Positions 1 to 45,192 of a stretch of 45,192 bases of DNA are shown in pieces. The translations under genes and the position numbers were made by a program. This stretch comes from a virus: positions 1-45,192 of the IMG/VR virus record IMGVR_UViG_3300044946_000069; one strand, written 5' to 3'. The notes under the pieces are model-generated. The model saw only the letters and a list, made by a program, of their open reading frames with translations, was not told the origin of the DNA and ran no database searches. The number at the start of each line of letters is the position of its first letter. The stretch's first letter is position 1.

Positions 1-187
1 CGCCGCCCCCAGTGGCGCTATCGCAAAGCTTCCCCGTCGTATCCATCGTAAGAATGCCGTACGTACCGGCAACGTACGAAACGGGCGGCGTACCGCACGT
101 TGCCACGATCAAGGCTTGCGGCTGTTGAGCATCCGCAGGGCCGATCGCACCAAGCAACGCAAGAACGATGAATAAAAATTTCTTCAT
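1..187 (-). CDS. secreted small virion-region protein, 3' end off window
   Basis: Partial gene. It starts with ATG at 187-185 and is still open at base 1, so only about 62 residues are visible. The N-terminus is a clear Sec signal peptide: MKKFLF, a hydrophobic core, then a cut site near ADA-QQ. The mature part begins with a CGTPPVSYVAGTYG segment and reads LTMDTTGKLC, a pattern I associate with small hypothetical proteins near phage tail genes. The start overlaps the stop of the upstream gene (ATGA), so the two are translationally coupled. Function unknown; export to the periplasm or assembly into the virion are both possible. Confidence 0.7.
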   Translation of the reverse strand, partial: MKKFLFIVLALLGAIGPADAQQPQALIVATCGTPPVSYVAGTYGILTMDTTGKLCDSATGGG

Positions 188-495
188 CGTGCGCGCCCCG
201 TGTCGATTTTCTCGATCAAGCCAGTAAACGCCGTCGCGCCGACAACGACCATGCTATAGCGCCCAGCCGGCAACTGCATTTCTGTATAGCCGGATGCAGC
301 CGCTACCGGCATGGCGGGTACGTACGTCGCACCGTCAGGCAGCAACCTTTGAAGCTGGTAGCTGGTAAAGCCGGCAGCAGCTATCGTGAGCCCGTATCGC
401 CCTGCATCCAGCTCAAAGTCAGTCGCTGGCGTCGCAGCGAGGTTGACCCACGACTGATAGCTTCGCGGTATGGTTTTGATCGGATTGGCAGCCAT
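184..495 (-). CDS. hypothetical virion protein (103 aa)
   Basis: Protein of 103 residues without cysteine or a signal peptide. It is rich in Ala, Gly, Val and Tyr with short alternating hydrophobic stretches, which suggests a small beta-rich domain. It lies in a leftward cluster after the decoration-like gene and a signal-peptide protein, and its stop overlaps the next start by ATGA. That places it among structural genes. I do not recognise the family. A head-surface or tail-tip role is inferred from position only. Confidence 0.6.
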   Translation of the reverse strand: MAANPIKTIPRSYQSWVNLAATPATDFELDAGRYGLTIAAAGFTSYQLQRLLPDGATYVPAMPVAAASGYTEMQLPAGRYSMVVVGATAFTGLIEKIDTGRAR

Positions 496-522
496 CGCGG
501 GTCATGCCCTTTGCTGGCTGTA

Positions 523-1059
523 TTAGTGCGCCCCGATGGCAAACTGAGCGAGCATCGCGCCAGGGCCGCGATTGCCGTACGCACACACGCGAGCCTGCGT
601 GTACATCGGGAAATCGGAGCCAACAGCGGCCTGTACGAGCGCCATCGGATTTGACGGCTGCGTTGTCGGACAAGCTTGGCCCCACGCGAGCGCCGTAGAT
701 GAAGCGACGGTCATGGCAGCCGATAGTGTGATACCCGTCGTACCGTTGAACGCGGCAACGGTGGTCCCCGACGTAATACCCGTGCCGGAAATAATGCAAC
801 CGACGCACGGCGGATCTGCCGCGGCGGTCGCCGTCAGCGTCAACGTCGTGGACGAACCCGACGTGCTGCCGACGCCCGAACCCGATGACGTGAACAGCCC
901 AAGATTGCCCTGGAGCGTCCGAATTTCAGTCGGCCCGTTGCCCAAGTCAACGACGGTATTCGAGACTACGACTGTGGGAACCTGTACGACGGTCTGCGCG
1001 ACGGCGGGAAGCGGCGCCAGCAAAACCAGTGCGGCCAGCGCAATGCGAACGTATTTCAT
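523..1059 (-). CDS. secreted Ser/Thr-rich structural-region protein
   Basis: A protein of 178 residues with a textbook Sec signal peptide (MKYVRIALAALVLLAPLPA, cut after AVA-QT). The mature part is a low-complexity run of Ser, Thr and Gly followed by a segment with paired cysteines (PPCVGC) and an ISGTGITSGTTV stretch typical of beta-solenoid or fibre-like repeats. The C-terminal part has further Cys residues (QACPTT, RVCAY). It sits directly after the decoration-like gene. A signal peptide on a phage structural-region protein is odd, because assembly occurs in the cytoplasm; the product may instead act in the periplasm or at the surface. Family unknown. Confidence 0.65.
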   Translation of the reverse strand: MKYVRIALAALVLLAPLPAVAQTVVQVPTVVVSNTVVDLGNGPTEIRTLQGNLGLFTSSGSGVGSTSGSSTTLTLTATAAADPPCVGCIISGTGITSGTTVAAFNGTTGITLSAAMTVASSTALAWGQACPTTQPSNPMALVQAAVGSDFPMYTQARVCAYGNRGPGAMLAQFAIGAH

Positions 1060-1089
1060 GATCGGTTTCCTTTGTTCCTGCGTTTGCGC

Positions 1090-1827
1090 TTAGTCGGCGA
1101 TGAAGGCACCACCGCCGCGATAATGGCGGCTGCTGTTGAAAAGCACCCGCGCGACGAAGCCGGCCGAAGTCGGATCGTTGCCGATCTGATCGCCCGAATC
1201 GATCAGTCGAAGCGGGAGCGTCGAAGTCGTGGCGATGGTCGCCGGGTCGAGCGACACGCCGGAAATGCCGAAGCGTGTTGCTTGCTGTGCGGCGTTGGCC
1301 TTCACGTCGATACCGGACATGAGGTCCAGATTGAACGCCGTCCCCGGCACGGTCGGCATCGTAATATCCATTTCGATGCCGGTGCTGGTTTCGACGGCAG
1401 CCCAGCATTCGGTCGAAGCCGGCGCGTACTGAAAACCGTTCTTTACTTGGTAAAGCGTAATCGGGCCGAAACCGACAACGAGGCCCGCAAGCACGCTGGT
1501 CGTATCGCCCGGCACCCAACGCGAAATATTCGGGGCCATAGATTGGTTGCCCAGCAGCGTGCCACCGCCGTTACCGATGACGACGGACGGTGTTGCCGGC
1601 GTCCCGATGTTGTACGGCAGATCGGCGCCGCCCGGCGTGCCGATCGAACCGGAAGCCATGACGACCATATCACCCCGGAAAATCGCTGCCGCATTGGCGG
1701 CCGGAATGTGGAAATAACGCACGGACGCTTGCGATTGAGAACCGCCGCCACCCGGCATCACAGGTAGGAGTCCCGAATATGCCCGAAAGCCGCCACCGAG
1801 CGTGCCAGCGTTAACGATATTCGTCAT
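1090..1827 (-). CDS. capsid decoration / minor head structural protein
   Basis: The best start is ATG at 1827 (MTNIVNAGTLGGGF), giving 245 residues. The longer frame upstream looks unlike protein. The layout matches a phage structural family found beside capsid genes: an N-terminal Gly-rich stretch, RYFHIPAANAAAIFRGDMV, a central beta-rich body with SVLAGLVVGFGP, and a C-terminal DPATIATTSTLPLRLIDSGDQIGN. In that family the Y-x-I-P...A-x-F-x-G-D and TLPLR signatures recur. The probable role is coating or stabilising the head. It opens the leftward cluster at 1827-1 and lies far from the major capsid gene in this window. Confidence 0.65.
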   Translation of the reverse strand: MTNIVNAGTLGGGFRAYSGLLPVMPGGGGSQSQASVRYFHIPAANAAAIFRGDMVVMASGSIGTPGGADLPYNIGTPATPSVVIGNGGGTLLGNQSMAPNISRWVPGDTTSVLAGLVVGFGPITLYQVKNGFQYAPASTECWAAVETSTGIEMDITMPTVPGTAFNLDLMSGIDVKANAAQQATRFGISGVSLDPATIATTSTLPLRLIDSGDQIGNDPTSAGFVARVLFNSSRHYRGGGAFIAD

Positions 1828-2016
1828 TGGAGCTGCCTTTCGATTGGCAAAATTAAATCGGTGAATGAGAACGTGGCACGGCAGACCGTCATACGTCAAT
1901 AGCTAGTATTCGGGTCTTAAAATGTCATACATCTAGTGGGTATTGACGTGGTTTGCAGGCTGCGCTACCGTACTTGTATGTACGGGCGTTAACTTCTGCT
2001 TAACATGGAGAATGAC
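1828..2016. promoter_or_regulatory. divergent intergenic region with TGTCATAC motif
   Basis: This 189-bp gap separates the leftward structural gene at 1827 from the rightward small genes at 2017. It holds a TCTTAAAATGTCATACATC block at about 1914-1932, which resembles the block at 18277-18290 in front of another gene. It also has a TTGACG at 1952-1957 and a GTAC-rich stretch at 1965-1984 pointing toward the plus genes. Promoter activity in both directions is likely, but I cannot fix the -10 elements. Confidence 0.4.
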
Positions 2017-2211
2017 GTGAAAAAACTTTGGATGGTCTACTCGCACAAGAACAGCGGGAAGCTTGAAATCTTCCCCACCCACGCGGAGGCAGTGGAGCGC
2101 GCCACTTGGCTGGCGCACGGGGATATGGATCGTCAGCCTTATTTTATTCTTGAGGCGGTCGAAATGGTGCAGCGTCCATTGCCCAATCTTCCGGTCGAGA
2201 AACTGCTATGA
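2017..2211 (+). CDS. hypothetical small early protein
   Basis: I choose the GTG at 2017 because TGGAGA lies just upstream with normal spacing. An in-frame ATG at 2005 would place that ribosome site inside the gene. The product is 64 residues, beginning MKKLWMVYSHKNSGKLEIF and carrying HAEAVERATWLAHGD, a pattern of small phage proteins that fold as one alpha/beta unit. The stop overlaps the next ATG. It is the first of four tiny plus-strand genes in a group otherwise surrounded by minus-strand virion genes. No function recognised. Confidence 0.6.
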   Translation: MKKLWMVYSHKNSGKLEIFPTHAEAVERATWLAHGDMDRQPYFILEAVEMVQRPLPNLPVEKLL

Positions 2212-2357
2212 GGCGAGCCGCCGTTTTTAAAGCTCTCTACCTCCAAGACGGGCGAATGGCCGCCCAAACCTTGATCGGTGAGAGTGGTCCAGCGGTGACG
2301 TTGGACTGTGCGGCGGCTCACCTGATGGACGGAGAAAATCATGCCGACAGCGCCTGA
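2208..2357 (+). CDS. hypothetical small protein (49 aa)
   Basis: Begins with ATG overlapping the stop of the gene before it (ATGA) and overlaps the next gene by 17 nt in another frame. The product is 49 residues starting MRRAAVFKALYLQDG, with no transmembrane segment. Packed, coupled genes of this size are usual in phage early regions. Function unknown. Confidence 0.45.
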   Translation: MRRAAVFKALYLQDGRMAAQTLIGESGPAVTLDCAAAHLMDGENHADSA

Positions 2358-2502
2358 TCCAAAGTGTGGATTTTATCATGATCCTCAATGCTGGTGTCGA
2401 AAGCACGGGTGCGACTGCCCCTTCGACAACAGGCCGCTTTCGCAGTGCGCCTTGGACCTGCTCACTCAGCGCGCCAAACAACTTGGGTTGAAATCCGAAT
2501 GA
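2341..2502 (+). CDS. Cys-rich small protein, possible metal-binding
   Basis: A 53-residue protein with six cysteines and two histidines packed into its first two thirds: KCGFYHDPQCWCRKHGCDC, then a lone Cys further on. The spacing (C-x7-C-x-C-x4-C-x-C) suggests a small zinc-binding or disulphide-rich fold. The start overlaps the preceding gene and the stop overlaps the next ATG, so it belongs to the same coupled group. Family not recognised. Confidence 0.5.
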   Translation: MPTAPDPKCGFYHDPQCWCRKHGCDCPFDNRPLSQCALDLLTQRAKQLGLKSE

Positions 2503-2594
2503 TAGCCCTTCGCGATGTTCTCTACATATCGGCCGCCACGGCTCTAAGCTGGTTTCTGATCGGCTTCATGGTCGGCCGCGCGTTCCCCGGTTAA
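2499..2594 (+). CDS. single-pass membrane microprotein
   Basis: A 31-residue protein that is almost wholly one transmembrane helix (VLYISAATALSWFLIGFMVG) with Arg on both sides. The start overlaps the previous stop (ATGA). Phage microproteins like this are often host-takeover or lysis-timing factors, but there is no direct evidence here. Confidence 0.4.
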   Translation: MIALRDVLYISAATALSWFLIGFMVGRAFPG

Positions 2595-2610
2595 CTGAGG
2601 TTTAATTGCC

Positions 2611-2781
2611 ATGACGCACCCATGGGAAAAACTACCCGTATAGTTAACTTCCGCAACTGAGCCGGACTACAACGAAATACCCGACTTCCTACGGCGCGAA
2701 CTGCCGAAGCCCGTCAATCTCGAAGGTAATCCTCAAGACTCAGACCCAATTGCGCTTCGGCTTTGGGGACCCAAGACTTAG
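2611..2781 (+). pseudogene. small gene interrupted by in-frame amber codon
   Basis: ATG at 2611 encodes MTHPWEKLPV and then meets TAG at 2641-2643. Without that stop the same frame continues for 45 more protein-like codons (TSATEPDYNEIPDFLRREL and onward) to a second TAG at 2779-2781. The downstream part has normal codon use and an acidic, Pro-containing composition, so this looks like one gene of 56 codons carrying an amber. It could be a recent mutation, a sequencing error, or stop-codon readthrough. TAG ends other genes here (18238, 34126), so wholesale recoding is unlikely. The 3' end runs antisense to the gene at 2714-3022. Confidence 0.45.
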
Positions 2782-3022
2782 TTTCATTTCTCAACGCCGC
2801 ACGTACAACGCCGGTAACGCCGCTATCGCGCGCACGCTCGAATAACACTATCTCGCCTTCAGCAAGCGCCTTATCGATTTCGGGGTCGTCTTTTACCGTA
2901 CTCCAATCAATACCGGCAGCTCGCGACGCCAATTCATGCGGCACGCCTTCACGTAGCCGTTCGATCATGATTTCACGCGGCGTTGTTGCTTTGGGTTTTT
3001 GTGGGTAGAGCCACGGGAACAT
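2714..3022 (-). CDS. HTH-like protein beside internal virion gene
   Basis: The start is ATG at 3022 (MFPWLYPQKPKA), giving 102 residues. The middle (HELASRAAGIDWSTVKDDPEIDKALAEGE) reads like a helix-turn-helix followed by an amphipathic helix, the layout seen at the N-terminus of many small terminase subunits. No small terminase is otherwise visible next to the terminase large gene at 39400-40935, so this is a candidate. Its start MFPWLYP also resembles the terminase large start MNYPWALAP. It follows the 1316-residue internal protein by about 10 bp in the same direction. Small-terminase identity is only an inference. Confidence 0.5.
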   Translation of the reverse strand: MFPWLYPQKPKATTPREIMIERLREGVPHELASRAAGIDWSTVKDDPEIDKALAEGEIVLFERARDSGVTGVVRAALRNETKSWVPKAEAQLGLSLEDYLRD

Positions 3023-3034
3023 CAAATATACCGC

Positions 3035-6000
3035 CTACGGCGAAGCCCCTGCACCTTGTACAGCGCCGCGCTGCGCTATCGTACCGGCAACATTGCGCGC
3101 CGTACGAGCGCCGCTGTCCGGCATCGCGCCTAGAATATCAGAGAACTTCGCAGGACTGCCGGCTGCACGCTCTTGCATCCAACGATTAAGGCTACCCAGC
3201 AATTTAACGCCGCTGTACAGCTTTCCTAAGTATGGAATGCGTTCGGCCGCCACAAGATTGAGAACGCCTTTCTCGTAGTTAGGCGCAGCCCCGCGCATAG
3301 CGTTCCAGGCCGCTATCGCAGTCGGGTCGTTCGCAGCAAACGCCTTGAAACGCTGATCGGCGTCGCGGCCTTCCTGACCTTTCAGCCGCGCCGCTTGCGC
3401 GAGATCGCCGCCGTTCGTTGCGTCCATCAAGCGACGGTAGCGCACGTCAAGCGCGCTAAGCCGTTGCATGACTTGCGGCCCTTGTGTCGGACCAAACACG
3501 TAATTGGCGGCCTTTGCTTGCTGCGTGCGCACAGTATCGGCCAGCGTACGCATGTCATTTGCGGTTTGCGTTTTGCCGGTTGCGGTGCTGCCAAGCGCGT
3601 CGCGTTCAGCTTGCAACAGATTTGAACGCGCATCCTTCAATTGATTCCACTTTTCTTGCCAATTCGCGGCCGGCGCCGTGATCGCCATTTCCGTACGTTC
3701 CGCAAGTTCGGCATGCGCGGCGGAAACCTGCTTATTTACAACAGCGGCCATAGGACCGTCAGGCAATTTTGGCGTGGCTTTCACGGCGCCGACGCCTTTA
3801 TCGGCGACTTCCTGTTCTAATTGCTGGTAGCCAGCGCCAATGCTCCGTTGTTCCTGCGCAACGGGCTTATTCACTTGCGCTTCCTGCAATGGCACGCCTT
3901 CAGAACTGACTTTGTGTGCGTACGCAGCTTCTTCCGGGTCCAGGCCAGCGTCTTTCAGCGTCGTTTCAGCTTTGTCCTTCGCAGCCTGCGCAGCATCGTA
4001 CTTCGGGTTTGGCCCTGAAGCCGCGCCACCAACGCCCGGCAATTTTGGCGGCTCAGTTTCCAGGATTTTAGAGCTGTCCGCGTACGTCTTTGCGGCGTCC
4101 TGTACGGCTGCTTTTGCATCGGGTGCAAACAAACTGAAAACCTTATGCCCAGCCATGCCGAGCGCGCGGCCGAACGCTTCGCCGCCGAGGGCAGCGGCGC
4201 CGCCGCGCAGCCCCGCATCGACCACATCGGGGGCGTTACCCCCTTCCGCCGCTGTTTTGCCAGCCTCGACACCAGCACTGCCAATGACGCGGCCCGCAAC
4301 AGCCGCCAGCGGACGCGCAGCCGATGCAACACCAAGCACGCCGCCGAGTGCCGCTTGTTCGGTCGTTTCGATTGCGTCTTGCGGCTTGCCTTTGATGTAG
4401 TTTTTCAAAACTGTGCCGGCACCGCCGCCAGCCGCACCGCCGGCAATGGCGCCGACGGGACCGCCAAGCACGCCGACTCCAGCGCCTATTGTTGAAAGAG
4501 CTGCAGGCGCCGCATCGGCAAGCATATCAACGCCACCACGCCGCCCCTGCTCTTGCTGTGCCGGCGTCAGATGGTTCCACGCCATCGTGGCGGGATCGTC
4601 CATCGGATTGCCGGCAGTTGGTTCGGCGCCCGGCAGCGGAGCGGGACGACGCGGCACTGTGTCGGAAACGTCTTGTGCGATTTTTGCTTGATACCGACCA
4701 AGTACCGTCGCGACAGTCGGGCGCCCTTTGAAAAATGCCGGGTCTGCGGCCGCATCGCCGATAACCGTACGCGCATCGGCGTTAGGATTTGCCTTCAGCA
4801 ACGAAGCCGCGGCACCCGCACCAAGATTATGCGCAATGTACAGATTTGTGTCGTTGACAGGCACGCCGGCAGTTTGCAGCGAAGTTGCGTTTGTATTCGT
4901 CAACTTTTCAAGCGCCGCCGTCTGCTGTTCCGGCGTGGCATCGGCCGCACGCGCTGGAGCGCCCGGCGGCTTGTTCGCATCCCAAGTCGTTTTGATGAAC
5001 TGATACGCGCCGCCAGCGCTTGTACTGTCGGCTTTCGCGGTCCACGGATTGCGCTCGTTACCGGTTTCAATGCGCTGCAGCGAAGCGACGTACGCAGGCG
5101 ACGCGCCCGGCGGTAACGCCATGTTGACTTGCTGGCCGGCGACCGTAACGGGCTGCTGCTGTGGCGCTGAAGGCTGAGAGGTGGCCGCCCCGTTGCTGTT
5201 TGGCGGCTGCGGGGCGGGCGGGGCTGAGGGGCTACCACCCGGAGGTGTAGCATCCCCATTCTGCCTCGCCTGCTGTACGGGTGTCAAGAGGGGCTGCGCG
5301 CCCGGAAGCTGATTTGCCGTCTGCGAACCGGGCGGCAGGCTGATAGCACCCGCGCCAGGACGCTGCGCACCGAGCTGCAGCACGCCATTGCCGGCGCCGA
5401 TCGGCTGGAAGTACGGACGCATGCGCTCGACTTGCGCCTGACGGCCTTGCTCAATAGCACTGTTGATAACACCGTTCGCTTCGTCATTTCCGAGCCCTAG
5501 CGCCGACGCATCAAGCCCCAGCGCGCCCGCGCGCCTCGCAATTCCGGTTGCGCGATCGCCGATGCTGCTGTCGTTCCACTGTTTCAGGCCGTCCATGACT
5601 TCGCGAATTTGTTGCTGCGAAAGCCCGGTCAAGTACGGGCGCGCTTCCTCACCTGTTAAAGTATTAAGCGCACCCGCGTAGCCGCTTTGGATCTTGTCAA
5701 AAAGGCCCTGAATAACGCCGCGCTTAGACGTTTCGATGTTCAGCAAGCCGACGTTGGCACTGGCCCGGCCGCCGCGCAGCATCGACGCCAAGCCTTCGGC
5801 GACGCCTTGTTGTACATTCGGATTGGTGTTGATTTTGTCCGGCGGCAGCGGGTTTCCGTTCGCGTCCTTCGTGGCGATGTCGTAAATGCGATTGAAGCCC
5901 CGATATTTTTCAATATCCGCTGGGGGCGCGGCGGTCTTAAATTCGTCGCCAAGCTCCTTGCGCTGGTCCGCTGTCGCGCCGCCGCCGGTCTTACCGTAGT

Positions 6001-6985
6001 CGTCCACAGTCGCAATACCATTTGCAAGCTGGCCGCGCGTGCCCGATGCACCGTTGCGCGACCACGGCCCTAGATTCAGCTCGTCGCCGTACACGGTTTT
6101 CAGCGCGCCTTTGTACGTATCCTGTTCCTTTGTTTCCATCGGAACGTACGTGTTGCGCTGCTCCAACGCTTGCCCCTGCGAATTGATGGCGGCACGCGCG
6201 TTGCGGAGCGCCAACGCTTCAGCCGGCGCCGCGGCCTTGAAAGCGTCAAACGTCGGCGGCAATTTCAGGCCGGCACCTTCGAGATCAGTCAACGTACCAT
6301 CTTGTCGAAGTTGTTTGATCTTAGCTTGGTACTGCCCCTCGTTTTCCATGCCCGACAGGCTGTCGAAAGCGGTCTGCGCGTTGTCCAGATGGCCGCCAAT
6401 CGCTGCGTAGAACTGCGGCGCTATGGCAGCGGCCTTATCGGGTGCGATAGCCGATATGCCCTGGAACGCACGTACGTCGCCTTTGAGCGCCTTCGCGGAC
6501 GCGACTTCGAGCCGATCATCCGCGGTCGCTTGGTCCGGCGCTTCATCCGGCGTCAACCCCAACGATTGCGCCTGCGCACGGCCGGCTTGTACGGCGGCTT
6601 TCTGTTGCTGAATTTTCGTGAGCTGTTCCGTCATCTTCGGCACGGCGTCGCGCGCCGCTTGCACGCCTTCGGGATTGAAGAAAGCCGCGAGCGGATTCGT
6701 CGCAATCTGCCCGGCGCGCGTAATGCGCTGCTGTAACAGACTCGCCGACTGATCGAGCGCCGACGTTTGAGGATCTACGTTGTAATTCGGGAGCAGGCTT
6801 AACGAACTGCCAAACGTCGGCGCGCTGCTCTGCGGCTGCGGTACGGGCGCCTGCGTACTAGGGCCGATATTCGGCATCACAGGCGTGTTCGGCAGAGCAC
6901 CGCTGCCGTCACCGCTATACGCTGGCGCACCCGATTGAGTATCGAGGCCGCCGCCGAATATACTGGGGCCGCTAACGTCAGACAT
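3035..6985 (-). CDS. giant internal virion / ejection protein with lytic transglycosylase domain
   Basis: A 1316-residue protein, the largest in the window. The N-terminal third is Gln/Ala-rich and helical, as in podovirus ejection proteins. Around residues 625-775 there is an SLT-like lysozyme domain: SLQRIETGNERNPW supplies the likely catalytic Glu, then SAGGAYQFIKTTWDA and YIAHNLGAGAAASLL. Then comes a Gly/Ala-rich hydrophobic stretch (STIGAGVGVLGGPVGAIAGG) that could insert in a membrane, and a long coiled-coil-like C-terminus. Such proteins are packed in the head and ejected with DNA to open the cell wall and form a conduit. ATG at 6985 is preceded by a CCGCAA/TTGCGG hairpin at 6996-7012. 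GTAC is very frequent in this gene. Confidence 0.85.
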   Translation of the reverse strand: MSDVSGPSIFGGGLDTQSGAPAYSGDGSGALPNTPVMPNIGPSTQAPVPQPQSSAPTFGSSLSLLPNYNVDPQTSALDQSASLLQQRITRAGQIATNPLAAFFNPEGVQAARDAVPKMTEQLTKIQQQKAAVQAGRAQAQSLGLTPDEAPDQATADDRLEVASAKALKGDVRAFQGISAIAPDKAAAIAPQFYAAIGGHLDNAQTAFDSLSGMENEGQYQAKIKQLRQDGTLTDLEGAGLKLPPTFDAFKAAAPAEALALRNARAAINSQGQALEQRNTYVPMETKEQDTYKGALKTVYGDELNLGPWSRNGASGTRGQLANGIATVDDYGKTGGGATADQRKELGDEFKTAAPPADIEKYRGFNRIYDIATKDANGNPLPPDKINTNPNVQQGVAEGLASMLRGGRASANVGLLNIETSKRGVIQGLFDKIQSGYAGALNTLTGEEARPYLTGLSQQQIREVMDGLKQWNDSSIGDRATGIARRAGALGLDASALGLGNDEANGVINSAIEQGRQAQVERMRPYFQPIGAGNGVLQLGAQRPGAGAISLPPGSQTANQLPGAQPLLTPVQQARQNGDATPPGGSPSAPPAPQPPNSNGAATSQPSAPQQQPVTVAGQQVNMALPPGASPAYVASLQRIETGNERNPWTAKADSTSAGGAYQFIKTTWDANKPPGAPARAADATPEQQTAALEKLTNTNATSLQTAGVPVNDTNLYIAHNLGAGAAASLLKANPNADARTVIGDAAADPAFFKGRPTVATVLGRYQAKIAQDVSDTVPRRPAPLPGAEPTAGNPMDDPATMAWNHLTPAQQEQGRRGGVDMLADAAPAALSTIGAGVGVLGGPVGAIAGGAAGGGAGTVLKNYIKGKPQDAIETTEQAALGGVLGVASAARPLAAVAGRVIGSAGVEAGKTAAEGGNAPDVVDAGLRGGAAALGGEAFGRALGMAGHKVFSLFAPDAKAAVQDAAKTYADSSKILETEPPKLPGVGGAASGPNPKYDAAQAAKDKAETTLKDAGLDPEEAAYAHKVSSEGVPLQEAQVNKPVAQEQRSIGAGYQQLEQEVADKGVGAVKATPKLPDGPMAAVVNKQVSAAHAELAERTEMAITAPAANWQEKWNQLKDARSNLLQAERDALGSTATGKTQTANDMRTLADTVRTQQAKAANYVFGPTQGPQVMQRLSALDVRYRRLMDATNGGDLAQAARLKGQEGRDADQRFKAFAANDPTAIAAWNAMRGAAPNYEKGVLNLVAAERIPYLGKLYSGVKLLGSLNRWMQERAAGSPAKFSDILGAMPDSGARTARNVAGTIAQRGAVQGAGASP

Positions 6986-7033
6986 TTTGACCGCTCCGCA
7001 ACTGAATTGCGGGACGGTAGCACGACCAAAGCC

Positions 7034-7558
7034 CTAATTCCAGTAGCCCCGATAAGCCACGCGGCAGTGCCCCGCGCAATACGGCTTGCCGTCCACAGCG
7101 TCGCCGCCGCAGAAAAAGAAATCAGGCGACGCGGGCTCGCCGAACGGCCATTTGCAGACACCGCTGGTGAGCTGCAATAGCGTACAGCGTTGTACGGTCG
7201 GAATGTTGGAGCCGTTTGGCATTGAAGGCAGCACGGGCTGAATTGATGGCGCCAATGCACGTACGATTTGCGGTCCTGATTTCTGTTTTGACGGCGTCAC
7301 CTTTGGCCGTCCTGGCATTACAACGTGCCGCCCTCGTTTGTACGGCTGTTTTGCAGCGGGTTGCGGCAGTCCTGGCATTACAACGTGCCGCCCTCGTTTG
7401 TACGGCTGTTTTGCAGCGGGTTGCGGCAGTCCTAGGCGATGTATTTTACCGATTACGGCGTTTCGATTTGTATTAAGTACGGCGGCGATGTTGCCCGCTG
7501 AAACGCCTTCGGCCCGGAGCCTCGTAAGCGTGCCGATGTTTTTATCGTCCCACTTCAC
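7034..7558 (-). CDS. gcrA: GcrA-family cell-cycle transcription regulator
   Basis: 174 residues, GTG start overlapping the upstream stop. The N-terminal helix-turn-helix is typical of GcrA (KNIGTLTRLRAEGVSAGNIA, then NRNAVIGKIHRLGL). The C-terminus has the GcrA signature: TLLQLTSGVCKWPFGEP, a DFFFCGG box and GKPYCAGHCRVAYRG with paired Cys. Cellular GcrA is an alphaproteobacterial sigma70 partner that prefers methylated GANTC promoters. The phage copy could redirect host RNA polymerase to phage or cell-cycle promoters. It is the last gene of a leftward operon of tiny early genes. Oddity: a perfect 60-bp tandem duplication in the linker repeats 20 residues (LPQPAAKQPYK...). Confidence 0.9.
   Translation of the reverse strand: MKWDDKNIGTLTRLRAEGVSAGNIAAVLNTNRNAVIGKIHRLGLPQPAAKQPYKRGRHVVMPGLPQPAAKQPYKRGRHVVMPGRPKVTPSKQKSGPQIVRALAPSIQPVLPSMPNGSNIPTVQRCTLLQLTSGVCKWPFGEPASPDFFFCGGDAVDGKPYCAGHCRVAYRGYWN
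7311..7430. repeat. perfect 60-bp tandem duplication inside gcrA
   Basis: Bases 7311-7370 and 7371-7430 are identical. The unit is in frame and duplicates 20 residues of the basic Pro/Lys/Arg linker between the HTH and the C-terminal domain. No base differs, so the duplication is recent or kept uniform by recombination. Confidence 0.95.
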
Positions 7559-7755
7559 AGCACCTTACTCCACTGCATCCAGGCCGTACCGACGACGCTG
7601 TAAAAGAATTTCGTTTCCTTGTCGTGGCGCGGCCCCCACACGACGCGCACGCCGCTTGACGTGCATTCGACAATCTCGCCGTGCCCGGTGCCGCCGACGG
7701 CATGGTTTTCGATCTTGTCGCCGGGTGTGAGCGCGGAAAATTCTTTCAGGTTCAT
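7555..7755 (-). CDS. hypothetical SH3-like small protein
   Basis: Start ATG at 7755 (MNLKEFSALTPGDKIE), 66 residues. The pattern TPGDKIENHAVGGTGHGEIVECTSSGVRVVWG is that of a small beta-barrel, KOW- or SH3-like, as found in many phage accessory proteins that bind nucleic acid or protein. The stop overlaps the gcrA GTG and the start overlaps the preceding stop, so it is translated in the same operon. No function assigned. Confidence 0.6.
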   Translation of the reverse strand: MNLKEFSALTPGDKIENHAVGGTGHGEIVECTSSGVRVVWGPRHDKETKFFYSVVGTAWMQWSKVL

Positions 7756-7928
7756 TGTTCGCTCCCGTGCGACCATTGAGGGCGCTGTTCGTCACAAGTG
7801 CTAAGCGCGGCTTTAAGCGCCTCTCGCATCGCAGCGTGTTCATAGTTGTTTTTGTTGTGTAGATTAATCAGGAACGCTTTGCGCGCCTTAACAGCCGCGA
7901 TCACCATCTCATTCGTAATGTCTTTCAC
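7752..7928 (-). CDS. hypothetical small helical protein
   Basis: GTG start at 7928, immediately after the stop of the membrane microprotein gene, giving 58 residues. It is mostly helical (EMVIAAVKARKAFLINLHN, AAMREALKAALSTC). The longer frame reaching upstream would overlap the neighbouring gene and is rejected. Member of the leftward gcrA operon; function unknown. Confidence 0.5.
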   Translation of the reverse strand: MKDITNEMVIAAVKARKAFLINLHNKNNYEHAAMREALKAALSTCDEQRPQWSHGSEQ

Positions 7929-7929
7929 A

Positions 7930-8046
7930 TCAACCTCCGTACAGCACAAGCAAGTGCAAGAACACGCTCGGAGTCACCGCCGCAAGTGCAATGAAAAGAC
8001 CTAAGCCGATCCAGGCCCATGCTTCGCCGCAGTCTCGCGAATTCAT
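7930..8046 (-). CDS. single-pass membrane microprotein (38 aa)
   Basis: ATG at 8046 overlaps the stop of the upstream gene (ATGA). The 38-residue product is one hydrophobic helix (AWIGLGLFIALAAVTPSVFL) with a short charged N-terminus. It is the only membrane product of the leftward operon. It could tune host envelope functions, but only the topology is supported. Confidence 0.5.
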   Translation of the reverse strand: MNSRDCGEAWAWIGLGLFIALAAVTPSVFLHLLVLYGG

Positions 8047-8186
8047 AGCTCATCCCCGAGCAAATCCAAGATGCCGAGTAGAATTGCGCGTACGTTAACG
8101 TCGAGCGGCGCATCTTTCAAGCGCTGACGCAGCCGCGCGATCTTGGCGTCAATACTGCGATCGTGCGCCAGCGTACGTTCAGCCAT
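8043..8186 (-). CDS. hypothetical small coiled protein (47 aa)
   Basis: ATG at 8186, 47 residues. A basic amphipathic helix (DRSIDAKIARLRQRLKDA) is followed by VRAILLGILDLLGDEL. Overlaps both neighbours by a few bases, as expected for a coupled operon. This pattern of a short coiled coil plus a leucine-rich tail recurs in unnamed phage genes. Function unknown. Confidence 0.5.
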   Translation of the reverse strand: MAERTLAHDRSIDAKIARLRQRLKDAPLDVNVRAILLGILDLLGDEL

Positions 8187-8397
8187 TGCTCAACTCCCTC
8201 TTGATCCTGGCAACCATCGACTCGGAACGCACGTACAGACGCTCCGATTCCGCATTGCGCGGCAGGCCGCGCTCGATCACTGACTTATCGCTGGCAATGA
8301 TTATGCCGGCGAGTAGTTTTTGTACGGCGCTGAGCAGCCTGCCGCGACGGTCCCATTTGCGATGGTAGCGGGTCACAACTCGTTCCAAGCGAAGCAT
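8179..8397 (-). CDS. hypothetical basic protein (72 aa)
   Basis: ATG at 8397 gives 72 residues starting MLRLERVVTRYHRKWDRRG, strongly basic, followed by AVQKLLAGIIIASDKSVIERG and a second basic tail. It overlaps the next gene by 8 nt and the previous gene by 25 nt in another frame. The high Arg/Lys content suggests nucleic-acid contact. Not recognised. Confidence 0.5.
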   Translation of the reverse strand: MLRLERVVTRYHRKWDRRGRLLSAVQKLLAGIIIASDKSVIERGLPRNAESERLYVRSESMVARIKRELSNG

Positions 8398-8504
8398 GCA
8401 GTCTCGTAGTCCAACGTGCCCCAGTTTAGCCAGAACAGCGACAAATGAAGAACGTTGTCCATCGCCGCCTCGCCTAAACAATCCATCAGCATGTTGCGCG
8501 GCAT
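8373..8504 (-). CDS. hypothetical small protein (43 aa)
   Basis: ATG at 8504 shares its first base with the upstream stop (TAATG). The 43-residue product starts MPRNMLMDCLGEAAMDNVLH and has a Trp-rich hydrophobic middle (FWLNWGTLDYE). It belongs to the leftward gcrA operon. No function recognised. Confidence 0.4.
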   Translation of the reverse strand: MPRNMLMDCLGEAAMDNVLHLSLFWLNWGTLDYETACFAWNEL

Positions 8505-8914
8505 TAGTACACCACTCGCTTGCCAGCTTCCGGCTTGAACGAAGCCACAGCAACAAACGACTTGCCATCATCGCCCAGCTTTTCCATTTGTGCCGGCGAA
8601 AGCAGCATACGGCTGAAAGCCTTATCGCCAAGCGTCTCTTGTGCGAGCTGCGCCGCGACTTCGGGATCAGACCAGCGGCGGTGCGTAACGCTGTCCTTGA
8701 CGACGACGCCGGGAATCAGCTCGCCGTTGCCGATCGCACGCGCTTGGATTTGTGCGTCGATAGCAGCCTGGAATGCACCGATCGCCTGTACCGCTTTGAC
8801 CATCGGTACGAGATTGGCGCTTTCGATGGCCTCGGCACTGATGGCCTGCAACTGCGCCAGCGCGCTTTGCAGCGTGTCGTAAACGATTTCAAGTGCGGGG
8901 ATGTTCGTGTTCAT
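8504..8914 (-). CDS. stand-alone C-terminal domain related to the DUF2800 nuclease
   Basis: 136 residues. The second half matches the C-terminal tail of the nuclease at 19031-20011 in order and spacing: IPGVVVKDS vs TPGAVLKPG, R-x-W-x-D, LSPAQMEKLGDDGKS vs LSPAQAEKLGPAGKQ, and a final KPEA...Y. None of the nuclease's catalytic residues are present. It is therefore a detached paralogue of a non-catalytic module, perhaps an adaptor or regulator binding the same partner or DNA. The leader is AACGCTGGAGAGCGAA before ATG 8914, and a TTGACA promoter lies at 8975-8947. It is the first large gene of the leftward operon. Confidence 0.7.
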   Translation of the reverse strand: MNTNIPALEIVYDTLQSALAQLQAISAEAIESANLVPMVKAVQAIGAFQAAIDAQIQARAIGNGELIPGVVVKDSVTHRRWSDPEVAAQLAQETLGDKAFSRMLLSPAQMEKLGDDGKSFVAVASFKPEAGKRVVY

Positions 8915-8946
8915 TTCGCTCTCCAGCGTTGAATTTTACGATTACA

Positions 8947-8975
8947 GTTGTACGGAAGATTTTAGCTAGTGTCAA
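8947..8975 (-). promoter_or_regulatory. sigma70-like promoter for leftward operon
   Basis: On the minus strand: TTGACA (8975-8970), 17 nt, TACAAC (8952-8947), then about 32 nt to the ATG at 8914. The TGA inside TTGACA is the stop codon of the preceding gene (8972-9127), so the promoter is built on the end of that gene. Confidence 0.6.
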
Positions 8976-9127
8976 GCCCTATACGAATTATAAATCTCAG
9001 AAGCGTACGGCAGTTTAACGCCGCTCTTTAAGAGCTGAACAACGAATGCCTGCACTTCAGCTTCGGACAGTCCAAACATACAAAGCTTATTGCCGAGTTT
9101 TTTGCTTTGCTGCTGATCTAGGGCCAT
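8972..9127 (-). CDS. hypothetical small helical protein (51 aa)
   Basis: ATG at 9127, 51 residues (MALDQQQSKKLGNKLCMFG, then SEAEVQAFVVQLLKSGV). The ribosome site lies in the shared leader AACCGCTGGAGAGTGAC. The gene follows a strong promoter with the TGTACGTACA palindrome and is probably the first product of the leftward operon. Small helical early proteins of this kind are often host-interaction factors, but this is not shown. Confidence 0.6.
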   Translation of the reverse strand: MALDQQQSKKLGNKLCMFGLSEAEVQAFVVQLLKSGVKLPYASEIYNSYRA

Positions 9128-9150
9128 GTCACTCTCCAGCGGTTTGTCGA

Positions 9151-9185
9151 TGTACGTACACTAACACACGCCAAAACCCTGTCAA
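9151..9185 (-). promoter_or_regulatory. leftward early promoter with TGTACGTACA operator
   Basis: Minus strand TTGACA at 9185-9180, then a G/T-rich spacer, with the perfect 10-bp palindrome TGTACGTACA at 9160-9151 overlying the -10/+1 zone, and the leader AACCGCTGGAGAG before the ATG at 9127. The rightward promoter at 10946 has the same series (TTGACA, GGGTTTT, TGTACGTACATCGA). Confidence 0.6.
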
Positions 9186-9195
9186 CGCCTATTTT
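9161..9195. repeat. 35-bp direct repeat, copy 1 (promoter copy)
   Basis: Identical over 35 bp to 10259-10293. This copy contains the minus-strand TTGACA and spacer of the leftward promoter. The other copy is inside a coding region. Confidence 0.95.
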
Positions 9196-9208
9196 CACGA
9201 TTATCTTT

Positions 9209-9309
9209 AGCGGAGCAAGAGGACCGTTGATGAGACCCGACGTTCACTCGGGACCGGCGCACCGGCTTTCGCCAGACGCTTGAACGCTCAACGGCCCGCT
9301 TGCTCCGCT
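9209..9309. other. cloverleaf-like structured inverted repeat
   Basis: Arms 9209-9230 and 9288-9309 pair over 22 bp with two mismatches; the outer 11 bp (AGCGGAGCAAG/CTTGCTCCGCT) are perfect. The 57-nt interior holds two further hairpins: CCCGA/TCGGG at 9236-9252 with a 7-nt loop, and CCGG/CCGG at 9254-9265. The last codons and stop of the leftward gene at 9288-9758 lie in the right arm. It could be a structured RNA, a terminator, or a recombination or replication site. It does not fit a tRNA: no T-loop consensus and no CCA end. Confidence 0.6.
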
Positions 9310-9758
9310 CGTTGCCGCTTTTCCATCCTTCGACCATAACCCCAGCTCGTTTCCGTGTCCATACCGAGCAGCCAGGCCAGCTTGCCCAACTCGTAGCCTT
9401 CACAGATGGCGTCCCAGTGAGCCACAGCCGCTCGCCCATTGACCGGCGACGCAACGATGGCAATCCGCAGGGCCGACGCTGCAGGCTCATCGGCAGCCGC
9501 TAGAACGCGTTGCTTGCGCTTTGTGCGCTCGAAATCCGATCGAGGCAGCCGACCGATATTCACTAGGTCATCAACGACGCTCGCAAGCAATCCGCCGCAA
9601 AGCTCCGCGAGTTCGATCGGCAATCCGGCTTGTCTGCAGGCCGTAGTGAGAGTCGGGCTTTTCATCCGTACGAGCGCGCTTATCCGTGCTTGATGCAGAT
9701 TAGCCGTCTGTAGGGCTATTTCAGGCAGCCTAGCCGATGTTGTCGTAAGCGCGTTCAT
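9288..9758 (-). CDS. hypothetical control-region protein (156 aa)
   Basis: 156 residues from ATG 9758. The N-terminus is Thr/Ala-rich and helical (TLTTACRQAGLPIELAELCGGLLASVVDDLVNI, seen in parts); the middle is basic (FERTKRKQRV); the C-terminus reads GYELGKLAWLLGMDTETSWGYGRRMEKR. I do not recognise a family. Its place between a cloverleaf structure and an AT-rich divergent control region would suit a replication or transcription regulator, which remains a guess. Confidence 0.6.
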   Translation of the reverse strand: MNALTTTSARLPEIALQTANLHQARISALVRMKSPTLTTACRQAGLPIELAELCGGLLASVVDDLVNIGRLPRSDFERTKRKQRVLAAADEPAASALRIAIVASPVNGRAAVAHWDAICEGYELGKLAWLLGMDTETSWGYGRRMEKRQRAEQAGR

Positions 9759-10014
9759 AGCCCTAAATTATCTCAGTATTTTCCTGCTTACAAGGGGGTC
9801 CGACCTTTGGGAAGGACCCCCGACAGCAAAGCTGTAAATTAGGTACATAATCCTTGTCATACGTCCATGTGTATCACAATGGGGTCTATTAACGGATTTT
9901 ACCATTCATATCCATTTATAATTTGTATATACATGGCAAAAACGTCCATTAACGTGCTTGACACGGCTAAAAACGTATGACATAAGACGGATAGTTAAAC
10001 CGCTGGAGAGTGTC
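9759..10014. promoter_or_regulatory. AT-rich control region with paired hairpins
   Basis: A 256-bp noncoding gap between divergent genes. It carries the hairpin GGGGGTCC/GGACCCCC (9794-9801 with 9814-9821) followed at once by ACAGC-AAA-GCTGT (9823-9835). Then comes an AT-rich stretch (about 9836-9960) with TATAAT at 9917-9922, two copies of ACGTCCAT and two of ATTAACG. TGTCATAC at 9855 and its reverse GTATGACA at 9975 are also present. The combination suits a replication origin or early control region. Confidence 0.45.
9958..9986 (+). promoter_or_regulatory. rightward early promoter
   Basis: TTGACA at 9958-9963, 17-nt spacer, CATAAG at 9981-9986 (four of six -10 positions), with the GTATGACA motif on top of the -10. 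The downstream leader AAACCGCTGGAGAGTGTC ends at ATG 10015. Confidence 0.5.
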
Positions 10015-10350
10015 ATGATTGAGCAAAAGTCGTTTGGAGCCTTCATAAAAGAGCGTTTCGGTCCAAATTGGGTGTATGCTGCGCGCTGTACAGACAACAT
10101 CCGAGCGCGCTACAACAAACCGGACTGTCCCGTAGTTGTGATTACGCCCAAGCAGCAAAAGCAACTGAAAGCCGATTACGAGCGCGAATGGGGCCGCGAG
10201 TACGACCCGCAATACTGGGCGATGCTCTCTACTCTCCGAGCAATCCACGCGCACGCTGCTAACACACGCCAAAACCCTGTCAACGCCTATTTTATTGAAG
10301 CACTCGCTGCCGCTGCAATCAAAATCGCAACAGAGGGTTTGGCACCATGA
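10015..10350 (+). CDS. hypothetical early protein (111 aa)
   Basis: I chose ATG 10015 because it follows the shared ribosome leader CCGCTGGAGAG. The product starts MIEQKSFGAFIKERFG and has a basic central part (ITPKQQKQLKADYEREWGRE). The segment coding for ANTRQNPVNAYF is the second copy of the 35-bp repeat that forms the promoter at 9161-9195, so promoter sequence has become coding or the reverse. Last bases overlap the next ATG. Function unknown. Confidence 0.65.
   Translation: MIEQKSFGAFIKERFGPNWVYAARCTDNIRARYNKPDCPVVVITPKQQKQLKADYEREWGREYDPQYWAMLSTLRAIHAHAANTRQNPVNAYFIEALAAAAIKIATEGLAP
10259..10293. repeat. 35-bp direct repeat, copy 2 (coding copy)
   Basis: Exact copy of 9161-9195 embedded in the gene at 10015-10350. 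On the minus strand it carries TTGACA plus the G/T-rich spacer, so it may direct antisense transcription. Confidence 0.95.
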
Positions 10351-10949
10351 CAAACACGGATAAGCGCGCTGGCTGGGATCGGATACCCGGCACCTGCGAA
10401 ATCAGCAACGGCAAGGGCAAGGTATACCGCGGCATGGTGCGCTTCGAGCGGCCATGCGCGACCTGTGGCGAGCGTTTCGGTATCCACGTCACGCAATCGA
10501 CGGCGGATGGCGAAGCGCACAACAGCGGCTTCGGGCTGCGAAATTGCGAAAAGCACCGCATGAAGATGGTCCCGGCCGGCATCGGTGTATCGGTCGAGGC
10601 GGCCGAAAAACTGCGTACGGCCAACGTCACCATGAAAGAGGAATTGACGGGCTTATACGCACGCAATGCCGCACTGCACGCAGAGAACGAAATCTTAAAA
10701 TCCAGGCTGGCGGTTTACGAGCTGCCATCCATGAATGTGCCGCGCGTCTCGGCTTTCACGCAGGAACCACTGACGGATGCAAGGGCCGCGGCAACCGAGG
10801 AACTAGGCCGGAAGTGGCTGGAAAAGAACCCACAGGCCGCTATCCTGACGCGCGACACTGCTTTAAAGCCGCTGGATGCCGCAGGCCAAGAACTGTTGCA
10901 AAAATGGCTCACTAAAAATAATGTGCAAAAAATGCCTTGGGAGTGTTGA
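10347..10949 (+). CDS. zinc-finger/coiled-coil early protein ending in MPWEC
   Basis: 200 residues. The N-terminal part has Cys residues (GTCEIS, RPCATCGERF, LRNCEKH) that could form a zinc knuckle. The middle is a leucine/alanine coiled coil (GLYARNAALHAENEILKSRL). The C-terminal third holds two similar blocks, TEELGRKWLEKNPQAA and GQELLQKWLTKNNVQ, and ends MPWEC. That ending is one case of the [LMFY]-P-W terminal motif seen in several unrelated proteins here. The stop lies in the TTGACA of the next promoter. Function unknown. Confidence 0.65.
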   Translation: MTNTDKRAGWDRIPGTCEISNGKGKVYRGMVRFERPCATCGERFGIHVTQSTADGEAHNSGFGLRNCEKHRMKMVPAGIGVSVEAAEKLRTANVTMKEELTGLYARNAALHAENEILKSRLAVYELPSMNVPRVSAFTQEPLTDARAAATEELGRKWLEKNPQAAILTRDTALKPLDAAGQELLQKWLTKNNVQKMPWEC

Positions 10950-10982
10950 CAAGGGTTTTTAGTGAGTGTACATGTACGTACA
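10946..10982 (+). promoter_or_regulatory. rightward promoter with TGTACGTACA operator
   Basis: TTGACA at 10946-10951, 17 nt, TACATG at 10969-10974, and the palindrome TGTACGTACA at 10973-10982 overlapping the -10 and start site. The TGA of the upstream gene lies within TTGACA. The leader AACCGCTGGAGAGCG precedes ATG 11024. Confidence 0.65.
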
Positions 10983-11023
10983 TCGAAAACGCCAACGAAA
11001 CAACGAACCGCTGGAGAGCGAAA

Positions 11024-11194
11024 ATGATTAACCGAATCAAAACCGACAACGAAGTGATCCAGGAAGCCGCGCGCAAGCTGGCAATCGCTTGCAGCGGTGA
11101 GGAATTCGACGTAGCCTGTGCCGACATGGTCGAAGCGCTGCGCTACGGCCGTTCCGTCGCGTGGTGGTCGCAGTTCGAGCGGGAGGCAGTGTGA
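11024..11194 (+). CDS. hypothetical small protein (56 aa)
   Basis: ATG 11024 follows GGAGAGCGAAA. The 56-residue product (MINRIKTDNEVIQEAARKL...) is acidic and helical with a Trp-rich end (AWWSQFE). First gene behind the operator-bearing promoter at 10946; the stop overlaps the next ATG. No family recognised. Confidence 0.6.
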   Translation: MINRIKTDNEVIQEAARKLAIACSGEEFDVACADMVEALRYGRSVAWWSQFEREAV

Positions 11195-11352
11195 TGAGCG
11201 ACGCTCAAAAAGTGAAAGTGCTCGCCGAGGCACTCCGGGAAGTAAATAAAAAGATGTACGCCAAAGGCGCACCGCTCGGCAGTACGAATTATTTTGATAT
11301 TCGTTGCATCACTGTGGAAGCGCTAAAAGCCACTGGGGAGCTTCCGCCATGA
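11194..11352 (+). CDS. hypothetical small protein (52 aa)
   Basis: ATG 11194 overlaps the previous stop. 52 residues, MSDAQKVKVLAEALREVNKK then YFDIRCITVEALKATGELPP. This reads like a soluble one-domain helical protein of a kind common in phage early regions. The stop overlaps the next ATG. Confidence 0.55.
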   Translation: MSDAQKVKVLAEALREVNKKMYAKGAPLGSTNYFDIRCITVEALKATGELPP

Positions 11353-11522
11353 GCTACGGCGGCCACCACAGATACGGCGGCGTTGGGCTTTTCATGCTCG
11401 TTGCCGCTATAACATTCGCCTTCGGCGTACGTACGGCGCGAATCGTCGTCGGCGGTGCGTTGCTGATCGTTACCGCGTTCTTTGCGTATGTCATGTTTCG
11501 TGTTGTAATGGGGACAATATGA
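11349..11522 (+). CDS. two-helix membrane protein (57 aa)
   Basis: ATG 11349 (MSYGGHHRYGGVGLF), 57 residues. Two hydrophobic segments, FMLVAAITFAFGV and VGGALLIVTAFFAYVMFRVV, are separated by a short basic turn, suggesting a hairpin in the inner membrane. Overlaps the neighbours on both sides. Possible superinfection or host-membrane factor; not recognised. Confidence 0.55.
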   Translation: MSYGGHHRYGGVGLFMLVAAITFAFGVRTARIVVGGALLIVTAFFAYVMFRVVMGTI

Positions 11523-11683
11523 GCGAACAAAACAAAGGCATTCAGTGTCCTGCCTGCCAAGGGCAAGGCGTAATCAAGAGATGGTCCGGCAATCGCTCGC
11601 CAGAGCGTGAATGTCCTTATTGCGACGGCAAAACAACTGTGACTGCGGATCAGTACCGCGCGTATTTCGATAGGAGAAACTAA
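11519..11683 (+). CDS. DnaJ-type zinc-ribbon microprotein
   Basis: 54 residues. Two CxxC knuckles, CPACQGQG and CPYCDG, frame a basic loop. The CxxCxGxG half is the repeat unit of the DnaJ zinc-finger domain; here only one pair is present with no J domain. Phage proteins of this type are common and likely bind zinc and another protein or nucleic acid. ATG overlaps the previous stop. Confidence 0.65.
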   Translation: MSEQNKGIQCPACQGQGVIKRWSGNRSPERECPYCDGKTTVTADQYRAYFDRRN

Positions 11684-11684
11684 A

Positions 11685-11777
11685 ATGCGTGCCGAAGCAA
11701 GCGATTTTCTGGCGCTTATCGCGCTAACGTTATTCCTGGGCGCCGTGTTGTTCGGATCGGCTTTGATTGGAGGGTAG
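11685..11777 (+). CDS. single-pass membrane microprotein (30 aa)
   Basis: Starts one base after the previous stop, with TAGGAGA as ribosome site. A 30-residue protein that is nearly all one transmembrane helix (LALIALTLFLGAVLFGSALIG) preceded by a short polar N-terminus. Function unknown. Confidence 0.45.
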   Translation: MRAEASDFLALIALTLFLGAVLFGSALIGG

Positions 11778-11781
11778 GACG

Positions 11782-11889
11782 GTGCAGCCGTACTTTGAGC
11801 GCTACCCATGCACACTGAAGAATATTTATTCTTGGTGGTTTCAAATGCGCGAAATGAGCGCATGTTGTTTTGATTGGCAAGAGATTTGA
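11782..11889 (+). CDS. possible small protein (35 aa)
   Basis: GTG 11782 is preceded by GGAGGG at about 9 nt. The 35-residue product (MQPYFERYPCTLKNIYSWWF...) is rich in aromatic residues and cysteine. It fills the gap between the membrane microprotein and the hairpin at 11921. Weak support because it is short. Confidence 0.35.
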   Translation: MQPYFERYPCTLKNIYSWWFQMREMSACCFDWQEI

Positions 11890-11910
11890 CAATCCCATGA
11901 CGCAGGCATA

Positions 11911-11948
11911 AAAAGAAAAACCCGCGTCGGGCTCGACTCCGACGCGGG
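11911..11948 (-). terminator. intrinsic terminator facing left
   Basis: Perfect 10-bp stem CCCGCGTCGG/CCGACGCGGG (11921-11930, 11939-11948) with an 8-nt loop. The A-rich run 11911-11920 becomes a U-tract only on the minus strand, so the terminator stops leftward transcripts. No minus-strand gene lies immediately to its right, so it may guard against antisense transcription into the early operon. On the plus strand it is only a hairpin upstream of the prim-pol gene. Confidence 0.7.
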
Positions 11949-11979
11949 CTAGAAGCTGCACCACATCTATGGCATGTGA

Positions 11980-14052
11980 ATGCTTGCCCCCACTAGCACA
12001 ACTGCGTACAACATACAATCCTTTTGGGATGCCGCGATTGCGCGCGGTCTTTTCCCCCTCGCCATAGCCCGAAATTCCAAGGCGCCGATTGGGTCGGGCT
12101 GGGATATTTGGACTTCACCAATCGCACACCCTGGCGCTGGCAGCGTAGGGCTGCGCTGTGGCGACGGCGGCCTGACGGCTTTCGATTGCGACCACACGGA
12201 CCCGCAAATATCGCAACGCCTCTTAGCCGCTTTCCGTTCCGTCCTAGGCCCGAACATTCCCGTACGCTGGGGTCGCGAACCAAAATTCTTAATTCCGTTT
12301 TATCTCATTGATGCACCCGTACAGGGCCGCACATTCAGCTTTCCAGACGGCAACAAACTGCAATTAATGGGCGGCCAATTTATCGCCTTTGGTCCACATA
12401 AGGACACCGGCCAAGACTATCGCTGGGAGAACTGGGCGAGCGACTGGCCACGCCTGACAACCGAACAACTCCAAAAAGTTCTTTCCGAAGTCCCGCTGCG
12501 CGCCGGTACGTCATTGCGCTTTGCAGCCGAGCATGAAACGGCCAGCGCCGATGAGCTGAAATACGCAACACCGCAGACGTACGATGAATGGCAAGCCGGC
12601 CACGACGCCGCCCAGCGCTATCTCGGAATGCTAAAGCACGAACTGTTAGGCAAGACTGAAGGCCGCGGATCTACGATCTTCGCCATTGTCGGCGTGCTGA
12701 AATTCGCCGAGCAGCATGGCATGTGTACGCGGCGCGAGATTGAAGATGCCATAACTGGCGCCGGGCACAGCCTGGACGAAGGCATTGGCGGCCGTACGCT
12801 GGGCGAGGAAATAACGCGGCAAGATCAGTTGCCGGTATTGCGCGGCAATCTGATTATGCAAGCGGTTATGTCGCGCCGTACAATGATACAGGGCTTGCAC
12901 GACGCGCAGATAGCGCCGACGCTCGCCAAGCGTTCGGGCTTTGAAATATCCTTGGAGGACGACAGTGCAGAGCTACCGTGGCTACTATATCAACGGGTAC
13001 TATGTGGTGAGGTTCACTTTTTCACCGGGCACAGCGGGGCCGGTAAGTCCGCGCTTGTTAGTGACTTGGCTTTTCAATTTCTTCGGGGGCGGCCGTGGCT
13101 CGACGCCGATAACGAGCGCACAAATGGTCATGTACTGTGGATTGCCGCTGAAGATGACTACGGCACAGAACGACGCGTAAGGCACCTGCTATGCCAGGAA
13201 CCAAATGCGACTGAGCTGGCGGGGCGATTCCACATAATACGTGGCGTCAACGAGCCGATGGCATTCGAGCAACAATGCGTGGCGCAGTTTCAAGCCATGG
13301 CTGCGATGGACAAACGCATTGATATGATCGTGCTCGATACGTGGGGCGCGTCTGGTTTGTGTTTCGCTGACAACGATACCGAAGCCGTGTTGAAAGCCAT
13401 GTTCATTTTGAAAAGCTTGGCGCGGCGTACGGGCGCCGCTGTACTCGTCACTGATCATTTGCCGTTAGGCAACGAAGATGCTTGGCAGAAAGGTAACGGC
13501 GCCAAGACAGGCAACAGCGGCTTTGTGTATCGCGTGACCAGTGGTCGCAACGACTTTGTGTCGGTTGATTGCGGCAAGGCGCGCGGCGCCCCGAAGGCCA
13601 AGAGCTACACAGGTAAGATCGTCTCGGAGAACTACGGCAAAGACGCGAAAGGCCGTACAACCACCGTCAACGTGTTCAAGCGTACGTCCGAAGTGATAAA
13701 AGAGAACAAAGAGCAGTCCGCCGTGCTTAGGCTGGCCGCAATGCTGCCGGGTGTTACCGCTGCCGGCATGGACGCGTTACGCGCCGGCAGCATTGTCAAA
13801 TTCGATAGCGTGGCAGCCGAAATAGGCCATGCCGTCAAAGGCGAAGTGCCCGGTTACGTCGTCAGCAAGGACGCCGCCAAGAAGATGTTCGAGGATGGCA
13901 TAAAGGGCTTGCTTGAAAGTGGACATTTTAGGCCGCTGTACGGTTATCCGTTCTTGACGATCTTTGCGCCGAGTGGTAGTGTACGGCAGGAATTGGTGAT
14001 ACCGTTCGCAATCGACATACCGAAGGAGAGTTTCCCGTGGCAGACACCGTAG
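11980..14052 (+). CDS. primase-polymerase / RepA-like helicase
   Basis: A 690-residue two-domain replication protein. Residues about 10-150 look like a bifunctional DNA primase-polymerase domain, with the acidic pair AFDCDHTD as likely catalytic metal ligands and VRWGREPKFL downstream. Residues about 340-530 form a RecA-type ATPase: Walker A GHSGAGKSAL, a WIAAEDDYG segment, Walker B MIVLDTWG and VLVTDH. It would unwind the fork and start synthesis, feeding the family-A polymerase at 21117. It ends IDIPKESFPWQTP, another FPW tail. ATG 11980 has a poor ribosome site, so the start is the best available rather than certain. The stop lies inside the next gene. Confidence 0.85.
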   Translation: MLAPTSTTAYNIQSFWDAAIARGLFPLAIARNSKAPIGSGWDIWTSPIAHPGAGSVGLRCGDGGLTAFDCDHTDPQISQRLLAAFRSVLGPNIPVRWGREPKFLIPFYLIDAPVQGRTFSFPDGNKLQLMGGQFIAFGPHKDTGQDYRWENWASDWPRLTTEQLQKVLSEVPLRAGTSLRFAAEHETASADELKYATPQTYDEWQAGHDAAQRYLGMLKHELLGKTEGRGSTIFAIVGVLKFAEQHGMCTRREIEDAITGAGHSLDEGIGGRTLGEEITRQDQLPVLRGNLIMQAVMSRRTMIQGLHDAQIAPTLAKRSGFEISLEDDSAELPWLLYQRVLCGEVHFFTGHSGAGKSALVSDLAFQFLRGRPWLDADNERTNGHVLWIAAEDDYGTERRVRHLLCQEPNATELAGRFHIIRGVNEPMAFEQQCVAQFQAMAAMDKRIDMIVLDTWGASGLCFADNDTEAVLKAMFILKSLARRTGAAVLVTDHLPLGNEDAWQKGNGAKTGNSGFVYRVTSGRNDFVSVDCGKARGAPKAKSYTGKIVSENYGKDAKGRTTTVNVFKRTSEVIKENKEQSAVLRLAAMLPGVTAAGMDALRAGSIVKFDSVAAEIGHAVKGEVPGYVVSKDAAKKMFEDGIKGLLESGHFRPLYGYPFLTIFAPSGSVRQELVIPFAIDIPKESFPWQTP

Positions 14053-14315
14053 CAGATGAGGCCGTGGCAGATGAAAAAATTAGCCATTGGTTGGGGCGTG
14101 AAAGATGGGCGCCAGAGGACATTAAACGTGGCTTGCGCGTACGTCTCGGCGCGCGTGGCACGGCAGTTTTGTTTCAATCAAGTGACGGCCCTGACGATAA
14201 CGCAGATTTGTGGTATTTGGTAAGCGAGGAACTCTGCATAGTATGCCCTCGTTTTGGGACCCGCGAAGAAATATCTGTCTATCTCAACAAGCACAAATTT
14301 TCTCTGGCGGGATGA
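14037..14315 (+). CDS. hypothetical acidic early protein (92 aa)
   Basis: GTG 14037 lies within the last codons of the prim-pol gene. The 92-residue product starts MADTVADEAVADEKISHW and has a beta-rich body (LRVRLGARGTAVLFQSSD, DLWYLVSEELCIVCPRFG). It is probably cotranslated with the helicase. Not recognised. Confidence 0.6.
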   Translation: MADTVADEAVADEKISHWLGRERWAPEDIKRGLRVRLGARGTAVLFQSSDGPDDNADLWYLVSEELCIVCPRFGTREEISVYLNKHKFSLAG

Positions 14316-14512
14316 TGGCCCTAGACGCAAACGGCGAGTGGGATGGTGTCTGCGCGTGCGGCAATAAAGAGGCTGACGGGATTCGATGTATCCTTGGGGC
14401 GACGCACAAACCGTACAAGCCGCACCCTATGCCGTGGGAGACGCAATCTATTCCGGCCGCGAGCGCGGAACCGTCGTTACCGTGGACGCAGACAAAACTA
14501 CCATGGGAGTAG
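14312..14512 (+). CDS. Cys-containing protein with three PW motifs
   Basis: ATGATG at 14312 overlaps the previous stop. 66 residues: an N-terminal C-A-C...C cluster (GVCACGNKEADGIRC), then HKPYKPHPMPWETQ, then EPSLPWTQTKLPWE at the extreme C-terminus. So it carries MPWE, LPWT and LPWE. The last 127 nt overlap the start of the next gene in another frame, and both frames look protein-like. The repeated PW units suggest a multivalent partner-binding peptide. Confidence 0.55.
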   Translation: MMALDANGEWDGVCACGNKEADGIRCILGATHKPYKPHPMPWETQSIPAASAEPSLPWTQTKLPWE

Positions 14513-14595
14513 TTTGGTCGGACAGCGACGACGGCAAGCCTATAACGTACCCGATGGACGCGGGCTACTTGAGCAGGGAATTTCCATGGCTATAA
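14386..14595 (+). CDS. SH3-like protein starting YPW and ending FPWL
   Basis: 69 residues. The N-terminus is MYPWGDAQ and the C-terminus SREFPWL. The centre (YAVGDAIYSGRERGTVVTVDADKTTMGVVW...) is a small beta-barrel pattern. The first 127 nt are shared with the preceding gene in a different frame. An internal later start is possible, but it would lose the PW start, and no strong ribosome site favours it. Confidence 0.5.
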   Translation: MYPWGDAQTVQAAPYAVGDAIYSGRERGTVVTVDADKTTMGVVWSDSDDGKPITYPMDAGYLSREFPWL

Positions 14596-14774
14596 GACAG
14601 ACGCATACGTACGCAGAGCTAGAGCTTTCAAAAGTCGCATACGATGAAATAGCGGCGAAACTCCGCGACGCTGGTTACGACCATGCTTTTATGGACGACG
14701 GCGCGATTGATATGCACGGCATCGGCGTGACGTGTGAACGCACAGAAACAGAAAAGAAATTTTTACCAAAATGA
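14586..14774 (+). CDS. hypothetical small protein (62 aa)
   Basis: ATG 14586 overlaps the previous stop. 62 residues with ELELSKVAYDEIAAKLRDAGYDHAF and a HGIGVTCE stretch, a single alpha/beta domain in style. The stop overlaps the next start. Unrecognised. Confidence 0.55.
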   Translation: MAIRQTHTYAELELSKVAYDEIAAKLRDAGYDHAFMDDGAIDMHGIGVTCERTETEKKFLPK

Positions 14775-15097
14775 CCACCCCTGACGACATATTCCCATGG
14801 GACCCGCCGCAACGATCGGTGGAAGATACCATCGAACTGATGCGAAACGACTTCGCATACGCTGTTGCGAACACTTGTATTGTGGTACACTCCAATAATC
14901 CGGCGTTCGCTTTCATCGCCAATACGCAGCGGGGGCAGCTCGTACCGCGCGGTGAGGTTAAGTTTTCGGACGGCACGACAATCGAATTACAGGACATAGG
15001 CATGTGTCAGCCAAATGTGCCGCACATGAGCGTACAACAAATCATGTCGCGGGTGTGGAAGCTGGTAGGCGAATTGAAGTTGGAGATTGTGAAATGA
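14771..15097 (+). CDS. hypothetical protein with IFPWDPP N-terminus
   Basis: 108 residues. The N-terminus (MTTPDDIFPWDPPQRS) displays the PW motif, here at the start rather than the end. The rest has NDFAYAVANTCIVVHSNN and a beta-rich stretch GQLVPRGEVKFSDGTTIEL. Coupled to both neighbours. Function unknown. Confidence 0.6.
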   Translation: MTTPDDIFPWDPPQRSVEDTIELMRNDFAYAVANTCIVVHSNNPAFAFIANTQRGQLVPRGEVKFSDGTTIELQDIGMCQPNVPHMSVQQIMSRVWKLVGELKLEIVK

Positions 15098-15384
15098 CCG
15101 TATACTGGCCCACGGCTGCCGTGATGGAGCACTTGGACGGTTATCAGCGAGTCGAGCTGGTAAACGCTTCACTCGGCATGTCGCAATTGATGATGATTGC
15201 CTGCCATAACGCGACCAGCAAGATACCCGCCTGTACGTCGTTGGCAGTCATTCGTTCGGAAGGCGCCGGAATGCGTCGCGTCTATCTTAGCTATCCCAGT
15301 TATGATCAGTGGATTGCCCTAGAACGTGGCGGCTTTGTGGAAATGTGGGATGATTTCGGTTTTGTCATGGACGCGTTGCATTGA
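15094..15384 (+). CDS. hypothetical early protein (96 aa)
   Basis: ATG 15094 lies in the last codons of the previous gene. 96 residues (MTVYWPTAAVMEHLDGYQRV... RRVYLSYPSYDQWIALERGG). The stop TGA sits in the TTGACA of the next promoter. No family recognised. Confidence 0.55.
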   Translation: MTVYWPTAAVMEHLDGYQRVELVNASLGMSQLMMIACHNATSKIPACTSLAVIRSEGAGMRRVYLSYPSYDQWIALERGGFVEMWDDFGFVMDALH

Positions 15385-15410
15385 CAAGCGTACGGGATTG
15401 AGAGTACAGG
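15381..15410 (+). promoter_or_regulatory. promoter overlapping preceding stop codon
   Basis: TTGACA at 15381-15386, then 17-18 nt, GTACAG/TACAGG at 15404-15410. The stop codon of the upstream gene is part of TTGACA. The next ATG (15418) is only 7-8 nt beyond the -10, so the transcript would be nearly leaderless. Confidence 0.45.
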
Positions 15411-15417
15411 TACGCAC

Positions 15418-15597
15418 ATGTGGGAAGTATTTGCGCTCGACAACGGAGAACGACACGTCATTCCGGCGGATGACTTGTATCCGCATGAAGGAACGAGCAA
15501 ATGTACGTGCGACCCATTCGATGACGATGGCATTTGGGTGCATAATTCTTTCGACGGGCGTGAGCGTTTTGAACGCAAAGAGAGGAAGCCTAATTAA
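15418..15597 (+). CDS. hypothetical small protein (59 aa)
   Basis: 59 residues (MWEVFALDNGERHVIPADD, then KCTCDPFDDDGIWVHNSFDG, ending in a basic tail). The HxIP...DLxPHE...C-x-C-x-P...VxHxxxDGRE layout is one I associate with widespread phage proteins of unknown function. It directly follows a promoter with almost no leader and has no ribosome site, which supports leaderless initiation or a start set by coupling. Confidence 0.6.
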   Translation: MWEVFALDNGERHVIPADDLYPHEGTSKCTCDPFDDDGIWVHNSFDGRERFERKERKPN

Positions 15598-15598
15598 C

Positions 15599-15871
15599 AT
15601 GCCCGACGACGGACTAAAAATCGAAACGGCTGCCAGCGTCACGCTCCGCGACGCGATACGTCAGCATATGCAGTCGTTCGCCTATATGATCCGACGCGAC
15701 CGCGCATGCAATCAATCCGTCGTCGCCGCATACGTTGATGGCTTGGCGGGTGCCACCGCGCTGACGATCGCAGGCGGCCATGGCAGCAAAGACGACGTTG
15801 TTAACGCAACGGTAGCCAAATTGCGCGAAGCTGTGGACCGGGATCTGAGACATTTGGGGAGAAAGCAATGA
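15599..15871 (+). CDS. hypothetical helical protein (90 aa)
   Basis: ATG 15599 lies one base after the previous stop. 90 residues, helical, with TLRDAIRQHMQSFAYMIRRD and VVNATVAKLREAVDRDLRH. The basic, amphipathic helices suggest dimerisation or nucleic-acid contact. The stop overlaps the next ATG. Confidence 0.55.
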   Translation: MPDDGLKIETAASVTLRDAIRQHMQSFAYMIRRDRACNQSVVAAYVDGLAGATALTIAGGHGSKDDVVNATVAKLREAVDRDLRHLGRKQ

Positions 15872-16029
15872 GCATCGTTGAGCAAGTGAACAAAGTTAAG
15901 GATGATCTGCTTAAGGTCTGCGATAAAATTGTGGACCTTCAAAAGCAGGGCGTCCGTATCGAGTTTCAACTAACTGAAGGGCAACTAACCAGATTTGTTG
16001 CCCTTCAGGAAATGAAGCTCTCCTCATGA
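15868..16029 (+). CDS. coiled-coil small protein (53 aa)
   Basis: 53 residues, MSIVEQVNKVKDDLLKVCDK then DLQKQGVRIEFQL, a heptad-like amphipathic helix followed by a turn. Coupled by ATGA to both neighbours. Function unknown. Confidence 0.5.
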   Translation: MSIVEQVNKVKDDLLKVCDKIVDLQKQGVRIEFQLTEGQLTRFVALQEMKLSS

Positions 16030-16238
16030 CCACGCCCAGCACCGAGCCCAACTCATTGCCAGCGCCGTTCTTTGACTGGAGCGAGTGGCGTAACGCCTAT
16101 AAATTTGAAGTTGACTGGTTCAACGCCAGCCCAAAGACATATTCCGACGAAGTGCTGTTGCGGATACGGCTGAAACGTCTTGGCTTTGTCGGCATCGGCC
16201 TAGAGCGAGAAATTGAGTTCGTGAAAGAGGGCTACTAA
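16026..16238 (+). CDS. hypothetical small protein (70 aa)
   Basis: 70 residues beginning MTTPSTEPNSLPAPFFDWSE, then a helical basic segment (YSDEVLLRIRLKRLGFVG). ATG overlaps the previous stop. Unrecognised. Confidence 0.55.
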   Translation: MTTPSTEPNSLPAPFFDWSEWRNAYKFEVDWFNASPKTYSDEVLLRIRLKRLGFVGIGLEREIEFVKEGY

Positions 16239-16240
16239 TA

Positions 16241-16390
16241 ATGTGGACAATCATCGGAACGTTTCTACTGATCGGGATTGGCGCCGCTGCTGGTCCCTTC
16301 CTTTGGCAACCCGGTAACGCGACGCGGATCATGGCGATGCTGTTTGTTTGGGTAGCCGCTGGCGCGTGCATCGCATGGCTTTGGAATTGA
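16241..16390 (+). CDS. two-helix membrane protein (49 aa)
   Basis: Starts two bases after the previous stop. 49 residues with two hydrophobic helices (IIGTFLLIGIGAAAGPFL; MAMLFVWVAAGACIAWLW) around a short basic turn, hence a membrane hairpin. It resembles the product of 11349-11522 only in topology. Confidence 0.5.
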   Translation: MWTIIGTFLLIGIGAAAGPFLWQPGNATRIMAMLFVWVAAGACIAWLWN

Positions 16391-16404
16391 GACACTAATT
16401 TACC

Positions 16405-18039
16405 ATGCACGCCGGCTTCCCCATAACGCCGCCCCCGCTGTTCGTACCGCGCCGGCATCAAACCGAAGGCGTACAAACGCTCATTAATCACGACGGCCGT
16501 TTTAGTGTCGCCGAAATTTCAGTTGCGGCGGGCAAATCCGATATGCTGGCAATGTTGGCTGCACATTATATGCAATTCGGACGCGTGATTGTTGTTGCAC
16601 ACAATAAAGAGCTGGTCGTACAAAATACCGAAGCGTGCAAGCGGCACGGCATAAACCCCGGCGTCTGCTCCGCGTCCATCAGCGTCAACGCCTTTGCCAG
16701 AGTCACCGTTGGAACTATCGGAACAATCGTTAGTAGATTGCACCTATTCCGTGACGTGGTGGCGATACTTGTGGATGAAGTTCACAGGACGCCACCCGCT
16801 AAGTCGTCTCAATACCGGCGGCTGTTCGATAAACTCGCACAAACCAAAGTTCACGGATTGACTGCAACGCCGTTCCGATCAGACGGCACTGGCGACCTTA
16901 ACCGTACGTTCGGCCCAGTCGTTTTCAAATATTCGTTCCTTGACGCCTTGCGTGACGGCTACGTTAAGCCACTGGTCCCAGTGGATGCCGGCGAAGATGA
17001 AACAATCGAAGTCGAAGGACTAAAAACCGTAGCCGGCGACTTCGACATGGACGAAATGGCGCCGCGAGCAATCAAGCTCTCGCCAAGTCACGCGAAAACA
17101 ATTCTGGAGGTTATGCAAAAGTACGGGCGCCGCCGCGTGCTAGTATTCTGTTGCAATATTGAGCACGTCGATAAGATGGAAACAGAGCTGCACAAGCTCA
17201 ATGCCTCAGTTGTCGGTGTGCATTCGCACTCTATCACAGGCAAACGTGACAAAGCCGTACAGGCGTTCAAGGCCGGACACGCAGAGATCCTCGTCTCATG
17301 CAATATGTTCACGACGGGTTTCAACGTGGTAGACATTGACTACATGGCGTTTTGCCGCGCTACCAAATCCGCCGTGCTGTACGCTCAAAGTTTAGGACGC
17401 GGCGCTCGTATAACGCCGTACGCCGCTAACTGCCTTGTGTCGGACTTCGGCGGCAACATTCAGCGCCATGGCACGCTTGACGCTGTGATGGCGGCTCCGG
17501 GTCGCTTGCTGGAATGTGACGTGTGCGCTGCCGAGTGGGAGACGTGGGAAAACGGCAAAACCTGCCCCAAGTGTCAAACGTTGCACCGTAGCGCGCCGAA
17601 ATGTAAAAGCTGCGGCGAGGCATTCGACCCGCATTTCCACGGCATGCGCTGCCCGCACTGTCATCAACAGCAATCCGAAATAAAGACGTGCGCAGCCTGC
17701 GAAGAAACGTACGCGGCATTTTTGCACCCGCTATGCCCGTTCTGCGGTTTCGACAACACCGTGACGATGGCAGCCGGCAAAGATCTGAAAATGCGCGGCG
17801 GTGCGAGCGAGGCCGTCAACATTCGCAAGCTAGTCGAAGCCGAGCCCTGGCAGGCGGTAGTAAGCCCGCCGGTTAAGAATCCTTCGGGCGGCTGGACGTT
17901 GACAACTAAGTTCACTACCTGTACATGGCCGTACGAGGTCCTGCCCGAGCCGCATTCGGTTTACTTGAAGCGTTCTCCTAATGGCCGCTATGTCGCGTCC
18001 GGGATTTACGATAAGCGGGGACAGATACATCAAAGGTGA
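16405..18039 (+). CDS. SF2 DEAD/DEAH-type helicase with zinc ribbons
   Basis: 544 residues. The N-terminal RecA lobe has a degenerate Walker A (VAAGKSDM), VVAHNKEL, the DEVH box (ILVDEVHRTPP) and the LTATPFR motif. The second lobe has VLVFCCN, FTTGFNV and motif VI SLGRGAR. After residue about 365 come four or five CxxC pairs (CDVC, CPKC, CKSC, CPHC, CAAC, CPFC), a multi-ribbon zinc region. The family moves along duplex DNA or branched structures, and here it likely serves replication or recombination. It lies midway in the early operon. Confidence 0.85.
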   Translation: MHAGFPITPPPLFVPRRHQTEGVQTLINHDGRFSVAEISVAAGKSDMLAMLAAHYMQFGRVIVVAHNKELVVQNTEACKRHGINPGVCSASISVNAFARVTVGTIGTIVSRLHLFRDVVAILVDEVHRTPPAKSSQYRRLFDKLAQTKVHGLTATPFRSDGTGDLNRTFGPVVFKYSFLDALRDGYVKPLVPVDAGEDETIEVEGLKTVAGDFDMDEMAPRAIKLSPSHAKTILEVMQKYGRRRVLVFCCNIEHVDKMETELHKLNASVVGVHSHSITGKRDKAVQAFKAGHAEILVSCNMFTTGFNVVDIDYMAFCRATKSAVLYAQSLGRGARITPYAANCLVSDFGGNIQRHGTLDAVMAAPGRLLECDVCAAEWETWENGKTCPKCQTLHRSAPKCKSCGEAFDPHFHGMRCPHCHQQQSEIKTCAACEETYAAFLHPLCPFCGFDNTVTMAAGKDLKMRGGASEAVNIRKLVEAEPWQAVVSPPVKNPSGGWTLTTKFTTCTWPYEVLPEPHSVYLKRSPNGRYVASGIYDKRGQIHQR

Positions 18040-18043
18040 GAAC

Positions 18044-18238
18044 ATGACAAGGACAGTCGTGACGCAAAAAGAACCGCAGAGTTACCGCGACCGAAAACGC
18101 GAAATCGAGTTGCAAGACGCGTTAGAGCGGTTTTGGGACTTTATACGCTCAAAAGTCCCGTTGGACGCCCTTAAAGATAAAGACCAAGATGAATGTTGGG
18201 CGCTCGATGCATTGGGGCGCGAAATTCTGAAACGCTAG
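18044..18238 (+). CDS. hypothetical small charged protein (64 aa)
   Basis: ATG 18044 follows GGTGAGAAC. 64 residues, rich in Glu/Arg/Lys/Asp (EPQSYRDRKREIELQDALER) and helical. Ends with TAG. It closes the helicase segment of the operon before the promoter at 18262. Function unknown. Confidence 0.55.
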   Translation: MTRTVVTQKEPQSYRDRKREIELQDALERFWDFIRSKVPLDALKDKDQDECWALDALGREILKR

Positions 18239-18261
18239 CGGCCTTGTACGGATAAAGGCAC

Positions 18262-18291
18262 TTGACGCGGCCTTAAAATCTGTCATACAAA
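18262..18291 (+). promoter_or_regulatory. promoter with TGTCATAC over -10
   Basis: TTGACG at 18262-18267, 17-18 nt spacer, ATACAA/TACAAA at 18285-18291, with the recurring TGTCATAC at 18281-18288 and CTTAAAAT just upstream. ATG 18321 follows GGAGAAC. Confidence 0.5.
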
Positions 18292-18320
18292 TGCGTCCTC
18301 AACCAACGGAGAACGAAACT

Positions 18321-18764
18321 ATGAAAATAACTGTGGAATTTGACAGCGAGGAAGAATTCAAGGCGCGGATCAAGAACCCGCGCGGCAGCCGGACGGCCGA
18401 CGATGGCGACGCTCAGCCGGTCGGACAGGCCCCCGCGCCCCTACAGCCGCCCCAGCAGCAGCCCCAAGCGTTCAACCCAATGCCCCCCGCTCCGGCCGCG
18501 TTTACGCCGCCGCAAGGCTTCCCTGGCGCGACCGCTGGGCAGCCTGCCATCGATCCGGCGGTCGTGGGCCTCGTTCAACGTATCAACACCCGCATTGACA
18601 CCCTCATCGCCAATGGCCAGCCTTCCGACGCAATTCTAAACTGGCTGCGAGGCCAGTGCGGCGCCGAAGCTTCGGCTGCAACGCTGGATCACATCAAAAC
18701 TGTTTTCCTGCCCAAGCTGACGCAGATTGGATTGGATCAAATCGCGAAACTCACAGGCGCGTAA
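18321..18764 (+). CDS. hypothetical protein with Pro/Gln-rich linker
   Basis: ATG 18321 (MKITVEFDSEEEFKARI), 147 residues. A short N-terminal beta-alpha unit is followed by a long Pro/Gln/Ala linker (residues about 40-85) and a helical C-terminal part (VVGLVQRINTRIDTLIANG... AATLDHIKTVFLPKLTQIG). The design, a compact start, a flexible linker and a terminal interaction domain, resembles replication accessory proteins. It precedes the nuclease and putative ssDNA-binding genes. Family not identified. Confidence 0.6.
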   Translation: MKITVEFDSEEEFKARIKNPRGSRTADDGDAQPVGQAPAPLQPPQQQPQAFNPMPPAPAAFTPPQGFPGATAGQPAIDPAVVGLVQRINTRIDTLIANGQPSDAILNWLRGQCGAEASAATLDHIKTVFLPKLTQIGLDQIAKLTGA

Positions 18765-18786
18765 TTAGGGCGCACCACAGCGTCCT

Positions 18787-18829
18787 AGGGGCGGCGGCTT
18801 ACAGGTGAAATGCGTTACCCGCCGCCCCT
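18787..18829 (+). terminator. GC-rich hairpin between early genes
   Basis: Perfect 11-bp stem AGGGGCGGCGG/CCGCCGCCCCT with a 21-nt loop. There is no U-tract after it, so it could be a weak or Rho-assisted terminator, an RNA-stabilising element or a site limiting read-through. Confidence 0.45.
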
Positions 18830-18850
18830 GAATTCTCAAAGGTCCGTACA

Positions 18851-19030
18851 ATGTTCTTTATCGGCGACCGTGTTGAGAAAATCAGCGGCTATAAGTGGCC
18901 GAGCGTTGTAGTTGCTATCTTCGCAACCACTAAAAAAGAACAACGCATTGTGGTAGAATGTACGGTTCCCGAAGTAGCGGGTGCACTTCATATCTACGCG
19001 CCGGAACAGGTACGTTTGATAGGTAAATAA
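18851..19030 (+). CDS. small SH3-like phage protein
   Basis: 59 residues: MFFIGDRVEKISGYKWPSVV, AIFATTKKEQRIVVE, LHIYAPEQVRL. This GDxVEKxSGYxxP...V...R.VVE......HI pattern is typical of a common small phage protein with a beta-barrel fold and unknown function. It starts 22 nt after a hairpin and ends directly at the ATG of the nuclease gene. Confidence 0.65.
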   Translation: MFFIGDRVEKISGYKWPSVVVAIFATTKKEQRIVVECTVPEVAGALHIYAPEQVRLIGK

Positions 19031-20011
19031 ATGGCTCACGCAATCTTCGCACCATCATCCGCCGCAACGTGGTTGGAATGCTCTTTCAGCGCGCGCAACA
19101 GCGTACCGGAAGCGCCGAAGCCATTGAAAACGCAATTAGCAGCGGACGAAGGCACGCGCGGTCATGAACTGTTAGCTGCCGCCGTCGCGGAGAATGCTTT
19201 TCCAGATGACAGCGACACCCAAGCCGAAGCCGTCGCCTTGGGTGTTGATTTTGTACGGCAGCTAGAACCCGGCGACCTGTACACAGAATTAACGGTAGAA
19301 CTAGCGCACGAATGCGGCGGTACGGCTGATTTATTCAATGACCACCCGCACATCGCCACCATCATGGATTACAAGTTCGGCGAGTGGGACGTTGACGCGT
19401 ACCACAACAAACAAATGTTGACGTACGCCGCTGCATTACTTAACGAGTGCGACGCCGAGTGGTGGCGCCTTGTCATCTTCCAACCGAACGGCTTGGACGA
19501 AACGCCGTTTAAACAATGGGTCGCACACCGCAGCGAAGTGATCGCGCACCGCGACCGCGTGTTACGGCAAATTGCCGATCGAAGTGCCCCGCGCCCCGGT
19601 CCGTGGTGCCGTTGGTGCAACGCGTTCCAGCAATGCCCCGCCATGTCGATCGATGCAGGCTTTGTCATGGGCGCCATGTCGCGCGCTCCCGAAAGCCTGA
19701 CCAGCGAGGAACTTGTGCGGCTGTTGCGAATCATCCGCGCACTTGACGACGTAAAGGCCGTTTATGATGACGCCTTGGTTACAAAGCTGAAGCTAGGTTA
19801 CGCGACGCCTGGAGCCGTGCTGAAGCCGGGGCGTTCTTTCAGGCAGTGGAATGACCAAGAGCAGGCGGCTAAGGTGCTGTACGAACAGTTCGGCCCTCGC
19901 GGGATTAAGCCCTTATCCCCGGCGCAGGCTGAAAAACTGGGGCCGGCCGGTAAGCAATACGCGGCAGTAGGAGCACACAAGCCTGAAGCACCACTAAAGG
20001 CGTTTTATTAA
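19031..20011 (+). CDS. DUF2800-type RecB-like nuclease
   Basis: 326 residues. The N-terminus (APSSAATWLECSFSARN) and GTRGHELLAAA match the DUF2800/Cas4-like family. The PD-(D/E)XK core is visible as GTADLF, ATIMDYKFG and HNKQMLTYAAAL. A Cys cluster (WCRWCNAFQQC) near residue 200 could hold an iron-sulphur cluster. After that a 100-residue C-terminal domain follows, which is duplicated alone in the gene at 8504-8914. It would act as a DNA exonuclease in replication or recombination beside the putative ssDNA-binding protein. Confidence 0.85.
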   Translation: MAHAIFAPSSAATWLECSFSARNSVPEAPKPLKTQLAADEGTRGHELLAAAVAENAFPDDSDTQAEAVALGVDFVRQLEPGDLYTELTVELAHECGGTADLFNDHPHIATIMDYKFGEWDVDAYHNKQMLTYAAALLNECDAEWWRLVIFQPNGLDETPFKQWVAHRSEVIAHRDRVLRQIADRSAPRPGPWCRWCNAFQQCPAMSIDAGFVMGAMSRAPESLTSEELVRLLRIIRALDDVKAVYDDALVTKLKLGYATPGAVLKPGRSFRQWNDQEQAAKVLYEQFGPRGIKPLSPAQAEKLGPAGKQYAAVGAHKPEAPLKAFY

Positions 20012-20012
20012 A

Positions 20013-20231
20013 ATGGCCGAAGCCTTCGATCCGATAAAAGCTATCCGTGAAGAAATTGCCGGACTTCATGGCGTACAAGAGGCGATCAAGCGGCGCGAGC
20101 GCGCCGAAGAAGCAAACATGGCCGAAGCGGAAACTGAACTAAACGCGTTACGCAAGATCGGCGGCTACCTAAGAATTGAAATTGAACGGAAGCGCGACGC
20201 GCTGCAAAAATTGATCGACTCTGGCACTTGA
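20013..20231 (+). CDS. coiled-coil small protein (72 aa)
   Basis: 72 residues, nearly all one charged amphipathic helix (IKAIREEIAGLHGVQEAIKR... AETELNALRKIGGYLRIEI). It begins two bases after the nuclease stop. The TGA of this gene is inside the TTGACC of the next promoter. Possible accessory subunit of the nuclease or putative ssDNA-binding protein. Confidence 0.6.
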   Translation: MAEAFDPIKAIREEIAGLHGVQEAIKRRERAEEANMAEAETELNALRKIGGYLRIEIERKRDALQKLIDSGT

Positions 20232-20256
20232 CCACCACCGTCCGTACGCCTATAAT
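20228..20256 (+). promoter_or_regulatory. strong sigma70 promoter for putative SSB gene
   Basis: TTGACC at 20228-20233, 17 nt, perfect TATAAT at 20251-20256. The stop codon of the upstream gene is within the -35. ATG 20301 lies 45 nt further with GGAG in front. Confidence 0.75.
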
Positions 20257-20300
20257 TTGCAACGTGACTATTCGACAAATGGCAAAATGGAGAACTGAAA

Positions 20301-21077
20301 ATGGCACAGCGACAATATGAACCGTTCACGCTGTTCAACGTCCGCATTGTTGACATGCGGCACCTGTGGACCCCGGCCTTGGAATACAAAGGGCAGCCGT
20401 CAAAAAAGCCCAACTATTTCGCGGGTTTCATCGCCCAAAAAACACAGGCGCAATGGCACCACGAACCGGCGTTGGCGGGGTTGGTTCAGGCGCTCGGGAA
20501 AATCTACCAATCCAACCCGCAAATTCAGGACTGGCGTATTGTAGACGGCGACACGCCGAGTCCGGAAGGCAAATCTTCGGACTTCGCCAAAGGTCATTGG
20601 CTGTTCAATGCTTCCAGCGGCAACCCGATCAATGTCGAACTGGCGCAAGCCGGCGGGGCGCTGGTAAAGTTGCCGAACAAAGTCGGCGTGAAGTCCGGCG
20701 ACTATTGCATGATCGGCGGCGCCGTAGCGGTCAGTCAGCAAAACAATCGAGCGGCAAAAATCTATCTGAACTCGGTTGTGTTTTCGTCGCCGGGCGAAGA
20801 AATCGTATTCGCCAATTCAGTGAGCGGTGCCGAGCTGATGCGAATGGCGGAACAGCAGGGCTTGCGTCCGGCGGGCTTCAGTCCATCGCCTGGAGGCTTT
20901 GTACCGCAACAGCCCTTTGGTCAGCAACCACAGGGTTTTACGTCGCAGGTAGGGTTTGCCCCGACACCAAGCGGGCCTGCCTTACCGGCTGCACAGGGCC
21001 AGAATGGCGCGGGTTTCGGTGGGAATGCGGCGACGCCATCCCCTTTTAGCCCGGCAAACCCGTTCGCACCGCGCTAA
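20301..21077 (+). CDS. putative ssDNA-binding protein (DUF2815-like)
   Basis: 258 residues. The N-terminal 180 residues form a beta-rich, OB-fold-like body (FTLFNVRIVDMRHLW, AGFIAQKTQAQW, NPINVELAQAGGALVKLPNK, IYLNSVVFS). The C-terminus is a disordered Pro/Gln/Gly/Phe tail ending SPANPFAPR. Its order next to the DUF2800 nuclease and the polymerase is that of phage single-strand-binding DUF2815 genes. It has its own strong promoter and a terminator immediately after, which would allow high-level expression, as expected for a stoichiometric DNA-coating protein. Family assignment is by context and shape. Confidence 0.65.
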   Translation: MAQRQYEPFTLFNVRIVDMRHLWTPALEYKGQPSKKPNYFAGFIAQKTQAQWHHEPALAGLVQALGKIYQSNPQIQDWRIVDGDTPSPEGKSSDFAKGHWLFNASSGNPINVELAQAGGALVKLPNKVGVKSGDYCMIGGAVAVSQQNNRAAKIYLNSVVFSSPGEEIVFANSVSGAELMRMAEQQGLRPAGFSPSPGGFVPQQPFGQQPQGFTSQVGFAPTPSGPALPAAQGQNGAGFGGNAATPSPFSPANPFAPR

Positions 21078-21088
21078 ACGACAAGATT

Positions 21089-21114
21089 GCGGGGGCCTCG
21101 CGCCCCCGCTTTTT
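21089..21114 (+). terminator. intrinsic terminator after putative SSB gene
   Basis: Stem GCGGGGGC/GCCCCCGC, 5-nt loop, followed by TTTTT at 21110-21114. The next ATG is at 21117, so the terminator occupies the whole leader of the polymerase gene. Confidence 0.85.
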
Positions 21115-21116
21115 CC

Positions 21117-23054
21117 ATGCCGCACCCTGACGACTTATTGGCCGATTTCGAGACGCGGAGTCGCTGCGATCTTAAAAAGGCCGGCGCGCGTCGCTACGCC
21201 GCCGATCCTTCGACGGGCATCACATCGGTCGTGTGGCAATTCCGCGGCATGCGGAAACGCGCCTGCCCCGTACACCCACACTTAGGCACGCATACGCTCG
21301 CGGACCTGTACGCCGACGTACGACAATGCCGCCGCTTCGTCGCGCACCACGCAAATTTTGACGTAAGCATTTTACGCGCGGTCAATCCGTTCCTAGACCT
21401 GCCGCTGTCAAAGATTGACTGCACAATGGCGCGAGCGCAATCGCTTGCGCTCCCCGGCGGACTAGATCAGGTTTGCAAGACGCTCGGTATTCGGGGCAAA
21501 GACCCGCGTGGGCGCGAACTTGTTATGAAAACCTGCAGGCCGCAACGCGATGACACATTCAACGAAGATGTACAGACGTTCCGCGAATTGCTCGAATACA
21601 ACGACGTTGACGTTGATTGCCTCATCGATTTGGATAGTCGGTTGCCGCCGCTCACGCCGGACGAACGTTTGATTTTTGAACGTACATGGCGAAAGAACGA
21701 AATCGGGCTGCCGATTGACGTACATTTAGCAACTGCTATCGCGATGCGCCGGCAGGAAATCGAACAAGAGAGCACCACAACGCTTATGGAGTTGACGCAA
21801 AATGCGGTAACGAAGCTGTCGCAGCGTCAGCGCATTATCGAGTGGTGTAACAGCGGCAACCGCGCGGCCGGGCTGAAAAGCACGCAAAAGCACATCGTTG
21901 CCGAAAAACTGACCGACGAAAACCTGCACCCTGACGTACGTATTGTTTTGGAGCTGCTACAGTCCGAAGGTGGTTCAGCCCCGCTCAAAGCGCAGGCATT
22001 GCTGGATCGTCACGTCAACGGCTTCTATAAGGACGCGACGCGATACTTCGGTGCGCGATCAGGTCGCGGCACTTCTGAAGGCGCCAACATGTTCAACATT
22101 GCCCGGCCGTCCGGTAAGTATGACGGAGAGAATGGACGGCCGACAATCGATAGTGTTATCCAAGGTCTTAAAATTGGGTTCAAATACAACAACATCGCAC
22201 TTACCGACTGCCTGCGGAGCTGCATTGTCGCACCGCCGGGCTGGATGGTTTGCGATAACGACCTATCAAATGCAGAGTATCGCATTGCCCTATGGATGGC
22301 TGGCGATGCCGAGCGATTAAACGTATTGGCAACTGGCGGTGATCCGTATATGTACAACGCGATTGCCATGGGGCGTTGCCCCCCAGGGTCTACCAAAAAG
22401 ACGCACCCACGCGAACGCCAGAGCTACAAATCCGTGACGCTGGGCGGTAATTATCAACTGGGCTGGAAAACGTACATGGCGCACCAACGCCGCGCCGGCA
22501 ACAACATGGATGAAATCAAAGCGCGTTCCGATATTGACGGCTACCGGCAGGCAAACCCGCCGCTAGTGTCGCTCTGGTACACGCTTGCCGACGCTTTCAC
22601 GTTTGCGATTTATGAGCAGCCGGGGCGTATCTTCCCTGCCGGCAAGGTCGCTTTTCAAAAGGACGCTCACGGCACCATTTGGATGCTGCTACCGTCCGGT
22701 CGCGCTGTACCGCACTACTCCGCGCACATTACGTACGGCGGCGAAATGGCATTTTTCAGAGCAAAATTTGGGGCGATGTTACGCCAAAAGGCGTTCGGCG
22801 GTTCGCTACTCGAAATTGCTTGTCAGTCCATGACGCGGGATCTTGTGACGGCGGCCGAGGCCGACATAGAGCGCGAGTTGCCCGATGTGGTTTTGATTCT
22901 GGACGTATACGATTCGATTCTGGCGCTGGCTCCGGCTGCCGTCGCGGAAATGCGAGCAGAACAGATGCGACAAATAATGAAAAGGGCGCGCGTGTGGACA
23001 AGCGGCTTGCCGTTGGATTGCGAAGGTTATGAAAGCGAGCGGATGCGGAAATAA
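21117..23054 (+). CDS. family A DNA polymerase with proofreading domain
   Basis: 645 residues from ATG 21117 (MPHPDDLLADFETRS). The 3'-5' exonuclease looks intact: ADFET (Exo I), AHHANFD (Exo II), YNDVDVD (Exo III). The polymerase domain has motif A DNDLSNAEYRIAL, motif B with RERQSYKSVTLGGNYQ, and motif C as LILDVYDSIL. Here the usual H-D-E is Y-D-S: the catalytic Asp is kept but its Glu partner is replaced. It copies the phage genome with the prim-pol/helicase and the putative ssDNA-binding protein. A strong terminator sits directly before the ATG and no ribosome site is visible, so expression may depend on readthrough or an alternative start. Confidence 0.9.
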   Translation: MPHPDDLLADFETRSRCDLKKAGARRYAADPSTGITSVVWQFRGMRKRACPVHPHLGTHTLADLYADVRQCRRFVAHHANFDVSILRAVNPFLDLPLSKIDCTMARAQSLALPGGLDQVCKTLGIRGKDPRGRELVMKTCRPQRDDTFNEDVQTFRELLEYNDVDVDCLIDLDSRLPPLTPDERLIFERTWRKNEIGLPIDVHLATAIAMRRQEIEQESTTTLMELTQNAVTKLSQRQRIIEWCNSGNRAAGLKSTQKHIVAEKLTDENLHPDVRIVLELLQSEGGSAPLKAQALLDRHVNGFYKDATRYFGARSGRGTSEGANMFNIARPSGKYDGENGRPTIDSVIQGLKIGFKYNNIALTDCLRSCIVAPPGWMVCDNDLSNAEYRIALWMAGDAERLNVLATGGDPYMYNAIAMGRCPPGSTKKTHPRERQSYKSVTLGGNYQLGWKTYMAHQRRAGNNMDEIKARSDIDGYRQANPPLVSLWYTLADAFTFAIYEQPGRIFPAGKVAFQKDAHGTIWMLLPSGRAVPHYSAHITYGGEMAFFRAKFGAMLRQKAFGGSLLEIACQSMTRDLVTAAEADIERELPDVVLILDVYDSILALAPAAVAEMRAEQMRQIMKRARVWTSGLPLDCEGYESERMRK

Positions 23055-23551
23055 TGCCCACGAACTACTTAAAACACAAATCTCACCGTAACCCCGCTGA
23101 AAATAAATTCCACGTTGGCAACGGCGGAGATGGTAAGCATTATTGGTTGACGCCGCCAGACCTGTACGCCCGACTCGATGCGGAGTTTCACTTTGACTTC
23201 GATCCTTGTCCTTATCCGCTTCCGCTGTGGTTTGATGGTCTGACATGCGAGTGGGGGAAATCGAACTACGTCAATCCGCCGTTCGGATCCATTATCCATG
23301 AAGGTAAAAAGAAAGGCCCGACCGCTTGGGTACGCAAAGCTATCGTTGAATGGCAAAAAGGTAAACGCGTAGTTCTGGTCTATCCAGTCGATAAATGGGT
23401 GCTAATGATCCTTTCGGCCATTGGTACTAAAGCCCGTAATTTAGGCGACATTCACTGGTGCTCAATCGAGGATGGATCTCCGGGCAAAGGAACCGGCCGC
23501 CACATCGCTGCGTTTATTTTAGAGCCGCCAAAAATGCCGTGGGAAACATGA
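23054..23551 (+). CDS. phage DNA N6-adenine methyltransferase (Dam-like)
   Basis: 165 residues. It carries the phage adenine methyltransferase layout: YWLTPPDLYARLDAEFHFDFDPCP, GLTCEWGKSNYVNPPFG and EWQKGKRVVLVYPVDKW, with NPPF as the catalytic motif of the DPPY type. It ends PPKMPWET, another PW tail. It overlaps the polymerase stop and the next gene's start. It likely methylates phage DNA to evade restriction or alter host control; target sequence unknown. Confidence 0.8.
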   Translation: MPTNYLKHKSHRNPAENKFHVGNGGDGKHYWLTPPDLYARLDAEFHFDFDPCPYPLPLWFDGLTCEWGKSNYVNPPFGSIIHEGKKKGPTAWVRKAIVEWQKGKRVVLVYPVDKWVLMILSAIGTKARNLGDIHWCSIEDGSPGKGTGRHIAAFILEPPKMPWET

Positions 23552-24117
23552 CGATCCTGCAAGCGGCCAACAACGGCGGCGAGCGGCGGGAGAATGATTT
23601 TTACCCCACGCCAGTTGAATGCACGCAAGCCTTAATTCCGACGCTTGCCGGCTGGCCCCGTACGGTATGGGAGCCGAGCTGTGGTGACGGAGGAATTGCA
23701 AGGACTCTTGAAAATTCTGGTTTCAAAGTAACTGGCACAGATTTAATCTATAGGGGGTACGGGGAGGGCGGTGTTGATTTCCTGAAAACTCCGTGGCGCC
23801 GCGCCGATGCTATTATCACTAATCCGCCGTTCGGCAGCCACGTATCGACATTTATAAAACACGCTTTGGATCTTGGTACGCCGTACATTGCTATGCTTTT
23901 GAACGTCAATCTGTGGCACGCCGCCAACCGTACAAAACTTTGGAATCGGCGTCTGCCGAAAGCAGTTTACGCACTGTGCTGGAGGCCAGATTTTACAGGT
24001 GCCGGGAGGCCGTATTTTAATTGCATATGGACAGTATGGAGTCCTAAAGCCGCGCCGTACACGCGATACGAACGACTTGCTAAACCGAAACAATTATTTC
24101 CTTGGGATGCACCATGA
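23548..24117 (+). CDS. second SAM-dependent methyltransferase with NPPFG
   Basis: 189 residues from ATG 23548 (MTILQAANNGGERREN). ENDFYPTP, WEPSCGDGGIARTLE (SAM-binding) and IITNPPFG (catalytic) define an adenine-type DNA methyltransferase. Two different NPPF enzymes in tandem point to two target sites or to a two-step modification. It ends PKQLFPWDAP. Overlaps both neighbours by ATGA. Confidence 0.8.
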   Translation: MTILQAANNGGERRENDFYPTPVECTQALIPTLAGWPRTVWEPSCGDGGIARTLENSGFKVTGTDLIYRGYGEGGVDFLKTPWRRADAIITNPPFGSHVSTFIKHALDLGTPYIAMLLNVNLWHAANRTKLWNRRLPKAVYALCWRPDFTGAGRPYFNCIWTVWSPKAAPYTRYERLAKPKQLFPWDAP

Positions 24118-24623
24118 CCGCCCAAGCACAAGTAGGCCGCTTCACCATGCGCGACTTGAACCCATGGGAGGGACCGCAGCTATTCATACTAACAGGCGAC
24201 CCAAACATAACACGCTACATGGGTTTCCGTACGCACAAGACTATGGACGAAGCAACGCAGCTCATAGAGCGGTATCATAACAGCGTTGCGAAATGGCAAG
24301 CCGTGTGTTCCAATAACGAAATTTTAGGCATTGTCGGCTTGGAGGTTGCACGGCATCAAGCAAGTATGTCGATCATGTTCCGGCCCGATTGGAAAGCGCG
24401 CGGCGCCGGCCGCGAGTTCTGCCGGCCGTTCGTGCAGTGGATTTTCACGCACCCGCAAATATGGCGGCTATGGGTGTACGTCCATGTTAATAATATTCCG
24501 GGGCAGCGCGTAACGGAACGCATGGGGGCGCAATGCGAAGGACTGCTGCGACGCTTTGAGTTTTTCCCGAATGTTAGCATGGAGCCGCAGGACTGTTTTA
24601 TTTATAGCATAGTGCGAAATTAA
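24114..24623 (+). CDS. GNAT-family acetyltransferase-like protein
   Basis: 169 residues, start MTAQAQVGRFTMRDLNPWEG. The GNAT core is visible: ITRYMGF, NNEILGIVGLEV, the acyl-CoA-binding loop RPDWKARGAGREF, and RLWVYVHVNNIPGQRVTERMG. It is coupled to the two methyltransferases. It may acetylate a protein, or, as with the GNAT-fold Mom enzyme of phage Mu, alter a base; the latter is speculation from position. The early LNPWEG again contains the PWE string. Confidence 0.75.
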   Translation: MTAQAQVGRFTMRDLNPWEGPQLFILTGDPNITRYMGFRTHKTMDEATQLIERYHNSVAKWQAVCSNNEILGIVGLEVARHQASMSIMFRPDWKARGAGREFCRPFVQWIFTHPQIWRLWVYVHVNNIPGQRVTERMGAQCEGLLRRFEFFPNVSMEPQDCFIYSIVRN

Positions 24624-24628
24624 AGTTG

Positions 24629-24670
24629 TTGACATGAATTTGTAAAAATGATATTGTACGTGTACGTACA
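24629..24670 (+). promoter_or_regulatory. promoter with TGTACGTACA operator
   Basis: TTGACA at 24629-24634, 17 nt, TATTGT at 24652-24657, palindrome TGTACGTACA at 24661-24670 just after the -10. A GGAGG ribosome site and ATG 24687 follow. Confidence 0.65.
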
Positions 24671-24686
24671 ACGATGGAGGATAAAA

Positions 24687-24947
24687 ATGCAGTACCCTGT
24701 TGGCGGCCCCCGCGAACCAGTCTATGCCCTAATGCGCGACCTCGGATTTTCGGAATCGAATTGGTCTGACAAGTTCTGGTGCGGAGCTGACGGCGTAGAA
24801 GTGTCAATCTACGGCGCTGGTTCTATGGGTCGCATATCGTTCGCAGGAGTGCCACATGGCGAGTGCGAGCTGGGCCAGTTAAGTGAGCGCGTCAGCGCGC
24901 TTCGGCATGCGATTAAACCATCGTCGCCAAAGAACCAAGCCCGCTGA
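24687..24947 (+). CDS. hypothetical operator-controlled protein (86 aa)
   Basis: ATG 24687 has GGAGGATAAAA upstream. 86 residues (MQYPVGGPREPVYALMRDLGF, GADGVEVSIYGAGSMGRISF, ELGQLSERVSALRHAI). It is the sole gene between a strong operator-bearing promoter and convergent late genes, so its expression is probably sensitive to the regulator of that operator. The 3' end overlaps the minus gene by 35 nt. Confidence 0.6.
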   Translation: MQYPVGGPREPVYALMRDLGFSESNWSDKFWCGADGVEVSIYGAGSMGRISFAGVPHGECELGQLSERVSALRHAIKPSSPKNQAR

Positions 24948-25563
24948 AAATGGACCCGAGACCGCTGCCCTTCGCCGCGCCAGCCTTCGCTTGATCGCCC
25001 GTCAATGTCGCCGTGGCTTGGTTTAGCGAGTTATTAGCATTCACGGCCTGCCCCGTACCCGTAGTGCCAACACCGATCGCCTGAAACATATTGCCGAGCG
25101 CACTTTCAAGCTGGCCAAACTGTTGACTGTTACCGGACAGATATTCGTCGTACGCATTATTTGCGTTCTGAGCGACGATACCGTTATCGATGGTGCCGAG
25201 CGCACGCTCATTAGACCCGGAAAGCAGGCTGCCACTTGCGGCGGCGCTGTTGTTCTGGACTTGGTTCGCTTGCTGCAACTGATACTGCGCGGCCGGTGTG
25301 TTCGTGTAGCCGGACATAAATGTGTTGTAGCCTTCGGTGTTGTTCGCGAAGGTTGAGGCGCCCCCGATACCGGCTGTTGCGCCCGGAATCATGGACTGAC
25401 CAAAATTAATAAAGGGCTGTATTTCGCCCTGCACCGCGTTTGTGTTGGCGTTTACGGCTTGCTGACCTTGGGTAATATCGTTGCTCGCGATCAGGCCACC
25501 GGCCAAACTCCCGAGCCCGCTGCCGAACGGACTGACGCCGCCACTCGCCTGTACCATGCTCAT
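24913..25563 (-). CDS. internal virion / DNA ejection-type protein
   Basis: 216 residues, Gly/Ser/Ala/Asn-rich with few charges. Elements such as SPFGSGLGSLAGGLIASND, NAVQGEIQPFINFGQSM, QYQLQQANQVQNNSAAASG and GSGLGSIFSGLG resemble P22 gp7/gp14-like ejection proteins. It comes last in the leftward tail operon and would be injected with the DNA, probably together with the giant protein at 3035-6985. Confidence 0.65.
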   Translation of the reverse strand: MSMVQASGGVSPFGSGLGSLAGGLIASNDITQGQQAVNANTNAVQGEIQPFINFGQSMIPGATAGIGGASTFANNTEGYNTFMSGYTNTPAAQYQLQQANQVQNNSAAASGSLLSGSNERALGTIDNGIVAQNANNAYDEYLSGNSQQFGQLESALGNMFQAIGVGTTGTGQAVNANNSLNQATATLTGDQAKAGAAKGSGLGSIFSGLGSLATMV

Positions 25564-25613
25564 CGATTAAGCCTATTGCCTTTTGTATGACATTCGGCTA
25601 CAGCATACCACCT

Positions 25614-25820
25614 ATGGACACGGAACGTAAGACCGTAATGATTTCGGGCCGGCTGCCCAAGGGGCTCGTAGAGCGCTTGGACTACGTGACCCGCAATATC
25701 GACAGTGAGACGGTAAAGAACCGCTCTGCGGCGCTCCGTGAGGCCCTGGAAGCATGGTTGCCGGGGCGCGAAGATCGGCTTAGGGAGCTGGGGATTCTCG
25801 GTGCCAAAAAAGCGCGTTAA
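25614..25820 (+). CDS. ribbon-helix-helix DNA-binding protein
   Basis: Start probably ATG 25614 (MDTERKTVMISGRLPKGLVE); an earlier in-frame ATG at 25587 would extend it. The start-to-helix pattern VMISGRLPKGLVERLDYVT... SAALREALEAWL is that of a CopG/RHH transcription factor, which binds DNA as a dimer. It overlaps the VRR-NUC gene by 20 nt. A GTATGACA motif (25585-25592) lies immediately upstream, so it may be self-controlled. Confidence 0.65.
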   Translation: MDTERKTVMISGRLPKGLVERLDYVTRNIDSETVKNRSAALREALEAWLPGREDRLRELGILGAKKAR

Positions 25821-26178
25821 AAAGGTCAAAGGGCCGTCCGAAAACGAAATCCACATGAAGGCGTGGGCTTGGGTACAGAAAGCGCACCCTGAGCTGCTGA
25901 TTTTCCACGTTGCCAATGAGCGCAAAGCTGCCCCTCAGTATCATCTTAAATTGAGGCGCCTTGGCGTCCTAAAGGGAGTGGCTGACTTTCTCGCGTTCCC
26001 GATTGATGGTCGCAAATTCGCGATTGAACTTAAAGATGACAAAGGTACGCAAGATGCGGAGCAAATTAAATTTCAGCAGCGCTGGGAAGCTGCCGGCGGC
26101 CAATACCTGCTTGTACGAAGCGTTGTAGAATTTCAGGGCGTCGTTGATGCTATGGAGCTGTTTAACCATGCTTACTGA
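25801..26178 (+). CDS. VRR-NUC domain nuclease
   Basis: GTG 25801 gives 125 residues (MPKKRVKKVKGPSENEIHMK). The family core is visible: GVLKGVADFLAF, KFAIELKDDKG and EQIKFQQRWEAAGGQYLLV, with Asp/Glu-x-Lys catalytic residues. VRR-NUC enzymes cleave branched or single-strand DNA. Here it may resolve replication or packaging intermediates. It is one of three plus-strand genes inserted among minus-strand tail genes. Confidence 0.8.
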   Translation: MPKKRVKKVKGPSENEIHMKAWAWVQKAHPELLIFHVANERKAAPQYHLKLRRLGVLKGVADFLAFPIDGRKFAIELKDDKGTQDAEQIKFQQRWEAAGGQYLLVRSVVEFQGVVDAMELFNHAY

Positions 26179-26344
26179 GCGGGAACACGATGTTCTTGTA
26201 TTGCTCCGTCAAGGACTATCCAATAAACACATTGCTCGATCTCTTAAAATAGCACCGGAGACGGTGAAGATGCACGTCTGGAAAATCTTTAAGAAGCTCG
26301 GAATTCATAAACGAAAAGAAGTAAAAGAGCGATTTTTCAGTTAA
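26168..26344 (+). CDS. stand-alone LuxR-type HTH protein
   Basis: 58 residues (MLTEREHDVLVLLRQGLSNK, HIARSLKIAPETVKMHVWKI) consisting only of a LuxR/GerE helix-turn-helix with no receiver or sensor domain. It overlaps the VRR-NUC stop, and its own stop meets the stop of the minus-strand gene at 26341. It may control the adjacent late or early genes. Ligand or partner unknown. Confidence 0.75.
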   Translation: MLTEREHDVLVLLRQGLSNKHIARSLKIAPETVKMHVWKIFKKLGIHKRKEVKERFFS

Positions 26345-26760
26345 GCAAACGCAACCCACGCACCGGCAATCTTGCCGTATATGTACGTACCGGGGCCGCC
26401 GGTATCGTTGATGTACAAATCGCCGTTGTTACCGAGCCCGGCAGCCGGATCGCCGGCACCGTTCAGGATTTGGTTGCGAGCTGTCAGCGTCGCGATATTG
26501 GCGGTGTTGGTCGTAATAGCTGCGGTGTTCGCCGTAATTGCAATAGTGTTGGTCGCGATACTGGCGGTGTTGGTCGCTATGTTTGCCGTATTGGTTGTGA
26601 CCTGAGTAAACAGCGCGGGCAACCCGTCAACACTGGTCGGATCAATCAGCCCCTGAGTATTCAGAATAGATTGCAGCTCCAGCAACCACCGATTCAACCG
26701 CTGGCCGAAACCACCGAACGATACGGGCAATTGCGGCGGCGGCGGTATCTTGAGTGTCAT
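26341..26760 (-). CDS. tail fibre-like protein with TNTANIA heptad repeats
   Basis: 139 residues. An N-terminal Pro-rich anchor (MTLKIPPPPQLPVSFGG) is followed by five to six seven-residue repeats of the TNTANIA/TNTASIA kind, a triple coiled-coil marker, and a C-terminal Gly/Asn cap (GDLYINDTGGPGTYIYGKI). The repeat region shows 21-bp periodicity at about 26487-26600. Probable trimeric tail or head fibre, coupled to the gp10-like gene. Confidence 0.65.
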   Translation of the reverse strand: MTLKIPPPPQLPVSFGGFGQRLNRWLLELQSILNTQGLIDPTSVDGLPALFTQVTTNTANIATNTASIATNTIAITANTAAITTNTANIATLTARNQILNGAGDPAAGLGNNGDLYINDTGGPGTYIYGKIAGAWVAFA

Positions 26761-28203
26761 CTACGTCCCTGGCGAGACTTGCGCAAAAAACTCATCAATC
26801 GTGAACGGCGCTTGCACGCCGCTGTACTGCAAGCGGAATTGTCGTCGCCGCCCGCTGCCGAAATTCCGTCCGATCGCGCGTCGCGTGCCGGGCTGCGGCA
26901 TTAGGATTTGCCGAGCGCCGCGCCACGTCACTGCCCTATCTTCGGACCAATCCAGTTGAAAGTCACCGGCCGCCGGACCCATGGATGACGTTACGTCGAT
27001 CGAGTTGTACGTCTGTCGTGTTTCTTCGCTACCGAGCCACGGCGTTATTATCGTGCGCTGTAAAGTACCGGCCGACTCCGAATTGCTGTTTATGTTTACA
27101 GTGCAGACTTGACCGGTATCCAGCCCGACGTACGTAACGCCGCCGCTGAATTCCGTAGCGCAACGGCCCGCGTGGTCGAGGCGACCACCCGGCGTTTGTC
27201 GATAAGACCATACGCCAGTCGAGCCGCACAGTTCCAGGGTCCACAAGCCGGGCAACGTCAGCACGTAAAAATCGCCACCGCCTTGTCCGTACGCATACGC
27301 CGTAAGCGTTGCCAGTTGCGTAGCCGTGAGCTGCTGCAAAAGTAAGTCAATCCATGGCGGCGACACTGCTTGACCCGTCTGCCCGGTGCAAAGCCATATG
27401 CGGCGATCAGTACCCACGAACATGATTATATCGCGGAGTATCGCCAGAGACAGCCGCGCCGCCAAGCCCACGGAATAAAGCGAGTTCGGATATGCCGTGA
27501 ATGCAAAATCGGTTTGACCGCCGGGGTCGTACCACTGTTCAAGTGAGCGGGAGCCGAGCGGCCACAGCACTAACCCGGACACGGCAAGATCTACAACACG
27601 ATCGGCGCGGGCTTCCTTTGTCGCAAAACTGTTCGGCAACACATTGGCCGGTGCCAGCGGTTCGGAGCTGTACATTTTGGCATCTTGCTGGGCGTAGAAA
27701 TTAGATGCCGCGGACCACACCGTTATGTTGTTCAATTCGGCGACGGCAGACGGGTCGAAGTTAATTGACGCGTCAAAGTTGGCATTGACGACGCCAGCGG
27801 CCGGCGTTGCTGTATAGCCTGTGCCGTACTCCGCCGAGTTGTTGGTATTCGCATTGGAGGCAATCGCGAGTGCTGTGCGATCTTCGGCAAAGCGAATAAT
27901 AGGTTGCGCCGGGTTCACATCAACAAAACCCGCCAGCGTCGGCACCCCAGTTTCTACGCCGTAGAATATCGAGCCGTCCGCGTGTCCGGTCCATACCGTC
28001 TCCAGTGCTTGTCCTATGGTGATACACGGCGCGGTAGACGGCGCGCAGACTTGCGTCAAGCCCGGTGCGCCGACAAGACGTGCTTTGCCGGGCTTGCCTT
28101 CTTTTTGTTCGCGCGGGACGACGCGCACGTTGACGAGTTTTCCCGCGCCTTGATCCAGGTTCAGCGGGTCTTGGAATGAGCCGAGTATGTCAATTGCGCC
28201 CAC
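26761..28203 (-). CDS. P22 gp10-like tail stabilisation protein
   Basis: 480 residues from a GTG start. The N-terminus (QDPLNLDQGAGKLVNVRVV) and a beta-propeller-like body with SLEQWYDPGGQTDFAF, SVGLAARLSLAILRD and FYVLTLPGLWTLEL follow the pattern of P22 gp10, which plugs and stabilises packaged DNA below the portal. The C-terminal DFQLDWSEDRAVTWRGARQ matches the same family style. It belongs to the leftward tail operon. Confidence 0.7.
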   Translation of the reverse strand: MGAIDILGSFQDPLNLDQGAGKLVNVRVVPREQKEGKPGKARLVGAPGLTQVCAPSTAPCITIGQALETVWTGHADGSIFYGVETGVPTLAGFVDVNPAQPIIRFAEDRTALAIASNANTNNSAEYGTGYTATPAAGVVNANFDASINFDPSAVAELNNITVWSAASNFYAQQDAKMYSSEPLAPANVLPNSFATKEARADRVVDLAVSGLVLWPLGSRSLEQWYDPGGQTDFAFTAYPNSLYSVGLAARLSLAILRDIIMFVGTDRRIWLCTGQTGQAVSPPWIDLLLQQLTATQLATLTAYAYGQGGGDFYVLTLPGLWTLELCGSTGVWSYRQTPGGRLDHAGRCATEFSGGVTYVGLDTGQVCTVNINSNSESAGTLQRTIITPWLGSEETRQTYNSIDVTSSMGPAAGDFQLDWSEDRAVTWRGARQILMPQPGTRRAIGRNFGSGRRRQFRLQYSGVQAPFTIDEFFAQVSPGT

Positions 28204-28206
28204 GAA

Positions 28207-28368
28207 TTACGCCCACAGCACGTAGAATTTATAGGGCGGTCCTTCGCGCATTACTTTTGCTGTTCTGTCGCCCTTCACCCAAATATGCTTTTGCTTATCA
28301 CGTACATACCCGGCGTCCGTAATGGCTTTCTCTGCAAGCGCTACAGTGCCATAATAAATCGTGTCCAT
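28207..28368 (-). CDS. hypothetical tail-operon small protein
   Basis: 53 residues (MDTIYYGTVALAEKAITDAG, then KQKHIWVKGDRTAKVMREG). Sits between the gp4-like and gp10-like genes, two bases after the former's stop. Basic and beta-rich; unrecognised, perhaps a small tail adaptor. Confidence 0.5.
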   Translation of the reverse strand: MDTIYYGTVALAEKAITDAGYVRDKQKHIWVKGDRTAKVMREGPPYKFYVLWA

Positions 28369-28369
28369 A

Positions 28370-29056
28370 TCAGTTTCTCACGAATCTCAGCCACTGGGCG
28401 CCTCTTGCATAATCACGCCAGCGCGCATTGACGCGTTCGGCATCCGCAATAATAGGGTCCGTTTGACTTAGCACGCGACCGTACGAACCCATGATGCGGC
28501 GCCCGAGCAGCAGCGTGGCGTCGTGTATTCCTTCCGGCGGCAGCCCGACTACATCGCTGCCATCCGGCGCGGAAATTAACGCAAGCCGGCCGCCATACTC
28601 GATCAGCGCATTCGCGGGGGCGCGGGGCGGCTGCCATGCAGTGACCAGCACAGAACCATCCGTTTGTCGTTCTTGATGCCATTTGGTCACGATGCCGGGA
28701 TACGTCGTGCGTACAACATCCGATATGGGCGCCATACGTGTTTCGCGGTTTACGGTAATATTTATGTCGTTCATCCAAATGGCGCGTACGGCTACCGCGT
28801 CAACTTGAACCAAATAGCTGGGGCTGCCGTTGCCGACTACGAAGCTGTATACTTGTCCGTTGGTGCCGGGCGGCAGTGTCACCGCAAGGCGCTTGATAAG
28901 GTACTGACAGGCGCCGTCCGCTTGTTCGTTGCGTAACAAGTCGTTTAGGATGATGACGTTGTTTGCTATGTCCGTCGCTGTGGGCTGCTCTGTTTGGTCC
29001 GTAATGCCGAACAGGTGCAGGGCTTCGGCTATGATTTGGGCGGCGGTAGCGGTCAT
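28370..29056 (-). CDS. P22 gp4-like tail accessory factor
   Basis: 228 residues. The N-terminal helical block (TAAQIIAEALHLFGITDQTE, NVIILNDLLRNEQADG) and beta-rich remainder match the gp4-type head-completion factor that bridges portal and tail. Followed by the gp10-like gene in the same order as P22. Confidence 0.75.
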   Translation of the reverse strand: MTATAAQIIAEALHLFGITDQTEQPTATDIANNVIILNDLLRNEQADGACQYLIKRLAVTLPPGTNGQVYSFVVGNGSPSYLVQVDAVAVRAIWMNDINITVNRETRMAPISDVVRTTYPGIVTKWHQERQTDGSVLVTAWQPPRAPANALIEYGGRLALISAPDGSDVVGLPPEGIHDATLLLGRRIMGSYGRVLSQTDPIIADAERVNARWRDYARGAQWLRFVRN

Positions 29057-29060
29057 CGCT

Positions 29061-29393
29061 TCACAATCCTAACGAAAGCGCAGTGCGCTTATCAATTCCA
29101 TAATCAAGTTCGCCGTCATCTGCTGACCGACGAAAAGGAAACAGTGCCGGGTCCCCATACTTACGTTGGTACCAAATAACCCGCTCGACAGCACTAACCT
29201 GAAACTGTGATTTTTTGGACCTACCAAGCACTGCGCAAATATTCTTAACGGTCATTCCTTGGAGCCACAGGCGCGATACTTCATAGATTGGAATGCGACG
29301 ACGACCTGTAGGCCACCACTCCCCTTTATGACGCCATGCCTTCGATCCGGCGTAGCCGCGTGTTGAGACTGTGGGGTAGTAGCGGAACGCCAT
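29061..29393 (-). CDS. HTH-like hypothetical protein (110 aa)
   Basis: ATG 29393, 110 residues. The centre IYEVSRLWLQGMTVKNICAV looks like a helix-turn-helix (sigma-region-4 style), with a Trp/Arg-rich N-terminal extension and a C-terminal FPFRRSADD. It lies between the putative connector and capsid genes, an odd place for a regulator, so it may instead be a structural small protein. Uncertain. Confidence 0.5.
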   Translation of the reverse strand: MAFRYYPTVSTRGYAGSKAWRHKGEWWPTGRRRIPIYEVSRLWLQGMTVKNICAVLGRSKKSQFQVSAVERVIWYQRKYGDPALFPFRRSADDGELDYGIDKRTALSLGL

Positions 29394-29396
29394 CAC

Positions 29397-30014
29397 CTAA
29401 ACCCGCTTCACGGCAGCCCAAGGCGGCGACCATAATTGATCGTTCGGCAAATCCGGGTCCGTCATGGTGACGCTCGCCAGTTCGGTTGCTTCGGCCGGCG
29501 GCGTCACCGTACGCACAGAACTACTCGGAATAAAAGTGCCGTCGTAATCTTGTGGCACGATGGTTGTCAGGTTCGTAACTACATTCGATACGGGCGCGTT
29601 CGGCCCCATGAACGCCGCCGACTTTCCAAGGCTGGCATAGTACGGCACCGACGTAAGCAGCTTGGCAAGCCGTGTTGCGTCGTCCGGCGCGGCGGCGGGT
29701 GCGGCAGCGAATACCGCTGTGGTGCCGCTCACAGGACCGCTGCCCCATATGGCGTCAAGATTGTAGCGAAGCGGCAGCGGTTCCGGCGGGGGTTCCACCG
29801 ATTTGTCGGGGAAGGCTTGAAAGTCGAAAATTGGCGGCCAGGGGTCCCAGCAAGGGCGCGTGGCGCGTCCGCTGGCCTTTGTGCATACCAGCAAGCCCGT
29901 GAGCCGCTCACGCTTCAGGGTGCTGTAGAGGACTCTCGCATTGCAGCGGCTACATGCCCCCCACGTAGCGTAGGAGGGGAACTTCGGGACGCCCGTATGG
30001 TGCGGGACTGACAT
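29397..30014 (-). CDS. zinc-ribbon virion-region protein
   Basis: 205 residues. The N-terminus holds a zinc-ribbon motif (ACSRCNARVLYSTLKRERLT... LVCTKASG...CWDPWPP) followed by a Pro-rich linker and a Thr/Ser-rich body. In related phages such a protein follows the capsid gene and may act in head completion. Directly downstream of the capsid region, ending just before the HTH-like gene. Confidence 0.55.
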   Translation of the reverse strand: MSVPHHTGVPKFPSYATWGACSRCNARVLYSTLKRERLTGLLVCTKASGRATRPCWDPWPPIFDFQAFPDKSVEPPPEPLPLRYNLDAIWGSGPVSGTTAVFAAAPAAAPDDATRLAKLLTSVPYYASLGKSAAFMGPNAPVSNVVTNLTTIVPQDYDGTFIPSSSVRTVTPPAEATELASVTMTDPDLPNDQLWSPPWAAVKRV

Positions 30015-30201
30015 GCCGGGACTGTATCACACCGGCTGCGATGTAAAAAGCCCCCGCCCCTTCATTGGAGCGAAGGCCTGCGTGGTCTTATCTTTGCACC
30101 CGCGATCCGCAGGGCCGTTGCACTCGGCGTTCGCTGCCTGTTTCAACCACCGGGCTTTCAGCGACCCACGTTATATAGCACACCGGCTACTCAGGCGAAA
30201 G

Positions 30202-30230
30202 AGGCCGCCCGCCTTGTGAGCGGACGGCCT
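30202..30230 (-). terminator. hairpin downstream of major capsid gene
   Basis: Stem AGGCCGCCCGC/GCGGACGGCCT (10 of 11 pairs) with a 7-nt loop. No clear U-tract on the minus strand, so this may be a weak attenuator. Confidence 0.45.
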
Positions 30231-30282
30231 GAGTTACCGCGCACATTTTCCTGGGAGGAAGCTAGGCACGCCGTCGAAAATC

Positions 30283-30322
30283 GCTACAGACTGCTACAGA
30301 CTGCTACAGACTGCTACAGACT
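30283..30322. repeat. four perfect copies of a 10-bp tandem repeat
   Basis: GCTACAGACT repeated four times with no mismatch, starting a few bases beyond the capsid stop codon (30324-30326). Function unknown; such arrays can expand or contract by slippage. Confidence 0.95.
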
Positions 30323-30323
30323 A

Positions 30324-31256
30324 TTATGCATTGTCCGCGCCAGGACTGACATAGACGGTTCTCCAGTCCACAATGGAAGCGGCACACCGGAACCACAGCG
30401 CCATCAGTTTGGCTTGGTTGCTCCAGTTGCTATCTTCGCGCATTTCCAGCGCGGAACGCTCCCAAAAGGTGAAACCTTGGCCGTTGTCTTTGTCCTGTTC
30501 AGACGTTTGGATGAAATAGTTGTCCTTGTCCACAAGGTACGGAGTTTCGATCACTTCCGGCAGGGCACCAGTGGATCGCAGCACGTTGATGTTGTTCGTC
30601 TGCGCATTCCATTGCAACGGCGAACCGAGAATACGCCGGGTTTCCGGGCCGCTTTCCGGCGACAGAATGACACGGCGCGGCAGCTCGTTGATGATGAAGC
30701 CGCGGCCGTTGCGAGTGTACGAGATTTGAATCACGGCGTTCTCGAAGGCCAATTCCGACACGTTAGCCGAAACGAGCAAATTACTCTGCAAGCCGGAAGC
30801 GGTCGGATGACTTGCGGAGCCCAGCGGCACGCCATCCGCGCGAATGCCGTTGACGGCATCGACGGCGACCTGGAGCGGCGCATGGGCAATGTATTCTTCG
30901 GTCTGCCGCGCGCTGAACGCCAGCTCTTTCATCATGCGGGCGCCGACATCTTCGTACAGATTGTCATCTTCGGCTTCGCGGGACACCGCGACGGCGAGGC
31001 CATACGACGCGTGCGTAACTTGGGTGCGGTAGCCTTCGTTCGGTACGTCGAATTGGACGGGCTCCAGTTCCGGCTGCTGAACCGCAAGACCGAGGCCGGC
31101 GCGCTCCGTCATGAATTCCTCGAACGCTTTTTCCGAGGGCTTCGTGTCGAAGAATTTGGTGTAGATTGGCTCAAGACGGTCGTAGTCAAGGCCAAATAAG
31201 GCATATAAACCCGGCCAGTATTGTGACGGTTGGAGACTTCTGTCTATAACTTGAAT
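30324..31256 (-). CDS. major capsid protein, probable ATT start
   Basis: About 310 residues. The N-terminal region LYALFGLDYDRLEPIYTKFF, then EKAFEEFMTERAGLGLAV, VPNEGYRTQVTHASYGLAVA and EAEDDNLYEDVGARMMKELAF follow a tailed-phage major capsid family in order. In-frame codons upstream of ATG 31112 are clearly part of the protein (LFGLDY...). The frame is open back to a TAG at 31268-31266, leaving no ATG, GTG or TTG. A perfect AGGAGG at 31267-31262 sits 5 nt before ATT 31256-31254, the likely start (IQVIDRSLQPSQYWPG). Both lie within the loop of a 14-bp inverted repeat. Confidence 0.8.
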   Translation of the reverse strand: MQVIDRSLQPSQYWPGLYALFGLDYDRLEPIYTKFFDTKPSEKAFEEFMTERAGLGLAVQQPELEPVQFDVPNEGYRTQVTHASYGLAVAVSREAEDDNLYEDVGARMMKELAFSARQTEEYIAHAPLQVAVDAVNGIRADGVPLGSASHPTASGLQSNLLVSANVSELAFENAVIQISYTRNGRGFIINELPRRVILSPESGPETRRILGSPLQWNAQTNNINVLRSTGALPEVIETPYLVDKDNYFIQTSEQDKDNGQGFTFWERSALEMREDSNWSNQAKLMALWFRCAASIVDWRTVYVSPGADNA

Positions 31257-31286
31257 GGCAACCTCCTATTAACACAATACTGGCCG
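31212..31286. repeat. 14-bp perfect inverted repeat around capsid start
   Basis: CGGCCAGTATTGTG at 31212-31225 and CACAATACTGGCCG at 31273-31286 pair perfectly. The 47-nt loop contains the AGGAGG and ATT start of the capsid gene, and the left arm lies in codons for SQYWP. The structure could control capsid translation or mark a recombination event. Confidence 0.9.
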
Positions 31287-31331
31287 CATGCCAATATTAA
31301 ATCCTGCTGAACACTAGCACGGAACAAAAAA

Positions 31332-32066
31332 GTGTCAAAGCCCCTACTGACTGAAGAAACAAAGCTTTGTCATACATGTGGTACTGTCAAGCCGCTCGCT
31401 ATGTTCCCTAAATGGCGAATGAAATGCCGCGCATGTAAGTCCGCTGAAAACGCCGCTCGGCTCAGAGAACGTTACATCAGCGATCCTAAGTTCGCTGCCT
31501 CTGTACAAAAACGTACCGCAAGATGGCAAGCGCAGAACGCAGAAAAGTCAAATGAATATCATCGTCGCAGGCACGCCGCTAAAATTGCCAAAGGTGATGA
31601 ACAATACATAGCAAAAATCAGCGCTGCTCAGCAACGATACCGCGATACTAAAAAAGGAAAAGCCACCACCAGCGCTCGCATGAAGCGCTACGAAGAAACA
31701 GGACAGATGAAAGCGTGGCGCGACGCGCGGCGTACAAAGCCAGAAAGCCGTACGTCTCAAATTGTAGCAGGCGCGAGAAATCGAGCCGTAAAACTCAATA
31801 TCCCCTGCGACATAAGTTATGACGATGTGTACGGTGCCGTAGCAAACGGGAGGTGTCAAAAAACCGGGATAGCATTTGATTTGGCGCCACACCCAGATCA
31901 TCGCGTCCACCCCCTCGCACCTTCAATTGATCGCATCAGTCCGAAAAAAGGCTACGTCAAAGGTAACATTCAGGTGGTCGTCTGGGCTTACAACTCAGCT
32001 CGTAACCAGTGGGGCGACGACGTGCTTTTAACTCTCGCGCGTGCTATTGTTGACGCGAACCGCTGA
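31332..32066 (+). CDS. HNH-type homing endonuclease
   Basis: 244 residues from GTG 31332. N-terminal zinc fingers (LCHTCGTVKPLAMFPKWRMK, CRACKS) are followed by a long basic helical linker, and the C-terminus carries the HNH-like core: GRCQKTGIAFDLAP, SIDRISPKKGYVKGNIQ and NSARNQW. This is the layout of free-standing phage HNH nucleases. It lies between the divergent capsid and portal genes, with poor ribosome signals, in keeping with a selfish insertion. TGTCATAC occurs inside its start (31368). Confidence 0.75.
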   Translation: MSKPLLTEETKLCHTCGTVKPLAMFPKWRMKCRACKSAENAARLRERYISDPKFAASVQKRTARWQAQNAEKSNEYHRRRHAAKIAKGDEQYIAKISAAQQRYRDTKKGKATTSARMKRYEETGQMKAWRDARRTKPESRTSQIVAGARNRAVKLNIPCDISYDDVYGAVANGRCQKTGIAFDLAPHPDHRVHPLAPSIDRISPKKGYVKGNIQVVVWAYNSARNQWGDDVLLTLARAIVDANR

Positions 32067-32085
32067 TTGTCATACAAGGGGCCGC

Positions 32086-34023
32086 ATGCGCGATCTTCCT
32101 AAATTAAAGCTCGACCTGACGAAGCCGCAAGACTTCGGCAACGTCGCCGAAATGCTAGGCCCTGACGAACGCCGTACGCTCGCAACCGATGCTATCGCGC
32201 TGATCGGCATAGACGAACAATCAATGTCGGATTGGCTCGGGAAGGCCAAAGGCTATCTCGACAAAATCGACAACGATGAAAACGACAACCCGAACGACCG
32301 CGAGCAAGAAGGCGCGGGAGAGGAACCGCCGCCAAAAACCGAAATGACACTATCGGCGGTCATTCAGTTTTCAGCTCGCGCAACCGATGCCTTGCTAGGC
32401 GAGCCGGATTTAGCGCGTGCCAGCGAGCCTGGCAGCGAAGGTCTAGCAGCGTGGGTGTCCAGTCAGATACGTACAAAAGACCCGAACTGGACTCTGGATA
32501 CGGACCCGCTTGTAATCCATATGTCAGTTACCGGGCTGAGCTGGCGCAAACGCGATTTTGACGATGAAGATCGCGTATTTCATACGTCCTTTCGTCCGTG
32601 TACGGATGTTATCATAAACAGTAGCGTTCGCTCCGTAGAGCGCGCCCCGCGCATTACGGATATGTTTGAACGTTATCCGTACGAGATAGACCGCTTGATC
32701 GAACGCAAAAAATGGGTTGACTACGAACCGAGATACGATGACGACCGCGACCCGCAAGCTGTGAAACGGTTTTACGATACGGATCTGTGGCTCGATCTTG
32801 ACGGCGACGGGATAGACGAACCCTGGACGCTGGTTATCTCGCGGGACGATACGCCGGAAGTCGTACGCATAAAACCGCGATGGTCCGCAAAGACTGTCGT
32901 GAGTACGGACGAAGTTCTGTATTTTAATCCAATCCGTCGTTTCTATCCGTACCGTTTCCTGCCGGACCCGAAGGGTGGTTTTCTCCCCATGGGCTTCGGC
33001 AAGTTGCTGGACCGTACGGAGAGTTCTGCCGACCGGCTTTTAGGGTCCATTGTCGATACCGCCAAAAGCGAAAGCGAAAACGGTGGCGTGCTTGCCGGTG
33101 GTGGCTTCGGACTGCCCGACAAAGTTGAACTGAAGAATAACCGCATTGCCACTGTCAACACAGACGGCGCTCCGCTCGCTAACAGATTTTCTCCGTTTCC
33201 GGTTAAATCAGTGTCGCCGGGTTCGGTCGCGACGCTTGAAAAATTGATGACGCTTGGCGACCGTCTTGCTGGTACGCTGAACCTTCTGGAAAACGCGCCG
33301 TCGTCCATGACCGCCACCATGGCGAAAGGCATCATAGACACAGGCACGCAAGTCCAATCCGCTGTACACCGCCGTCTTGTGGCGTCCATGACGCAAGAAT
33401 TTCGCATGTTCGTCCAAATGGCGGACGCGTACGGCATGCTGCCCGAAGGTATTTCGGCTTCCGGCAAAGACGGTGTAGCAGTCACCGCGGACCCGTCACT
33501 GGCGACCGAAATGCAGCGTACTGCGCTGGCCGGCATTTACATGGAGTTGATGAAAGACCCCATGACGAAGTGGGACGAAGTTCGCATACGGCTGTACCGT
33601 ACACTGCGGCTTCCCGACCCGCAAAAACTGATAGGCCAAGGTCCGCAGCCGCCGCAAGCCACGCCTAACGAAAAAATGAAGGGCATGATCGGCCTGGGTA
33701 AGCTGCAAATCGACCAGATGAAAGCTAAAGCCCTCGTTGCCGTACAGCTTACCCAAGCGTTGCTGAATATGGTCGAAGCTAGTGGCGGCATGCTTGACAA
33801 TCGCGCTGCTTTGCTGCAAATGGCACAGATAGAGCAAACCGTACAAGAGCTGATGGCGGGCGCAAACAATGCAGACGGCATCCTTAGCGGAATGGCTCAA
33901 CAGTCCGGAAACCAGAGCCCTGATAACGTACCTCAAATTCCGCCAAGCGGGGCCGCTGACGGACTTCCTCAAGGGGCAGGGAGTCAGTCAAACGGTGCAG
34001 GGCCGGGCGGCGGGGTTCAATGA
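32086..34023 (+). CDS. portal protein
   Basis: ATG 32086 (MRDLPKLKLDLTK), 645 residues. Features in order: an acidic N-terminal region, SAVIQFSARATDALLG, PDWTL-like and SFRPCTDVIINSSV segments, YFNPIRRFYPYRFLP, FGKLLDRTESSADRLL, a long helical crown (MQRTALAGIYMELMKDPM) and a Gly/Gln-rich tail. This matches P22-type portals. It forms the ring at one head vertex for DNA entry and exit. On the plus strand, whereas the capsid gene is on the minus strand. The final 155 nt are shared with another gene in a different frame. Confidence 0.8.
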   Translation: MRDLPKLKLDLTKPQDFGNVAEMLGPDERRTLATDAIALIGIDEQSMSDWLGKAKGYLDKIDNDENDNPNDREQEGAGEEPPPKTEMTLSAVIQFSARATDALLGEPDLARASEPGSEGLAAWVSSQIRTKDPNWTLDTDPLVIHMSVTGLSWRKRDFDDEDRVFHTSFRPCTDVIINSSVRSVERAPRITDMFERYPYEIDRLIERKKWVDYEPRYDDDRDPQAVKRFYDTDLWLDLDGDGIDEPWTLVISRDDTPEVVRIKPRWSAKTVVSTDEVLYFNPIRRFYPYRFLPDPKGGFLPMGFGKLLDRTESSADRLLGSIVDTAKSESENGGVLAGGGFGLPDKVELKNNRIATVNTDGAPLANRFSPFPVKSVSPGSVATLEKLMTLGDRLAGTLNLLENAPSSMTATMAKGIIDTGTQVQSAVHRRLVASMTQEFRMFVQMADAYGMLPEGISASGKDGVAVTADPSLATEMQRTALAGIYMELMKDPMTKWDEVRIRLYRTLRLPDPQKLIGQGPQPPQATPNEKMKGMIGLGKLQIDQMKAKALVAVQLTQALLNMVEASGGMLDNRAALLQMAQIEQTVQELMAGANNADGILSGMAQQSGNQSPDNVPQIPPSGAADGLPQGAGSQSNGAGPGGGVQ

Positions 34024-34126
34024 AATTGAGCGGCTGTTGCGAGAGCCGCCAGAAAAAATCAGCGCAGCCTTTGAGAACGCAGCGAAAGAATTAAATGAGC
34101 AACATCGGCGTACGCAAACGGAATAG
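33869..34126 (+). CDS. small portal-associated protein in overlapping frame
   Basis: 85 residues. It begins inside the portal gene and overlaps its Gly/Gln-rich tail for 155 nt. The sequence (SLAEWLNSPETRALITYLKF, QTVQGRAAGFNEIERLLREP) is well-formed, with the QGRAAGxxEI signature I associate with small proteins adjoining portal genes. The portal tail in the other frame is low complexity, so this gene is probably the constrained partner in the overlap. Ends TAG. Confidence 0.65.
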   Translation: MQTASLAEWLNSPETRALITYLKFRQAGPLTDFLKGQGVSQTVQGRAAGFNEIERLLREPPEKISAAFENAAKELNEQHRRTQTE

Positions 34127-34314
34127 TCGGCATTGTCTGCTTGGCTGACTTTGGCTCTTGGCTCGGAATCGAGTCGCCCGTAGGGCAGAGCCTTAATAAG
34201 CAGGATACGGCTGCGCTGCTCCGGGGCGTAGCAAGAGATAACCCAGCTGCCTTATAAGCGGTGACGGTAGCCGGAGCCAAATTGAAGGACGCTAAATGAG
34301 CAACATCGGCGTAC
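34092..34314. repeat. 22-bp direct repeat bracketing a structured noncoding segment
   Basis: The same 22 bp occurs at 34092-34113 and 34293-34314. The second copy forms the start of the GroES-like gene (ATGAGCAACATCGGCG), and the first lies in the end of the small protein gene. Between them about 180 bp contains TTTGGCTC and GAGCCAAA arms with several inner hairpins (for example GCCC/GGGC), plus imperfect repeats beginning CCTTAATAAGC/CCTTATAAGC. Likely a duplication with a structured insertion. Confidence 0.7.
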
Positions 34315-34784
34315 ATAGTTTTGAAATACCGCACGAATACGTACAGCCGACGCGGGACATGGTGATAATCCGCATCCCGTTCCCGCCGAAGAAAATTGGC
34401 AACATCATCACGCCCGACATAACGCGCGACCTAATGCAGCACAACGTCATGGCTGGCCGCGTCATTTCAATGGGGCCGCTTGCGTTTGTCTATAAAGACG
34501 CGGAAGGGGGTTTAGCGCGGCAATCCGTTAACGTCGGCGATTGGGTACTGATCCGCCCGTTCGCCGGGACTATGGTGCAAGGCGGCAAGCTGCAAGTGAA
34601 CAGCGGCTACCGCTACGTATCCAGTTTCCAGGACGTGATCGGAATCATTCCGGCCGACAAGATGCCACGCTCCGACACGCTGGAGTGGGACTACAAAAAT
34701 GAACAGGAAACCGCGTCCAAACCAACGGAAAGTTTCGGCGGTAAGCCGCGCGAGCATATAAAGGTGCCCAATGCCCGATCTTAA
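34296..34784 (+). CDS. GroES-like co-chaperonin
   Basis: 162 residues. VQPTRDMVIIRIPF, NIITPDITRDLM (mobile-loop position), GRVISMGPLAFV, VNVGDWVLIRPFAG and FQDVIGIIPADKM follow the order of GroES: the RVIV-type strand, the GRV-x-x-x-G strand and the VGDxV loop. Phage co-chaperonins (as gp31 of T4) alter the host GroEL cage to fold the capsid protein. Its position between portal and scaffold candidate fits head assembly. The C-terminal 30 residues are an extension unlike host GroES. The start lies in the second copy of the 22-bp repeat. Confidence 0.7.
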   Translation: MSNIGVHSFEIPHEYVQPTRDMVIIRIPFPPKKIGNIITPDITRDLMQHNVMAGRVISMGPLAFVYKDAEGGLARQSVNVGDWVLIRPFAGTMVQGGKLQVNSGYRYVSSFQDVIGIIPADKMPRSDTLEWDYKNEQETASKPTESFGGKPREHIKVPNARS

Positions 34785-35421
34785 CGTCATGCTGCTGGAG
34801 CAGGCCCGGAACGGGCTGCAAGCAGAACTGGACGCCGCCGTAACGAACGGCGACACGGAAGCAGCTCGCAAGGTAGCCGCAAAAATTAGCGACCTGAACG
34901 GCGCCGCTGCGCCCAAGCCATCAACAGCGTACGGTGACACTGAAATCCGTGCCGAGTTGAACAAGTTGCCATGGTTCGGCGTGGACCCGAAGAAATCGGG
35001 CCGCACGATCGAACTCGGCAAGACCATGGACCCGAAAAAATTCGGCACGGCTGCCGAGTTCACGGCGGCGCTGGTCAAAGTCGTTGACGAAGAATTTAAG
35101 CCAAAGCCCGATCCCAATGCCGATCCCGACCCGGATGCCGATCCTGACGCGGACCCCGGGTCGGATGCCGATCCCGAGCCGAAACCAAAGAAACCGCGCG
35201 CCAGCGACGGCCCAGGGGAAGGCGATGCCGGCGGTACGCGCCAGCGCCGTACGTCGGGGCCGTGGCTGAAAATATCCGATGCCCCCGCCGACGTGCAAAA
35301 GGAAATCAAGCGTACGGCGGATAAGTTCGCCCCCAAAACCAAAGAGGGGCGCGCGAAATATGTGGAACTGGCGCTTACGGCGCAGTACAATAAGGCGCAG
35401 CTCGCGAAGGGAAAGAAGTAA
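34771..35421 (+). CDS. scaffold-like protein with Asp-Pro repeats
   Basis: 216 residues. Helical N-terminus (LLEQARNGLQAELDAAVTNG), a middle domain, then an acidic DP-repeat linker (residues about 110-135, made of D-P/D-A-D-P units), and a basic C-terminus ending AKGKK. Acidic helical N-terminus with a basic tail is the usual plan of capsid scaffolds, and the place between portal and virion genes fits. It overlaps the GroES-like stop. Not proven. Confidence 0.55.
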   Translation: MPDLNVMLLEQARNGLQAELDAAVTNGDTEAARKVAAKISDLNGAAAPKPSTAYGDTEIRAELNKLPWFGVDPKKSGRTIELGKTMDPKKFGTAAEFTAALVKVVDEEFKPKPDPNADPDPDADPDADPGSDADPEPKPKKPRASDGPGEGDAGGTRQRRTSGPWLKISDAPADVQKEIKRTADKFAPKTKEGRAKYVELALTAQYNKAQLAKGKK

Positions 35422-35426
35422 GCACA

Positions 35427-35609
35427 ATGCTGCAGTTCGCCGTGATCGGTCTAGTATGCAACGCCTTAGGCTGCTATTGGGCGCGGGACGATGATCATAC
35501 GTTCTTCGCGAATCAGGCGGAATGCTTCAACGCTGCGGTGGCGCGCAGAACTAATTCGATGACGTATTTTGACACGGGATGCATCATCGTCAAATCTCAG
35601 GAAAAATAA
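35427..35609 (+). CDS. small secreted or membrane-anchored Cys protein
   Basis: 60 residues starting MLQFAVIGLVCNALGCYWA, a short hydrophobic N-terminus, then NQAECFNAAVARRTN and DTGCIIVKSQEK. Two later cysteines could form a disulphide in the periplasm. It lies between the scaffold candidate and a virion gene. Function unknown. Confidence 0.5.
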   Translation: MLQFAVIGLVCNALGCYWARDDDHTFFANQAECFNAAVARRTNSMTYFDTGCIIVKSQEK

Positions 35610-35614
35610 ACCAC

Positions 35615-36166
35615 ATGAATAACGATCCAACAAACCCATTTGCAGGCATCCCCGACGCGCTGAAGCCGAACCCGCCGCCCGACGTACCGCAACCGCAAAC
35701 TGCCGGCGATGCCATGGCGAACGCGTCACCGTTCAAAGAGGCGCTGGACGTAGACGAAATCATAAAAAATCTGACACTTGACCGGCCATTAAAGCTGTTC
35801 ATACCAAACAAAGAAAAATACCCACAATACGAGTTCAGGATCATCAACAGCATTCCGCATGAAATCGCGGACGCCCACAACAAAGGCTTCAAGGAAGTCT
35901 CGGACCCGGAAATGTCGGCGCTATTCCGCGATCTCGTCGCCGGCACGGACAAAGAAGGCAAAGCGTACCGCCCCCTCCTAGTTGCGCGTCCGAAGGCCGT
36001 TGGCGAGCACATCCGCAAGCGCCACCGTGTTCAGCTCGCCAGTCTGTACGCCGGCATGGACCCGAGCAACAAGGATCTGTCGGGTAAGTACACTTCCAAC
36101 GTGGACCCCAAGGACGGCACCAAAGGTCAATTTACCGGAGCTGGTTTCCGCATCAAAACGGGGTAG
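35615..36166 (+). CDS. hypothetical virion assembly protein (183 aa)
   Basis: ATG 35615 (MNNDPTNPFAGIPDALKPNP). The N-terminus is Pro-rich; then PLKLFIPNKEKYPQYEFRII, IPHEIADAHNKGFKEVSD and PKAVGEHIRKRHRVQLAS follow. The order after portal, chaperonin and scaffold candidate suggests a head protein, perhaps a decoration or head-joining factor. Not recognised by family. Confidence 0.55.
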   Translation: MNNDPTNPFAGIPDALKPNPPPDVPQPQTAGDAMANASPFKEALDVDEIIKNLTLDRPLKLFIPNKEKYPQYEFRIINSIPHEIADAHNKGFKEVSDPEMSALFRDLVAGTDKEGKAYRPLLVARPKAVGEHIRKRHRVQLASLYAGMDPSNKDLSGKYTSNVDPKDGTKGQFTGAGFRIKTG

Positions 36167-36167
36167 C

Positions 36168-36320
36168 ATGCGCAGCTTTATAATCGTCGCGGTCCTGCTA
36201 ACGGGGCATGCCAGCGCGCAGGACGCCCCGCCAAAAACAACACAGGTAAGCCGGCAGGTGAACGCCGAAGCCGCCCAGGAAAGGCGTGCATTTTGGCGTT
36301 ATATGGAGCGTTGCCGGTGA
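36168..36320 (+). CDS. small secreted protein (50 aa)
   Basis: ATG 36168. 50 residues with a signal peptide (MRSFIIVAVLLTGHASAQDA) and a charged mature tail. The fourth signal-peptide product of the window by position type. Unknown role, possibly periplasmic. Confidence 0.5.
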   Translation: MRSFIIVAVLLTGHASAQDAPPKTTQVSRQVNAEAAQERRAFWRYMERCR

Positions 36321-36327
36321 GCGTAAA

Positions 36328-36543
36328 ATGATCTTATGGTCCGTATGGCTGACCGTTATCGTGGGCAGCTTTGTGTTATTTGAGGGGCTGGCGCTCTACC
36401 GCGGCACCCCGACGCTATCGCGCTACGTCTGGACTTTAAGCAAAGCGTGGCCCCCATTTCCGTACGTTGCGGGGTTTATCACCGGATTCCTTGTTTGTCA
36501 CTTCTTTTGGGGCGGCATCGTCTGCTTTGCACCTGTACAATAA
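36328..36543 (+). CDS. two-helix membrane protein (71 aa)
   Basis: 71 residues (MILWSVWLTVIVGSFVLFEG, PYVAGFITGFLVCHFFWGG), two membrane helices joined by a basic Pro-rich loop. Might be a holin-like or superinfection factor, but the holin candidate with the lysis genes is at 41039-41389. Ends just before a hairpin at 36542. Confidence 0.55.
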   Translation: MILWSVWLTVIVGSFVLFEGLALYRGTPTLSRYVWTLSKAWPPFPYVAGFITGFLVCHFFWGGIVCFAPVQ

Positions 36544-36586
36544 GGGAATTATCCCTTTGACTCCCTTTAACGCTATGGCCTACTAG
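36542..36586 (+). promoter_or_regulatory. AGGGA/TCCCT operator-like site and promoter
   Basis: AAGGGA-ATTA-TCCCTT (36542-36557) followed by a third TCCCT at 36563-36567, with TTGACT (36557-36562) and TACTAG (36581-36586). The same AAGGGA/TTCCCT pair brackets the TATAAT of the outer-membrane gene at 37137-37161. Confidence 0.5.
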
Positions 36587-36592
36587 ATATTG

Positions 36593-36889
36593 ATGAGCGG
36601 AAAACCATGGACAGCGGAAGAACTGGAACTCGTCCGATTGATGTATCCGGTCGAGAAATGGCCCGCGCTCCTGAAGCAGTTTCCGGGGCGCAGCAAAGCG
36701 GCTATTCGCAATCAGGTTATCTCGAAAGGCATCAAGCGCCTTCGCAACTCCCGAACGCCTTGGACCGGCGCGGAGCGGATGGCCCTCGCACGTCTTTGGC
36801 CGCGCGCTACGTGGCCGCAAATCTTGGAGGCCATCCCCCGCGGCATCCCCAAGGTGCTATCGCGCGGCAGGCCGCTACGCAGCGACTGA
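36593..36889 (+). CDS. double Myb/SANT-like DNA-binding protein
   Basis: 98 residues. Two SANT-type repeats: KPWTAEELELVRLMYPVEKW...GRSKAAIRN and TPWTGAERMALARLWPRATW. The W/aromatic spacing is that of Myb-like DNA-binding helices, seen in some alphaproteobacterial and phage regulators. An AGGGA/TCCCT element lies in its promoter. It overlaps a different frame that leads to the XRE protein. Confidence 0.65.
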   Translation: MSGKPWTAEELELVRLMYPVEKWPALLKQFPGRSKAAIRNQVISKGIKRLRNSRTPWTGAERMALARLWPRATWPQILEAIPRGIPKVLSRGRPLRSD

Positions 36890-36924
36890 GACGCGATCCT
36901 TCGACGAAGCAATCCCGCTATGCC

Positions 36925-37119
36925 TTGATCCGAACGTTGCGCGAAACGCGCCGCAAGAACGGCATGACGCAGGAACGGCTTGCCGAGATTATCGGGACGC
37001 ATTGCGTTCAAATCGCCAAATGGGAGCGCGGCGAACAGATGCCGCGATTGCGCAGCTTTTTCGATTGGGTCGAGGCCATGGGCTTTCGACTCGAACTGCA
37101 AAGGGGAGCGCGGCAGTAA
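36925..37119 (+). CDS. XRE-type HTH regulator, start uncertain
   Basis: About 64 residues from TTG 36925 (MIRTLRETRRKNGMTQERLA, then HCVQIAKWERGEQMP), a compact XRE repressor-type fold. The frame is open upstream for a further 300 bp, overlapping the Myb-like gene in the -1 frame, but that part does not look protein-like. No strong ribosome site precedes TTG. It could be translated by coupling or by frameshift from the Myb gene. A likely regulator of the adjacent outer-membrane gene. Confidence 0.55.
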   Translation: MIRTLRETRRKNGMTQERLAEIIGTHCVQIAKWERGEQMPRLRSFFDWVEAMGFRLELQRGARQ

Positions 37120-37136
37120 CTACAAGATGTAGTAGC

Positions 37137-37161
37137 AAGGGACTCATGTATATAATTCCCT
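37137..37161 (+). promoter_or_regulatory. promoter of outer-membrane gene with bracketing operator
   Basis: TATAAT at 37151-37156 lies between AAGGGA (37137-37142) and TTCCCT (37156-37161), which form an inverted repeat around the -10. No clear -35, so activation by a factor is likely. Confidence 0.5.
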
Positions 37162-37249
37162 ACAATAAAACTATACTGTTGCACGCACGACACACTTAAC
37201 AGGCGTACAGTCCGCGTACGGGCATTTCCGCCCGAATAGGGGACCAAAC

Positions 37250-38041
37250 ATGACACGCAAGTTTCTTTTGCTCACTACGGCGCTCACTGCGCTCTTGAGT
37301 TCTACGGCGTTCGCCGCCGATCTTGGCGTTGCTCCGTTGTTCAAGGCGCCGCCATCCACTGGGGACCTCTCAGGTGGGTACGTCGGTTTCGGCACTGAAG
37401 CAGCGGTTGCTTCGGCCAACGTGTCCGGCAATGTGTTTCCGAGCAATCTCACTGCCAGCGGCGGCGCGATTGGCGGCGACCTCGGTTACGTATGGAACGT
37501 CTGCTTTCTCAAAAGCTGGTGCCAAGTCGAGCTGGACGGCAAATATCAGAATATCAGCGCGACCGGCGCAGGCGGCTCCGTTGCGTCCCACTGGAGCGTC
37601 AGCGGTGAATTCGATATCGGCGCCGATGTGATTCAAACTCTCGGAACCTACTTTCCCAACCTCAATACCGTGTTCCCGTCGTTCAATCCGACGACGCTTC
37701 TCCCGGCAGCCGCAGTTGGCAACGTGTCTGTTACGCCAAAGGGCTACGTGGGCTTCAAAGGTGAACTGTACGGTATCACTGGCACTGTCGGATCGGCCAG
37801 CGGGCAGACCGTCAGCTTCGGTCCTGGCGTGACAGCCGGCTGGCGCTGGCAGACGCTTACCAACGGCACCCCGAACGGCGGCTCGCTGAAGGTCTTTGCC
37901 GATACGATGTGGCTGAACCGCGGTGTGGACGTCACCGGCGTTTTCGCGCAGCCGGGCGGCGCGCCAATTAACGTCCAGTCGCACAACGGCTTGAACACGT
38001 TGTTCCGCGTCGGCGTACACTACGACTTCGCTGTTAAGTAA
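37250..38041 (+). CDS. phage-encoded outer-membrane beta-barrel protein
   Basis: 263 residues. Signal peptide MTRKFLLLTTALTALLSSTA cut before ADLG, then repeated amphipathic beta-strands with aromatic girdles (GGYVGFGTEAAVAS, GGDLGYVWNV, VTAGWRWQTL) and the terminal strand FRVGVHYDFAVK, whose final hydrophobic residues resemble the Bam signal. This is the Rhizobiales type (AADL...FKAPP). The virus may change the host surface to block phage entry, as lambda Lom and other phage outer-membrane proteins do. It has its own promoter and terminator, separate from virion genes. Confidence 0.8.
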   Translation: MTRKFLLLTTALTALLSSTAFAADLGVAPLFKAPPSTGDLSGGYVGFGTEAAVASANVSGNVFPSNLTASGGAIGGDLGYVWNVCFLKSWCQVELDGKYQNISATGAGGSVASHWSVSGEFDIGADVIQTLGTYFPNLNTVFPSFNPTTLLPAAAVGNVSVTPKGYVGFKGELYGITGTVGSASGQTVSFGPGVTAGWRWQTLTNGTPNGGSLKVFADTMWLNRGVDVTGVFAQPGGAPINVQSHNGLNTLFRVGVHYDFAVK

Positions 38042-38048
38042 CGCACAT

Positions 38049-38071
38049 GGGGGCGGCTAACTGCCGCCCCC
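38049..38071 (+). terminator. hairpin terminator after outer-membrane gene
   Basis: Perfect 9-bp stem GGGGGCGGC/GCCGCCCCC, 5-nt loop. Only a short T-rich tail follows. It also separates convergent genes. Confidence 0.65.
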
Positions 38072-38078
38072 GCTTACC

Positions 38079-38411
38079 TCACCGGATCTTCTCGATAGCC
38101 TCGATAACAAGGCTCGTAACCGTACGTCGGGTTTTCTTTGCCTTGGCCTCGATCTTGGCCTTTTGCGCTCTGGTCAAGCGCATGTCCAGCCGTTCCGAGC
38201 GCGCATCGCCGTTGGCTACCGCCTTCTTGGCTTTCGACTTGACGGCTTTCCGCTTTTTGGTCTTAGTCTTGGCAGGCTTTATCGGCCGCTTCGTCTTTTT
38301 CTTCGACTTCGGCTTGGTGCGCTTCTTGGCCTTGGGCTTCGGCTTCTTGGTCGTGGCGGGCTTTGCCAGTTCCGGCGGTTTCGTGGTATCTTCGGAGGCG
38401 GCGGTATCCAT
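38079..38411 (-). CDS. histone-H1-like lysine-rich protein with RHH-like end
   Basis: 110 residues. The first 75 are a Lys/Pro/Ala-rich tail (KPATTKKPKPKAKKRTKPKS and onward), similar in composition to bacterial H1-like proteins. The last 40 (SERLDMRLTRAQKAKIEAKA... VTSLVIEAIEKIR) resemble a ribbon-helix-helix/DUF1778 DNA-binding unit. So it may coat or condense DNA at specific sites. It has its own promoter (38470-38442), convergent with the outer-membrane gene. Fusion of the two parts is unusual. Confidence 0.7.
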   Translation of the reverse strand: MDTAASEDTTKPPELAKPATTKKPKPKAKKRTKPKSKKKTKRPIKPAKTKTKKRKAVKSKAKKAVANGDARSERLDMRLTRAQKAKIEAKAKKTRRTVTSLVIEAIEKIR

Positions 38412-38441
38412 TGCAATCCTCGTACGGTTGACGATGGCAAG

Positions 38442-38470
38442 CGTATAGCGTACATTGCCGCACAGGTCAA
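38442..38470 (-). promoter_or_regulatory. promoter of H1-like gene
   Basis: On the minus strand TTGACC (38470-38465), 17 nt, TATACG (38447-38442), about 30 nt from ATG 38411. Confidence 0.6.
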
Positions 38471-38498
38471 CACAGGTACGGAAACAGGGGATTAATTA

Positions 38499-38831
38499 AT
38501 GTCGGAAGCTCTTGTAACACTCGCGCACGAAATTGAGGAACTGACGGAGCGAAACAATCGGCTATCCGCAAGTTTCGATACCTACAAACTCAGTTACGAG
38601 CTTACGCGTACTGAGAACATTAGACTGCGAGCTGAAAACGACAAACTCAACATTCGCGTTCTCGATATTGAACGCAAATATGTTCGCGTTACCGCAGCGT
38701 TGACTTCCGCCGGTGAATCGATCTTGGCAGCCAAAGAAAATATAGAAACAAAGAAGGACGAACCGACTATCCCGTTCGCCCCGCGCACCAGAACCGGCCG
38801 CGATCATCCTGCGTTTTCGAATGGCAATTAA
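38499..38831 (+). CDS. coiled-coil protein (110 aa)
   Basis: 110 residues with long helix (AHEIEELTERNNRLSASFDT, RLRAENDKLNIRVLDIERK) of heptad type and a basic/Pro-rich tail (PFAPRTRTGRD). Divergent from the H1-like gene, with which it shares the control region. Function unknown; may oligomerise. Confidence 0.6.
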   Translation: MSEALVTLAHEIEELTERNNRLSASFDTYKLSYELTRTENIRLRAENDKLNIRVLDIERKYVRVTAALTSAGESILAAKENIETKKDEPTIPFAPRTRTGRDHPAFSNGN

Positions 38832-38843
38832 CAGGACGATAGC

Positions 38844-39236
38844 ATGGACAAGTATTTGGGCATTGACCCCGGCATTCGCCAGATCGTTCGCATCCTCGCG
38901 GAGAACGGTGTCGAAACTTGCCAATCATGCGCCGCGTCTGGGCCGTTCGGCGAAGGGTCCGGCAAGCGCAACGGTGATGCTCACTCATATCCCGAGCCGA
39001 CCGTCGAATTTAGGGGATCGCAGGCGGCCGGCTATCACGCCTTGCATGTAGCCCTAGCGCATGGGCTACCCGTCGATGAGCTGCGGCGCGTCTGGTCAGT
39101 GCAGGATGGTGAAGCCGTCGGGCCTCATTGGGCAATGACGTTCTCGCTCGCGCCTCGCAATCTAACCGGATGGCTTGCGCCTGATGCAAAGCCCTACAAG
39201 AAAGTTCACGGCAAATGCTGGTGTGGGGCAGCGTGA
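38844..39236 (+). CDS. hypothetical phage protein, Cys/Trp type
   Basis: 130 residues. GVETCQSCAASGPFGEG, SYPEPTVEFRGSQAAGYHAL, HGLPVDELRRVWSVQDGE and GPHWAMTFSLAPR match a widespread phage protein pattern of unknown role. A terminal CWCGAA adds a Cys pair. The stop overlaps the next GTG. Confidence 0.65.
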   Translation: MDKYLGIDPGIRQIVRILAENGVETCQSCAASGPFGEGSGKRNGDAHSYPEPTVEFRGSQAAGYHALHVALAHGLPVDELRRVWSVQDGEAVGPHWAMTFSLAPRNLTGWLAPDAKPYKKVHGKCWCGAA

Positions 39237-39385
39237 ACATACCCGACGAAGTAACTCTGTACGCTCGGCTCATCCGTCAGGAGCTTGAAAAATTGCGGCG
39301 GCTCGATCCTCTGTTGCCGTTCGGTGTTCTCACGGTTCTAATCGAAAAAGAGCTGAGCAATATGCCGCCTACAACGGACGACTAA
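39233..39385 (+). CDS. small helical protein (50 aa)
   Basis: GTG 39233 overlaps the previous stop. 50 residues, MNIPDEVTLYARLIRQELEK then PFGVLTVLIEKELSN. Ends 15 bp from the convergent terminase stop. Unknown. Confidence 0.5.
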   Translation: MNIPDEVTLYARLIRQELEKLRRLDPLLPFGVLTVLIEKELSNMPPTTDD

Positions 39386-39399
39386 CCGCCGAATAACCG

Positions 39400-40935
39400 C
39401 TAGCTCTCAATCGCCATCGAAATAGCGCAGCAGTCCCAGCGATCAGGCGAGCGACCGATCTCTTTCCTGATTTTCTCTTTCGGCGTCATAAACAGCCGCG
39501 CCTGTTCGTCACGCCGACAAGCGTTCAGCCCCCATTTGTACGCAGCGGCTTCCTCTTGCGCCATTTTGTCGTTCGGCATCGACACTCTGCCGCCAAGCCA
39601 ACGCAGTAATTTATCGTGCAGCTCCGCACGGCGATTGCCGTACATGACGGAGTTATGGGCACCGTGGCTGAATACGACGGGCACAATTTTTTCTGGCCCC
39701 AGCTCGCGCATGCGCAAACGGCAGCCGGCAACCAAATCGCGCCCGTAGCCGCCCGTGCCGTCTATCAGGATGGCGTCCATATCAAAGCGCTTGTACGTTG
39801 CCACAAGCCAATCGGATGCCACATTGGCGTCGCGGCTCGCCAGCTCACCCCACACCCGCGCGCCGATCGCGGAACCCTGCCGATCGCAGACAAAGGGCTT
39901 GTCCTGGCCGTCGCCTGCCGGATCTACGCAAAGCAGTTTCAGCGCCCCAGCGGACGGCGCCGGCTTGCTTGTCATGGCCGCCTGGACCAGCGACGCCGGG
40001 TAAAAGTCCAGCGTGCTATCGGCCATGAAACATTCGCTATAGATGGCCGGATACTCTTGGCGCGTGAGCCTGTGAATCGTCTCAGGTTGGCCGCCGTTCA
40101 TGGTCGCGATGGTGTAGTTTTTCAGCCAAAAGAAATAAAGATGCTCGCGGTCAAGACCGTGCAGCCGTGCGTATTCTTCAAACTCTCTAGGAGCGACCCA
40201 GCCGGCGGGGGCTTCTAGGCGGTATTCCGGCATGACAGTCCACGGCAGGAAATGAATGCGCCACGGGCCTCTGTTGTCCTGCTTGTGGGCTTCCTCGCAC
40301 ATATTATAGAACATGCCGGATTGCCCGTTGCCGGTACTTTCCTGCGTTATTTCCGTGCCCGGCAGGTCTTGTACGGTTTGCAAAAGACCCGACGACAAAT
40401 CTTCCGTGTTGTCGAAAAAAGCCGCCTCTGAAAGATGCAAATTGTGAAAGTCATCCGAACGGCCAATATCGCCGCCGTCTGCCGAAGCGACCTTATACAG
40501 CGACTTCAGCTTGTCAAAAATCAGCTCATAGGAGTTTGTCGCACCAATCGACGGCCGTATAGGCGGCGGCAAGCCGTTGGCAAATTCCTTTATTTCTCGG
40601 TGCAAATTGGCAGCACTATCGGCTCGGTGCGCCACGACTTGCGCACGCCGGCCGAACATAGTTGCGGTTTGGTGAAAATACCGACCGCCAATGTACGTAC
40701 TCACGCCCATGCGGCGCGCTTTGGGTATCAGCGCCCGCACCATGCCGAACACTTCGCGCTCCCGCTCAATGCGGGCATGAAGTATCCGCTGTGCGCTATT
40801 CAAGATAAAAGGAATGCGCTCGCCGCCCTCACGGGGGCGGATGCGCATGAACTTTTCGCGGTAGTAATCGAAATTGCAGAGTTTCGCCCGTACGGCTTCT
40901 TTAGGTGTCGGTGCAAGCGCCCAAGGGTAGTTCAT
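39400..40935 (-). CDS. terminase large subunit
   Basis: 511 residues. ATPase domain: KARRMGVSTY as a variant Walker A, NLHLSEAAFF as Walker B-like, TQESTGNGQSG as coupling motif. Nuclease domain: LLCVDPAGDGQDKPF, AILIDGTGGYGRD and SPDRWDCCAI carry the acidic metal-binding residues. It translocates and cuts DNA during packaging. The N-terminus MNYPWALAP has a PW motif like the HTH protein at 2714-3022. It is the last gene of the leftward lysis and tail operon and converges with the plus-strand small genes. Confidence 0.9.
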   Translation of the reverse strand: MNYPWALAPTPKEAVRAKLCNFDYYREKFMRIRPREGGERIPFILNSAQRILHARIEREREVFGMVRALIPKARRMGVSTYIGGRYFHQTATMFGRRAQVVAHRADSAANLHREIKEFANGLPPPIRPSIGATNSYELIFDKLKSLYKVASADGGDIGRSDDFHNLHLSEAAFFDNTEDLSSGLLQTVQDLPGTEITQESTGNGQSGMFYNMCEEAHKQDNRGPWRIHFLPWTVMPEYRLEAPAGWVAPREFEEYARLHGLDREHLYFFWLKNYTIATMNGGQPETIHRLTRQEYPAIYSECFMADSTLDFYPASLVQAAMTSKPAPSAGALKLLCVDPAGDGQDKPFVCDRQGSAIGARVWGELASRDANVASDWLVATYKRFDMDAILIDGTGGYGRDLVAGCRLRMRELGPEKIVPVVFSHGAHNSVMYGNRRAELHDKLLRWLGGRVSMPNDKMAQEEAAAYKWGLNACRRDEQARLFMTPKEKIRKEIGRSPDRWDCCAISMAIES

Positions 40936-41038
40936 TGTGCTACGCCATCAAGTGAGCCGCCGTGTAGCCCAAAATCACTCAGGGGCCGACCTCACCCGAA
41001 CGTCTCAGGTAGAGGCCCTTCCAGTGCGGCGGCTCGCG

Positions 41039-41389
41039 TTATGGCGTTGCCGTCGCCCCTGTGTATGGCACGCCGGGCGTAGCGCTTTCCTGCTTGATGG
41101 CGGCGACGATTGCCGGCGTCGCGGCAATCACGTCGGGGTTGTTCGGCAGTGCGTCAGCGGTGGCCTTGTCGGTGACAACCGTAGTTTTCGGCATCTTGCC
41201 CACAGTGTCTTTGAGCGACTGTGCGCGGGTGACGATGACGGGCCACAGGACGGCGCCAGCAGCGACCAGACTGTAAATCAGTGTCGTCCAGTCGGCGGCG
41301 CCGAGTCCCAGTACGCCTTTGGCAGCGAGCGCGCCCGCGATCGTGGCAATGATCGGAGCTAGGGTGGTTTGAAGCTGCGTTTTGTTCAT
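41039..41389 (-). CDS. probable holin
   Basis: 116 residues. One or two hydrophobic helices (PIIATIAGALAAKGVLGLG, LIYSLVAAGAVLWPVIV) at the N-terminus and a polar Thr/Asp/Pro tail. Found in a lysis group with an endolysin-like gene. Holin function is from topology and position. Confidence 0.6.
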   Translation of the reverse strand: MNKTQLQTTLAPIIATIAGALAAKGVLGLGAADWTTLIYSLVAAGAVLWPVIVTRAQSLKDTVGKMPKTTVVTDKATADALPNNPDVIAATPAIVAAIKQESATPGVPYTGATATP

Positions 41390-41448
41390 GTCGAAGCATC
41401 CCCGTTAATGGATGCCGTACGCATACCACCTGTCAGACAAACAAGCAA

Positions 41449-41634
41449 CTACCTCTTTTCTTGATCTTTCGGCGCTAGCGAAATTACCGACGCCTTGACC
41501 ATGCCGCATGCCGGACAAGCATAGTACAGGGTTGCGGTGCCGTTGTCAGCTTCGATGTAGGAAAGCCGGATAGTGTCCTTATGGCACTTCGGGCAAATCG
41601 CTGGCGGAGTAAGCCAGAATGTGAGGGGCGTCAT
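41449..41634 (-). CDS. zinc-ribbon microprotein
   Basis: 61 residues with CPKCHKD and CPACGMV as a complete zinc ribbon. It lies among lysis genes; such proteins may act on host RNA polymerase or in assembly. Unknown. Confidence 0.6.
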   Translation of the reverse strand: MTPLTFWLTPPAICPKCHKDTIRLSYIEADNGTATLYYACPACGMVKASVISLAPKDQEKR

Positions 41635-41640
41635 GGGTCA

Positions 41641-41907
41641 TTAGCTGGCAGACTTATCGTTGCGTTCCGACTCTGCTCCAGCATCAAACAGCGCTTTGTT
41701 GCTCGCTGCTCGCGCTAACCCTTCTGATAAGCCGGACGCGTGCGATGCTTCGGCAGTTGCCTTTACAAGAGCATCTTTCATGGAATTAGTTGAAATCTCT
41801 ATAGTCTGCGTGAGACTATGAGTACGCCACGCCATGAAAGCAGCGTAGGCGTTTAAAACCGCGATTAGAAACAAAAGTATGTTGTTGGCCTCAAATCCAA
41901 AAGCCAT
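41641..41907 (-). CDS. membrane-anchored lysis-region protein
   Basis: 88 residues. One N-terminal membrane helix (NILLFLIAVLNAYAAFMAW) and a long polar helical tail (DALVKATAEASHASG...). The shape fits an inner-membrane spanin subunit or holin partner, encoded directly after the endolysin. Not proven. Confidence 0.55.
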   Translation of the reverse strand: MAFGFEANNILLFLIAVLNAYAAFMAWRTHSLTQTIEISTNSMKDALVKATAEASHASGLSEGLARAASNKALFDAGAESERNDKSAS

Positions 41908-41926
41908 TCCTACCCCCTACCGCCCC

Positions 41927-42643
41927 TCATGCTGTATCAATGACGGCATCAACTGTATCCCACGTTTTCGGCCCCGGCACGCCATCAACGAGAAGGGAGT
42001 GCTTCGCCTGGAACCATTTTATTGCCGCTTTAGTAGCGTCGCCATACTGCCCGTCTACGCTGAGCGGCGGCACGTAGCCAAAGCTATTGAGCGCGGTTTG
42101 CAGATTGTCGGTGGTGTGCAGTCCAACTGTGGGGAGCCAAGGCAACGAGGGCGCTACTTTGGCTGCCGCTGCTTCAAATACCCGCCGCCACGCTTCGGCA
42201 CCGTCGTGGCCGCCAGGACCGCCACCCCAGTCGTTGAAGATGTTGCCGCCAAGGTGCATCTGCGGTTGCCGCATTCCGTTCGGATCTGTCGGCAACCCTT
42301 GATCGGTAAAGCCATGAATGAGGTCGCTGCCCGCCATCACAGTCGCGATTGCGGCGTTCATCCGTGCTTGCAGCGACGGGCTGGCGTGAAGCTGCCTGAT
42401 CGTCCGGGGATACGTACCCCGATTATACGGGCCATAGAAACCGCTGTGCAGCATCGAAAGAACGGTTTGCTTATAACCGTGCGAATTGCAATACAGAATG
42501 CGGTTGAGCAGGCTTTCGAGGCACGGCTCCGGGTGTGCGCCATCTTCAGTTATCATCATGGCGCATACTTGATCGTGCGTCGTCGGGTCGGTTATCTGGT
42601 CCGCGAACTGGGCGCGCTGCTGTGCGATGTACGGATTTGTCAT
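41927..42643 (-). CDS. endolysin with peptidoglycan-binding domain
   Basis: ATG 42643 preceded by AAGGGTG, 238 residues. The C-terminal 70 residues (NLQTALNSFGYVPPLSVDGQ, then AAIKWFQAKHSLLVDGVPG) form a PG_binding_1 repeat. The N-terminal two thirds, with GHDGAEAWRRVFEAAAAKV, would be the catalytic part, whose bond specificity I cannot name. It has no signal peptide, so it probably needs the nearby holin. Confidence 0.7.
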   Translation of the reverse strand: MTNPYIAQQRAQFADQITDPTTHDQVCAMMITEDGAHPEPCLESLLNRILYCNSHGYKQTVLSMLHSGFYGPYNRGTYPRTIRQLHASPSLQARMNAAIATVMAGSDLIHGFTDQGLPTDPNGMRQPQMHLGGNIFNDWGGGPGGHDGAEAWRRVFEAAAAKVAPSLPWLPTVGLHTTDNLQTALNSFGYVPPLSVDGQYGDATKAAIKWFQAKHSLLVDGVPGPKTWDTVDAVIDTA

Positions 42644-42647
42644 GTCG

Positions 42648-43874
42648 TCACCCTTGGATTTCGTCAAGTTCGATTAACTCTGAACCAATCAACGTACAGG
42701 TCGATCCCGTGCCCCCGATGCTGTAAGTGATCGGCGGCGTAGCAACACCCGGCGCGTCGAATACGGAAATACCAGCGATGCCATCCATGCCGGTACTGCT
42801 TGTACCGCCGATGTTTTGAGTGGCAAGTACTGTAGAAGCTCGCTTGAATTGTATCCCAACAGCAGTCGCCGACGCTGGCGCGGAGCAACTGATTGAAGCT
42901 ATAAATTTTATCAGGTTAACCGCCGAAGTCGGCGTGATAGACAGCGATGCTGTTGGCGTACCCGGACTGAGCGTCTGCACCACATCGCCCGGCTTCGCGA
43001 CGCCGGGACCGAACACCTGCAAACTCGTACACGAACTGGCCCAAGCACCGGCAGTGACTAGGCCACTTCCGAAGCTGCAAAATCCGACAATCCGTACGGC
43101 ATCGGCGGCAACGCCGGTCGTAGCATACAGCGTACCGCCGGTATTGGAAGAACCGCCGATAGTCTGAGTGGTCGGAAGCGTATGCTCCCACGTCGCACAC
43201 GGGAATACCGTAGTTTGATTGCTGCACGTCGATACCGCCAACTCAGGCGTGCCACCGTTGTACTCCAGAAAAATCCAGACACGGAACGGCACGCCGTTTG
43301 AAGTACCGAGCGTCGCACCGTTGGGGATGGTTACGGATTGCGTGGCGGAAATAGTGGCAAACGTCACCGTGCCGGTCGTCGCTACCGCGGACCGGAAAGG
43401 CACTATAACCGGGTTGCTGCTGCTGGGCGCGGCGCCGCTTGCTTGCGTCAAAGTGATGGTAAGCGCGTTGCCGGAAGCGAGCGCCGACAAACCGAAATTG
43501 ATCGGCATGTCGTAACCGCCCGTCGTGCTGACGGCGCTGCAATTGATACCGACGCCGGGTGTGTATTTCAGCGCTTGATTAACGGCCGTACATGGCGGCA
43601 ACGGCAAGTCCGCTACCGTCGTACCGTTCAAACTGCCTTTCACCGTGTTCGCAGCGCCGGGCGTAAACCCGCTGTTTGCAATCGTGCCGAAGGCGGGGTC
43701 GACAGTTGGGCCGTTGCTGACAAGCGGCTGCCCAGCTGCGCCCGGCGCCGCAGCGTTGAACCCGATATTACCGGCGCCCTTGCCGATCGGCACAGAATGG
43801 ATCGCCGTTTGTTGCGCGGAAGCCGGTACGCAAGCCAGCAAGAGCGCAAGAGCGGCGAAACGGAGTATTTTCAT
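42648..43874 (-). CDS. tail fibre-like protein with signal peptide
   Basis: ATG 43874 (MKILRFAALALLLACVPASA, cut before QQTAIH). About 408 residues. Mature part: Gly/Ala/Asn-rich N-terminal segment (GKGAGNIGFNAAAPGAAGQP), then beta-rich repeats (TTQTIGGSSNTGGTLYATTG, NIGGTSSTGMDGIAGISVF). A fibre or receptor-binding role is plausible. The signal peptide is unexpected for a virion part. Next to the endolysin and putative receptor-binding genes. Confidence 0.65.
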   Translation of the reverse strand: MKILRFAALALLLACVPASAQQTAIHSVPIGKGAGNIGFNAAAPGAAGQPLVSNGPTVDPAFGTIANSGFTPGAANTVKGSLNGTTVADLPLPPCTAVNQALKYTPGVGINCSAVSTTGGYDMPINFGLSALASGNALTITLTQASGAAPSSSNPVIVPFRSAVATTGTVTFATISATQSVTIPNGATLGTSNGVPFRVWIFLEYNGGTPELAVSTCSNQTTVFPCATWEHTLPTTQTIGGSSNTGGTLYATTGVAADAVRIVGFCSFGSGLVTAGAWASSCTSLQVFGPGVAKPGDVVQTLSPGTPTASLSITPTSAVNLIKFIASISCSAPASATAVGIQFKRASTVLATQNIGGTSSTGMDGIAGISVFDAPGVATPPITYSIGGTGSTCTLIGSELIELDEIQG

Positions 43875-44482
43875 GGTATCGAAACCCAAGAGTTAAGATC
43901 GGGGGAGGGGCGGAGCCGCACGCGTGCCAGATAATCGGCAGTGGATTGCAAATTCAATGTCGCGCCTTGCATGATCGTAGCGCCGCCGACTGGCGAAACT
44001 AGAATTTGATGATTGACAACGCCCGTAGAAAAATCAGTAAGCACAAGATCCTTTTGCGTAAGGTACTGCGCTGCAATCGACGGAAGCTGTACGGCTGTGT
44101 TGGCCGGCGCGGCACGCTGTACAGCAGCAAGTGACACACCCGGATTGATGACGTTGTTCGCGTTTGGCAATGATTGAAAAACCGAACCGGCCGGCGACAG
44201 AAACGCTTGCCACAGCGCAGGCGTCGCGATCTGATAAGCCGCCGCTACTGGGTTCCAGATGTACAACGTGCCTTCGGCCGTCCAAGACGGAATGGCAGGC
44301 TGAAACCAGAACGTGCTCGCCTGATTTACAGTTGGCGCCGTCTGCCCGACTGAAAGAGCGAACATGCCGGCGCGGGCCAGCGCGGCAACGATGTAATCAA
44401 GCCCCGGCATTCTTTCCGAACGCACGCCGCTACCAACGAGCCGCAGCAGCCCAATAAAATCGGTGGCTGAATTGTAACTCAT
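43871..44482 (-). CDS. tail or receptor-binding protein candidate (203 aa)
   Basis: 203 residues (MSYNSATDFIGLLRLVGSGV, PTVNQASTFWFQPAIPSWTA, TLYIWNPVAAAYQIATPALW). The predicted beta-rich body and place in a series of tail genes fit an adhesion or baseplate-type protein. The start overlaps the upstream stop (ATGA). Family not recognised. Confidence 0.55.
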   Translation of the reverse strand: MSYNSATDFIGLLRLVGSGVRSERMPGLDYIVAALARAGMFALSVGQTAPTVNQASTFWFQPAIPSWTAEGTLYIWNPVAAAYQIATPALWQAFLSPAGSVFQSLPNANNVINPGVSLAAVQRAAPANTAVQLPSIAAQYLTQKDLVLTDFSTGVVNHQILVSPVGGATIMQGATLNLQSTADYLARVRLRPSPDLNSWVSIP

Positions 44483-44907
44483 ACGGCGTGCTCGTTTTCA
44501 GCTGTATAAATCGGGTTAAGCGCGACCGCCACTGCTACAGGGTTGGCAGGCCACGTACCGGCCGCCTTTGGTCCAAGGATGGACGGCTGCAGTCCGTAAT
44601 TCGGATAACCACCCCACAGCAAACAGTAATCGCCGTTCACGCCAAGATCGTTTGTTGGTTGCGCGGAGCTGAACCAATTCAGCGCGGCTTGATAAGTCGC
44701 TGGCACGGCAAACAGATAGTTACCCCACGGACTCGTTTTGTCATTAGAACGCTTCACGTACAGAAACCAAGTCTGTGTGTCTATGTACACATCGCCGACG
44801 ACGCCGGCTCCAGGTACGGGTTCGCCAGTACCACGCAATATAAAACCAAATTGCTTCGTCTGCGCGAAGATGCCTTGCTGAATAGTTCCTTGATCGAACC
44901 CGCTCAT
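44479..44907 (-). CDS. tail protein candidate with EHAV C-terminus
   Basis: ATG 44907 (MSGFDQGTIQQGIFAQTKQF), 142 residues. Ends VAVALNPIYTAENEHAV. The preceding gene ends VAAVALNPLYAAADEHAI, so the two share a C-terminal 20-residue element. Aromatic-rich central part (QTWFLYVKRSNDK, YCLLWGGYPNYG). Probably a structural or adhesion subunit. Confidence 0.6.
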   Translation of the reverse strand: MSGFDQGTIQQGIFAQTKQFGFILRGTGEPVPGAGVVGDVYIDTQTWFLYVKRSNDKTSPWGNYLFAVPATYQAALNWFSSAQPTNDLGVNGDYCLLWGGYPNYGLQPSILGPKAAGTWPANPVAVAVALNPIYTAENEHAV

Positions 44908-45192
44908 ATTGCGTGCTCGTCGGCAGCGGCATAAAGAGGATTCAGAGCCACGGCTGCAACAACCGGCGCGCATTGCAATCCGCGTTCAAGGACTGGCGTA
45001 TTCGCGGTCTGCGGCACCGGAATGGACAAAATATATTCCGTATCCACACCAACAACGATAAGCTGCCATGAGTTGCTAAACGGAATCAGCGCGCCTTCAC
45101 TTACAGCGTCAACCGGAATTGTGTAGCCTGCATTTGTCGGATCGAGCAGCAAATCAGGACCGTCGCCGCTCTCGGGCCAGTAACCGTTGACG
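44904..45192 (-). CDS. tail protein candidate, 5' end off window
   Basis: Open to the right edge without a start, at least 95 residues. Visible part: VNGYWPESGDGPDLLLDPTN, PFSNSWQLIVVGVDTEYIL, then the shared C-terminus ALNPLYAAADEHAI. Overlaps the next gene by ATGA. Same family end as its neighbour but otherwise not alike at the level I can judge. Confidence 0.6.
   Translation of the reverse strand, partial: VNGYWPESGDGPDLLLDPTNAGYTIPVDAVSEGALIPFSNSWQLIVVGVDTEYILSIPVPQTANTPVLERGLQCAPVVAAVALNPLYAAADEHAI

Follow-up and report, generated by a model that had tools for sequence, protein, structure and literature searches.

A Pro-Trp end tag common to otherwise unrelated DNA-acting proteins of related uncultured soil viruses

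The window analysed here, the whole 45,192-nucleotide stretch of IMG/VR record IMGVR_UViG_3300044946_000069, comes from a group of uncultured soil viruses with bacterial hosts in which otherwise unrelated DNA-acting proteins have an end tag in common, and every terminal tag named in an earlier note on this DNA is present in the sequence. On the plus strand, a Cys-rich, coiled-coil protein with no assigned function (F16, 10347–10949) ends in KMPWEC (MPWEC at 10932–10946); the tag occurs in 20/21 orthologues, the ends of which vary (KMPWE, YPWQSS, MPWEGG, LPWE). The primase-helicase (11980–14052; Prim-Pol and AAA_25 by Pfam/PHROG) ends in SFPWQTP (FPWQTP at 14032–14049) and is tagged in 19 of 22 orthologues; P and W are the sole invariant residues within its last ~20, and the PW is kept even where the rest of the helicase is too divergent for BLAST to match. 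It is this protein to which the helicase tag of the earlier note belongs, the DEAD-box helicase being without one. A small Cys-containing protein (F42, 14312–14512) carries MPWE (14429–14440), LPWT (14477–14488) and a terminal LPWE (14498–14509), with a C-terminal tag in 7/11 orthologues, and in one relative (G006) an F42-type domain with its tags forms the end of a C5 methyltransferase. The F42 gene is overlapped, in a different frame, by that of another small protein (F37, 14386–14595), which is tagged at both ends, MYPW (MYPWGD) at 14386–14397 and FPWL (EFPWL) at 14581–14592, the C-terminal tag recurring in 13 and the N-terminal tag in 8 of 14 orthologues. Protein F13 (14771–15097, function unassigned) bears an N-terminal FPWD (IFPWDPP; 14792–14803), found in 19/22 orthologues with a shifting position.

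Further along the same strand, a Dam-type N6-adenine methyltransferase (23054–23551; phrog_111, weak PF05869) ends in KMPWET (MPWET at 23534–23548) and a phrog_799 DNA methyltransferase (23548–24117) in LFPWDAP (FPWDAP at 24097–24114); four of eight members of the latter family (F48) are tagged, the remaining members ending in FWEGK or YYEGK. On the minus strand, a protein of ~102 aa with no assigned function (F21, 2714–3022) starts with MFPW (MFPWLYP; 3011–3022), 13/19 orthologues being N-tagged, and the terminase large subunit (39400–40935; phrog_2) starts with MNYPW (MNYPWAL; 40921–40935). Residues P4 and W5 of the terminase are invariant (n=14), and PW is present in 60/60 readable N-termini at 60–96% identity, where the leader is otherwise free and the PW often doubled. 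The carriers are not confined to early proteins, as had been claimed: the terminase and the late-region ORF at 2714–3022 are tagged too.

The replication core between these genes is untagged. It includes, all on the plus strand, a DEAD-type helicase (16405–18039; phrog_16), conserved in groups A and B and in contig G036; a putative nuclease-like gene (F1, 19031–20011), assigned from position and family type and conserved in A, in 5/6 B contigs and in G036; a gp2.5-like ssDNA-binding protein (SSB; 20301–21077; phrog_7011), which ends in NPFAPR and whose orthologue in L013 has an OB-type domain that folds confidently; and a family A DNA polymerase (21117–23054; phrog_17, weak PF00476), the G036 orthologue of which is Klenow-like by fold. 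Tagged modification enzymes (Dam, N6_N4, phrog_799 and phrog_11619) adjoin polA, and the tag is borne by unlike methyltransferases that substitute for one another after polA. Homologues of such enzymes elsewhere are without it, namely Dam in ppBjS10J-1 and HTVC100P (70–71% identical), N6_N4 in BcepNY3 (56%) and a Mom-like protein in pMLP1 (55%).

Chance as the origin of the tags is rejected by their excess both in the window and by family. For the window, shuffling the proteins 5000 times gave on average 0.125 C-terminal [LMFY]PW motifs (maximum 2) against the six observed, and 0.26 N-terminal ones against four, a count that no shuffle reached. An unbiased scan of 26 related IMG/VR contigs gave PW as the top-enriched dipeptide at both protein ends. 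Counted by family across 32 contigs, 24 families are C-tagged (2.8 expected, maximum 8), 15 are N-tagged, a modest excess (6.9 expected, maximum 12), and 36 are tagged at either end (9.5 expected, maximum 16). Left out of the tag count was F15 (29397–30014, minus strand), whose conserved PPWAAVK.V end is of another type and lies within a conserved block. An ORF at 14056 starting with MRPW was taken as spurious, having been dropped by the gene caller.

The consensus, [MFY]-P-W-E, is the same at N- and C-termini, and interior PW pairs are without it: the residue after W is E in 38–44% of terminal tags vs 7% of interior PW. The Trp is invariant and mostly followed by 1–4 residues, and at –2 C-terminal tags most often have Lys (30%). 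With few invariant residues, a variable and disordered terminus and convergence on non-homologous proteins, the tag has the properties of a short linear motif (SLiM), and two naturally occurring read-through chains modelled with AlphaFold have low pLDDT at the tag. A cause at the level of DNA, with TGG-GAG serving as the next gene's ribosome-binding site or the tag being a copied DNA repeat, is hardly credible: TGGGAG does resemble the Shine–Dalgarno core and many genes abut, but the preference for Glu is shared by N-terminal tags, all four Pro codons occur, Glu codons are near background, and a close downstream start follows 34% of C-tagged genes vs 42% of others, so that codons, spacing and N-terminal copies together rule out either origin. 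The motif is far above chance, selected as a peptide, and kept while its surroundings, its length and its carriers change.

We consider it rather probable that [MFYL]-P-W-(E/D/Q), at whichever protein end it lies, works as a short linear motif for docking onto one shared, putative hub; the tags are probably a plug by which all carriers dock onto one putative partner. The earlier note had proposed a common docking tag for a single partner. Since the comparison with chance frequency and that with relatives' orthologues (primase-helicase 19/22, F16 20/21, terminase 60/60 readable N-termini) were both favourable, the docking part of that proposal is strongly supported, the partner itself being putative.

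A clamp-like or replication protein had been suggested as that partner. Short linear motifs that bind the bacterial sliding clamp are common to unlike proteins and lie at termini or in loops, for example at the C-termini of Pol II and Pol IV and in the disordered N-terminus of Hda, and their Gln is important, not essential (PMC11139829). The tags might bind the host clamp DnaN by a non-canonical motif, in the fashion of a PIP box on PCNA, and the clamp would then move its tagged cargo (helicase, modification enzymes, terminase) along the phage DNA. We regard this as rather unlikely, even though the hexameric form of the clamp motif, [L/M]x[F/L], resembles [M/L]PW and a DnaN partner would account for tags that track the host or the structural module and not PolA. 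The tag misses the clamp consensus Q-phi-x-[L/M]-(x)-[F/L] (PMC11139829): the matching Q is present in 5.6% of C-terminal and 0% of N-terminal tags vs 3.3% of interior PW, and a Phe-to-Trp change at the last position reportedly weakens binding (PMC11139829). The canonical beta-clamp motif is accordingly rejected, neither the position-1 Gln (three residues before [L/M]) nor the final Phe/Leu being a feature of the tag and the Trp being invariant. Nor did the one Pfam family searched, PF02768, detect a phage sliding clamp of DnaN type in six group members.

As systems for comparison, the tag resembles the beta-clamp motif and the PIP box in being a terminal or disordered SLiM that would recruit many enzymes to DNA; DNMT1, for instance, is recruited to PCNA through a PIP box. 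In phage T4, the clamp-binding tails of gp43, gp55 and gp33 are short, hydrophobic and acidic C-terminal motifs, interchangeable and on a flexible linker (PMC2988020), and the terminase gp17 also contacts gp55, itself a clamp binder (PMC9026906). Like the gp45-binding tails, the present tags are hydrophobic and acidic terminal motifs common to several unlike phage proteins; the motif differs, however, N-termini and modification enzymes are tagged as well, and the terminase bears a tag itself. The tag may, by analogy, work in the way of PIP boxes or of gp45-binding tails.

Considering where the tags are inherited, G036 is a chimaera that has PolA (69%), DEAD helicase (62%), nuclease and SSB in common with the tagged phages, together with a different structural module, and it is almost tag-free (two tags only); group B, with more distant core proteins and the same structural module, is tagged. 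Tag content therefore goes with structural module or host more closely than with the core, and G036, the sole contig with few tags and a foreign structural module, makes a partner in the host or in that module conceivable. That the partner is a structural protein (e.g. portal or capsid), the tag serving to load or dock its carriers on the procapsid, seems to us quite unlikely. The shared module of tag-rich contigs, even with a diverged core, and the tagged terminase agree with it, but one contig only separates core and structural module, capsid binding gives no obvious reason for tags on a replicative helicase or on methyltransferases, and in unrelated phages, with different capsids, KMPWE tails are found on SSBs and helicases.

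Those tails in unrelated phages occur on SSBs of the DUF669, Enc34/gp2.5 and DUF3127 types, on Toprim/DnaB primase-helicases and on exonucleases. KMPWE followed by TGA lies at an ORF end in 15/17 matches, against 3/13 for the control KFPWE followed by TGA; counts from the scan of the collection for KMPWE followed by TAA are lower bounds (at least the number matched). For linkage of the tag to PolA elsewhere among phages, PF00476 is too insensitive, failing to detect the polA gene of G004, and many of the records are fragmentary.

In other phages, moreover, one replication protein ends in DDDLPF or DDIPF while its neighbour ends in KMPWE. Together with the helicase tail, which alternates between IPFA, IPWA and MPWA upstream of the final tag, this favours mimicry of the bacterial SSB tip (DDDIPF), whereby the tags would bind the host's tip readers, a Glu side chain replacing the terminal carboxylate. 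The order hydrophobic-Pro-aromatic is indeed identical, yet we judge such mimicry very unlikely: the tag has Trp, not Phe, and then Glu, no acidic run precedes it (Lys at –2 being commonest), so that the acidic run, terminal Pro-Phe and free carboxylate of the tip are not found, it occurs at both protein ends, where N-terminal copies have no carboxylate, and packaging and methylation are not among the known functions of the SSB tip. The tails of T7 gp2.5 and gp4, which bind T7 polymerase, are similar in that a terminal aromatic tail is found on a helicase and, in other phages, on an SSB, and a family A polymerase and a gp2.5-like SSB are present here as in T7; unlike T7, the SSB of the window has no PW tag, none was seen in any SSB of the clade, and the polymerase is Klenow-like by fold.

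Returning to a docking motif for one shared hub, our best guess is a replisome or DNA-bound hub, because the KMPWE tails of unrelated phages sit on SSBs, primase-helicases and nucleases; the likeliest candidate would be an untagged member of the replication core (PolA, gp2.5-like SSB, DEAD helicase, nuclease or F6) or something on it. Contact between tag and hub would be transient and exchangeable, recruitment to replicating phage DNA might run from helicase to modification enzymes to packaging motor, and the small proteins with two or three tags could act as bridges or competitors. AlphaFold models of read-through chains (SSB with methyltransferase, PolA with methyltransferase) gave no placement of the tag (pLDDT ~31–38), the alignments being too shallow to be informative, and no useful gene fusion pointing to a hub was found. 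Among 84,980 species genomes of bacteria and archaea, none had a relative of PolA or terminase, and the virus is therefore not a prophage there.

We tentatively put forward, as a possibility somewhat short of probable, that the tag is an address code: a four-residue end tag would be fitted to each newly acquired modification enzyme and would deliver it to a single putative hub on replicating DNA, as it would the primase-helicase and, at a later stage, the packaging motor. Mini-proteins with two or three tags would regulate this traffic, and neither the hub nor the class of motif would have been described before. If so, the tag would be the phage equivalent of the PIP box, a single short peptide that links replication to protective DNA modification and to packaging, and would show a phage wiring new enzymes into its machinery by means of four added residues. 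A narrow search of the open literature, with subscription journals largely outside it, found no published description of the tag, which predicts a function for several orphan proteins and provides a bait peptide for the hub.

Finally, MTHPWEK at 2611, listed in the earlier note among the N-terminal tags, does carry the motif (HPWE), on what is a mere 10-codon ORF (MTHPWEKLPV followed by a stop; 2611–2643, plus strand), the start of a small gene that an in-frame stop breaks here. Translated through that stop, the gene matches orthologues in G040 and G026 that are open and tagged, with a further match in G001.

The short terminal tags that the earlier note listed ([LMFY]PW; consensus [MFY]-P-W-E) are all present in the window sequence, and against shuffled proteins they stand clearly above chance at both termini. 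With genes called by dicodon statistics, six window proteins carry the motif at the C-terminus (mean 0.125, maximum 2 in 5000 shuffles) and four at the N-terminus (0.26; four never reached in 5000 shuffles). The tag at 2611 lies in a 10-codon ORF; since its read-through matches a small gene that is open and tagged in two relatives (G040 and G026), we regard it as the start of a gene (2611-2757) that an in-frame stop interrupts after its tenth codon, and not as noise. Two short genes, 14312-14512 (+, family F42) and 14386-14595 (+, F37), share 127 bases that they read in different frames; each is tagged, the stretch thus encoding tags in two frames.

The window PolA matched 25 IMG/VR contigs (69-94% identity), and among the 1749 genes called on these 26 contigs, window included, PW was with no motif preset the top enriched dipeptide at C-termini (109 versus 15.9, redundant tails removed) and N-termini (65 versus 18.4). 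Since these counts still include homologues, counting was redone by family (32 contigs, 2239 genes, 767 families), giving 24 C-tagged families versus 2.8 (maximum 8) in 200 shuffles, 15 N-tagged versus 6.9 (maximum 12) and 36 with either tag versus 9.5 (maximum 16). Taken alone, the by-family N-terminal excess is modest, and the argument for the N-tags rests on conservation. Isolates with ~28% PolA (BcepNY3, XapPhi1) or ~30% terminase (Bas95, H6/1, ctHz2215) showed no tagging of comparable extent.

The motif recurs in the relatives' orthologues. PW lies near the start of all 60 terminases with a readable N-terminus (60-96% identity), after a hydrophobic residue in 57 and as PPW in three; P4 and W5 are invariant (n=14) in a leader otherwise variable in sequence and length, and PW is doubled in some (e.g. 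LPWEQPAPQPMPWE, YPWEQPPQSSYPWQQ). The primase-helicase is tagged in 19 of 22, P and W being the sole invariant residues of its last ~20. Helicases of a second subgroup (G061-G068), at ≤22% identity, still carry the tag (NPFAMRMPWQ, PFAFKMPWED, NPFAQQRMPWQ, FKFPWEV); given the AAA_25 domain in a similar helicase (L352), we consider them remote homologues rather than unrelated proteins. Scored on unique contexts, Glu follows Trp in 44% of C-terminal, 38% of N-terminal and 7% of interior cases, and Met/Phe/Tyr precedes Pro in about 72% at each terminus and rarely in the interior. A ribosome-binding site or repeat as the cause is ruled out by codon use (all Pro codons used, Glu codons near background) and by spacing, the gap to the following start being no shorter for tagged genes than for the rest; the tag is therefore a peptide signal.

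Further carriers are the Cys-rich coiled-coil F16 (10347..10949, +; 20 of 21), F37 (one tag per end), F42 (up to three), F13 (14771..15097, +), F21 (2714..3022, -), terminase and a DUF6551/DGQHR protein (F67). Tagged DNA-modification enzymes comprise Dam-type, phrog_799, several N6_N4, C5 and phrog_11619 enzymes, listed with F70 (small MTase-like) and F80, which resembles Mu Mom by eye alone, no profile supporting the name; their tagging is incomplete (F48, four of eight). Because homologues elsewhere end untagged, namely Dam in ppBjS10J-1 (71%) and HTVC100P (70%), the 56% identical BcepNY3 methylase (end RVRDYRS) and F80 in pMLP1, M8CR30-2 and Lily, these enzymes most likely gained the tag within this clade. 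Within the replication core, PolA, SSB and nuclease are tagged in none of the clade contigs, and the DEAD helicase has a single candidate tag, in the chimaeric relative G036.

Across IMG/VR, KMPWE immediately precedes TGA at 17 places, 15 at ORF ends; a parallel scan for KFPWE gave 13 matches, three at ORF ends. Among the TGA and TAA matches listed, non-clade carriers are mostly SSBs (DUF669, Enc34/gp2.5-like, DUF3127 types), Toprim/DnaB primase-helicases and exonucleases, with a baseplate protein, a 130-aa family and unknowns as minor carriers. In G010 a protein adjoining the helicase ends DDDLPF. L178 has KMPWE at the end of an acidic, SSB-like protein and EDDIPF at that of an ORF of helicase size. 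These carriers and tails favour a role in replication. In the large low-GC group L077-L195, Toprim/DnaB primase-helicases among the matches listed end EKMPWE; Pfam detected neither PolA nor PolB in the tested contigs of this group. In the low-GC contigs L085, L090, L136 and L160 a ~130-aa family of unknown function ends in a doubled tag, FPWEKMPWE. The window SSB (20301-21077) ends NPFAPR, helicase tails have NPFA/IPFA upstream of the tag, and the BcepNY3 and XapPhi1 primases terminate in SPFNTP and NPFGAIR, respectively; such ends, noted at the window SSB, L330:35537-38011 and L331:40969-43452, may form a second tail motif.

The earlier note proposed a common docking tag for one partner, such as a replication or clamp-like protein. 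Its docking part holds, the tag being conserved and above chance, and we consider a terminal docking SLiM well supported and very probable. A clamp-like partner gained no support: a PF02768 search of six clade members found no DnaN, and the tag does not fit the bacterial clamp-binding consensus. In G036, PolA, DEAD helicase, nuclease and SSB are retained but the structural module is not, and just two tags occur, so possessing this PolA or SSB is insufficient for tagging; as a single chimaera it cannot decide the partner. Tags and the structural module are both present in group B, whose core proteins are more distant, and in L352, L356 and L357 (PolA 62-66%). AlphaFold left the tag disordered in two natural read-through chains (shallow alignments). 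We suggest that a terminal docking SLiM combined with a DNA-bound replication hub is somewhat more likely than not, the hub being our best single guess. T4 gp45 tails and PIP boxes are functional parallels rather than established relatives of the tag.

PolA and terminase had no relatives among 84,980 bacterial and archaeal species genomes. PolA ORFs of 935-948 aa occur at G069 C1:27940-30741, G072 C1:11950-14766 and L349:9995-12802, the match in G069 and G072 being split near residue 580, as with an intein or other in-frame insertion. Two subgroups with only 60-65% identity in terminase and PolA show 88-90% in F18 (30324-31112, -), a protein without a PHROG family that may be the major capsid protein. 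At 43871-45152 (-) lie three tandem paralogues (F0; 78 copies, 21 contigs), and many relatives have two of these genes in fused form. Finally, IMGVR_UViG_3300043252_000011 (98,428 bases) and 3300037846_000034 (51,936 bases) share one gene layout around polA, possibly reflecting head-to-tail assembly.
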